From an uncultured Bacteroidota bacterium (GTDB lineage: Bacteria > Bacteroidota > Bacteroidia > 2-12-FULL-35-15): a stretch of 41,842 nucleotides of DNA. The position numbers were made by a program, and so were the translations under genes. The notes beneath the pieces were generated by a model. The model was not told where the DNA came from, ran no database searches, and worked only from the letters and a program-made list of their open reading frames with translations. Shown piece by piece: positions 1-41,842 of the stretch (positions within the stretch are counted from its first letter, which is position 1; the number at the start of each line of letters is the position of its first letter). The stretch is taken from NCBI GenBank assembly GCA_903911435.1, contig CAIWDF010000085.1:1-41842 (forward strand), read 5' to 3'.

Positions 1-1
1 C

Positions 2-350
2 CCAAGATATGGGCAATATTGTGTAAATGATGTTGATGATATTAATACCACCAATAAAGTTAAAATTAAATTCTTCATAGTTAGCCGAAAAACAATTAAA
101 AGAACAATTTGGAAAAGAGCTTGAGAATTTGACAATTAACCAAGGTAGGTTATTAATAAAACTCATTGACCGAGAAACTGGCAAAACAACATATAGTGTT
201 GTTAAAGACATGCGAGGCTCGTTTTCAGCGTTTATGTGGCAAAGTGTTGCAGTAATGTTTAATTCGAGCCTTAAAACGGAATATGACCCTCAAGGTTCGG
301 ATAAAAATGTAGAAGAAGCAATAAAATTAATAGAAGCTGGGGATTTTTAA
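2..350 (+). pseudogene. DUF4294 family protein, 3' part, frameshifted
   Basis: The frame ending at the stop codon at 348-350 encodes a typical DUF4294 C-terminus, including the segments EKQLKEQFGKELENLTINQG, LIKLIDRETGKT and RGSFSAFMWQ, and the end IKLIEAGDF. This family is conserved in Bacteroidota and its function is unknown. The frame has no ATG and is closed by a TAG at 78-80. The preceding stretch of the family pattern (a VDDINTTNK.. segment running into KFF) reads in another frame from base 2 to about base 80. Removing one T near 80-82 joins the two into a continuous protein. The gene is therefore either a pseudogene or carries a sequencing or assembly indel, and its 5' end lies outside the window. 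A TTG at 129 could be read as a start, but it lies inside the conserved domain. Confidence 0.6.
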
Positions 351-451
351 TTGAAGGGAAAAATATAATATGGTGAAATTCGAAAGAAAGATTTATTTAT
401 GAGATGTTTAACTACTTCTAAAATTCAACCTTCATCAATTGAGTAAAAAAC

Positions 452-459
452 TATCTTTG
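452..459 (+). promoter_or_regulatory. Bacteroidota-type -7 box (TATCTTTG)
   Basis: TATCTTTG matches the Bacteroidota -7 consensus TAnnTTTG and lies 22 bases before the ATG at 482. This predicts a short leader for the O-acetylation cassette. I see no good -33 TTTG at the right distance, so the call rests on the -7 box and its position. Confidence 0.4.
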
Positions 460-481
460 CCGCCTATTTTCTGGAAATTTA

Positions 482-1882
482 ATGACCGAAACAAACCGAC
501 ATTCCCAACCTTTTCTTATGGTTTTCATTGCCATGATAACGTTAATCGTATTGTCGTTGTTTTCAACCGAAATAAATTTTTTAGGATATCAAACAAAAAA
601 AGTTTCTCCTCTCATTGATATTTTGAAATTAGATAAGTTAAGGAATTCACCCCTACCTTTGCCTATAGTTAATGCTTGTCTAAAATCTAAAGACAGCACT
701 GCTATAGCTTTACGAGATATTGACCCTACTAATATTATCGACTTCAAAAAAGGTGAAGAAACCTCACTGGCTCATTTTTTCACTGCATTAAATGAACTCA
801 AACAACATAAGCGCAAGGTAAGGGTAGGATATTTTGGAGACTCTATGATTGAAGGAGATTTGATAACACAAGATGTTAGAGAATGTTATCAAAATACATT
901 TGGAGGTGATGGAGTTGGATATTTGCCAATTACCTCAATTGTAGCAGGCTTTAGAACTAGTATTTTACATTCCTTTGATGGATGGACTACCTATAATTTG
1001 CTCGATGAAAATACACATGGTCATTTACTTGGAATTTCTGGTAATACTTTTGTACCTGCAACTGTTACAACAACAGAAGCCGACAAATCACCTTCCTGGG
1101 TTCGATATACTGCAGTTAATAGAAAACATTTAAACAGATTCCCAAAAACAATATTGTTGTATGGTAAAAGTGATGACGATAATGAAGTAGTAATCAATGG
1201 AAAGTTATACAAACTAAACGAAAAGAAAACAGTCAATCAATTAGTAATAAATAATGGAAGCGTATGTCAATACGTGGATGCAAGATTTTTATGTAAAACT
1301 CCAATTGATGTATTTGGATTTAGTGTAGAAAGCGATAGTGGTGTTTTCGTTGATAATTTTTCTTTTAGAGGAAACTCAGGATTGCCAATTTCAAAGGTTA
1401 CTCAGAGTGTTTACTCTGGCACAAACGTTTGCTTGAATTATGATTTAATCATTTTAGAATACGGATTAAATGTGGTTAATTCAAGAGTCACCGACTTCTC
1501 GTGGTACGTAAAAGGAATAACAAATACAATTAAACACATACAGTCGAGTTTTCCAAAAGCAAGTATTTTGCTAATAAGTGTTGGGGATAAGAGTTATCGA
1601 AAAGATGGAGAATATCACACCGACCCAAGCGTGCCAATTTTGGTTGTAGCTCAAAAAGAAATTGCAGAAAAAAATAATCTTTCATTTTGGAGTCTTTTCG
1701 ATGCAATGGGAGGGAGTGAGTCGATGGTTAAATGGGTTGAAGGAGACACTGTATTAGCAAATAAAGATTATACTCACTTCAACTTTAAAGGTGCACATAA
1801 AGTTGGCAAACTTTTATATACCAAATTGATGAGTGAGTATAATGATTATAACAAGAAACAAGCTCGGCTACAAAATGAATAG
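482..1882 (+). CDS. SGNH/GDSL hydrolase-like protein, membrane-anchored
   Basis: This 466-residue protein begins with a hydrophobic segment (about residues 10-28) that looks like a membrane anchor rather than a cleaved signal. The rest is then periplasmic. An SGNH block I is visible at residues 119-121 (context GYFGDSMIEGD), a possible block III around LEYGLN, and a block V-like DYTHF with Asp429 and His432 near the C-terminus. SGNH proteins of this kind (AlgX/AlgJ-like) act as esterases or acetyltransferases that finish O-acetylation of exported polysaccharide. The gene overlaps the next SGNH gene by 8 bp and is followed by an MBOAT gene, which supports that role. The substrate is unknown. 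Acetyltransferase versus esterase activity cannot be decided from the sequence. Confidence 0.75.
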   Translation: MTETNRHSQPFLMVFIAMITLIVLSLFSTEINFLGYQTKKVSPLIDILKLDKLRNSPLPLPIVNACLKSKDSTAIALRDIDPTNIIDFKKGEETSLAHFFTALNELKQHKRKVRVGYFGDSMIEGDLITQDVRECYQNTFGGDGVGYLPITSIVAGFRTSILHSFDGWTTYNLLDENTHGHLLGISGNTFVPATVTTTEADKSPSWVRYTAVNRKHLNRFPKTILLYGKSDDDNEVVINGKLYKLNEKKTVNQLVINNGSVCQYVDARFLCKTPIDVFGFSVESDSGVFVDNFSFRGNSGLPISKVTQSVYSGTNVCLNYDLIILEYGLNVVNSRVTDFSWYVKGITNTIKHIQSSFPKASILLISVGDKSYRKDGEYHTDPSVPILVVAQKEIAEKNNLSFWSLFDAMGGSESMVKWVEGDTVLANKDYTHFNFKGAHKVGKLLYTKLMSEYNDYNKKQARLQNE

Positions 1883-3143
1883 AACAATAAAATTTGTGGC
1901 ATTTTGTTTACTAACATTTTTTTTAAAAGGCACTGTTCATTCTCAAATAGTTGATTCTATTGATTATTCTAAATTCAAATTCATTCGTACTGATTTGAAT
2001 AGAATTGGAAATGATAGTACATCCCTTCTATCGTTTTATGAAAAACTAGTTCAACTTGAACATTCAAAATCAGGACATATAAATATCACTCATATAGGAG
2101 ATTCTCATATTCAGGCTGATTTATTGTCAGGAACTATTCGTCAGAAAATGCAATTAAAATTTGGTAATGCTGGTAGGGGACTTGTTTTTCCTTATCGAGT
2201 GGCCAAAAGCAATGAACCTACCAGTTATAAGTCTACCACAAATGGTAAGTGGGAAGCCAAGAGAAATGTTTTTTACGAAAAGCCGCTGCCTATTGGTGTT
2301 AGTGGATTTACTATTGAAACAACGGATTCGACCGCTGAGATAAATTTAATGGTGAAAGATCAGCCGGGATTGGGTTATATGTTCAGCAAATTTACCTTGT
2401 TTCACGAGAAGGGAATTAATAATTATGACCTTACTATTTGTGATGATTTAAATTGTGAAAGAGGAGTTTTCAAATCTTCAAACAAAGACGCTAATCCTTA
2501 CATTTCTCAATTGAAATTCGACTCACCCATTCGACAAATTATTTTAAGAAACAAATGTTCTGACTCTTCATGTCAAAGAACCACAAGGATTTATGGGATG
2601 CTATTGGAGAATGATTCATCTGGAGTATTGTATAATATGATTGGAGTGAATGGCTCTGAGTATAGGCATTATAACATGTCGAAACATTTTATTGAACAAC
2701 TTGCTTATTTGAATTCCGATTTAATTATAGTTTCCATGGGAACGAATGAAGGATTTAGCAAAGGATTTGATAAGGATTTGTTTTATCATCAAATCGATTC
2801 ACTAGTGACAAATATTAAATCAACAAACCCTAAATCATCCATCATTCTAACCACTCCAGGAGATTCTTTTCGGAGATCAAGAAAGGGAGGAGTGAAGAAT
2901 CCAGATATGAAGACAGATAAAGAAACCATTATTCGATATTGCTTAAACAATGACATCGCATATTGGGATTTATATGAAATAATGGGAGGATTTGGTTCAA
3001 TGGGAAAATGGTATACATCAAAATTATCTGCAAAAGATCGGGTTCATTTTAGTGGTAAAGGGTATCAAATTCAGGGAACTTTGTTTTATAAAGCATTAAT
3101 GCTGGGATATGAAAAGTATAAATCAAAAAATAATGTTCAATAG
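1875..3143 (+). CDS. SGNH/GDSL hydrolase-like protein, exported
   Basis: This is the second SGNH protein of the cassette, 422 residues. I chose the ATG at 1875, which overlaps the upstream stop by 8 bp, because it begins a clear signal peptide (MNRTIKFVAF.., cleavage near VHS-Q). An upstream in-frame ATG at 1833 would bury that signal. Block I is at residues 75-77 (HIGDSHIQAD), a block III-like VSMGTNEG follows in the C-terminal half, and block V is DRVHF with Asp388 and His391. The family hydrolyses or transfers acyl groups on carbohydrates. With two SGNH proteins beside one MBOAT, the pair may divide relay and final transfer, or acetylation and deacetylation. That division is inference. Confidence 0.75.
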   Translation: MNRTIKFVAFCLLTFFLKGTVHSQIVDSIDYSKFKFIRTDLNRIGNDSTSLLSFYEKLVQLEHSKSGHINITHIGDSHIQADLLSGTIRQKMQLKFGNAGRGLVFPYRVAKSNEPTSYKSTTNGKWEAKRNVFYEKPLPIGVSGFTIETTDSTAEINLMVKDQPGLGYMFSKFTLFHEKGINNYDLTICDDLNCERGVFKSSNKDANPYISQLKFDSPIRQIILRNKCSDSSCQRTTRIYGMLLENDSSGVLYNMIGVNGSEYRHYNMSKHFIEQLAYLNSDLIIVSMGTNEGFSKGFDKDLFYHQIDSLVTNIKSTNPKSSIILTTPGDSFRRSRKGGVKNPDMKTDKETIIRYCLNNDIAYWDLYEIMGGFGSMGKWYTSKLSAKDRVHFSGKGYQIQGTLFYKALMLGYEKYKSKNNVQ

Positions 3144-3152
3144 AATTGTGCG

Positions 3153-4637
3153 ATGTTTAATATTGATTTCGATAAATTAGTTTCACAACTCACTTATAAT
3201 GTGAAAGACCCTTTGTTATTCAACTCGGGGTTTTTCCTGTTTTTCTTTTGTATCTTTCTTTTGGGGTATCAATTTTTATACAAAAGAAAATTATCGCGCG
3301 TAATCTATTTTACAATTTTCTCTCTTTACTTTTTTTACAAGGCTTGTGGATTTTATTTTCTTTTTATCTCGTTGTCTGCTGTTGTTGATTTTAATCTTTC
3401 GAATTGGATTTATGCAGCCAAAACAAAGAGAAAGAAAAACCTCATTTTAATTTTCAGTATTCTTATCAATCTAGGATTGTTGTTTTATTTTAAATACACC
3501 AATTTTTTTATAGAAATTATTAATGAATTAAAATTAGGAGAAGTGCAGCCTTTGCATCTTATTCTGCCTATCGGAATTTCATTTTACACTTTTGAAAATT
3601 TGAGTTATACGATTGACGTTTATCGTGGCAAATTTAAGCCTGTTCAAAGTTTTCTTGACTATTGTTTCTTCCTTAGTTTCTTCCCTAAACTTGTGATGGG
3701 GCCTATCGTTAGGGCTTCAGATTTTATACCTCAAATACGAAAAGACATTTATATAAGTAATCATGATATTGCTCGAGGTATGTATCTGATACTGGGAGGT
3801 CTTTTCAAAAAGGTGGTGATTTCGGATTATATTTATGTGAATTACGTTCAGTATATTTTTGATGATCCTTCACGACATTCGGGCATTGAATGTTTGCTTG
3901 GCGTTTATGGATATGCGATGGTAATCTATTGTGATTTCTCTGGTTATTCAGATATGGCCATTGGTATGGCGAAGTGGATGGGCTTCACGATTAACGAAAA
4001 TTTTGATTCCCCTTATCAATCATCCAGTATTACTGAGTTTTGGCGGAGGTGGCACATTTCGCTTTCATCGTGGCTCAAAGATTATCTTTATATTTCTCTT
4101 GGAGGTAATAGGGCAGGGAAGGTGCGTCAATATTTTAATTTGATGATTACAATGCTACTTGGAGGTTTATGGCATGGTGCTTCATTCAATTTTGTTGTTT
4201 GGGGAGGAATGCATGGAATTGCCCTGGCTATTGATAAATTAAGGCTTTCGCTAGTTACTAGATTTAACAATCAACGATTTAATTCAAAATTTTGGAAAGT
4301 TATTGGAGTAATTATCACTTTTCACTTTGTTTGTTTTTGTTGGATTTTCTTCAAAGCTTCTACCTTTCATGATGCAGGAGTGATCATAACTCAAATATTA
4401 TTTAATTTCGATATCGCAGCCTTCACACCAATGTTATCGGCTTATGGAACCGTTTTTATCATCATGTTGTTAGGTTATATTATCCACTTTATACCGAAAT
4501 CATATCAGTTTTTTACCGAAAAATTTCTTGCTAAAACTTCGTTGCTGAGTAGAGTTGCGATATTGTTAGTGTTCCTGTGGGTAATTATTCAGGTAAAACA
4601 AGCTGACCAGGTGATGCCTATTTATTTACAATTCTAA
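3153..4637 (+). CDS. MBOAT family O-acyltransferase (AlgI/DltB-like)
   Basis: This is a 494-residue polytopic membrane protein of the MBOAT family. AlgI-type members move an acetyl group from a cytoplasmic donor across the inner membrane to periplasmic SGNH partners that acetylate polysaccharide. Hallmarks are the segment GPIVRASDF, the FWRRWHISLSSWLKDYLYISLGG region (here with FGGG-like neighbours) and the signature LLGGLWHGASFNFV. That signature contains His341, the likely catalytic histidine, and a second conserved-looking His354 follows in GGMHGIAL. Length is normal for AlgI. It lies 9 bp after the second SGNH gene on the same strand, so the three genes probably form one operon. Downstream it converges on the porin gene with only 13 bp between stop codons. 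I use no gene symbol because the polysaccharide is unknown. Confidence 0.88.
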   Translation: MFNIDFDKLVSQLTYNVKDPLLFNSGFFLFFFCIFLLGYQFLYKRKLSRVIYFTIFSLYFFYKACGFYFLFISLSAVVDFNLSNWIYAAKTKRKKNLILIFSILINLGLLFYFKYTNFFIEIINELKLGEVQPLHLILPIGISFYTFENLSYTIDVYRGKFKPVQSFLDYCFFLSFFPKLVMGPIVRASDFIPQIRKDIYISNHDIARGMYLILGGLFKKVVISDYIYVNYVQYIFDDPSRHSGIECLLGVYGYAMVIYCDFSGYSDMAIGMAKWMGFTINENFDSPYQSSSITEFWRRWHISLSSWLKDYLYISLGGNRAGKVRQYFNLMITMLLGGLWHGASFNFVVWGGMHGIALAIDKLRLSLVTRFNNQRFNSKFWKVIGVIITFHFVCFCWIFFKASTFHDAGVIITQILFNFDIAAFTPMLSAYGTVFIIMLLGYIIHFIPKSYQFFTEKFLAKTSLLSRVAILLVFLWVIIQVKQADQVMPIYLQF

Positions 4638-4650
4638 TCGTTGTTCAACA

Positions 4651-6528
4651 CTAATCCCAGAATCTCCAATTGATACCTATTTTGAATAGTCTGTCATTCA
4701 TTGGGTACCTTGGAGTAATCATGTAATTATTTCCCATCAGACCACTATTTACATGATCAACTTTAATAAACACTCTAACCGATTTGATTCTTGCATTTAG
4801 GAAAACATCAATAAAAGGATAATCACCATATTTCTGTGCTGATTGCAAATAAAATTCGCCTGTTGCGGGCATGTAGACGTCAGCAAAATAGGCAGACGAA
4901 TAACTTAAAGATGCTCCTATCTGAAGATGTAAAACACCTTTTAATAAGTCATTTTCGTAATACAATGAATGATTTAATACAAGCTGTGGAACTCTTATCA
5001 CCATTGAGTCGGGCACATATTGATAAATAACGGAGTTGTTTAAATGCCAATTTAATAATTTGAAGTCTTTCTTTAAATAGACTGTAAATAAAGGAACTTG
5101 GCCAATGTATTGTCGAGCTATTGCATCGTTATCGAAGTACAAAATGTTCTTGAACACTTTATAATCTCCACCAAGTTTCAATTTGTATTTTTCCCATTCT
5201 ATATCACCACCAACTTCTAGTGTTTGAGTTTTATCATAGTTATTGTTCCATTTAAAATGGTTAGAAAGGTATCGGTTGTAAATAAAATCAGGAGTGTTTA
5301 CTTGTAGATTTCCAGCAACGGTGAGGATAAGAGCACTATCAATTAATTTCTTTTTTAATACAATGCTTGTTTGGTAATCACCTTTGTTGTAGCCAACCGC
5401 ATCATACATGCCAGCAAGTTGCCACCAAAAATTATTAGTTGAATAAGTATTGTAAAGAGAAGTAGAAAGAAGAATGTTGTTGAAAGTCGTATCTATTTCT
5501 CGTTGTTTTATTTTACATATTTCGTCTTTTACTCCAAGACTAATACCAAACATATCAATCAGTCCCCGATGTATGCCATTATCAACTCGTTTCCATTCCA
5601 ATTGGTTTGCGAACTTGTAGGTATAAGTAGAATCAAAGGTTTTGAGCGTATCTGAAGGATAATAACTATTTCTATAGAACCCATCCGCAGGAGCATCGTC
5701 TTGATACATCAATGCTTCGTCAATAAAAGAGGAGGTGAGACTGAGGTGTGATGAAGGTACAATGGAACTTAATGAATCATTGATTTTTGTTTTGCTTCCA
5801 AAGTTGATGAATTGCTTTACTGTAGCACCTTTGCTGATGACACTTCGTTTGGCACTTGATAAGCTTATGGCGATTAATTTACGGTCGAAAGAAGTACCAT
5901 TCACAAAATCCGAATCGGCTTTAATGCCCCCATTTTCTGCGTTTTTACAGCCGTTGAACAAGATACTTGTTAATAGCCAATATCGATTGTTGTTGCTTTT
6001 GAAATTAGATGATATGGCTAGAAAATTATTAAGTGTTTTGGTTTGTTTATACAATCCTTCGCTGCGTATGCGCGAGAAATTAACAGTGGTGTTCCAGTTT
6101 TTTTTGATATTGTACGAGAAGATCAATCGAAAAACACTTTCCTTTTTACTTCCCGCCACATAAAACAAATCAGTGAAAGGACTGCGCGTGTTGTAATACT
6201 TAAGGTTTTGTGGAGTGTAAAAATAATTTTGATAATTGTTTTTCCAATAATTAAAACCGATACCTGTGCTGATTTGTGAAGGATGGTAAACCAAATCAGC
6301 AATGGGTAAACCAATATTTCCCAAAGTGTTTCGGTCACTGTAATTTTGATATCCAGCCAACGAATTATCGATGGATAGTGATGAATCAGCTGATTCGAAA
6401 CCTCCACTAGAAAAATAATGTGTAATTCCTTTCGATTTGAAAAACGTGGCCGTATCGCCATTGCCCGCATAAAGCAAGGATGGAGTAAGGAAAAGGATGA
6501 TTACTAAATGACGTAGCAAAGGATGCAT
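4651..6528 (-). CDS. putative porin, Porin_10 family
   Basis: This is a 625-residue outer-membrane protein with a signal peptide (residues 1-21, ending LLYAG). It has many alternating polar and hydrophobic beta strands ending in an aromatic-rich C-terminus (GINWRFWD). The N-terminal block around residues 108-133, including NTRSPFTDLFYVAGSKKE, is characteristic of the Bacteroidota 'putative porin' family (Pfam Porin_10). A SEGLYKQTKTLNNF segment follows. The family is assumed to form beta-barrel channels; its substrate is not known. The gene is transcribed away from the T9SS gene at 6680 and converges on the MBOAT gene. The start at 6528 gives the signal peptide directly. Confidence 0.8.
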   Translation of the reverse strand: MHPLLRHLVIILFLTPSLLYAGNGDTATFFKSKGITHYFSSGGFESADSSLSIDNSLAGYQNYSDRNTLGNIGLPIADLVYHPSQISTGIGFNYWKNNYQNYFYTPQNLKYYNTRSPFTDLFYVAGSKKESVFRLIFSYNIKKNWNTTVNFSRIRSEGLYKQTKTLNNFLAISSNFKSNNNRYWLLTSILFNGCKNAENGGIKADSDFVNGTSFDRKLIAISLSSAKRSVISKGATVKQFINFGSKTKINDSLSSIVPSSHLSLTSSFIDEALMYQDDAPADGFYRNSYYPSDTLKTFDSTYTYKFANQLEWKRVDNGIHRGLIDMFGISLGVKDEICKIKQREIDTTFNNILLSTSLYNTYSTNNFWWQLAGMYDAVGYNKGDYQTSIVLKKKLIDSALILTVAGNLQVNTPDFIYNRYLSNHFKWNNNYDKTQTLEVGGDIEWEKYKLKLGGDYKVFKNILYFDNDAIARQYIGQVPLFTVYLKKDFKLLNWHLNNSVIYQYVPDSMVIRVPQLVLNHSLYYENDLLKGVLHLQIGASLSYSSAYFADVYMPATGEFYLQSAQKYGDYPFIDVFLNARIKSVRVFIKVDHVNSGLMGNNYMITPRYPMNDRLFKIGINWRFWD

Positions 6529-6624
6529 AATTAAAATCGGACAAAAGTAACATTAATCGAATTACAAAAAACGCGTTTGATTTTTCACACAACTTGCTTT
6601 TTGGAACTCTATGCCGAATGTTCA

Positions 6625-6653
6625 TTGGTTATTAAGTAATTTAATTACATTTA
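6625..6653 (+). promoter_or_regulatory. candidate promoter for the NIDO-domain T9SS gene
   Basis: TTG at 6625-6627, an 18-bp spacer and TACATTTA at 6646-6653 resemble the Bacteroidota promoter (TTTG, about 19 bp, TAnnTTTG) with one mismatch in the -7 box. It lies 27 bp before the ATG at 6680. It also overlaps the false upstream ATG at 6611, which supports the later start. Confidence 0.45.
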
Positions 6654-6679
6654 CGCCTGAAAACAATTATACATTAACC

Positions 6680-8806
6680 ATGAAAAAAATATTACTCACT
6701 TTAAGTGTTGTTTCATTATTCGTTCACGAAACCAAAGCGCAGCAGGGGATGGAACGGAAAGTAAGCATCTCATCATCTGATTATTCGGCAATGAAAATGA
6801 AAGGAGAATTGAAATCGAATGTTGACTATATGATAATAACCGATGCTCATGCGTTGCCTGTTTCGAAGGTAACAAAGGCTCAACAAAAAAAGTTGAAGAG
6901 TGATAGAGATGGGGAAGGAGCATTGATGTGTAGTTGTGTGGCAACAATAGATACTACCTTCAGTGTAGCAGAATTTACGAATGGTACAGCGCCAGATTAC
7001 CGCACGGATGATGGCTCGACATTGGCGAAAACGATACCTTTTAATTTTTGTTTATACGGTACCAATTACACTCAGTTTTTTATCAATAGCAATGGGAATG
7101 TTACGTTAACGGCCGCTAACAGCGGGTTTTCGGCTACTGGTTTTCCGTTTCAAGGTAGTGTAATGTTGGCACCTTTTTGGGCGGATGTGAACACAATTAC
7201 AGCAACAAGTGGATTGGTGTATTACAAAATCACATCTACTCATGTTATCGTTCAATGGAATCAAGTGGGGTATTATGGAATGGGCGCAAATGCGCTGCTG
7301 AACACGTTTCAAGTAATCATGACTAATGGTAACGATTCGATTTTGCCTGCAGGAAATAATGTGGCTTTTTGTTATGGTGATATGCAGTGGACCACTGGAT
7401 ATGGCGGTACCAATGGCTTTGGAGGTACACCTGCAACAGTTGGCATCAACAAAGGAGATGGTGTAAACTTCATTCAGTTTGGTACGTTTGACCAACCGGG
7501 CATAGCTTACGATGGTGGTGCGGGAGTGAATGATGGTATCGATTTTTTGGATAATCAATCGTTCTACTCTGATTTTTGCACGGGCACCAATATGGCTCCT
7601 GTAGCGGCTGGGCTTTTGAATTGTGATACTGCAAGGATTTGTGGATTGGGCGATACGCTTTACATTCGTGAAAACTTTTTATCGCCTGAAGCAGGACAAA
7701 TGACAAATATTTCAATCAACATGAATGGAATGTCGAATGCGGTGGTGGTGAGCAATACCTCTGGAAATACCGCCTCTGCTGTTATTCGCATCATTGGCAC
7801 ATCAGCAAATATTGGAAACAACCCTATTACATTTGTAGCCACTGACGATGGAACGCCAATAGGAACAACTGTTATAACGGCAAACGTGTTTGTTTATTCA
7901 ACAGGAACATCGAACATGAATCCGGTGATATCGGGCTTAACAGGCTTTTGTCCGGGGCGTTCAACGGTGCTCACGGTTCATCCTACCACGTATACAAGCT
8001 ATGTGTGGAGCGCGGTATCTTCTGATACTAGCATCGCAGTTTCGAGTCCGGGCTTGTGTTTTGTAACCTCTATGTTGAACGGTTGTTCGAAATCAACTAC
8101 GGTGAATGTGTTCGAACATCCTAATCCAACACCAATGATAGCGGGCTATCCGTACACTTGTTTCGGTAGTGCATACACTACTACGTTGTATTCCGATTCG
8201 TTGATTTATGCACATTACAGCTGGTCGAACCAGAGCACGAACGATACGGTGATTGTTGGTAATGGTACGTACAAACTAACGGTGACGGATAGTTACGGAT
8301 GCATCGACTCTACTACGATGAGTGTAGTGCCATCGTCAGTGCCGGTAGCGGTAACGGTTTCGGGCTCTACAGCTACTGCTAACATTACCCATGTGACGTA
8401 TCAATGGATTGATTGTGGACATGGCGATTCGCTGATTGTAGGCGCTACAGGGCAAAATTACACGCCTTATGTGAACGGAAATTTTGCTGTGATTGTGTCG
8501 AACGGATTTTGCAACGATACTTCGGATTGTGTGCTATTGGCTGCTGGCATTGACGAAGCAAGCAACAATCAATCGGTGGTGATTGCTCCAAATCCGTTTA
8601 CTATGCAAACTTCCATCGCGTTTAGCGAACTACAAATGCATACTTCAATAAAAATAATGGATGTGTTGGGCAAAGAAATAAAACGAATGATGGTGAGTGG
8701 CACAAAGCTCGTAACCATTGAGAAAGGAGAGATGAGGAGTGGAGTTTATTTCATCCAAATAGAAAACGGTAAGAGCATCATCAATAGAAAAATTGTGATT
8801 GATTAA
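6680..8806 (+). CDS. NIDO-domain protein with T9SS type A sorting domain
   Basis: This is a 708-residue secreted protein. The ATG at 6680 starts a clear signal peptide (MKKILLTLSVVSLFVHETKA-Q); the in-frame ATG at 6611 does not. Residues about 115-300 resemble a nidogen-like (NIDO) domain: FFINSNGNV, a LAPFWADV motif, VIVQWNQVGYY, and a series ending in a GVNDGIDFLDNQ segment. The middle holds Ig/PKD-like beta domains with spaced cysteines. The last about 75 residues form a T9SS type A sorting domain (IAPNPF.., IKIMDVLGKEIKR.., SGVYFIQIENGK.., KIVID), which directs export across the outer membrane and removal at the surface. It is probably a surface adhesin-like or released protein; its ligand is unknown. 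An intrinsic terminator follows. Confidence 0.85.
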   Translation: MKKILLTLSVVSLFVHETKAQQGMERKVSISSSDYSAMKMKGELKSNVDYMIITDAHALPVSKVTKAQQKKLKSDRDGEGALMCSCVATIDTTFSVAEFTNGTAPDYRTDDGSTLAKTIPFNFCLYGTNYTQFFINSNGNVTLTAANSGFSATGFPFQGSVMLAPFWADVNTITATSGLVYYKITSTHVIVQWNQVGYYGMGANALLNTFQVIMTNGNDSILPAGNNVAFCYGDMQWTTGYGGTNGFGGTPATVGINKGDGVNFIQFGTFDQPGIAYDGGAGVNDGIDFLDNQSFYSDFCTGTNMAPVAAGLLNCDTARICGLGDTLYIRENFLSPEAGQMTNISINMNGMSNAVVVSNTSGNTASAVIRIIGTSANIGNNPITFVATDDGTPIGTTVITANVFVYSTGTSNMNPVISGLTGFCPGRSTVLTVHPTTYTSYVWSAVSSDTSIAVSSPGLCFVTSMLNGCSKSTTVNVFEHPNPTPMIAGYPYTCFGSAYTTTLYSDSLIYAHYSWSNQSTNDTVIVGNGTYKLTVTDSYGCIDSTTMSVVPSSVPVAVTVSGSTATANITHVTYQWIDCGHGDSLIVGATGQNYTPYVNGNFAVIVSNGFCNDTSDCVLLAAGIDEASNNQSVVIAPNPFTMQTSIAFSELQMHTSIKIMDVLGKEIKRMMVSGTKLVTIEKGEMRSGVYFIQIENGKSIINRKIVID

Positions 8807-8839
8807 AGGATTCGAATTGGTATCAAAATAAATGAAAAT

Positions 8840-8867
8840 GGACGACTAAGGTTGTCCCTTTTTTTTG
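8840..8867 (+). terminator. intrinsic terminator after the NIDO T9SS gene
   Basis: GGACGAC (8840-8846) pairs with GTTGTCC (8851-8857), a 7-bp stem with one G-U pair and a 4-base loop. It is followed by a run of eight T. It lies 33 bp after the stop codon at 8806. Confidence 0.75.
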
Positions 8868-9144
8868 TTTCAAACTCATCAACAATTAAAAAAAATCAAA
8901 AAGACTGACTTAAGTCATTTTTTTGTGATGAATTTGGTGCTACTATTGTACCGTAATTCGATAGGTCATGCACTATAATTGCGACATACATCATTCTCTT
9001 TCATCAGCGGCTATACCAACTGGTTCATCCGCCAAAAGGGTTTATTTTATTGGATATTCCGAAGAACGTTTTCATTCGCATGAAAGCGTTTTTTGTTTTT
9101 ATATCGTCAAAAAAATAATTTATAAACTCTTTAAAAAAAAAGAA
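8868..9144 (+). promoter_or_regulatory. leader region with palindrome and upstream terminator-like hairpin
   Basis: No gene is supported in this gap. It contains a perfect 12-bp palindrome (TGACTTAAGTCA, 8906-8917) followed by seven T. A second strong terminator-like hairpin lies at 9061-9094: an 11-bp stem with one G-U pair, loop TCGC and a T tract. That hairpin sits only about 50 bases before the ATG at 9145 and is on the coding strand. The stretch between could be an attenuated leader or a small RNA. Neither is proven. Confidence 0.35.
9061..9094 (+). terminator. terminator-like hairpin upstream of the 231-residue gene
   Basis: AACGTTTTCAT (9065-9075) pairs with ATGAAAGCGTT (9080-9090) through one G-U pair, with loop TCGC. 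The T-run 9089-9094 follows. It ends no annotated gene, so it may be an attenuator for the gene at 9145 or the end of an unannotated small RNA. Confidence 0.55.
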
Positions 9145-9840
9145 ATGAAAAAAATCACTTATTTAATCGGAAACAGACGAAACAGGCGTCAAGCATTTAA
9201 AAACCTGAAATCAAAAAAACATTCAATTAACGCTATTGTCTTGTTTGCGGTGCCATTGCCCATTCACATGGTGGAAGGTGCGATAGATTTGCCTAACACT
9301 ATTCAGGGTCGTTTAACAAGGGCACAAGAAATTTCGGGTGCTTGTGGTTCGAGCAGTTATGTATCGGTGTCTGCGGCTAAGATGACGGTAGTTAACGCCA
9401 GCATTACGGCTTACAAAGGCGCAGTGACGGGTACTCGTCCGGGCTTGTTCAGAAAAATGATGAATCAACTCAACATGTTGCTCAACTTGTTTCAAGAGGC
9501 TGCAAATGACGACCCGGTGAACTCCATCGCTATCTTGGAAAGTGGCAAGTTTAAGGTGGTGGAAGCAAGCATTCCACAAAAGCATAAATTTGATGCGAAA
9601 GATGGCGTGAACCCTGGAGAAATAATACTCACCGCTCCTGGAGGGCCTAAAGAAAGGCATTTGCATGAATGGAAGATTTCGTACGACAATGTGAAGTTCG
9701 AATTGATACGCTCTTCCTCTTCGGCCACTAAACTGGTTGAAGGTTTAACATCAGGCGCTGTGGTGTATTTTACTCATGAGTTGATAGTACAAGATGTGCC
9801 TCAAGGCGTAAGCCAAGTCATCAAAAAAAGAGTGAAGTAG
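9145..9840 (+). CDS. hypothetical protein with helical N-terminus and Fn3-like C-terminal region
   Basis: This is a 231-residue protein I cannot assign to a named family. The ATG at 9145 is preferred over the in-frame ATG at 8968, because the longer form would run through a terminator-like hairpin and adds an uncharacteristic N-terminus. The start MKKITYLIGNRRNRRQAFK is basic and is not a clean signal peptide. Residues about 40-135 look helical. Residues about 150-231 (NPGEIILTAPGGPKERHLHEWKIS.. to a VYFTHELIV.. end) resemble the Fn3-like half of small Bacteroidota proteins of similar architecture; this is a recollection of pattern, not a search result. Array 1 begins immediately after the stop codon. 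Function is unknown. Confidence 0.65.
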   Translation: MKKITYLIGNRRNRRQAFKNLKSKKHSINAIVLFAVPLPIHMVEGAIDLPNTIQGRLTRAQEISGACGSSSYVSVSAAKMTVVNASITAYKGAVTGTRPGLFRKMMNQLNMLLNLFQEAANDDPVNSIAILESGKFKVVEASIPQKHKFDAKDGVNPGEIILTAPGGPKERHLHEWKISYDNVKFELIRSSSSATKLVEGLTSGAVVYFTHELIVQDVPQGVSQVIKKRVK

Positions 9841-9845
9841 CTGAT

Positions 9846-9894
9846 TTACTGCCGAGCCTAGCCAATTTATGTATAAAGGCGGGCTCGGCAGTAA
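9846..9894. repeat. 13-bp perfect inverted repeat at the edge of array 1
   Basis: TTACTGCCGAGCC (9846-9858) is the exact reverse complement of GGCTCGGCAGTAA (9882-9894), with 23 bases between. It begins six bases after the stop codon at 9840. The right arm is the start of the first array unit, so the left arm is effectively an inverted unit. It could fold as an mRNA 3' hairpin, but it has no T tract. Confidence 0.8.
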
Positions 9895-10063
9895 TTAGCT
9901 TAGCCACGGCAGTAATTTGCCTAGCCTCGGCAGTAATTTGCCTAGCCATGGCAGTAATTTGCCTAGCCTCGGCAGTAATTTGCTTAGGCATGGCAGTAAT
10001 TTGCCTAGCCTCGGCAGTAATTTGCCTAGCCTCGGCAGTAATTTGCTTAGCCTCGGCAGTAAA
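9887..10063. repeat. tandem array 1: eight 21-bp units plus a partial unit
   Basis: Units begin with GGCAGTAATTTGCCTAGCC and two further variable bases. There are eight complete, uninterrupted copies (9887-10054) and a ninth partial copy ending near 10063. Differences are at unit positions 11, 14, 17/18, 20 and 21. Each unit contains TGCC and GGCA separated by seven bases. The array is GC-richer than its surroundings. ORFs run through it on both strands only because 21 is divisible by 3. No frame shows synonymous bias and two relevant frames contain stop codons, so I regard it as non-coding. Confidence 0.92.
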
Positions 10064-10444
10064 TCATCCAGACCTCGAACGAAAAAGTCGTCTTCTAGCT
10101 TCAAAATCAGGCGATTTAGCATTTTTTATCATTTCATTTTTTAGCCATTTTCGCTATCATTTTTCCGCTAAAGCGGATTCCTCACTCATTTTTTAATCAA
10201 ACCTCTTTATCTGCTTTCGAACCTGATGTGTGTGTTCGGAAGTTAATTTCAATCAATGCGCAAACTGTTGATAACTTAACGGATAAGCGATTTAAATGCT
10301 GCCATGGCTTTAGGTAATCGTGCGTTGCAAAACCCTCCAATTCGACAGCTTTTTCGTTTGGTTTGCTTTTCTTTTTTGATGAGAAATACGTTGGGCTAAC
10401 AATCATGTTAGTTCACCTGTTGAAAAAGTAACTTCAAGTTAATG

Positions 10445-10473
10445 TTGTTGTTATTTAAATTTTTATATATTTG
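10445..10473 (+). promoter_or_regulatory. candidate promoter for the giant T9SS gene
   Basis: TATATTTG (10466-10473) matches the Bacteroidota -7 consensus TAnnTTTG, with TTG at 10445-10447 eighteen bases upstream. Initiation would be near 10480, giving an unusually long leader of about 300 bases before the ATG at 10787. A promoter nearer the gene is not excluded in this AT-rich region. Confidence 0.4.
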
Positions 10474-10487
10474 TAACGATTTAATAT

Positions 10488-10521
10488 GAACGTTCGGCTT
10501 TGGTAATTGAACATACGGCTT
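10488..10521 (+). repeat. pair of 13-bp direct repeats spaced 21 bp
   Basis: GAACGTTCGGCTT (10488-10500) and GAACATACGGCTT (10509-10521) match at 11 of 13 bases and start exactly 21 bp apart, two helical turns. They lie just downstream of the candidate -7 box, where a pair of operator sites could act. The first contains the palindrome GAACGTTC. Confidence 0.5.
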
Positions 10522-10786
10522 ATTAAAATGAGTTTTAGGTGTGAATTTACTAGTCAATTGGGCGTTTTAATAGTGTTTGAAAAACAATTAGTTAAATAAA
10601 TTTTAGTCGATTTTTAAAAAATGTTCGACCTTAGATTGTAACTAAATTGAAAATTTGAAGTATAACGTAAACAAAAGTAAGGTGAAATAACAAATAAGTA
10701 AGTTGAAATGAAAATAGAAATGAAATAAACACAAAACCCCCATTAACCCCAAAAAATTAAATAGTTAATTACAAAAAAAACAAAAA

Positions 10787-13700
10787 ATGAAGAATCAAAA
10801 CAATTACACAACCACAATCAACAACACGTATCAAAAGGCAATAAGTAAATTGCTTATTGTTTTTGTTTTTATCATGGGTAGTATCCAGATGAAAGCAGCC
10901 ACCATCACATCCACCGCCACAGGAGGAACTTGGGCAACCGGCTCCACATGGGTAGGCGGTGTGGCACCAGCCACAGGCGATGCCGTAATCATTGCTACTA
11001 CAGGTACCAATAGCGTTTCCATAGGTGCTAATTTAACTCAGACAGCTGCAGGTTCGGTAACCATTAATAATGGTGCTATATTGAACATGACTACGACTGG
11101 GGTGACAGCAAGCTTAGGTGCATTAACTATCAATACTGGTGGTAAGTTCAACTGTTCGCGAGCATTAACCGTACAAGGAGCAACCAACATTTCGGGAACT
11201 GTTACTTTTGCTTCCACCAGCGGAACATCAAGAGCAATAGCTTTCACTGGAAACGTTACCCTCAATGCAGGTGCCGTTTGGACAGAACCAGCAACTGGAA
11301 ACGGTGCGAACAACACCTATGCTTTTGCAGGGAATTTCACAAACAATGCTACCACATTTAATGCATTAGGAACAGGTAATCACACCTTTTCAGGAACAGC
11401 CAAAACTATAAGTGGGGCCACAGCAACCACATTCAAAGCCTTAGTCATCAACGGAACAGTTACCAATAACCTTGCCGCTCATCTCACCGTAAGTACTGGA
11501 TTAACAGGAACTGGAACTTTAACACAAGGAACAAACTCCTATTTAAATCTTGTAGGAACTGCAACCATCACCACTTTAACAGCCACTGCTGCAGGCGATA
11601 CAGTTAATTATTCAGGTGTTGCACAAACTGCCAAAGTAACTACCTACATCAATCTTACCTTATCTGGCTCGTTAGCAAAAACATTTGCTACAACACCTAC
11701 TGTAAATGGAGTTCTTTCGATGGAAGGAACAGCAACGGTTACAGTAACTACAGGGGTTGTTACTTATGGAGGAAGTGCTACACTTAAATATAACACAGCC
11801 ACAGCCCGCACAGCTACTACCGAAGAATGGATAACACCTTTTTCCGCCACAGGCGGCATAGTGATTGCTAACACGGGAGCCATCACTATGCCCGGAGCAA
11901 GTGTATTGAATGCTAACGTACCGTTAACTATTAATGCTGGTGCTACGTTAACACCAGGAGCTAACTTACTTACCGTGGGAGGTAACTTCACTATCAACGG
12001 AGCATTTACATCAGGCTCAGGAGGAGTAACCATTGCAAGCAATGCAGCCACACAAGCCATCTCAGGATTTACTACCACAGGAACAGTATCCATGACTAAA
12101 ACAGGAGGTACAGCAACTATTTCGGGCAATATCAACGGAGCAGCTTTAACCATCAATGGTTCAGGAGGTACCGTAAATATGGGTACTGGCACACATACAT
12201 TTACAGGAAATGTAACCCTTACAGCAGGAACCATGAATGGAGGTTCGAGTACCATCAATGTAAATTCAACAAGCGCTACTGCTTGGACAGGGACAGGTTC
12301 GGTGTTTAGCGCAGGAACAAGTACGGTAGTATTTGGAGGAGTAGCACAAACGATTAATACCACCACCACGTTTAATAACTTAACCTTTGCAGCATCAGGA
12401 GCTAAAACAATTGCAACAGGAACCACAACAACCGTAAATGGAATACTCTCTCGCGAAGGAACGTCTACTGTAACTGTTTCTGGAACCTTGACTTATGGAG
12501 CTTCGGCAACCTTGCAATACAAAGGCACCGCCTTGCAAACAACAGGATCAGAGTTCCCAGCAACGTTCTCAGGAACAGGAGGAGTAATCATCAACAATGC
12601 AAGTGGAGTAACGCTGAACTCAGCACGTAGCTTGAATACAGCAAGTAAACTTACCTTAACTGTAGGTTTGTTTACCACCACTGCTACTAATTTGTTAACC
12701 GTTCTAAACACAGCAACCACTGCAATAGCAGGAGGTTCAACCACTACCTTCATCAACGGTCCAGTGAAATGGTCGCTTGCTAACACAGCAGGAACATATG
12801 TGTTTCCCGTAGGAAGCACAGGAACTAATTATTTCCCATTCACCTTAGCAACTACTGCAGCTAGTTCACCAATCATCACGGTACAAGCCTTCAACGCTGA
12901 TCCAGGAGCAGGAGCAACTTACACATCTCCAATAATTGGATTAAGTCACAATGAGTATTGGTTAGGAACACTTAATTCAGGAACGTTCACAGGTTCGGTT
13001 TCTCTCACACGTCAAGTTGGTTTAGGTAATTATTCTGTAATCGGTAAGAGTACTTTACTAACAGGAGCCTATGCTTCTTTAAACGGAACAGTGTCGGCAG
13101 CATCACTTTTAAATTCAGATGCTATTTCTACCTTAGGCTATTTCAATATGTCTGCTATTTCGCCTTGCCCTACTTATGCACTTACTGGTACAACTAGTTC
13201 AGGGATTTGTGCCGGAACTCCAGCAACCGTTTCGGTTACAGGCAATGCAGTGAATCTTCCAATAGGGTTGTATGTGGTAACTTATAACTTGGGGTCACCA
13301 AACACAGCAACAGGCCTTACCTCAAGTATGAATGTGGTAGCGGCAGGAAGTGGTTCATTCACTACCTCAAATTTAGCGACAACAGGTACAACGCTATTAA
13401 CTATTACACAAATTACTTCAGGGCCATGTAACACAGCAATTAGTGCAAGTAATACAGTAAGTATAGTTACTGCTGTAAGTTCTACACCTAGTCTTGCCTT
13501 ATCAATAAGTTCAGGAACCAATCCACAATGTGCTGGTAGTAGCATCACCTATACTGCTACACCATCAAGTTTAGGAGGAGGTTCCGTTTCAAATTATAAT
13601 TTTAAAGTAAATGGAAGTACTGTTCAAAGTGGAGCTACCGCAACCTATACTTCTTCAGCGATGACGAATGGTGATTTGGTTACATGTGATGTTACGGTAT

Positions 13701-16700
13701 CTGGAGGATCTTGTTTAACTTCCACTACCGCAACTTCAAATACCATCACCATGACGGTGAATCCTAATTTCACACCAGCTGTAAGCCTTGATTTAACTAC
13801 TGGTACAAATCCTGATTGTATTGGAAGCACAGTAGTATTTACTGGAACACCGAGCAATTATGGTGCAGGCTCAGTAAGTAACTATCAATTCTTAGTAAAT
13901 GGAGTTTCAAAACAAAGTGGTGCAACTACCACTTATACCACTAGCACCTTAGCGGATAACGACTTAGTGAGAGTTAATATTACTATCACAGGTGGTACTT
14001 GCGTAACAGCTACGACTGCATTCGATACTACAACTATGAACATTAGTCCATTACCAGCAGGAAGATTAACTGCAAATGGACCTTTTTGTTTAACAGGAGC
14101 AGGTCTTCTTAATTATGATGATACCTTAGCTGTTGAACCTTTTGACATCGTTTATAGCGATGGAACTTCAAACAGAACTTCCCTTGGAAATTCGAGCGGT
14201 GTTGATTTTGCCACATTTACTACTCCTGTTACATCAACCACTATTTACACCATTGTATCAGTAACCGATGCACTTGGTTGTGTTGGAACAACAGGTTTTG
14301 GAAAGAATAAAGACACCATCACAGTGAATGCAAACAATACAGTTACACGCACATCAGCTGCAGGTACAGTAGCACAAACCGTTTGTTTGAATTCAGCAAT
14401 CACCAATATAACTTATTCTACAACTGGAGCGACAGGCGCAACATTTGCTGGATTGCCTACAGGGGTAAATGGTTCATGGTTATCAAACGTCATCACCATC
14501 AGTGGTTCGCCATCCGTTGCCGGAGCTGCAACATATACAGTTACTTTAACAGGAGGATGTGGAACAATAACAACGACTGGTAGCATCACTGTAAATGTAT
14601 TGCCAACTGTTAGCTCTAACGTTACACCTTCTGCAACAGTATGTAGTGGAACATCAGTAACCTTGACCGGAACAGGAGCAAGCTCTTACGCTTGGACTGG
14701 AGGAATAACTAATGCAACAGCATTCTCAGCAACTGCAACAACAACTTATACTGTAACAGGTACAGCAGCAAATGGATGTCAAAACACATCAACTCGTTTA
14801 ATCACTGTCAATGCATTACCGACAGTGAGCTCAACAGTTTCACCATCCGCAACAGTATGTAATGGAACATCGGTAACATTAAGTGGAACCGGAGCAACAA
14901 GCTATGCATGGACAGGCAGTGTAACCAATGCAACACCATTTACAGCAACGTCAACAACAACTTATACTGTAACAGGAACTGATGCAAATGGTTGTCAAAA
15001 CACCGCAACTCGTTTGATCACTGTAAATGCATTACCAACGGTAAGCTCAACAGTTTCACCATCAGCAACAGTATGTATTGGAACAGCGGTAACATTAAGT
15101 GGAACCGGAGCAACAAGCTATGCATGGACAGGCAGTGTAACCAATGCGACACCATTTACAGCAACATCAACAACAACTTATACAGTAACAGGAACAGATG
15201 CAAATGGTTGTCAAAACACATCAACCCGTTTAATTACTGTGAATGCATTACCAACAGTAAGTTCAACGGTAAGTCCATCCACAACAGTTTGTAGTGGAAC
15301 ATCTGTAACATTAAGTGGAACCGGAGCAAGCTCATATGCTTGGACAGGAGGCATCACCAATGCAACACCATTTACAGCAACGTCAACAACAACTTATACT
15401 GTAACAGGAACAGACGCAAATGGCTGTCAAAATACAGCAACTACTACCATTTCAGTAACAACTCCTCCAAGCAATTCAGTTGCAGGTTCAAGTGCTTCCA
15501 TTTGTTCTTCAGGTGTTGTACTTGCTGCAAATACACCAACAGTTGGAATCGGCACTTGGAATGTAGTTTCTGGTCCGAGTATGAACGTAACTCAATTCAG
15601 TAATATTCATAATCCTGCTTCAACTTTCATTCCTGATGGTGGTACTGGTAATTATACATTATCTTGGACAATTACCAATTCACCTTGTACAGCTTCTTCG
15701 TCTTCTATCACTTTGTCAGTTGTGAGCTCAGGCACTTGGTTTGGTGTGAACAATGATTGGTTTGATGCAAATAATTGGTGTGGTGGAATTCCAACTTCCA
15801 CGACTAATGTGGTGATTTCTTCTTCAGTTTCAAACATGCCGCTTATTTCAACTACGGGTGCAGTCTGTAATAGCATCACTATTAACGGTGCTGCTGCTTT
15901 AAACATGAGTAGTACTTCAGATTTAACAGTGTTTGGGAATTGGACAAATAACGGAACATTTACATCAGGTGGTGGAAGCGTTTCTTTCACAGGAAGCTCA
16001 GCACAAACAATTATTGGAACAACAACCTTTGATAATATGTTCGTGAATAACACTGCAGGAGTAACCTTAAACAATAATATCGTTATTAATAGTATTTTGG
16101 AATTAGATAATGGTAATATTAGCACAGGCGCTAATTATGTTCAGATAGAAGCTAATGCATATCCAATCGCTATTGATGGTTTTATTGATGGTAATCTAAA
16201 ACAATATATTCCATCAGGATTCGGTATTTCTGCATATTATCCTATTGGTTCAAATAGTAATGCCTCAGCTTTAGACATTTTCTTTAATAACGTTTCTGTA
16301 GCAGGATATGTAACAGCCTCTTCAACAAGTGGAGATCATGCACAAGCTGCTAGTTCAGGATTTAATTTAAGTCAAACGGTTAATCGTACTTGGACATTAA
16401 CTAATGGAGGAATAAGTTATGATGAGTTTCAGGTTGGCATGTCATATCAATCTTCTGATTTTGATGCAGGGTATTCTGACTCATACGGTGACCTTAGAGT
16501 ATACACTGCTGGAAGCTGGATAGATTTACCTAATTCAGTTCAAACACCTAATTATATTTCAGCCTCTTCAGTCACTGATTTTGGTGATTACCAAATTGGT
16601 GATGTGAATCCTGTACCAAGTGCTTATTCGATTTCACCATCTGTTGGAGCACAAAACCAAACATTGAACATAACAATAAGTGGTGCCGGATTTATTTCTG

Positions 16701-18979
16701 GAGGCACTTCAGTTAATGCTGGTTCAGGTATATCCGTAAGCAATATAGTTGTTAGTTCCGATAATTCACTAACGGCCACTATCGCTATATCTTCAACTGC
16801 AAGTATTGGTCAACATTCGTTCTCTGTAACGAATATTGCCCCAGGAGGAGGAACAAGTAGTAACCTTAGTTTTACAGTTATTGGAGGATTACCTGTTCCT
16901 AATTTTATAGCAAGTAATACTACTATCAGTTGTTTTGCGAATGGAAGTACAACTTTTAACAATCTTTCGAGCAATGCAACCAGTTATCATTGGAATTTTG
17001 GCTCAGGTGCTAATCCTGCTACAGCAACTGGTGTAGGACCTTACACTGTTACCTATACATCATCAGGCACGAAAACAGTAAAATTGGTTGCTACCAATGG
17101 AAATGGAAGTGATTCTTTAACCTTGAGTAATTATATTACTGTTAATGCTAGTGTACCTGCATTACCAACCAACATTAACGGTCTTGTAGGATTATGTTCT
17201 TCATTAAATAGTAATGTTGTTTATTCTTGTCCTAGTGCATCAAATGCAACAGGCTATATTTGGACACTTCCTTCTGGACTTACTTATGTTTCTGGCCAAG
17301 GAACAACAGCAATCACCGTGGTACCAGCAATTGGATTTACAATAGGTTCTATTTCGGTTACCGATACTAATGCTTGTGGAACTAACCCAGGAGCTCTTAA
17401 TCTCAATCTATCTGCAACTCCTCCTTTGTTAACAGGAAGTATTTCGGGGCCAGCAGTGGTTTGTGGTATATCAACTGCCAACTATTCGGTATCTGCATTG
17501 CCGGGAACTAGCACGTTCAATTGGACTGTTCCTTCAGGTGTAATTATTACCTCTGGTCAGGGAACACCTTCAATTCTAACCAATGTTGCTGCAGGAACTA
17601 TTGTTGGTAACATTACTGTTCAAGCGATAAGTAATTGTGGAAGCAGTGCAACTTTGAGCTTGACTATTACTAAAAAGCCGGCAGCTCCTTCTACCATTGT
17701 TGGGCCTAGCTCACTTTGTGGTGCAACTTCTGCAACCCTTACCACTAGTTCGTTAGGAGCAACTAGTTTCTCATGGACCTTACCTGCCGGAGTAACAGCT
17801 ATAAGTGGAACAGGCACTAGTTCAATAAATGTAGGTATTGCTTCTACATTTGTTGCCGGAAATGTTAATGTGTCCGCAGTTAACGCTTGTGGAACAACAA
17901 CTGGAACAGCTTTACCAATCTATGTTAAAGTTCCTGCGGCTTCAACCTCAATTGCCGGATTAACAAATTTATGTGGAATTACAAGTACTTCATACACTGC
18001 GACTGGGGTACCGGGAGCAACTTCTTATACATGGATTTTACCTTCAGGACTAAGTCAACTATCAGCTTCGGCCAATAATGTGACAGTACAAAATACTAGC
18101 TATTCTTCCGGTAATATCATTGTACAAGCTTCTAATACATGCGGTGTAGGTCCTGCAAAAACATTAGTAATGAACCAAGCTCCTCCAACACCAGGATTAA
18201 TTTCTGGTCCTACCGTAACATGCGGTATCACCACGGCCTCATATTCTGTGGCTGCAGTTACGGGTGCAACTTCCTATACCTGGGCAGTTCCAAGTGGAGC
18301 TTCAATAATAGCTGGTTTAGGAACCAATAGTATTGTTGCTACATGGTCTACTCCTGTTTCAGGAAATGTGAGCGTGATGGCAAGCAATGCTTGTGCTAAT
18401 AGTGTTGCAAGAACGCTTGCTATTAATAAAGTTCCAGCTATTCCAGCTGCCATATCAGGCCCTACTGTATTGTGTACTTTAGGTGGTACAGCTACCTTCT
18501 CGATACCAGCTGTGACAGGTGCTACTAGTTACCTTTGGGTGGTTCCAAGTAGTTTAACTGTGTTAGCTGGTCAAGGAACAAATTCATTATTGGTAATGGT
18601 TCCAACGACACTTGCCGCAGGAACAATTAGAGTTTACGCTCAAACATCATGTGGAAATAGCGGATATCAATCCATTTCTTATGGAGCTTGTGCTTCTCCA
18701 ATCGACATGTCGAACGATGTTATTAATGCCATTTCGCTTTACCCAAATCCAGCTTCTAATAATTTCACACTTGATATGTTAATGGAGAAAGACCAAATGG
18801 TGGTAAAAGAAGTTTACGATGTGTTAGGAAACATGGTAATAAATGAAAAACATCAGTTATCAACAGGCTCAAATTCGGTGAATACCAATATTGAATTATT
18901 ATCAAATGGTATTTACTTCGTAAAAATTTTGGATACAGATGGTAACACCCTGTTCACTCAACGATTAATTAAGAACTAA
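10787..18979 (+). CDS. giant T9SS-secreted adhesin-like protein with Ig/PKD-like repeats
   Basis: This 2730-residue protein is probably exported to the surface. It has a long-n-region signal peptide (hydrophobic core about residues 20-31, cleavage near MKA-A). Residues about 38-800 are Thr/Gly/Ala-rich, beginning with a G8-like GGTWATGSTWVGG motif and continuing as beta-helix-like repeats. Two homologous units of about 97 residues follow (coding 13492-14050). Four tandem 72-residue Ig-like units, each with two cysteines, occupy residues 1273-1560. An IPT/TIG-like domain lies near 1945-2035 and a PKD domain (YHWNFGSG..) near 2040-2125. Six PKD-like units containing a SGP..LCG-type motif lead to the T9SS type A sorting domain (LYPNPASNNF.., YDVLGNMV.., GIYFVKILD.., QRLIKN). 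Such proteins usually mediate adhesion or gliding, as SprB does. That role is inference. Confidence 0.88.
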   Translation: MKNQNNYTTTINNTYQKAISKLLIVFVFIMGSIQMKAATITSTATGGTWATGSTWVGGVAPATGDAVIIATTGTNSVSIGANLTQTAAGSVTINNGAILNMTTTGVTASLGALTINTGGKFNCSRALTVQGATNISGTVTFASTSGTSRAIAFTGNVTLNAGAVWTEPATGNGANNTYAFAGNFTNNATTFNALGTGNHTFSGTAKTISGATATTFKALVINGTVTNNLAAHLTVSTGLTGTGTLTQGTNSYLNLVGTATITTLTATAAGDTVNYSGVAQTAKVTTYINLTLSGSLAKTFATTPTVNGVLSMEGTATVTVTTGVVTYGGSATLKYNTATARTATTEEWITPFSATGGIVIANTGAITMPGASVLNANVPLTINAGATLTPGANLLTVGGNFTINGAFTSGSGGVTIASNAATQAISGFTTTGTVSMTKTGGTATISGNINGAALTINGSGGTVNMGTGTHTFTGNVTLTAGTMNGGSSTINVNSTSATAWTGTGSVFSAGTSTVVFGGVAQTINTTTTFNNLTFAASGAKTIATGTTTTVNGILSREGTSTVTVSGTLTYGASATLQYKGTALQTTGSEFPATFSGTGGVIINNASGVTLNSARSLNTASKLTLTVGLFTTTATNLLTVLNTATTAIAGGSTTTFINGPVKWSLANTAGTYVFPVGSTGTNYFPFTLATTAASSPIITVQAFNADPGAGATYTSPIIGLSHNEYWLGTLNSGTFTGSVSLTRQVGLGNYSVIGKSTLLTGAYASLNGTVSAASLLNSDAISTLGYFNMSAISPCPTYALTGTTSSGICAGTPATVSVTGNAVNLPIGLYVVTYNLGSPNTATGLTSSMNVVAAGSGSFTTSNLATTGTTLLTITQITSGPCNTAISASNTVSIVTAVSSTPSLALSISSGTNPQCAGSSITYTATPSSLGGGSVSNYNFKVNGSTVQSGATATYTSSAMTNGDLVTCDVTVSGGSCLTSTTATSNTITMTVNPNFTPAVSLDLTTGTNPDCIGSTVVFTGTPSNYGAGSVSNYQFLVNGVSKQSGATTTYTTSTLADNDLVRVNITITGGTCVTATTAFDTTTMNISPLPAGRLTANGPFCLTGAGLLNYDDTLAVEPFDIVYSDGTSNRTSLGNSSGVDFATFTTPVTSTTIYTIVSVTDALGCVGTTGFGKNKDTITVNANNTVTRTSAAGTVAQTVCLNSAITNITYSTTGATGATFAGLPTGVNGSWLSNVITISGSPSVAGAATYTVTLTGGCGTITTTGSITVNVLPTVSSNVTPSATVCSGTSVTLTGTGASSYAWTGGITNATAFSATATTTYTVTGTAANGCQNTSTRLITVNALPTVSSTVSPSATVCNGTSVTLSGTGATSYAWTGSVTNATPFTATSTTTYTVTGTDANGCQNTATRLITVNALPTVSSTVSPSATVCIGTAVTLSGTGATSYAWTGSVTNATPFTATSTTTYTVTGTDANGCQNTSTRLITVNALPTVSSTVSPSTTVCSGTSVTLSGTGASSYAWTGGITNATPFTATSTTTYTVTGTDANGCQNTATTTISVTTPPSNSVAGSSASICSSGVVLAANTPTVGIGTWNVVSGPSMNVTQFSNIHNPASTFIPDGGTGNYTLSWTITNSPCTASSSSITLSVVSSGTWFGVNNDWFDANNWCGGIPTSTTNVVISSSVSNMPLISTTGAVCNSITINGAAALNMSSTSDLTVFGNWTNNGTFTSGGGSVSFTGSSAQTIIGTTTFDNMFVNNTAGVTLNNNIVINSILELDNGNISTGANYVQIEANAYPIAIDGFIDGNLKQYIPSGFGISAYYPIGSNSNASALDIFFNNVSVAGYVTASSTSGDHAQAASSGFNLSQTVNRTWTLTNGGISYDEFQVGMSYQSSDFDAGYSDSYGDLRVYTAGSWIDLPNSVQTPNYISASSVTDFGDYQIGDVNPVPSAYSISPSVGAQNQTLNITISGAGFISGGTSVNAGSGISVSNIVVSSDNSLTATIAISSTASIGQHSFSVTNIAPGGGTSSNLSFTVIGGLPVPNFIASNTTISCFANGSTTFNNLSSNATSYHWNFGSGANPATATGVGPYTVTYTSSGTKTVKLVATNGNGSDSLTLSNYITVNASVPALPTNINGLVGLCSSLNSNVVYSCPSASNATGYIWTLPSGLTYVSGQGTTAITVVPAIGFTIGSISVTDTNACGTNPGALNLNLSATPPLLTGSISGPAVVCGISTANYSVSALPGTSTFNWTVPSGVIITSGQGTPSILTNVAAGTIVGNITVQAISNCGSSATLSLTITKKPAAPSTIVGPSSLCGATSATLTTSSLGATSFSWTLPAGVTAISGTGTSSINVGIASTFVAGNVNVSAVNACGTTTGTALPIYVKVPAASTSIAGLTNLCGITSTSYTATGVPGATSYTWILPSGLSQLSASANNVTVQNTSYSSGNIIVQASNTCGVGPAKTLVMNQAPPTPGLISGPTVTCGITTASYSVAAVTGATSYTWAVPSGASIIAGLGTNSIVATWSTPVSGNVSVMASNACANSVARTLAINKVPAIPAAISGPTVLCTLGGTATFSIPAVTGATSYLWVVPSSLTVLAGQGTNSLLVMVPTTLAAGTIRVYAQTSCGNSGYQSISYGACASPIDMSNDVINAISLYPNPASNNFTLDMLMEKDQMVVKEVYDVLGNMVINEKHQLSTGSNSVNTNIELLSNGIYFVKILDTDGNTLFTQRLIKN
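14603..15466 (+). repeat. four 216-bp tandem coding repeats
   Basis: Copies start at 14603, 14819, 15035 and 15251, exactly 216 bp (72 codons) apart. They are highly similar at DNA level; the second and third are nearly identical over long stretches. Each encodes one Ig-like unit (PTVSS.VSPS.TVC... to TVNAL). Such identity makes copy number prone to change by recombination and to misassembly. Confidence 0.9.
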
Positions 18980-19001
18980 GCTTAATTAGTTACACTTTTC
19001 T

Positions 19002-19038
19002 AAAAGAGGTCGTTCCCATAGGAGCGACCTCTTTTTTT
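19002..19038 (+). terminator. intrinsic terminator after the giant T9SS gene
   Basis: AGAGGTCG (19005-19012) pairs with CGACCTCT (19025-19032), extended inward with a G-U pair toward a short loop. A T run at 19032-19038 follows. It lies about 25 bp after the stop at 18979. Confidence 0.9.
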
Positions 19039-19217
19039 ATTAGTTAATATAAAATAGGGGAGGAGGAAGGTGTAAGTTAGAATTATGGATGCCCTAGTTA
19101 AAGTCAAAGTCGATAATTTCATCAATTTCCATATCAAGAAGAGGCTACCATAAGGCCAAAAACGATTAAAATGTGATAAAAATTAACTTTTGGTGACTTT
19201 TAAGTGATTTTTTGAGC

Positions 19218-19648
19218 TTAAAATTCATCCCACGTGTACTTGGAATCATTACAAGTGTACTTGGAGTCATTGCACGTGTACTTGGAATCATTACAAGTGT
19301 ACTTGGAGTCGTTCCACGTGTACTTGGAGTCGTTACAAGTGTACTTGGAGTCATTGCACGTGTACTTGGAATCATCCCACGTGTACTTAGAGTCATTGCA
19401 CGAGTACTTGGAATCATTGCAAGTGTACTTGGAGTCGTTGCACGAGTACTTGGAATCATTGCAAGTGTACTTGGATCGTTGCAAGTGTACTTGGAGTCAT
19501 TGCACGTGTACTTGGAATCATTGCACGTGTAATTGGAGTCATTGCAAGTGTACTTGGAATTATTGCACGTGTACTTGGAGTCATTGCACGAGTACTTGGA
19601 ATCATTGCACGTGTACTTGGAACCAATCCAATTGTTCGTAAAAGCCAT
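19218..19648 (-). pseudogene. possible heptapeptide-repeat ORF, broken by a 1-bp deletion
   Basis: On the minus strand an ATG at 19648 opens MAFTNNWIG and then repeats of SKYTCND through array 2. Unit 12 lacks one base (between 19475 and 19476), which shifts the frame. If that base is restored, the frame runs to SKYTWDEF and a TAA at 19218-19220, 143 residues in all. In this frame I count 23 of 31 unit substitutions as synonymous; the main changes are ACG/ACT, GAC/GAT, AAT/AAC and TGC/TGT. Each unit has one cysteine, lost to Trp in two units. No family is recognised and no clear promoter is seen. It may equally be a non-coding array with a chance frame. Confidence 0.3.
19231..19621. repeat. 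tandem array 2: eighteen 21-bp units plus a partial unit
   Basis: Units begin CACGTGTACTTGGAATCAT or close variants and run without spacers. Unit 12 is 20 bp; unit 19 is partial. Many units alternate between CAC and CAA at the start and between GAA and GAG in the middle, giving a partial 42-bp period. CAAGTGTACTTG contains 5-bp inverted arms. Of 31 substitutions against the consensus, 26 are at positions 3, 9, 12, 15, 18 or 21. The array lies in a convergent gene gap, between the plus-strand terminator at 19002-19038 and the minus-strand terminator at 19716-19760. Confidence 0.93.
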
Positions 19649-19715
19649 CTACAATTAAGTAAAGTAATATAAATGTGAGAATGTCAAAAATTTGAAAGAG
19701 TGTAATGAAAATCAG

Positions 19716-19760
19716 AAACGGAAAAGCCGCTGAGAATATACTCAGCGGCTCTATCCGTTT
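19716..19760 (-). terminator. intrinsic terminator after the flavin oxidoreductase gene
   Basis: A perfect 10-bp stem (AGCCGCTGAG, 19725-19734, with its complement at 19741-19750) has a 6-base loop. It is embedded in an outer 7-bp stem (19716-19722 with 19754-19760). Read on the minus strand, the inner stem is followed by TTT before the outer arm. It lies about 66 bp beyond the stop of the minus-strand gene ending at 19826. Confidence 0.8.
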
Positions 19761-19825
19761 GATGAACTAGGTTTGTGTTGCGGTAACTAGAAAACTAAAT
19801 TACTCATCAGTCATCTAAATTCATT

Positions 19826-21067
19826 TTAAGCCAATTTGGCTTTTTTCGATTTCAATACATCGGCTAATGCTCTCACAGCTCTTTCGTGTTTGTTCACATA
19901 AGGATTTTCCATGTCCCAAACATAACCTGCCAAAACTGAACAAATTTTACGTTTAATATCCTCTTCTGGTTCTTCAGCAAAGAATATTTCGTGCAAATCG
20001 CCCGAGTACCAACCGTTAACATAAGTTCTAAAGGTATTAATGCCTTGCATCATATAATCTGTATACTCTTTTTGCCAGTCAGGGTTATTACCTTTCAGAA
20101 ATTCGCAAGTTAGCTTACCTGCTTTATTACCCGATTCCATTGCAAATGTTACACCCGAAGAAAACACAGGATCTAAAAATTCAGTTGCATTTCCAACCAA
20201 TGCAAAACCATCGCCATAAAGTGTTTTGGTAGAAATAGAATAACCTTCAATGGTTTTTGGTTCAAACATCATTTCAGCATCTTTAAATCGTTCGGCTGTG
20301 GTGGCATCCGAAGCTATTACTGATTTCATACGTTCGGTTGGGTTTTCAGGATGGTCGAGAAAAAATTCTGGACTCGAAACAAAACCTACCGAAGTAATCC
20401 CGTTCGAAAAAGGAATAATCCAAATCCAAGTGCGTTGTTGATGCACAACGACCGTAATTCTGTTACCGTCAATTCCAGGAGGACGTTTTAAATCTTTGAA
20501 ATGTGTGAAATGAGTTTTACGCACACCTAGGTTCGAAGGTTCGTCTAAGCCAAACATTCGAGGTATAACTCTTCCATATCCGCTTGCATCCACTATGAAC
20601 TTTGCGTCTATTTCACTTGTATTACCTTGTTTGTCAACCACAGTAGTAGTTGAATTGGTTCCATCAAATTTTATATTGGTCACGGTAGTTTCGAAATCAA
20701 CAGGAACACCCATTTTCTGAACTTCATTAGCCAAAATCAAGTCAAATTCGCCACGTGGCACTTGCCAAGTCCAAGTCCATCCTTTAGTAAATTGTTGTTC
20801 GAAATTAAAGTCGCAAATTTCGTTTCCACGAACGAACTTAGCTCCAAATTTTTCTTGAAAGCCTGCTTTTTTTACCGCATCCAAAAATCCAGCTTCATCA
20901 AGATGATCCATTACTCTTGGCAATAAACTTTCTCCAATCACAAAACGAGGAAATTTTTCTTTCTCTACAATTTTTACTTTAAAACCTTGTTTGTTAATTA
21001 ATGATGCAGCTATTGTTCCTGCAGGTCCAGCACCTATCACTAGTACATCGGTTGTTTCTTTTTTCAT
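19826..21067 (-). CDS. FAD-dependent oxidoreductase, tryptophan-halogenase/geranylgeranyl-reductase-like
   Basis: This is a 413-residue flavoprotein. An FAD-binding Rossmann motif is at residues 8-19 (VLVIGAGPAGTIAA), followed by the EK..FPRF.IGESLLP region typical of flavin monooxygenases and halogenases. GWTWTWQVPRGEFD resembles the GWxWxIP motif of flavin-dependent halogenases. A lysine precedes it in EKFGAKF, where halogenases carry their catalytic Lys. A second FAD motif, ALVGNATEFLDPVFSSGV, occurs in the C-terminal half. Similar proteins occur in flexirubin/aryl-polyene pigment clusters, but here no biosynthetic neighbours are present. Halogenase, hydroxylase and reductase activities cannot be told apart. 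It stands alone on the minus strand with its own terminator. Confidence 0.75.
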   Translation of the reverse strand: MKKETTDVLVIGAGPAGTIAASLINKQGFKVKIVEKEKFPRFVIGESLLPRVMDHLDEAGFLDAVKKAGFQEKFGAKFVRGNEICDFNFEQQFTKGWTWTWQVPRGEFDLILANEVQKMGVPVDFETTVTNIKFDGTNSTTTVVDKQGNTSEIDAKFIVDASGYGRVIPRMFGLDEPSNLGVRKTHFTHFKDLKRPPGIDGNRITVVVHQQRTWIWIIPFSNGITSVGFVSSPEFFLDHPENPTERMKSVIASDATTAERFKDAEMMFEPKTIEGYSISTKTLYGDGFALVGNATEFLDPVFSSGVTFAMESGNKAGKLTCEFLKGNNPDWQKEYTDYMMQGINTFRTYVNGWYSGDLHEIFFAEEPEEDIKRKICSVLAGYVWDMENPYVNKHERAVRALADVLKSKKAKLA

Positions 21068-21483
21068 ATTAAAATAATTTTTAAAAGGTTTGTGTTTTTA
21101 TCTATTTTTTTTAGCGTTTTTAAGACGTGAATTTAGAACAAATTTAAAATTTAGATGCTGATTTAAATCATCTTTCTAAAAACAATTGTGTTTCTGATTT
21201 GTTCACATCAAAGTTTTTTTAATAAATCATTAGAACTTGTCATTCGATTAATCACATAATGCAATGAAGTATGCTCGGAAGCATAAACCACTATTAGTAA
21301 TCGAATAGGCAAAGGTTTTAACCCATGATAGTTTGGCAATAGCATTCATGATAAAAACAAATTATATATTTTTATTATACAAATGTAAAGAATATTAGTT
21401 GAAATTTCACTTCGACTATAATATCTATTCAATATTATTCTCTCAGCGAAATTAATAAAGACAGGAAGAGAAACAGTTTTTGA
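21068..21483. other. intergenic region between the oxidoreductase gene and fabI
   Basis: This gap of about 415 bp holds no ORF or RNA gene that I can support. On the minus strand there are two TAnnTTTG-like boxes: TACATTTG (at 21380-21387) and TAAATTTG (at 21139-21146). Either could drive the oxidoreductase gene, but no -33 element is convincing. I see no terminator hairpin after fabI. Confidence 0.4.
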
Positions 21484-22299
21484 TTAAGCTTTATTAAATT
21501 TTTCCATCAACTCCATACTAGCACCAGTTGATGAATATCCACCATCGTGGAAAATGTTTTGCATCGTCACCATTTTAGTTAAATCAGAAAATAAGGCAAT
21601 GCAAAAATCTGCACACGATTCAGCAGAAGCATTTCCTAAAGGAGAATTTTTATCAGCATATTCGTAAAAATCTCCAAATCCTTTCACCCCACTACCAGCA
21701 GTGGTTTTAGTTGGCGATTGAGAAATAGTGTTGATTCTAACTTTTTTATCTGTTCCGTAATGATATCCAAAGCTACGCGCAATTGATTCAAGCATTGCTT
21801 TGATATCTGCCATGTCAGTATAAAAAGGATAAGTGCGTTGTGCGGCTATGTATGAAAGAGCTACAACAGAACCCCACTCGTTAATAGCATCTAGTTTTTT
21901 TGCAACACTCAGCATTTTGTGAAGTGAAAATGCTGAAACATCAATACCTTTTGCAAAGTATTCGTAATTCAATTCTGTGTATGGAATATTTTTTCTAATG
22001 TTTACACTCATACCAATAGAATGCAAAACAAAATCAACTTTCCCTCCTAATATTTCTTGTGATTTGGTAAATAGATTTGTTAAATCGTCAATATTGGTAG
22101 CGTCTGCAGGTATAATTTGCGAATTTGTTTTTTCAGCCAATTGTTTTATTTCACCCATTCGCATTGCAATTGGTGCATTAGTTAAAACAAATGTAGCTCC
22201 TTCTGCATGTGCCTTTTCAGCTACTTTCCACGCAATTGAATTTTCATCTAATGCTCCTGAGATGATTCCTCTTTTTCCTTTTAATAAATTATATGACAT
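21484..22299 (-). CDS. fabI: enoyl-[acyl-carrier-protein] reductase (FabI type)
   Basis: This 271-residue short-chain dehydrogenase family enzyme reduces the trans-2-enoyl-ACP double bond with NAD(P)H, the last step of each fatty-acid elongation cycle in the cytoplasm. FabI features are the N-terminal GKRGIISGALDENSIAW nucleotide-binding segment and the active-site pair Tyr160-x6-Lys167 (FYTDMADIK), with the second tyrosine at 150 (LSYIAAQ). The segment RINTISQSPTKTTAGSGVKGF and the C-terminal HDGGYSSTG also fit. Length is normal. It lies just downstream of recN on the same strand with its own -7 box in the gap, so it can be transcribed separately. Confidence 0.95.
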   Translation of the reverse strand: MSYNLLKGKRGIISGALDENSIAWKVAEKAHAEGATFVLTNAPIAMRMGEIKQLAEKTNSQIIPADATNIDDLTNLFTKSQEILGGKVDFVLHSIGMSVNIRKNIPYTELNYEYFAKGIDVSAFSLHKMLSVAKKLDAINEWGSVVALSYIAAQRTYPFYTDMADIKAMLESIARSFGYHYGTDKKVRINTISQSPTKTTAGSGVKGFGDFYEYADKNSPLGNASAESCADFCIALFSDLTKMVTMQNIFHDGGYSSTGASMELMEKFNKA

Positions 22300-22342
22300 A
22301 ATAAAAATTGAAAATTATAAAGTTCGAATTTTGAATTGACGA

Positions 22343-22350
22343 CAAATATA
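22343..22350 (-). promoter_or_regulatory. Bacteroidota-type -7 box upstream of fabI
   Basis: Read on the minus strand this is TATATTTG, an exact match to TAnnTTTG. It is 43 bases before the fabI ATG and just after the recN stop. No clear -33 TTTG is visible. Confidence 0.45.
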
Positions 22351-22359
22351 CTAATTAGT

Positions 22360-24015
22360 TTAGTTTTTTAGCAGTTCTTTTGCATTGCTAATTGCCGCCT
22401 CTGTTGGATTGCTAGTACTTAGCATTTTAGCTATTTCTTGTACTCGCTCATCTGAAGTCAGTTTTTTGATATTACTAAATGTTTTGTTGTTTTTTTCTTC
22501 CTTGAATACAAATAAATGAGAATTTCCCTTACTCGCAATCTGAGGCAGATGTGTTATTGTGATTACCTGCATTGATTTAGCCATTTGAATCATAATACTA
22601 CCAACCTTATTAGCGATATCACCTGAAACGCCTGTATCTATTTCATCAAAAATAATGGTTGGAAGGGAAGTAAGTTGAGCAATCAACGATTTAATGCTTA
22701 GCATAAGCCTTGATAATTCTCCGCCAGACGCCACTTTATTTAACTCTTTAAAATCGCTGCCTTTGTTTGCAGAAAAAAGAAATAAAATCTTGTCAGTTCC
22801 ATTCTTTGTCAAAAGTTCAGTTTCTGTTTGTTCTATCTTCAATTGCGCATAAGGCATCGATAATGAGGATAGGAGGGAAGCTATTTCTTTTTCAATTTTC
22901 GGAATTACTTTTTTCCTATTGCCTGAAACCTTTTTGGCTGTATTCTGTAAAATCTTTTCTAAACTAGTTAATTCTTTTTTAATCTTTTCTATCTCAAGCT
23001 CCAATGAACTAAACTCAAGAAGCTTATTACTTAAGTTATCTTTAATACTAATAAGTTCTTCAATAGTTTTTACTTGATGTTTTTGTTCTAACCTATAAAT
23101 TTCGTTCAACCTCAACGTTAGTTCTTCAATTCGTTTAGGGTCAAAAACAATGTCTTGCTCTATATTCTCTAATTCATTTGAAATATCTTTTAATTCGATG
23201 TATGAACTATTAATTCGAGTACTTAACTCTTGAATTTCTGTTTTGTATTTTGCAAAAGTTGATAGAATAATTTTTATATCATTGAGAGATGAAAGTAAAT
23301 TTTGTTCTCCACCATTAAATATGAACACACCTCTTGAAAGATTTAATTTTATTTCTTCAGCATTGTTCAAAGTTTCTAGCTCCTGCTCCAAGATGGTTTG
23401 TTCATCCGGTTTTAAATTCACATCTTCCAATTCATTAAACTGAAATTGAAAATAATCCAAATCTTTTTTCGCTTGCGATTCTCGCTCGACAAGACCGGAT
23501 AATTGGTTTTCAACTTGTTTGTATCGTTTAAAATTTGTTGCGTATTCGTTCAACAATTCTTGGTGGTTAGCGAAAGCATCAATAACCGAAAGTTGAAATT
23601 GGTTAGCATTTAAATCAAGAGTTTCATGCTGAGAGTGGATATCAACTAGATATGATGCGAGTTCTTTTAATTGAACTAGTGTTACAGGTGTATCATTAAT
23701 AAATGCCCTCGATTTCCCTTCTGGATTTATTTCTCTTCTGATACAAGTGTTTGCTTCAAAATCAAGCTCGTTTGACTCAAAAAAATCTATTAGTGAATAT
23801 CCTTTTATATTAAATGAAACTTCAACAATGCATTTTTTTGTTTTGTCTTGAAGTGATTGAGCATCTGCTCTACTACCCGCTATCAAGCCAAGGGCTCCAA
23901 GTAGAATAGATTTACCTGCTCCAGTTTCTCCAGTAATTATGGTAAGCCCATTCGAAAAGTCAACTTCGAGCCTATCTATTAAAGCATAATTTTGAATAGA
24001 TAAGTGGTTAAGCAT
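22360..24015 (-). CDS. recN: DNA repair protein RecN
   Basis: This is a 551-residue SMC-like ATPase of double-strand break repair in the cytoplasm. The Walker A motif GETGAGKS is at residues 29-36, right after the start as in RecN. The middle (about residues 150-370) is a heptad-rich coiled coil. The C-terminal ATPase half carries the signature VASGGELSRLMLSIK and Walker B PTIIFDEIDTGVSG, then the ITHLPQIAS segment. Length matches the family. It is preceded by DUF4835, coaBC, rpoZ and bamD on the same strand, a neighbourhood common in Bacteroidota, and is followed by fabI. Confidence 0.96.
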   Translation of the reverse strand: MLNHLSIQNYALIDRLEVDFSNGLTIITGETGAGKSILLGALGLIAGSRADAQSLQDKTKKCIVEVSFNIKGYSLIDFFESNELDFEANTCIRREINPEGKSRAFINDTPVTLVQLKELASYLVDIHSQHETLDLNANQFQLSVIDAFANHQELLNEYATNFKRYKQVENQLSGLVERESQAKKDLDYFQFQFNELEDVNLKPDEQTILEQELETLNNAEEIKLNLSRGVFIFNGGEQNLLSSLNDIKIILSTFAKYKTEIQELSTRINSSYIELKDISNELENIEQDIVFDPKRIEELTLRLNEIYRLEQKHQVKTIEELISIKDNLSNKLLEFSSLELEIEKIKKELTSLEKILQNTAKKVSGNRKKVIPKIEKEIASLLSSLSMPYAQLKIEQTETELLTKNGTDKILFLFSANKGSDFKELNKVASGGELSRLMLSIKSLIAQLTSLPTIIFDEIDTGVSGDIANKVGSIMIQMAKSMQVITITHLPQIASKGNSHLFVFKEEKNNKTFSNIKKLTSDERVQEIAKMLSTSNPTEAAISNAKELLKN

Positions 24016-24059
24016 TGATTAAAGTATAAGGAATGGAATAATTAATGCGAATTTGTTTT

Positions 24060-24962
24060 TTATTGAGCACTTAAAATTCGCTGATACTTATTACTATTGG
24101 TAGGGTCTATATCATTGAGGGTAACAATCATTTTTGCTTTTTCATCTGACACTCCACCCGAAAAAATATTAATGATTTCATCTGACTTTGAAATAAAGAA
24201 AACAGCTAGATTAAATGAAAGCGGTTTAGCATCATGAACTTTTTTTAGCGATTCAATGCTTTCCAAAATCACAGATCTTCCAGCATCTTTGTTATCCACC
24301 ATCACATCCAATCCTTTGCGATGGTAATTGTACATACATTCTCTGAGAGGAACAAAAGAAGCATCCACCATATTATTCACTAGCCAATATCTGTTTTTTG
24401 TTCCATCAAATGCTTTCCAACCTTTTTCCCCTGAGTTTTGTGCATTGTTCACAATACTTAATGCTTTTTGAAAATAAGGTGTTCCCCCATTCAACGAAAA
24501 CGAATCATAATCTAGACCAAGAATCATGTATGCATAAAAACCCATCACAGAGGTTAAATTACCTATGTATGTGTTTTCTGAAAAATCAAGGGGGGTGCTT
24601 TCAATGTAATTGAATGAAAGGTCTTTGTCTTCGTAATTAAGTAGAACCGAGTTATAAGATGATTTGTACACAGGCCTGCGGGCTTGTATTTGAATGGTTG
24701 CATCAAACCTATCCGTTTCTGGTCGAGCAGTAATGTTGATCAAAATATTACACTCGATTCTTTCTTCTGATTTGAATATATCGTTGGTCCATTTTCGATT
24801 GTTCATAAATTCAAACAATGCAGTTTTCATCGATTCGAAAACACGCTTGTCAGAACCAGGAATTTGGTCAGAATTTACATCTACTTTGCAATTCAATTCT
24901 TGTGCTGGAAGTGATGAACTTACAAAGGTTATTAATAGGATTATACAAATTAGTTTATGCAC
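24060..24962 (-). CDS. DUF4835 family protein
   Basis: This is a 300-residue exported protein with a signal peptide (MHKLICIILLITFVSSSLPAQ). Its body is typical of DUF4835: the ELNCKVDVNSDQI start, a NNRKWTNDIF segment, RRPVYKSSYNS, FYAYMILGLDYDSFS and a C-terminal PTNSNKYQRIL. The family is conserved in Bacteroidota next to coaBC and recN. Its biochemical function is unknown; a periplasmic or envelope role is likely from the signal peptide and from bamD in the same block. It starts 9 bp after the coaBC stop, which suggests cotranscription. Confidence 0.85.
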   Translation of the reverse strand: MHKLICIILLITFVSSSLPAQELNCKVDVNSDQIPGSDKRVFESMKTALFEFMNNRKWTNDIFKSEERIECNILINITARPETDRFDATIQIQARRPVYKSSYNSVLLNYEDKDLSFNYIESTPLDFSENTYIGNLTSVMGFYAYMILGLDYDSFSLNGGTPYFQKALSIVNNAQNSGEKGWKAFDGTKNRYWLVNNMVDASFVPLRECMYNYHRKGLDVMVDNKDAGRSVILESIESLKKVHDAKPLSFNLAVFFISKSDEIINIFSGGVSDEKAKMIVTLNDIDPTNSNKYQRILSAQ

Positions 24963-24971
24963 AAGGGTAAT

Positions 24972-26168
24972 TTATTTTAGTTTAAAAATTTCGTTCAAAA
25001 TATCTTTCGCAACTTCTTTCTTATTCTTTAACTCAAAAGTAACAATTTTATTGTTTCGATTAATAATTGAAATTTTATTGGTTTCAGTTTTAAATCCTGC
25101 TCCTAAATCATTCAAAGAGTTTAATACAATTAAATCAAGATTTTTTTTAGCAATTTTATCTTTTGCATTCTTCAATTCGTTTTCTGTTTCCAGTGCAAAA
25201 CCGACAAGAATTTGATTAACTTTTTTTATTTTTCCAAGTTCAGAAAGAGTATCCTTTGTTGGAATTAACTCAATTGTTTTTCCTCCTTCTGACTTTTTTA
25301 TTTTTTGAGTTGCAATCTTTTTAGGTTTGTAATCAGCCACAGCGGCCGAAAGTACAGCTATAGAGCATGTTTTAAATACTTTTGTTGATGCTTCATAAAG
25401 TTCCTCCGCTGTTGAAACGTCAATACGTTTGATGGAAGGATGAATAGTTTCTAAATAGTTTGGGCCACAAACTAAGGTGACTTCAGCTCCTTGGTTTGCA
25501 AATTCTTCGGCAATTGCGAATCCCATTTTTCCTGTAGAGAAATTTCCAATGAAACGGACAGGGTCAATAGGCTCGAATGTTGGCCCAGCAGTAACGAGTA
25601 CTTTTTTTCCTTTATAAATTAGTTTGTTCGAAAATTCGTGTTCTAGAAAAGCAACAATTTCTTCAGGTTCAGCCATCCTTCCTTCGCCCTTTAAACCACT
25701 TGCTAGTTCTCCTTTACCTGGATTAATCATTATGTTTCCAAATGATTTCAATCGATTGATGTTATTAATTGTTGAAGGATGTTTGTACATGTCCAAGTCC
25801 ATTGCAGGAGCGATGTATACCTTACAACGAGCAGCAAGATAAACGGCCAATAACAAATTATCACAAATACCATTGGCCATTTTTGCAATTGTATTGGCGG
25901 AAGCAGGGGCAATAACCATCATATTAGCCCAAATTCCTAAGTCGACATGGTTATTCCATTCTCTGTTTTTCTCATTGGTAAAATTAATGAGTACTGGGTT
26001 GCGAGATAGGGTTGAAAGTGTTAGAGGGGTAATGAAATCGAGTGAAGATTGAGTCATCACAACTTTTACATTGGCGCCTCTTTTGATAAGTAATCTAATT
26101 AAAAAAGCTGATTTGTATGCTGCTATACTGCCAGTAACACCAACTATGATATTTTTATCTCGCAGCAT
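24972..26168 (-). CDS. coaBC: bifunctional phosphopantothenoylcysteine decarboxylase / phosphopantothenate-cysteine ligase
   Basis: This 398-residue cytoplasmic enzyme makes 4'-phosphopantetheine from phosphopantothenate and cysteine in coenzyme A synthesis. The N-terminal FMN-binding CoaC domain (about 1-185) shows GVTGSIAAYKS, the catalytic-type His74 in NNHVDLG, ASANTIAKMANGICDNLL and PAMDLDMYKHP. The C-terminal CoaB domain (about 190-398) shows KVLVTAGPTFEPIDPVRFIGNFSTGKMG and the AAVADYKPKK motif. At the position of the E. coli CoaC Cys158 (in ..ACGD..) this protein has Ser157 (GELASGLKGEGRM). From memory this substitution also occurs in other Bacteroidota. It lies between rpoZ and DUF4835, probably in one operon. 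Confidence 0.95.
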   Translation of the reverse strand: MLRDKNIIVGVTGSIAAYKSAFLIRLLIKRGANVKVVMTQSSLDFITPLTLSTLSRNPVLINFTNEKNREWNNHVDLGIWANMMVIAPASANTIAKMANGICDNLLLAVYLAARCKVYIAPAMDLDMYKHPSTINNINRLKSFGNIMINPGKGELASGLKGEGRMAEPEEIVAFLEHEFSNKLIYKGKKVLVTAGPTFEPIDPVRFIGNFSTGKMGFAIAEEFANQGAEVTLVCGPNYLETIHPSIKRIDVSTAEELYEASTKVFKTCSIAVLSAAVADYKPKKIATQKIKKSEGGKTIELIPTKDTLSELGKIKKVNQILVGFALETENELKNAKDKIAKKNLDLIVLNSLNDLGAGFKTETNKISIINRNNKIVTFELKNKKEVAKDILNEIFKLK

Positions 26169-26256
26169 TCTTCTTTTTTCAAGATAAAGTTATGATTTTG
26201 AAGTTGACAAAACAGAATTTGAATCAACCATTTCGCCAACTTCAAAATGTTAACAC

Positions 26257-26586
26257 TTATTTTTGAACTTCAGTGTTTGGATTACGATGATAAATTTTAC
26301 CATCGAAAAATTCTTGAATAGCCATAAGAGAAGGTTTTGGTAAGCGCTCATAAAATTTTGAAATTTCAATTTGCTCACGATTTTCAAAAATCTCCTCTAA
26401 GTTATCAGTGTTTGAAGCAAATTCAGCTAATTTATTTGTTAATTCTTCTTTTATTTCAGCACTTATTTGATTTGCACGCTTCGAAATGATAGCAATACTT
26501 TCGTATAGATTACCTGTTTCGTGATCTAAATCTCTCAAATCGCGAGTTACTGTTGATAAATCTGCACCTGTTTTTTTGTAGTCCAT
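26257..26586 (-). CDS. rpoZ: DNA-directed RNA polymerase omega subunit (Bacteroidota type)
   Basis: This 109-residue protein matches the Bacteroidota RpoZ/Rpb6-like family. A short N-terminal arm is followed by the core NLYESIAIISKRANQISAEIKEEL, the omega helix region that latches the beta' subunit. A C-terminal tail follows that enterobacterial omega lacks (SLMAIQEFFDGKIYHRNP). It lies 17 bp after bamD and 88 bp before coaBC on the same strand, the usual order in the phylum. Confidence 0.88.
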   Translation of the reverse strand: MDYKKTGADLSTVTRDLRDLDHETGNLYESIAIISKRANQISAEIKEELTNKLAEFASNTDNLEEIFENREQIEISKFYERLPKPSLMAIQEFFDGKIYHRNPNTEVQK

Positions 26587-26603
26587 TTTTGTTATTTATT
26601 TAA

Positions 26604-27485
26604 TTATGATGGTTTATTGTATTTCTCTAAATTTTTCAACGCATTTGAATAAACTGATTCGGCTTCTTTGATGAATTTGCTATTGGGATAGGTATCCACA
26701 AATTTGATGTACGCATCACAGGCCGATTTGAATCGTTCTGCTTTTTTTGATTCAATACTATTCAAAGCAAGTAAATAATAAGACTTGATAATTTTGTAAC
26801 GAATCTCTTCAGCATGTTTATCATCGGGGTAATCTTTTAAATGATTGTTAAGAGCTGAGATTGCTGCTTTATAATCTCCGGTTTCAAAATAAAGGATAGA
26901 ATTTTCGTATGATTTGCGTTCAAGCTTTCCTCTCAATTTGTCTAAAAGCGCATTACATTCTTCTATTCTAGTGCTTTTTGGAAATTGTAAAGTGAAATGT
27001 TGAAATTCTTTTATTGCAAGTTTTGTGTCAATCTGGTCAAGACTATATTCTGGTGAATTAAGGTAGAAACAATAGGCATTCATATACGCACATTCTTCTG
27101 TGTGAATGCTATTTGGGTAAGTTTTTGCAAAATTTCTAAATTGATAACCAGCAACAATGTAATCTTCCATATTGTAGTTGCAATAAGCGTAATAATAATG
27201 AACTTCTTCGCCCTTTTCGGTTCCTCGATATACACTCATAAGTTCCTCAAACAAAGTTAGTGCTTTCGAATAGTCCTCTTTGTCAAAGTACTTCTTTGCA
27301 GCAGCATATTTGGCATCCATATCCGAACTCTTTACCAACTTATTGAATTTGCCAATAGTGATACTTCGATCCTTATGTTTCCCTTTACCGTTAGTAGATT
27401 CATACACTTTTTGTTCACTGTGACACGAAGCCAAAATGATAATCCCAAACGAGACGAATATGTTAAGTAAATACTTTTTTTGCAT
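26604..27485 (-). CDS. bamD: outer membrane protein assembly factor BamD
   Basis: This is a 293-residue lipoprotein of the BAM complex, which folds beta-barrels into the outer membrane. I chose the ATG at 27485 over one at 27539. It gives a lipoprotein signal (MQKKYLLNIFVSFGIIILASC) with lipobox LASC and acyl-acceptor Cys21, and a -7 box lies between the two candidate starts. The mature part contains TPR-like helical pairs, including AAKKYFDKEDYSKALTLFEEL, YYYAYCNYNMEDYIVAGYQF and LYFETGDYKAAISALNNHLK. Length fits the Bacteroidota BamD. It is the first gene of the bamD-rpoZ-coaBC-DUF4835-recN block. Confidence 0.92.
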   Translation of the reverse strand: MQKKYLLNIFVSFGIIILASCHSEQKVYESTNGKGKHKDRSITIGKFNKLVKSSDMDAKYAAAKKYFDKEDYSKALTLFEELMSVYRGTEKGEEVHYYYAYCNYNMEDYIVAGYQFRNFAKTYPNSIHTEECAYMNAYCFYLNSPEYSLDQIDTKLAIKEFQHFTLQFPKSTRIEECNALLDKLRGKLERKSYENSILYFETGDYKAAISALNNHLKDYPDDKHAEEIRYKIIKSYYLLALNSIESKKAERFKSACDAYIKFVDTYPNSKFIKEAESVYSNALKNLEKYNKPS

Positions 27486-27495
27486 AAAATGGACG

Positions 27496-27503
27496 CAAAG
27501 ATA
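27496..27503 (-). promoter_or_regulatory. Bacteroidota-type -7 box upstream of bamD
   Basis: On the minus strand this reads TATCTTTG, matching TAnnTTTG. It is about 10 bases from the chosen bamD ATG, so the mRNA would have a very short leader or none. It lies inside the longer alternative ORF start, which argues against that start. Confidence 0.4.
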
Positions 27504-27776
27504 GTTTTTTTGATGGAATAACGGTATACAATCTTTCAATCAGAACACTAAATTCTGTTAAAAGAAATATTTGATTGTAATTAGAATGAAATCAATCCAC
27601 AAACATACCTGAGTCACAAGAGAATCGCCTCTAAGCAACATTTCAGAATTAAATTTATTTGTTAATGGAATACAATATTAGAACCAAAACGACTTTTAAA
27701 GATTCTTTTTCTGAAGATACCTAGTATATTTCTTCTCAAAACTCACAAAACATATTGGTCCCATTGATAAAAACGA

Positions 27777-27806
27777 TTGTTCACTAAAATATATAAAGTA
27801 CTTTTA
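27777..27806 (+). promoter_or_regulatory. candidate promoter for the DUF1569 gene
   Basis: TTG (27777-27779), a 19-bp spacer and TACTTTTA (27799-27806) match the Bacteroidota promoter pattern with one mismatch in the -7 box. The ATG at 27828 follows after 21 bases. Confidence 0.5.
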
Positions 27807-27827
27807 CCCAAAAATAAAACTTAGAAA

Positions 27828-28280
27828 ATGAAAAATATTTTTAAACAAGAAGTAACTGAAGAAATAATTGAAAGAATCAACAAATTGGAAAACACTACAC
27901 AACCTGTTTGGGGTAAAATGACCGTTGGGCAAATGCTTGCACATTGTAATGTTACCTACGAAATGATCTATGAAAATAAACATTCAAAACCCAGCTCTTT
28001 CATAAAATTTATTCTCAAAACATTTGTAAAGAAAACGGTTGTAGACGAATCGCCATACAAGCTCAACAGCAGAACCGCACCTCAATTTTTAATGACAGAC
28101 CCAAAGGACTTTTTAAATGAAAAACAACGACTCATTAGTTTCATAAAAAAAACGCAAGAGAAAGGGGAAAACTTCTTTGATGGAAAAGAGTCACATTCTT
28201 TTGGTATATTAAAGAAAACGGAGTGGAATAATATGTTTTACAAACACCTTGATCATCATTTAAGTCAATTTGGAGTTTAG
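27828..28280 (+). CDS. DUF1569 / DinB-like protein
   Basis: This 150-residue cytoplasmic protein has the pattern of DUF1569, a branch of the DinB/YfiT four-helix-bundle superfamily. Visible features are PVWGKMTVGQMLAHCNVTYEMI with a candidate metal-binding His44, a basic middle, then KTEWNNMFYKHLDHHLSQFGV, whose histidines would complete the metal site. DinB-like proteins are often thiol-dependent transferases, but the substrate here is unknown. It is likely monocistronic with its own promoter; the next gene, 98 bp downstream, has a separate -7 box. Confidence 0.8.
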   Translation: MKNIFKQEVTEEIIERINKLENTTQPVWGKMTVGQMLAHCNVTYEMIYENKHSKPSSFIKFILKTFVKKTVVDESPYKLNSRTAPQFLMTDPKDFLNEKQRLISFIKKTQEKGENFFDGKESHSFGILKKTEWNNMFYKHLDHHLSQFGV

Positions 28281-28340
28281 ATTAAAACTAAAAATCGAAT
28301 TGGTCGAGAAAATTTTAGAAAGAATGATAAAAATATTATT

Positions 28341-28348
28341 TACATTTG
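28341..28348 (+). promoter_or_regulatory. Bacteroidota-type -7 box upstream of the third T9SS gene
   Basis: TACATTTG matches TAnnTTTG exactly and lies 30 bases before the ATG at 28379. No strong -33 element is seen. Confidence 0.45.
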
Positions 28349-28378
28349 TTCAATATTAACCCCTTAAAATAAAATAAA

Positions 28379-30220
28379 ATGAAAAAAATAGCTATGTTTT
28401 TTATTATCTGTTTTTCAGCAATTAATTTGTTGAATGCTCAAACATCTGGTGGTCCTGATACCTATGGTTACACATGGCGCGACAGCAATGATGGAGTGGG
28501 AGCTCCTGTTTACAATTGGATAGATATTGTACCTCTTTCTGGAGCCCAAAATGTGCGTTTTCTTGACGATGACAATACCGTTGGTTCTTTTCCTATAGGG
28601 TTTCCTTTCCATTTTTATTGGTATGATGTTACTCAGTTTTGGGTAGGTTCTAATGGATACATTGGATTTACAAATGGACAAATTTCTTCTCCTTTCCCGG
28701 CTATTCCAAGCACTTCAAACCCACAAAATTTCATTGCAGCTTTTGCCTCCGATTTAGTTTTTGGTCTGCCTGGAGATACCGCTCAATGCTGGCGCTGGAC
28801 AAATTCTACCAATGATACATTAATTGTATCATATTTGCACGTTCCTTTTTATCAAGCAACCTCCCCTAATTTTATGGGTAGCAACACCTTTCAAATAATA
28901 TTGTCTGCAGTAGATAGTTCAATCACTTTTCAATACAAGGAACAGTTGGGTTCAACCATCACCACTTCCGGTAATTTTTCTTCTGTCGGGATCGAGAATA
29001 ACTCGGGAAACATAGGATTACAGCAATCTTTTAACACGTATCCTCAAACAAATTATGCTGTGAAGTTTAAGTATCCTTCAAATACTACTTATGCAGTATC
29101 GGATGCCGCTACAATGTATAATAGCAACCCTGAAACGGGTGGAGCATTTTTATCAAACCTTGGTAGTGCATTTACCATGTCAACCAATATTAAAAATACA
29201 GGGAATCAAAATTTAGCAAGCTTCAATGTTTTCTCTAGAGTTTTAAATGCGGGAGGAGCAGTACTAGCTCAGAACACAGTAGCTAGTAACGCTTTGACTC
29301 CAGGACAAAGTCAATCGATTACAATGCCCAACACTTTTAGCCCAACTTCAGCTGGTACGTATACATTTGTAACCAATACTCAACTTGCAGGTGATATAAC
29401 GCCAAGCAATAATCAAAAAGTTCAGGAATTACAAGTTGTAGACACTACAGCTACATCTATGCTACTTTCCTACGACAACGGTACTGAAGCTGGTCTCGGT
29501 GGACTTAGTTGGACAGGTGGTCAAGGTGGTGGGGGAATTTATTTCGTTCCTCCATTCCATCCAGCCAAGATCACACAAATGTTATCCTATGTAGCAGCCG
29601 ATCCTAACGGTGTTGGTTTTTCAATGGAAATATTTGCTGATAATGGAATAGCAGGAAGTCCTGGAACGATGTTGGATTCGGAAGCGGTGGCTCCAGGGAC
29701 AGCTAATACAGGAGCATGGAACATAATTACATTACCTACACCAATTATTGTTAACGCTGGCGGAGTATTTGTTTCTTGGAGTATGAATGGTGATGGTGTT
29801 GCGCTTGGACAAGATAATGTGGCACCTTTTTCAAACCAGACTTTTGAAGTAATCAATAACACATGGGCTATTTATCGTTCTCGCGAAACAGCAGATTTGA
29901 TGATTAACCTTACTATTGAAAAATATTCAAATGTTGGTATATCAGAGCTAAAAGGAGGAAGCACTATTGGTGAGTTTTATCCGAACCCATCTTCTTCTGT
30001 TTCTAGTCTTAATTTCGAATTTACAACACCTCCAAAATCTTTATCGTTCGATATATTTGATGTTCAAGGCAAGTTGATAGAACATAAAATGATGAACAAT
30101 CAAGTTACTAACAATGGAAAATTGACTGTAAATACCGAATCGATGAATGCTGGAATTTACACTTGCAAAATAAATGTTGATGGTAACACAATGGTGAGGA
30201 AATTGGTTATTGCAAAATAA
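28379..30220 (+). CDS. T9SS type A sorting domain-containing protein with CARDB-like domain
   Basis: This is a 613-residue secreted protein with a signal peptide (residues 1-20, ending LLNAQ). Residues about 25-230 form a beta-rich domain beginning YTWRDSNDGVGAPVYNWIDI. Its PIGFPFHFYW, FWVGSNGYIGF and FAAD-like motifs resemble surface proteins and peptidase-associated domains of the phylum. Residues about 235-355 look like a CARDB/Ig-like domain (IKNTGNQNLASFNV). Residues about 360-520 form another beta domain. The C-terminal about 75 residues are a T9SS type A sorting domain (FYPNPSSS.., FDIFDVQGKLIE.., AGIYTCKINVDG.., VRKLVIAK). Its cargo function is unknown. A strong terminator follows. 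Confidence 0.83.
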   Translation: MKKIAMFFIICFSAINLLNAQTSGGPDTYGYTWRDSNDGVGAPVYNWIDIVPLSGAQNVRFLDDDNTVGSFPIGFPFHFYWYDVTQFWVGSNGYIGFTNGQISSPFPAIPSTSNPQNFIAAFASDLVFGLPGDTAQCWRWTNSTNDTLIVSYLHVPFYQATSPNFMGSNTFQIILSAVDSSITFQYKEQLGSTITTSGNFSSVGIENNSGNIGLQQSFNTYPQTNYAVKFKYPSNTTYAVSDAATMYNSNPETGGAFLSNLGSAFTMSTNIKNTGNQNLASFNVFSRVLNAGGAVLAQNTVASNALTPGQSQSITMPNTFSPTSAGTYTFVTNTQLAGDITPSNNQKVQELQVVDTTATSMLLSYDNGTEAGLGGLSWTGGQGGGGIYFVPPFHPAKITQMLSYVAADPNGVGFSMEIFADNGIAGSPGTMLDSEAVAPGTANTGAWNIITLPTPIIVNAGGVFVSWSMNGDGVALGQDNVAPFSNQTFEVINNTWAIYRSRETADLMINLTIEKYSNVGISELKGGSTIGEFYPNPSSSVSSLNFEFTTPPKSLSFDIFDVQGKLIEHKMMNNQVTNNGKLTVNTESMNAGIYTCKINVDGNTMVRKLVIAK

Positions 30221-30239
30221 TGCAATGAGTCACTGAAAT

Positions 30240-30276
30240 AAAATCCCGTTCGATTATACTATTGAACGGGATTTTT
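30240..30276 (+). terminator. intrinsic terminator after the third T9SS gene
   Basis: A perfect 12-bp stem, AAAATCCCGTTC (30240-30251) with its complement (30264-30275), has a 12-base loop and ends in a T run. It lies 19 bp after the stop codon. Confidence 0.92.
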
Positions 30277-30297
30277 TAATTTTAATATAGCATACAA

Positions 30298-30951
30298 ATG
30301 TTAACTGTTTATTGTATCCCAGGTATGGGAGTAGATCATCGATTATTTCGAAACATTAACCTAACTAATTGTGTTTTGAAACCAATCAAGTGGGAAACCC
30401 CATCCAAAAACGAATTGCTTCCCGATTATGCCATGCGACTTGCAAAACAAATTGATACTTCCGAACCATTTGCATTGCTTGGCGTTTCGTTTGGAGGTAT
30501 GTGTGTTACTGAAATTGCAAAACGATTGAATCCTGTGAAAGCATTTGTAATATCAAGCTGTAAAGAGCACAAGGAGTTACCTATAAAACTAACCATATGG
30601 AAATACCTTCCTCTTTATAAGACGCTTAATGATGCTACTTACAAACGCTCGGCTATGTTTGTAAAAAAACAATTTGGAGTCTATACCGATGAACAAGCTC
30701 GTAAGTTCAGGGAGATGCTCGATACTTCACCCTCCAATTATTTCAAAGGTGCCGTTCACTGCATAATGACTTGGAAAAACAAAACAATACCCGATAATCT
30801 TGTTCATATACATGGCACGGCTGATAGAGTGATTGATGCAAGAAAAATAAATGCCGATTACCTAGTTCAAGAAGGTTCGCACTTTATGGTGATAAATAAA
30901 GCTGAAGAAATAAATAGGATAATCAACAGAGAGCTGAAAGACCTAGCTTAA
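30298..30951 (+). CDS. alpha/beta hydrolase
   Basis: This 217-residue cytoplasmic protein has the alpha/beta-hydrolase fold. CIPGMGVDHRLF forms the oxyanion-hole strand. Nucleophile Ser64 lies in the elbow GVSFGG, a likely acid Asp176 in HGTADRVI and His195 in EGSHFMV. The small lid suggests a carboxylesterase or thioesterase; the substrate is unknown. It begins 22 bp after the terminator of the preceding gene. Its stop codon is a single base from the stop of the convergent DUF4159 gene. Confidence 0.85.
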   Translation: MLTVYCIPGMGVDHRLFRNINLTNCVLKPIKWETPSKNELLPDYAMRLAKQIDTSEPFALLGVSFGGMCVTEIAKRLNPVKAFVISSCKEHKELPIKLTIWKYLPLYKTLNDATYKRSAMFVKKQFGVYTDEQARKFREMLDTSPSNYFKGAVHCIMTWKNKTIPDNLVHIHGTADRVIDARKINADYLVQEGSHFMVINKAEEINRIINRELKDLA

Positions 30952-30952
30952 T

Positions 30953-31642
30953 CTATTTTTTGGCTGTATTCTCACCTCCCATTAATACATATTGAATGAT
31001 GTTGGCTCCCATTCGTAATGCCTTTTGATGTGTTTCGGGTGAGTCTTTATGCACTTCGAAGCTTTCCCAACCATCTCCTAAGTCGCATTCGTAATCATAG
31101 AAACAAACTAATCGTCCCTGATAAATCAATCCGAAACCTTGTGCGTTGGTTCCATCATGTTCATGAATTTTTGGCAATCCATTTGCGAAATCGTATTTCT
31201 GATGATAGATTGGATGGGAGAAAGGAAGCTCAATAAATTCTATTTCGGGGAACACTTTTTTCATTTGCGGGCGAATGAATTTATCGATTCCATAATTGTC
31301 AGAAATATGCAAAAATCCTCCTCCAATTAAGTAATTGCGAAGATTATCTGTTTCCTGAGAATTGAAAACAACATTTCCATGCCCTGTCATATGTAAGAAA
31401 GGATAATTGAAAATGTCGGGACTTCCGACTTCTACAATGGCTTGTTCCGTTTTGATGTTTGTTTTTAAGTTTTCGTTGCAAAATTTAATCAGATTAGGCA
31501 ATGAGGTTTCAAGATTTGCATACCAATCGCCACCACCGCTGTATTTAAGCAATGCAATTTGATAAGTAGGAGCAGGACTGAATGCAAAGCACGCTATCAA
31601 AAGCATCGACACGATTAAACCTTTTTTTAATTTCACGTTCAT
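30953..31642 (-). CDS. DUF4159 domain-containing protein
   Basis: This 229-residue exported protein has a signal peptide (MNVKLKKGLIVSMLLIACFAFSPA). I chose the ATG at 31642 because it starts the signal and avoids overlapping the upstream gene; an ATG at 31675 would overlap by 20 bp. The DUF4159 pattern is visible: ALLKYSGGGDWYANLETSLPNLIKF, the PFLHMTGHGN motif, NLRNYLIGGGFLHISDNYG, and a C-terminal DGWESFEVHKDSPETHQKALRMGANII. The domain resembles glutamine-amidotransferase-like folds, but its function is unknown. It is last in a minus-strand run of six genes. Confidence 0.85.
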   Translation of the reverse strand: MNVKLKKGLIVSMLLIACFAFSPAPTYQIALLKYSGGGDWYANLETSLPNLIKFCNENLKTNIKTEQAIVEVGSPDIFNYPFLHMTGHGNVVFNSQETDNLRNYLIGGGFLHISDNYGIDKFIRPQMKKVFPEIEFIELPFSHPIYHQKYDFANGLPKIHEHDGTNAQGFGLIYQGRLVCFYDYECDLGDGWESFEVHKDSPETHQKALRMGANIIQYVLMGGENTAKK

Positions 31643-31655
31643 TCCGTTGGTTATT

Positions 31656-31895
31656 CTATTGTTTTTCCTTCGCATGTTTAAAAGCTAAAAACATTTCATT
31701 AAAACGAATCATTACTTTTTCAAGAAATTCATCATCCACCATTTTCTTTATTCCTTCTATTCCATTCACCTCGTTATGTGCTATCTTGAATATTTGTTCC
31801 ATATTTCCAGCTTCAAAACGAATTTGGTATTTCTCGTTCATAGAGAAAATACTGATACTTAATTTTGGATGAGGAATAGAGCCAATTACACGCAT
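31656..31895 (-). CDS. small conserved-looking hypothetical protein
   Basis: This 79-residue protein has no signal peptide or membrane segment. It starts MRVIGSIPHPKLSISIFSMN and continues KYQIRFEAGNMEQIFKI. That resembles small uncharacterised proteins of Bacteroidota that I recall, but I cannot name a family. It lies 10 bp after the 138-residue gene and 13 bp before DUF4159 on the same strand, which supports it being a real gene in an operon. Its function is unknown. Confidence 0.65.
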   Translation of the reverse strand: MRVIGSIPHPKLSISIFSMNEKYQIRFEAGNMEQIFKIAHNEVNGIEGIKKMVDDEFLEKVMIRFNEMFLAFKHAKEKQ

Positions 31896-31905
31896 TCGAT
31901 ATTTA

Positions 31906-32322
31906 TTATACTTTTTTTATTGGACCACTAAATATACTTGTTCCTTCATCTCCTTCAATTCTTAACTTTGATTGTATAGCTTGCGCTAATTTCAAATAAT
32001 GATTCAATTTATTCTTGGCTAAAAAAAGTGCAGCATCATCATCACCATTAATATAATTTGCCATTGCGGCCCAAATGTACTCCTTTTGTTCCATGAGAAG
32101 CTTAAAAGCTTTTTTATCGTCCCAAACTGCATTTACAAAACTTGCAAGCGTAAGATGTTTATTCACCAACAAGTATTCGAAGGATTTCGAATGTCGGCTT
32201 ACGGCATCGTTCAATTGAACCAATTCTTCAAGTTTATTATTCTGCAACCAGTGTTTTGCTGACATTTCGCCTTCTACCCATTGTGTTGCTTTTTCAATCT
32301 CTTCTTGTTTATAAACGAGCAT
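31906..32322 (-). CDS. hypothetical protein
   Basis: This is a 138-residue, probably all-helical soluble protein that I do not recognise. It has no signal peptide. Visible features are the aromatic and charged segments WVEGEMSAKHWLQNN and NAVWDDKKAFKLLMEQKEYIWAAM, and a DDDAALFLAKNKL helix. It is flanked closely on the same strand by the TfoX-like gene (44 bp upstream) and the 79-residue gene (10 bp downstream), so it is probably cotranscribed. Confidence 0.6.
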   Translation of the reverse strand: MLVYKQEEIEKATQWVEGEMSAKHWLQNNKLEELVQLNDAVSRHSKSFEYLLVNKHLTLASFVNAVWDDKKAFKLLMEQKEYIWAAMANYINGDDDAALFLAKNKLNHYLKLAQAIQSKLRIEGDEGTSIFSGPIKKV

Positions 32323-32366
32323 GCTTTGTAATCAATTTCAAATCAAAAGTTGTGAATCAAAACTAG

Positions 32367-32759
32367 TTATTTTATTTTCATTTTAACGGTCTTCTTGCTT
32401 TTTCTTGGCTTTGGTATTCTACCAATTCGTTTGTCGCCTTTCAATATCAAATCACAAACGCAATTGATGCTGGTTTCAAAATCATCTTCATCTTTATGTA
32501 TCATCTGCCAACCGCTAACACTATCACCAAATAATGTAATTGGTTTTAAACTTGGGAAGTCTGAACGTAAGCTGTCCATGTATTCTTTATTGGTAGCTAT
32601 CCAAGCTCCGCTATCCACATCATCTTTGTCGCGCAAAATTAAAACTATTTTATTCTCGACATAAACTGCGTAGGCACCAAACATTGGTTTTACAATAGGA
32701 TTTGCAGAAAAAAGATTTTCTAAAATAAAATCAAAAGGAACATTTTTTTTAACCGCCAT
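32367..32759 (-). CDS. TfoX N-terminal-like protein
   Basis: This 130-residue protein shows a TfoX/Sxy N-terminal-like pattern: a helical start, then VKPMFGAYAVYVENKIVLILRDK, where the family has a KxMFGG.G.Y motif. A strand-rich middle and a basic tail (RKSKKTVKMKIK) follow. TfoX regulates competence in gammaproteobacteria. In Bacteroidota such stand-alone domains have no known role, so I do not infer competence. It starts 7 bp after the stop of the TonB-dependent receptor, which suggests cotranscription. Confidence 0.65.
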   Translation of the reverse strand: MAVKKNVPFDFILENLFSANPIVKPMFGAYAVYVENKIVLILRDKDDVDSGAWIATNKEYMDSLRSDFPSLKPITLFGDSVSGWQMIHKDEDDFETSINCVCDLILKGDKRIGRIPKPRKSKKTVKMKIK

Positions 32760-32766
32760 TGTTATC

Positions 32767-35277
32767 TTAAAACTTGATAATGGTTCTGAAATTCAATTGA
32801 CGATTGGTAAGATAATTTGGCACTGCGTATTGTCGGCTTGTTACATCTTCCACCCAAATGTACGAAACGGTATTGTTGGTGCCTAATAGATTGAATACTT
32901 CTAAACTTATCCATACCGATTTTAAGAATCGACCTATATTTTTCTCTTTCACTTTTCGGTTTTCGCGAAGTACTTGGTAAGAGAAGCCGATGTCGACTCT
33001 TCGGTAAGGAGGCATACGAAGTACCTGCTGATAATAATCGGAATGTGGAGGACCAAATGGAACACCTGTACCAAATAATAGATTCAAGTGCATTTTCAAA
33101 TCGGGTAGGTGAGGCATTTTATCTTGAAAGAACAATCCGAAACTAACCCTTTGGTCGGTAGGGCGAGGAAGGTAGCCTGGTTCGAAACGAACACTATCCA
33201 CCTTTTTGGTATTGTAGGTATATCCAGGCACAATCTTTTGTCCATCGCTATTATAATATTCGTAGTAATAATCATCCTTGATATCTTGTCGCGTTTCCAT
33301 GATTGATAATGATGCCCAAGATTCGAGACCTTTTACAAATTCACCATTCACTTTCATATCCAAACCCGAAGCGTATCCTCGTGCATTGTTTTTTGCTGAA
33401 TAGGTGATTCGAACATTGTCTATTTGATAAGGAATTAAATTGTCGAGGTACTTATAATAAGCCTCGGCAACAAACTTAAATGGGCGTTTCCAAGCGGTGA
33501 AATTATAATCGCTCGAAAGCACAAAATGAATAGATGTTTGTGCTTTCAGATTAAAGTTGATATTGCCTGAGCCATCTCGCAATTCGCGATAGAAGGGAGG
33601 TTGATAGTAGTATCCAGAAGAGAATTTAAATACAAAGTCTCGCTTCCAATTGGGTTTAAAACCAATTGTTCCTCTAGGTCCCCATAGAGCTTGTCCATTC
33701 AAATCCCAATAATTTCCCCTTACGCCTAATGCCAATGATAGAGTAGAAGTGTCTCTTAAATCCTTGTTCCACACTTCTTGTCCATACCAAGCAAATCTAT
33801 TTGAGGAAATACTTATTTTCTGCTTTATTACATTTTGCAAAACAATTTGTTGTGGATCGGTGATTGGGAGCGAATAGCCTGCACTGTCAACGAATTTCCA
33901 TTCGCTTAGTTTATCATCAATAATTTCTTTGTTGTATTTCAGTCCCCAAAGCAATTGGTTTTTGCCACTTGTGTAAGTTCCTTTATGTTCGCCACTGATA
34001 ACATAAGCCGTTAAATTAGTTCGAGCATGATTCAGAAAAGTTCCCACTCCTCGGTTGGCAACCACATCTCCAAAGCTTGGTTTTCCAAAATCAGTCTCTA
34101 GTTGGTCGATGTAATATTGCCCTTGTATATCAAAGGCTTCGCTTTCTTTGCTTCTGAATCCAGAACCGATAAACTTTAAATTCAACTTATCATTTTTGTC
34201 GTGATACATGGTAGATACTGCACCCATCATGGTATTGAATTTATCCACCTCTTGACCATCGAAATATATTTTCAATCTTAAAGCTTCGCTAACGGTACCA
34301 AAATCGGTTTCTCGGTTTTGTGGTACTATCTCATATTTATTAGAGGCATAATTTCCCAAAACATCCAATTGCCATTCTGTCGTTAAATCATATGTAAGGT
34401 AAGCTTGAACATCAGCAAAGAATGGTTTATAATCGCCCTTTGTATCGGTTTTGCTCAATAGGTATTTGGTGCTTTTGTAACGCGCACCTATCAGCCAAGT
34501 GAAACGATAATCTTTTGAACATCCTTCGAGGTGTAAGTTGCTACCCAATAAACTACCCGATACGGTGCCTGCAAACTTGCGCGGTCTGCGGTATTGAACA
34601 TCGAGTACTGACGACATTTTATCTCCATATTTAGCTTCGAAGCCTCCTGCCGAAAACACAACGGACGATACCAAATCGGGATTCACAAAACTCAATCCTT
34701 CTTGCTGCCCGCTTCGGGTAAGGAAGGGACGATACACCTCTATCCCGTTGACATAGACAAGGTTCTCATCAAAATTTCCACCACGAACGGAGTAGGACGA
34801 ACTTAATTCGTTTCGGCTCGAAACTCCCGGTAGGGTAAAGAGGATGGCATTAAAATCTTCGCTTGCTGTGGGTATATGTGTCAATAGAATAGGGTCGATG
34901 CGGGTTCCTTCTTTGAACCGGGCATTGTCGGTTACTTCTACTTCTCTAAAAGTATTGATGGTAATGGTTTTGTCAATCTTCAATTTCTGATTGGCGGCAA
35001 GTTTTACGGTTTGTTGTTGTTTTCCGTAGGAGATGTTGTAAAAAGCAATGATGATTTCTTTGTCGGCAGGAATGGAATACGTGTATTCTCCATTTTTATC
35101 GGTGTATACTGGTGCTTGTGTGCCTCCGAGTATCGACACCGAAACGCCTTCCACTGGTTCGTTATCGGTATTGGTTAAGCGGCCATAAACGGTGGCTTTG
35201 TTTTGTGCCATTGCTGCTTGCAGCGCAACAAGGAGGAAGCATGAAAATAAAAAAGCTTTAATCTTTACTCCTCTCAC
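32767..35277 (-). CDS. TonB-dependent receptor with carboxypeptidase-regulatory-like domain
   Basis: This 836-residue outer-membrane receptor imports a ligand using TonB energy. It has a signal peptide (to about residue 24, ..ALQAAMA-Q) and a CarboxypepD_reg-like domain (about residues 29-95, ATVYGRLTNTDNEPVEGVSV). A plug domain (about 125-230) contains LPGVSSRNELSSSYSVRGGN, and a beta-barrel ends in a C-terminal Phe (FRTIIKF). The GTG start at 35277 overlaps the upstream stop as GTGA, so translation is probably coupled. The partner is a small carboxypeptidase-regulatory-like protein and no SusD gene is present. A role in polysaccharide uptake is therefore not indicated, and the ligand is unknown. 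Confidence 0.92.
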   Translation of the reverse strand: MRGVKIKAFLFSCFLLVALQAAMAQNKATVYGRLTNTDNEPVEGVSVSILGGTQAPVYTDKNGEYTYSIPADKEIIIAFYNISYGKQQQTVKLAANQKLKIDKTITINTFREVEVTDNARFKEGTRIDPILLTHIPTASEDFNAILFTLPGVSSRNELSSSYSVRGGNFDENLVYVNGIEVYRPFLTRSGQQEGLSFVNPDLVSSVVFSAGGFEAKYGDKMSSVLDVQYRRPRKFAGTVSGSLLGSNLHLEGCSKDYRFTWLIGARYKSTKYLLSKTDTKGDYKPFFADVQAYLTYDLTTEWQLDVLGNYASNKYEIVPQNRETDFGTVSEALRLKIYFDGQEVDKFNTMMGAVSTMYHDKNDKLNLKFIGSGFRSKESEAFDIQGQYYIDQLETDFGKPSFGDVVANRGVGTFLNHARTNLTAYVISGEHKGTYTSGKNQLLWGLKYNKEIIDDKLSEWKFVDSAGYSLPITDPQQIVLQNVIKQKISISSNRFAWYGQEVWNKDLRDTSTLSLALGVRGNYWDLNGQALWGPRGTIGFKPNWKRDFVFKFSSGYYYQPPFYRELRDGSGNINFNLKAQTSIHFVLSSDYNFTAWKRPFKFVAEAYYKYLDNLIPYQIDNVRITYSAKNNARGYASGLDMKVNGEFVKGLESWASLSIMETRQDIKDDYYYEYYNSDGQKIVPGYTYNTKKVDSVRFEPGYLPRPTDQRVSFGLFFQDKMPHLPDLKMHLNLLFGTGVPFGPPHSDYYQQVLRMPPYRRVDIGFSYQVLRENRKVKEKNIGRFLKSVWISLEVFNLLGTNNTVSYIWVEDVTSRQYAVPNYLTNRQLNFRTIIKF

Positions 35278-35948
35278 TTCTTATCTTTCTTCTTTTTAAA
35301 GTCACCATTTTTCCATGCTTGTATAAACTTTGCCCAAGCTATTGGGTTCAACAAATTGTTGGGAGGCATTTGCCCAGCATAGTATAGTTTGCTTTGATAT
35401 TGTTGCATGGTGAATTTATAGTTCAAGCTTGCATCCACAGCCATGCCTGCCATGCGGGCTTTCATATCTTCGCGGTCCATGTTTCTATTGGCATGGGTCA
35501 TGTCGTCATCGGGCAAGTTGAGGGCAAGGAAAGCGGCCTTAAACTGTTCTTTGGTAGGCCAAGGATACACCACTGTTTCGCGAAGCGAGACGGTATCGGT
35601 GCGCAATACTTGAATGAGCGAATATTTATTGGTCGACAAAGTATCGGGTATGTAAAAATTAGCTGGTGAAAAACCAATGGCCGAAAACACAATGGTGTCG
35701 CCCAATTGAGCCACAAAACTAAAATATCCGAAATAATCGCTTATGGTACCTCTGTTGCTTTTGTTTACGATGATACTGGTGTATGGCACCGGACGTAGAC
35801 TATCGCCTTCCACCACTATTCCGCTAAACTGAATCAAATGCTGGTCTTTGTTTTGCCATTTCACCCGATCTTGCGCCCAAGCACTATTTAAAGACACACT
35901 TATCAAACCCACTAATGCCAATACTCTCAACCAATTTCTCATTTCCAT
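35274..35948 (-). CDS. carboxypeptidase-regulatory-like domain protein, exported
   Basis: This 224-residue exported protein has a signal peptide (to about residue 25, ..NSAWA-Q). A CarboxypepD_reg-like beta-sandwich (about residues 42-94) reads FSGIVVEGDSLRPVPYTSIIV followed by an SDYFGYFSFVAQLGDTI segment. The same module occurs at the N-terminus of TonB-dependent receptors. The C-terminal half is charged and ends in a lysine-rich tail. It is the first gene of the minus-strand run and is coupled to the TonB-dependent receptor by a 4-bp overlap, so the two proteins probably work together at the outer membrane. Its exact function is unknown. Confidence 0.85.
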   Translation of the reverse strand: MEMRNWLRVLALVGLISVSLNSAWAQDRVKWQNKDQHLIQFSGIVVEGDSLRPVPYTSIIVNKSNRGTISDYFGYFSFVAQLGDTIVFSAIGFSPANFYIPDTLSTNKYSLIQVLRTDTVSLRETVVYPWPTKEQFKAAFLALNLPDDDMTHANRNMDREDMKARMAGMAVDASLNYKFTMQQYQSKLYYAGQMPPNNLLNPIAWAKFIQAWKNGDFKKKKDKK

Positions 35949-35962
35949 TATTTATTGAGCCC

Positions 35963-35970
35963 CAAAAGTA
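35963..35970 (-). promoter_or_regulatory. Bacteroidota-type -7 box upstream of the receptor operon
   Basis: On the minus strand this reads TACTTTTG, matching TAnnTTTG, 15 bases before the ATG at 35948. A TTG lies 24 bases farther upstream, slightly farther than usual. Array 3 begins about 120 bp away. Confidence 0.45.
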
Positions 35971-36092
35971 CATAATAATTAGCCACAGGGGATGCAATCT
36001 AAGGATTAACGGAAAATTTATTTAATTATTGCGTGGAGAATGATTTTTCGGAAAAGGCTTTTGAAATGAACAACCTGAAATTAAAACAATAG

Positions 36093-36635
36093 CAAATCCC
36101 TAATGTGTGATTTGCCCTTTTACGTTACTTTTCACCTAATTGTATTATGGGATTGGCCATAATACGTTACTTTTTGGCAAATCCATAATATATGGTTGGC
36201 AACATTTAGTTACTTTTCGCTAAGCCCTAATGTGTGGTTAGCGGTTTTACTTTACTTTTTGCCAATCCCTAATGTGTGGATGGCAACATTACGTTACTTT
36301 TTTGCTAATCTCTAATACAAAAATGTTCGTATTAGGTCACTTGGGGCAAATCCCTAATTAGCTGTTGGCAGTTTTATGTTACTTTTCGCCAATAGCTAAT
36401 TAGCGGTTGGCAGTTTTACGTTACTTTTCGTCAATCCCTAATTAGCTGTTGGCAGTTTTATGTTACTTTTCGCCAATCCCTAATTAGCAGTTGGCAGTTT
36501 TACGTTACTTTTCGTCAATCCCTAATTAGCGGTTGGCAGTTTTATGTTACTTTTCGCCAATCCCTAATATACTTATGGCAATTTTATGTTATTTGGGGCA
36601 AATCCCTAATTAGCTGTTGGCAGTTTTATGTTTTT
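36093..36635. repeat. tandem array 3: about twelve 42-bp units plus a partial unit
   Basis: Units begin near CAATCCCTAATTAGCGG and contain GGCAGTTTTATGTTACTTTTCG. Five central units (about 36355-36560) are nearly identical; those to the left are increasingly divergent, as is one to the right. Central units alternate between two forms (TATG with CGC, TACG with CGT), giving an 84-bp period. Across each unit junction a 24-bp near-palindrome runs from GCCAA to TTGGC, centred on CTAATTAG. In the best unit it has 10 Watson-Crick pairs and one G-U of 12. The array fills the divergent gap between the receptor operon and the acyl-CoA carboxylase gene. No coding frame is evident. Confidence 0.92.
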
Positions 36636-36696
36636 GGGAGCGAACAAAATTGATGCGAAGTTTCGAACATTAAAGCCTCATCATCAAAATTCTTTC

Positions 36697-36704
36697 TATA
36701 TTTG
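36697..36704 (+). promoter_or_regulatory. Bacteroidota-type -7 box upstream of the acyl-CoA carboxylase gene
   Basis: TATATTTG matches TAnnTTTG, 47 bases before the ATG at 36752. It lies about 60 bp after the end of array 3. No clear -33 TTTG is seen. Confidence 0.45.
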
Positions 36705-36751
36705 ACACCCGATTAAAAAAAGCACATACTACACATACTTCAATAAATTCA

Positions 36752-38380
36752 ATGGATTTACAATTCAACAAGAACGAAGATAAAATGAAACAACTTATTT
36801 CAGCAATGGAACGGAAGTTGAACAAAATTTATCTTGGAGGCGGCAAAAGCAAAATAGAAAAACAACACGAACAAGGCAAAATGACTGCTCGCGAGCGCAT
36901 CGATTTTTTGCTCGACAAAGATAGCAAGACCATAGAAATAGGAGCTTTTGCAGGCGAAGGCATGTACGAAGACCACGGAGGTTGTGCTTCGGGTGGTACC
37001 ATTGTGGTGATAGGATATATTCACGGCCGACAGTGCCTTGTAGTGGCTAACGATGCTACCGTAAAAGCAGGTGCTTGGTTCCCAATAACCGGCAAAAAGA
37101 ACTTGCGAGCCCAAGAAATTTCGATGGAAAACCGCTTGCCAATTATTTATTTGGTTGATAGCGCAGGAGTATACCTTCCATTGCAAGACGAAATATTTCC
37201 TGACAAAGAAAACTTCGGACGAATTTTCAGAAACAATGCCATGATGAGTAGCATGGGCATACTTCAAATAGCAGCAGTTATGGGAAGTTGTGTGGCAGGA
37301 GGAGCTTATTTACCAATCATGAGTGACGAAGCCATGATTGTGGACAAAACAGGAAGTATATTCTTAGCAGGTTCGTATTTAGTGAAAGCCGCCATTGGCG
37401 AAACTATCGACAACGAAACCTTGGGTGGCGCTACCACACATTGCGAAATATCAGGTGTTACCGATTATAAATGCAAAGACGATAAAGATTGCCTTACCCG
37501 TATCCGAAACATCATGAGCAAAGTGGGGCACTTCGATAAAGCTGGTTTCAACCGCGAAGCGAGTCAACCACCTCTTAAAGACCCTAATGAAATGCTTGGA
37601 ATCATTCCCGAAGCTCGCGACCAACAATACGATATGCACGAAATTATTTACCGCATGGTGGATAATTCGGATTTTGAAGAATACAAAGAAGCCTATGGAC
37701 AAAGCATCATATGCGGGTTAGCTCGCATCGATGGTTGGAGTGTGGGAATAATAGCTAACCAGCGTAAAGTGGTGAAAAGCAAAAAAGGTGAAATGCAGTT
37801 TGGTGGAGTTATTTATAGCGATAGCGCTGAAAAGTCAGCTCGCTTTATAATGAATTGCAATCAAAAGAAAATTCCATTGTTGTTTCTTCAAGATGTTACC
37901 GGGTTCATGGTAGGTTCTCGTTCGGAGCACGGAGGAATCATAAAAGACGGAGCAAAAATGGTGAATGCCATGAGCAATTCGGTGGTACCAAAATTCACCG
38001 TTGTGATTGGCAATTCATACGGAGCAGGAAACTATGCAATGTGTGGCAAAGCCTACGACCCACGTCTGATTGTTGGTTGGCCAACAGCCAATATAGCAGT
38101 AATGGGTGGTGCACAAGCAGCTAAAGTGATAGTGCAGATCGAAGTGGCATCATTAAAGTCCAAGGGAGAGCTAATCACCCCTGAGAAAGAAGCCGAATTG
38201 TATAATAAGATAAAAGATAGATACGATAGTCAAACTTCGCCTTATTACGCAGCATCTCGTATTTGGATTGATGCTGTCATTAATCCTTTAGAGACTCGTA
38301 AGTGGGTTTCTATGGGTATAGAAATGGCTAACCATGCGCCCATCACTAAGCCATATAATGTTGGAGTAATTCAAACATAA
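36752..38380 (+). CDS. acyl-CoA carboxylase beta (carboxyltransferase) subunit, methylcrotonyl-CoA-like
   Basis: This is a 542-residue carboxyltransferase subunit that moves a carboxyl group from carboxybiotin to an acyl-CoA in the cytoplasm. Two crotonase-like halves are visible. The first includes ITGKKNLRAQEISMENRLP, the ENFGRIF segment and the oxyanion glycine motif GSCVAGGAY (178-186). The second has GFMVGSRSEHGGIIKDGAKM and GNSYGAGNYAM (from about residue 420). The pattern is closer to methylcrotonyl-CoA carboxylase beta (leucine catabolism) than to propionyl-CoA carboxylase. The biotin subunit is not in the window. A second ATG at 36785 (MKQLISAMERK) is also possible. Confidence 0.88.
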   Translation: MDLQFNKNEDKMKQLISAMERKLNKIYLGGGKSKIEKQHEQGKMTARERIDFLLDKDSKTIEIGAFAGEGMYEDHGGCASGGTIVVIGYIHGRQCLVVANDATVKAGAWFPITGKKNLRAQEISMENRLPIIYLVDSAGVYLPLQDEIFPDKENFGRIFRNNAMMSSMGILQIAAVMGSCVAGGAYLPIMSDEAMIVDKTGSIFLAGSYLVKAAIGETIDNETLGGATTHCEISGVTDYKCKDDKDCLTRIRNIMSKVGHFDKAGFNREASQPPLKDPNEMLGIIPEARDQQYDMHEIIYRMVDNSDFEEYKEAYGQSIICGLARIDGWSVGIIANQRKVVKSKKGEMQFGGVIYSDSAEKSARFIMNCNQKKIPLLFLQDVTGFMVGSRSEHGGIIKDGAKMVNAMSNSVVPKFTVVIGNSYGAGNYAMCGKAYDPRLIVGWPTANIAVMGGAQAAKVIVQIEVASLKSKGELITPEKEAELYNKIKDRYDSQTSPYYAASRIWIDAVINPLETRKWVSMGIEMANHAPITKPYNVGVIQT

Positions 38381-38418
38381 AAAAAGTAATTATATATCAT
38401 TATTTACATAAAAAAAAC

Positions 38419-38426
38419 TACTTTTG
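38419..38426 (+). promoter_or_regulatory. Bacteroidota-type -7 box upstream of the DUF6580 gene
   Basis: TACTTTTG matches TAnnTTTG and lies 33 bases before the ATG at 38460. The region upstream is AT-rich with no obvious -33 TTTG. Confidence 0.45.
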
Positions 38427-38459
38427 CTCAATCAATAAAGTACACCTAAAGATTACCAT

Positions 38460-38999
38460 ATGAAATTAAAATTAATAAGTCCACGTTTTTTATTCGTTAG
38501 TTCAACCATCCTTTTAGCATCTGCAAGCCGTTTGTTTCCGCATATTCCCAACTTTACACCCATAGCAGCTATGGCATTGTTTGGTGGAGTTTATTTTTCG
38601 GATAAACGCATGGCCTTTGTTATTCCTTTATTAGCAATGTTTTTGAGCGATGCTGCCATGGAATTAATAAATGGTCAAGGCTTTCATAATACCATGATTT
38701 ATGTTTACATTGGTTTTGTACTAACGTCTATCATTGGATTACAAGTGAAAAAAAATACAAGCGTATTGTCTGTAACCGCTGGTTCGGTTATATCTTCCAT
38801 TCTGTTTTTTATCATTACTAATTTTGGAGTATGGGCACAATCGGGTTTTCAAATGGGTGCAGCTGGTTTAGGAACAACTTATGTAATGGGAATACCTTTC
38901 TTCACACCAACACTTGCCGGAGATTTGTTTTACAACGCAATATTATTTGGTGCTTTTTATTTGGTTCAACTAAAGTTGCCAAAACTTGTGAAAGCATAA
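38460..38999 (+). CDS. DUF6580 family putative transport protein
   Basis: This 179-residue inner-membrane protein has about five hydrophobic segments. Characteristic motifs are ASRLFPHIPNFTPIAAMALFGGVYF near the start, a PLLAMFLSDAAMELINGQGFH segment and the C-terminal PFFTPTLAGDLFYNAILFG. The family resembles the small S-components of ECF vitamin transporters, but a substrate is not known and none can be inferred here. It is likely monocistronic, with its own -7 box upstream and a strong hairpin terminator downstream shared with the convergent gene. Confidence 0.83.
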   Translation: MKLKLISPRFLFVSSTILLASASRLFPHIPNFTPIAAMALFGGVYFSDKRMAFVIPLLAMFLSDAAMELINGQGFHNTMIYVYIGFVLTSIIGLQVKKNTSVLSVTAGSVISSILFFIITNFGVWAQSGFQMGAAGLGTTYVMGIPFFTPTLAGDLFYNAILFGAFYLVQLKLPKLVKA

Positions 39000-39020
39000 T
39001 GAGCGGAAAATTCATAACAA

Positions 39021-39062
39021 AAAGAAATCCCTTAGAACTTTATTCTAAGGGATTTCTTTTTT
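39021..39062. terminator. bidirectional intrinsic terminator
   Basis: A perfect 17-bp stem, AAAGAAATCCCTTAGAA (39021-39037) with its complement (39043-39059), has a 5-base loop. T runs follow on the plus strand and on the minus strand. It sits between the convergent stop codons at 38999 and 39077, so it can serve both genes. Confidence 0.95.
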
Positions 39063-39076
39063 TAGTAACCTTTCAT

Positions 39077-39739
39077 CTATTTAGTTGGTTCTTGATGCTT
39101 GTTGAATAATTGTTTGTATCCACGAAATACCACAGCTCTTAGTGTAAACTGAAATGTTCCCATATAAGGAGTATTGTTTTCTAGAAATGATGAAGCCGAA
39201 ATAGAGTAGCGGGCACCGAGATAAAAATTCTTTAATATACCAATATCCAGTCCTAGCAACAAACCATAATCATCGCCCAATTTAGTATTCAATGGAAGTT
39301 TGTGAACACCTGTGTTCTGACTGCCATCTAAATAATAATAGTATGAGTTCAAATATTTAGAATATTGAATCCCAATATTGCCTCTGATGTTTTCACTAAA
39401 TTTATATTGATAATAGAGAGGAATCTCAACATAAAAGTATCTGTATTTAATAATTGGGTTGCTGCGTTTAAAAGCCTTACCAATGTATGAAGCTTCTATG
39501 CCAATGTTCGATTTATCAGAAACAGCGAAGAGATAAGTAGCTCCACCACTGAATAGGACACCTTGCGAATAGCTAATCGTGTCGCGATATTCACCAGTTG
39601 TTGTTAACCCAACATTGAACGTGAAGGTGGATTGTTCCTTGCTCGAATAAACCGTTTGAGAAATAGAATTCGCAGAAATAACAACCAGAAAAAGAAAGCT
39701 AAGCAGAGAATGATATTTTATATTGAATAGCGTTTTCAT
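39077..39739 (-). CDS. outer membrane beta-barrel protein
   Basis: This 220-residue protein has a signal peptide (MKTLFNIKYHSLLSFLFLVVISANSISQ). Alternating strands typical of a small outer-membrane barrel follow: SNIGIEASYIGKAF, YFYVEIPLYYQYKF, NIRGNIGIQYSKYLN and NFYLGARYSISAS. It resembles the PorT/OMP_b-brl type common in Bacteroidota. The function of members is mostly unknown. It lies 54 bp downstream of the long repeat-protein gene on the same strand, so the two may be cotranscribed, although a weak hairpin lies between them. The shared bidirectional terminator ends it. Confidence 0.75.
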   Translation of the reverse strand: MKTLFNIKYHSLLSFLFLVVISANSISQTVYSSKEQSTFTFNVGLTTTGEYRDTISYSQGVLFSGGATYLFAVSDKSNIGIEASYIGKAFKRSNPIIKYRYFYVEIPLYYQYKFSENIRGNIGIQYSKYLNSYYYYLDGSQNTGVHKLPLNTKLGDDYGLLLGLDIGILKNFYLGARYSISASSFLENNTPYMGTFQFTLRAVVFRGYKQLFNKHQEPTK

Positions 39740-39783
39740 CTAAAATTGTTTGTAGAATAATTTTCCGATAGAATATAAAGAAG

Positions 39784-39806
39784 TACAGAATCTTTATTGT
39801 TCTGTA
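39784..39806 (-). terminator. weak terminator-like hairpin at the end of the repeat-protein gene
   Basis: TACAGAA and TTCTGTA form a perfect 7-bp stem around a 9-base loop that includes the TAA stop codon. On the minus strand it is followed by a moderately T-rich stretch. It may give partial termination before the barrel gene. Confidence 0.35.
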
Positions 39807-41842
39807 TTCTTTATAAACTCCTGCTCAGTAATTAAAACTCCATCTTTGTACCAATAGGTTGTTCCAAAGTTTGTGGTTTTCTGAATAAATTTATGCCCTT
39901 CGTTTCCTTTCACCACCACCCGGATAACCAAATTGTTCTTTCCTTCCTTGGCATACTCCTCAAATATTCCTTCGCCATATTTTAAGGCTAATTCATCAGG
40001 ACCTTTATCTTTCTTGGTAGGATTAGGAATGATGATGGCTTCGTTTTTCTTTTTAAGTATTCCATCAATCTCGAGAATTCTATCCTTTGGATATTTTTCG
40101 GATGATTTTACCATCAATGCTTCATTGTAGGCAGCTTTCGATTTTACATAATCCTTTGTGTCGAATAATTTATCTCCCTTTGCAATAGCATCGGCATATC
40201 GTTGTTCGTTTCGTTTAGCTCTAGCTTCATCATCCATCTGCTTGGTGCATTCCGATATTTGTGTCACAGGATATACCTCATTTGGTTTTACTGCTTGTGC
40301 TTCTTTATACGATGTAATGGCAGAAGCATAATCTTTAGAAGCAAAAGCTGCGTCAGCCTTTGAAATGGCAGCATCATACTTTTCTTTTATCGATTTGTAT
40401 TTATTTTGTTCTGCTACGGCCTTATCAATTGCCAACAACTGATCTTTTGGGTATTGTTGATTTGATTTTAAACTTAACGCTTCGGTGTAAGCCGCTTTGG
40501 CGTTATCATAATCTTTTATATTGAATGATCCATCACCTTTGGTGATTGCGGCTTTGTATTTAGCCTCCAACTCATCAGCCTTTGCTATATCATCTAAAAT
40601 TTTAGTGACCTCAGCAAGTTTATCTTTCGGATACTGTTCATTTGGTTTTAAACCAAGTGCTGCTGTATAGCCAGCTTTAGAATTCTCGTAATCTTTAACT
40701 GCCAAAGTTCTATCACCTTTGGCAATAGCTGCTTTGTAGTTTTCTTCTAATTGTTTCTCACCAAGTTCTTTTGCAATAATGCCATCAATTTCAGCTATTT
40801 TGTCTTTTGGATATTGTTCATTTGACTTTAATCCAAGCGCTTCGTTGTAAGCAGCCCTTGCTTCTGTATACTTTTTATCTGCAAGAAACTTATCTGCTTT
40901 AGCAATAATTGCATTAAACCTATCAGTTAGTTCTTTATCAGCTTTATCCTTTGCTAATAACTCAGCAAGCAATTTTTCAATTTCTGCCAACTTGTCTTTA
41001 GGATATTTTTCATTTGACTTAATTCCTAATGCTTCGTTGTAACCAGCCTTTGCATTTGAATAATCTTTCGCTGCAAACGAACCATCTGCTTTGCTGATTG
41101 CAGCATTGTACCTATCATTCAATTCCTTTTCACTTAAATCTTTCGCGATTAGTTTTTCAATCTCAGCCAACTTATCTTTAGGGTATTGCTCGTTTGGTTT
41201 CAATCCAAGAGCTTCATTATATCCTGCTTTCGCATTATCATAATCCTTAGAACCAAGAGCTTTGTCACCTTTGGCAATTGCCGCCTTGTAGTTTTCTTCC
41301 AGTTGTTTCGCACCTAGTTCTTTCGCAAGAATAGCATCAATTTCAGCAATCTTATCCTTAGGATATTGTTCGTCTTTCTTTAAGTTTAACGCTTCGTTAT
41401 AATTTCCTTTCGCATCAGTATACTTTTTATCACCAAGTGCTTTATCTGCTTTAGCGATTAATGCGGCATATTTTTCATTCAACTCTTTATCTGCTTTTTC
41501 TTTTGCGGTAAGGTCGGCAAGTATTTTATCAATTTCAGCCAATTTGTCTTTTGGGTACTTTTCTGCAGGTTTGAAACCCAGCGCTTCATTATAACCAGCC
41601 TTTGCATTGTTATAATCTTTTGCCGCCAAAACTGCATCGGCTTTAGCAATCGCAGCATTGTATTTATCGGCAAGTTCTTTTTCACCAAGTTCTTTAGCCA
41701 TTAATTTATCAATTTCAGCAATTCTTTCTTTCGGATATTTTTCATTTGGTTTTAAACCAAGCGCATCTGTATAAGCAGTTTTTGCAGTTGCATAGGATTT
41801 TGTTCCGAAGTCAGCGTCCCCTTTTGCTATTGCCGCTTTGTA
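39794..41842 (-). CDS. long protein of 60/64-residue TPR-like repeats (5' end outside window)
   Basis: The frame stays open to the window edge, so the Met at 41701 is internal and the N-terminus is missing. At least nine repeats are visible plus a partial one at the edge. Each follows the pattern KYNAAIAKAD..LAAKDY.NAKAGYNEAL..KP.EKYPKDKLAEIDKIL, a helix-pair unit like a TPR. Early repeats are 60 residues; those with an AKEKADKEL insertion are 64. The last about 85 residues form a different domain (FEEYAKEGKNNLVIRVVVKGNEGHKFIQKT.. to YWYKDGVLITEQEF), seen from memory at the end of similar Bacteroidota proteins. It may be a scaffold; the N-terminus would be needed to say more. Confidence 0.8.
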   Translation of the reverse strand, partial: YKAAIAKGDADFGTKSYATAKTAYTDALGLKPNEKYPKERIAEIDKLMAKELGEKELADKYNAAIAKADAVLAAKDYNNAKAGYNEALGFKPAEKYPKDKLAEIDKILADLTAKEKADKELNEKYAALIAKADKALGDKKYTDAKGNYNEALNLKKDEQYPKDKIAEIDAILAKELGAKQLEENYKAAIAKGDKALGSKDYDNAKAGYNEALGLKPNEQYPKDKLAEIEKLIAKDLSEKELNDRYNAAISKADGSFAAKDYSNAKAGYNEALGIKSNEKYPKDKLAEIEKLLAELLAKDKADKELTDRFNAIIAKADKFLADKKYTEARAAYNEALGLKSNEQYPKDKIAEIDGIIAKELGEKQLEENYKAAIAKGDRTLAVKDYENSKAGYTAALGLKPNEQYPKDKLAEVTKILDDIAKADELEAKYKAAITKGDGSFNIKDYDNAKAAYTEALSLKSNQQYPKDQLLAIDKAVAEQNKYKSIKEKYDAAISKADAAFASKDYASAITSYKEAQAVKPNEVYPVTQISECTKQMDDEARAKRNEQRYADAIAKGDKLFDTKDYVKSKAAYNEALMVKSSEKYPKDRILEIDGILKKKNEAIIIPNPTKKDKGPDELALKYGEGIFEEYAKEGKNNLVIRVVVKGNEGHKFIQKTTNFGTTYWYKDGVLITEQEFIKNTEQ

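Follow-up and report, generated by a model that had tools for sequence, protein, structure and literature searches.

A gene family of Bacteroidia linked to tandem arrays that keep a 21-bp unit length but not its sequence

Results

Three tandem arrays and an array-linked gene

The window analysed here is a 41,842-nucleotide stretch of DNA from an uncultured Bacteroidota bacterium (contig CAIWDF010000085.1, assembly GCA_903911435.1). It contains three tandem arrays in gaps between genes, the first of which directly follows a small gene; the features that concern us are listed below.

9145-9840, + strand: array-linked gene just upstream of A1, 231 aa from the ATG at 9145; the longer open reading frame starts at 8968
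9841-9883, + strand: spacer after the stop codon of the array-linked gene, with an inverted copy of the unit at 9846-9869 that faces the first A1 units
9884-10062: array 1 (A1), gene-linked, period 21, 8.5 copies, 89% matches, unit consensus CTCGGCAGTAATTTGCCTAGC
19231-19622: array 2 (A2), orphan, in a convergent gap, period 21, 18.7 copies, unit consensus CACGTGTACTTGGAATCATTG
36163-36632: array 3 (A3), orphan, in a divergent gap, period 42, 11.1 copies, with a 126-bp higher-order repeat

An earlier note on this DNA had described three arrays with periods of 21, 21 and 42 bp, and both repeat calling and self-match lags confirm their places and periods. A1 matches itself best at lags of 21, 42, 84, 126 and 147 (identity 0.89-0.94), A2 at 21 and 42 (0.82), and A3 at 42, 84 and 126 (0.73, 0.71 and 0.62, respectively). 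As the identity of A3 at lag 21 is only 0.35, its primitive unit is 42 bp. A2 includes one unit of 20 bp, and degenerate repeat sequence is seen at A3 from about 36092. For the A1 consensus, eight matches were observed against 0.01 expected from shuffled sequence. The arrays had been called unrelated; this is true among A1, A2 and A3, but for all three related arrays occur at other places in the genome, namely at C275 (96%) and C90 (78%) for A1, at C277 for A2 and at C27 for A3. The two short direct repeats at 10488 and 10509, which had been counted towards the same metric, do lie 21 bp apart, but they are just two imperfect copies (10488-10501 and 10509-10522 agree at 11 of 14 positions) and are meaningless alone.

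The inverted copy at 9846-9869 is supported by a local alignment z of 6.8, and is also kept beside the gene-less copy of A1 at C275 (L112:17236-17259). Together with the first A1 units it could form a terminator or attenuator hairpin. Inverted copies were considered as a general feature of array borders and rejected, being clear only in the A1 family and weak in A3. The gene adjoining A2 has an ortholog in G012 that is likewise followed, about 190 bp downstream, by a 21-bp array with a different unit, and no A3-like array was found upstream of the orthologous carboxylase gene at the other loci examined. Por_Secre_tail and TonB-receptor domains, together with named relatives, point to a Bacteroidota lineage. 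The window also holds a coding tandem repeat (14585-15442, four copies of 216 bp) within a 2730-aa open reading frame that has PKD-like domains and a Por secretion tail.

Array periods across the genome and its relatives

The genome comprises 4.19 Mb in 312 contigs, of which 512 kb (about 12%) were sampled together with samples from relatives. Non-coding arrays were counted at a TRF score of at least 80, with heptamer microsatellites taken out as a separate class. The period distribution, which the earlier note had itself proposed as the test of its idea, was strongly positive: of the 31 non-coding arrays in the 512 kb, 24 have periods divisible by 21 (21, 42, 63, 84 or 126; binomial p 4e-26 against 1/21). 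We refer to these as 21n arrays. From the sample we estimate that they cover roughly 1% of the genome, and they seem to break its assembly, because several contigs end inside them.

When relatives are pooled in, the smallest period is 21 bp in 76 arrays, 42 bp in 19 and 63 bp in two, with at most three arrays at any other value and a further 16 in which no lag reaches 60% self-identity. This histogram holds no units of 31-32 bp (three helical turns) or 52-53 bp (five turns). Unit sequences are mostly unrelated from one array to the next. The 21/42 peak recurs in same-genus relatives, but only in some of them, and is absent from 985 kb of more distant loci; the highest density seen was in G299, with about ten 21n arrays in 40 kb (L305-L306). 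The heptamer class (AACAACC/TTAGTTG and CCTATTC types, periods 7 and 14, e.g. L116:257-330 and L122:12716-12890) occurs both in this genome and in its relatives.

The arrays are linked to a multi-copy gene family

The gene upstream of A1 was found in only 7 of 35 genomes of the genus, with several copies in each, and in nearly all copies a 21n array with a unit of its own begins 12-75 bp past the stop codon. When the count is limited to distinct genes with enough sequence after them, a 21n array lies no more than 100 bp downstream in 24 of 25 cases for the close subfamily; for control genes, taken from the same or similar genomes, the figure is 8 of 661 (4/291, 1/178 and 3/192; Fisher p 2e-36). 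This linkage shows that gene and array form one unit. For distant members an array lies within 600 bp in 19 of 36 cases, against 76 of 661 control genes (11-12%, p 8e-9), and in some lineages it is found upstream rather than downstream of the gene.

Presence of the gene also tracks presence of the arrays. By a profile built from 19 members, the family is multi-copy in G000, G004, G005, G008, G012, G014, G015, G027 and G028 and in the genomes of L055 and L040. Non-coding 21n arrays are present in 9 of these 11 genomes, the two others having been sampled for only about 15 kb, and in 1 of the 27 genomes that have one copy or none (Fisher p 3e-6); the corresponding densities are 48.5 and 1.1 arrays per Mb. 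The array-bearing genomes had been recorded before the gene family was recognised. Across 395 Bacteroidia genomes the same profile finds homologs in other families, often beside 21n arrays, and a broader profile places the gene family in 52 of the 395. The earlier note, while right about the array itself, had missed the strongest clue, which is that A1 and the gene upstream of it together make up a cassette with many copies across Bacteroidia.

Two loci are recorded here as side observations. A family homolog in G005 (L032:6997-7620) lies directly downstream of a carboxyltransferase gene, with no nearby array. In G041, which belongs to another family, an 84-bp array built of 21-bp units (L220:222-406) was seen with no match to the gene family at E 1e-4, which counts against the proposed link; it is possible that this genome is an exception, or that a diverged family gene was missed.

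The product of 9145-9840 has a basic N-terminus, a helical middle and a weakly Fn3-like C-terminus. Proteins of the family are about 200-230 aa long, and certain H, W, S and D residues of their C-terminal half are invariant, while the basic N-terminus is a feature of the close subfamily. The close subfamily gave no match in Pfam (above cut-off), NCBIfam, PADLOC, PHROG or PDB sequences. In distant members only, fn3 (PF00041) appears below threshold (E about 0.002, 18 bits against a cut-off of 25), and no fn3 domain above the curated cut-off was seen in the family. Annotation labels such proteins as fibronectin type III domain proteins whose function is unknown. A predicted structure was uninformative (pLDDT 39, from an alignment with only one relative). 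Judged by these searches, this is a previously undescribed, multi-copy family of proteins of about 230 aa.

Array sequences turn over faster than the linked gene

Duplicated cassettes allow the gene and its array to be compared directly. In the G004 pair C70/C71 the genes are 95.6% identical and the sequence after the array is nearly identical; the arrays, of 12 units each, align without a gap, yet outside a conserved core, AAATG(A/T)CA, they have diverged strongly. For C85 and C282 of the window's own genome, the proteins are 91% identical over the family domain and both flanks are common, but the units differ. Over the whole set of cassettes, protein identity is no guide to array similarity (Mantel p 0.46), and protein and array sequence agree in a single pair, which is 96% identical. 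This lack of tracking argues against ordinary sequence-specific recognition. The arrays turn over faster than the linked gene, and what is kept is the unit length and not the sequence. The gene-less A1 copy at C275 runs from a point 4 codons short of the gene's stop to about 70 bp beyond the array, which shows one way in which orphan arrays arise.

The arrays conserve length and dyad symmetry

Only one register shift was found in 782 units. Indels are about fivefold fewer in 21n arrays than in other non-coding arrays. Of the 21n arrays 72 of 89 are indel-free, and the figure for equally diverged non-coding arrays with other periods is 9 of 25 (p 3e-5); the test is biased in that the repeat finder favours indel-free arrays, although the control arrays had passed the same finder. 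Module length is, statistically, constrained. The claim that unrelated sequences share one metric, for which slippage alone is an inadequate cause, is supported; the metric is conserved in relatives and the arrays are poor in indels.

Column-permutation tests reveal dyad symmetry both in 75 arrays of 21 bp (combined p 4e-15) and, strongly, in primary 42-bp arrays (p<0.05 in 9 of 11, combined 4e-11), while for A1 alone (p 0.44) or A3 alone (p 0.41-0.52) it is not significant. Because a palindromic 42-bp unit necessarily has dyads every 21 bp, 21 bp is also the dyad spacing in 42-bp arrays; the two halves of the unit are unrelated, yet the dyads are 21 bp apart. Folding energy is lower than in column-permuted arrays (mean z -1.18 for gene-linked arrays and -1.22 for the genome's own), against -0.08 for a control of tandemised intergenic 21-mers. 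No local compensatory changes were seen in the arrays, which leaves the hairpin reading unproven, and the symmetry may reflect either a hairpin or a dimer site.

The units are contiguous and head-to-tail without unique spacers, which rules out a CRISPR array, and the 21-bp units show no internal 7-bp periodicity (lag-7 identity about background). The earlier note had taken 21 bp as two turns of B-DNA, and had suggested cooperative protein binding or curvature. Helical phasing in general is not supported, as three-turn and five-turn units are missing. No 10.5-bp harmonic in A+T content was found in 75 arrays, and intrinsic curvature, or curvature-phased DNA, is discarded on this ground. Recognition by a protein stays plausible.

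Discussion

A possible gene-satellite system

The reading that we prefer, with a probability of roughly 0.45, is a gene-satellite system whose self-complementary 21-bp modules would be docking sites for a factor. The likeliest such factor is the linked Fn3-like protein, which as a dimer or oligomer would place one protomer set on each module, either of the DNA or of its transcript, and would recognise the length and the dyad or hairpin shape more than the letters. Reading of this kind would select against indels and let the sequence drift. As cassettes duplicated, copies lacking the gene would remain as orphans, A2 and A3 among them. That the linked protein is the module reader and binds the arrays directly we infer from its basic N-terminus, the linkage and the co-occurrence; the link and the fixed length could also reflect a common history without direct contact. 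We give even odds to the view that a family in Bacteroidia keeps private 21-bp arrays in which length and self-complementarity, not sequence, are selected, with the orphans as further docking sites. As to output, our leading guess is scaffolding of chromosomal DNA at intergenic sites, and other candidates would be nucleoid anchoring, regulation of neighbours and selfish satellite maintenance.

Could the arrays instead be neutral satellites? An old 21-bp array beside the gene might have had its sequence replaced by point mutation and unequal exchange while inheriting its period, the gene travelling with it as a duplicating cassette. The relatives of the arrays within the genome, the homogenised units and the boundaries of the gene-less C275 copy all fit such a history, which does explain orphans and homogenisation. 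It does not explain the fixed length or the dyads: over class-wide time, drift to 20, 22 or 23 bp would be expected, yet 76 and 19 arrays sit at 21 and 42 with few others, and both the indel depletion and the self-complementarity are left without a cause. We regard a purely neutral origin as unlikely.

Two further models each account for part of the data. An array transcribed as the 3' part of the gene transcript or from its own promoter could act as protein-bound hairpins or small RNAs, much as in type III toxin-antitoxin systems; the short distance from the stop codon and the lowered folding energy agree with this, as do terminator-like hairpins after the array in several cassettes. In other cassettes, however, such a hairpin precedes the array, distant members have the array upstream of the gene, the sense strand is no more stable than the antisense, compensatory changes are lacking, and neither an Rfam match in the window nor a PADLOC match was found, so that an RNA system appears rather improbable. 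In a mobile element of REP/RAYT type the repeats would be the substrate and the gene product the mobilising factor. A multi-copy gene with its own repeats, dispersed gene-less copies and the dyads would suit it, and a Y1_Tnp (IS200/RAYT-like) gene has an orphan array (L347:902-1125) some 370 bp upstream, probably by chance. We consider this model quite unlikely, as the family has no transposase signature, the genome has only two Y1_Tnp matches with none seen in cassettes, phage and plasmid collections gave no match, and the arrays do not co-vary with the protein as REPs are reported to do with RAYTs (PMC2817692). Translation into heptapeptide repeats (21 bp being 7 codons) would account for the indel depletion and for open frames being slightly more frequent than expected (203 against 183, z 2.3). 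But variability has no 3-periodicity (combined p 0.98), the open frame varies relative to the gene between cassettes, the peptides share neither a start nor a composition, and comparable arrays with 6-, 8- or 9-codon units do not occur; the phase test and the frames rule out a coding reading, and we give it next to no weight.

No matching description of gene-linked 21-bp arrays was found in the open-licence papers searched, although one may exist in a subscription paper, and we found no described bacterial satellite that has a dedicated partner protein and a unit fixed in length but free in sequence. The arrays raise a testable question, namely how a cell holds a module at 21 bp without holding its sequence, and they are a first lead to the function of a widespread protein family.

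Comparison with known systems

Plasmid iterons are direct repeats that stand in tandem next to a gene, each spanning about two helical turns, and the 21n arrays resemble them in this. They differ in being chromosomal, in numbering dozens to hundreds per genome, and in having unrelated units even beside near-identical proteins; family members contain no Rep initiator domain, and the plasmid collection gave no match. Type III toxin-antitoxin systems (ToxIN) likewise place one gene beside a tandem array with its own unit. In the close subfamily, however, the array is downstream and its unit is 21 bp, shorter than ToxI-type units, and the 19 members gave no Pfam or PADLOC match to a ToxN/CptN/TenpN-type endoribonuclease toxin. 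Heptamer intergenic repeats are abundant non-coding tandem repeats that are reported to be common in prokaryotes (PMC6344855). The present genomes have 7- and 14-bp arrays too, but the 21-bp arrays differ from these in lacking a 7-bp sub-period and in being gene-linked.

The closest known system in logic is RAYT/REP, in which a gene is flanked by its own palindromic repeats, gene-less copies are dispersed, presence is correlated across genomes, and RAYTs and REPs are reported to coevolve (PMC2817692). The resemblance, and it is a resemblance only, lies in a gene beside its own dyad-symmetric repeats (as in REP/BIME), in gene-less copies and in an array abundance that tracks the gene. The defining features nonetheless fail: the linked protein matches no Y1_Tnp (IS200/IS605-like) model, and the genome's own Y1_Tnp matches (C262 and C157) are not at family loci. 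Repeat and protein sequences do not coevolve here, and the 21n arrays, unlike REPs, are head-to-tail, with a unit fixed at 21 or 42 bp and a sequence that is free to vary.
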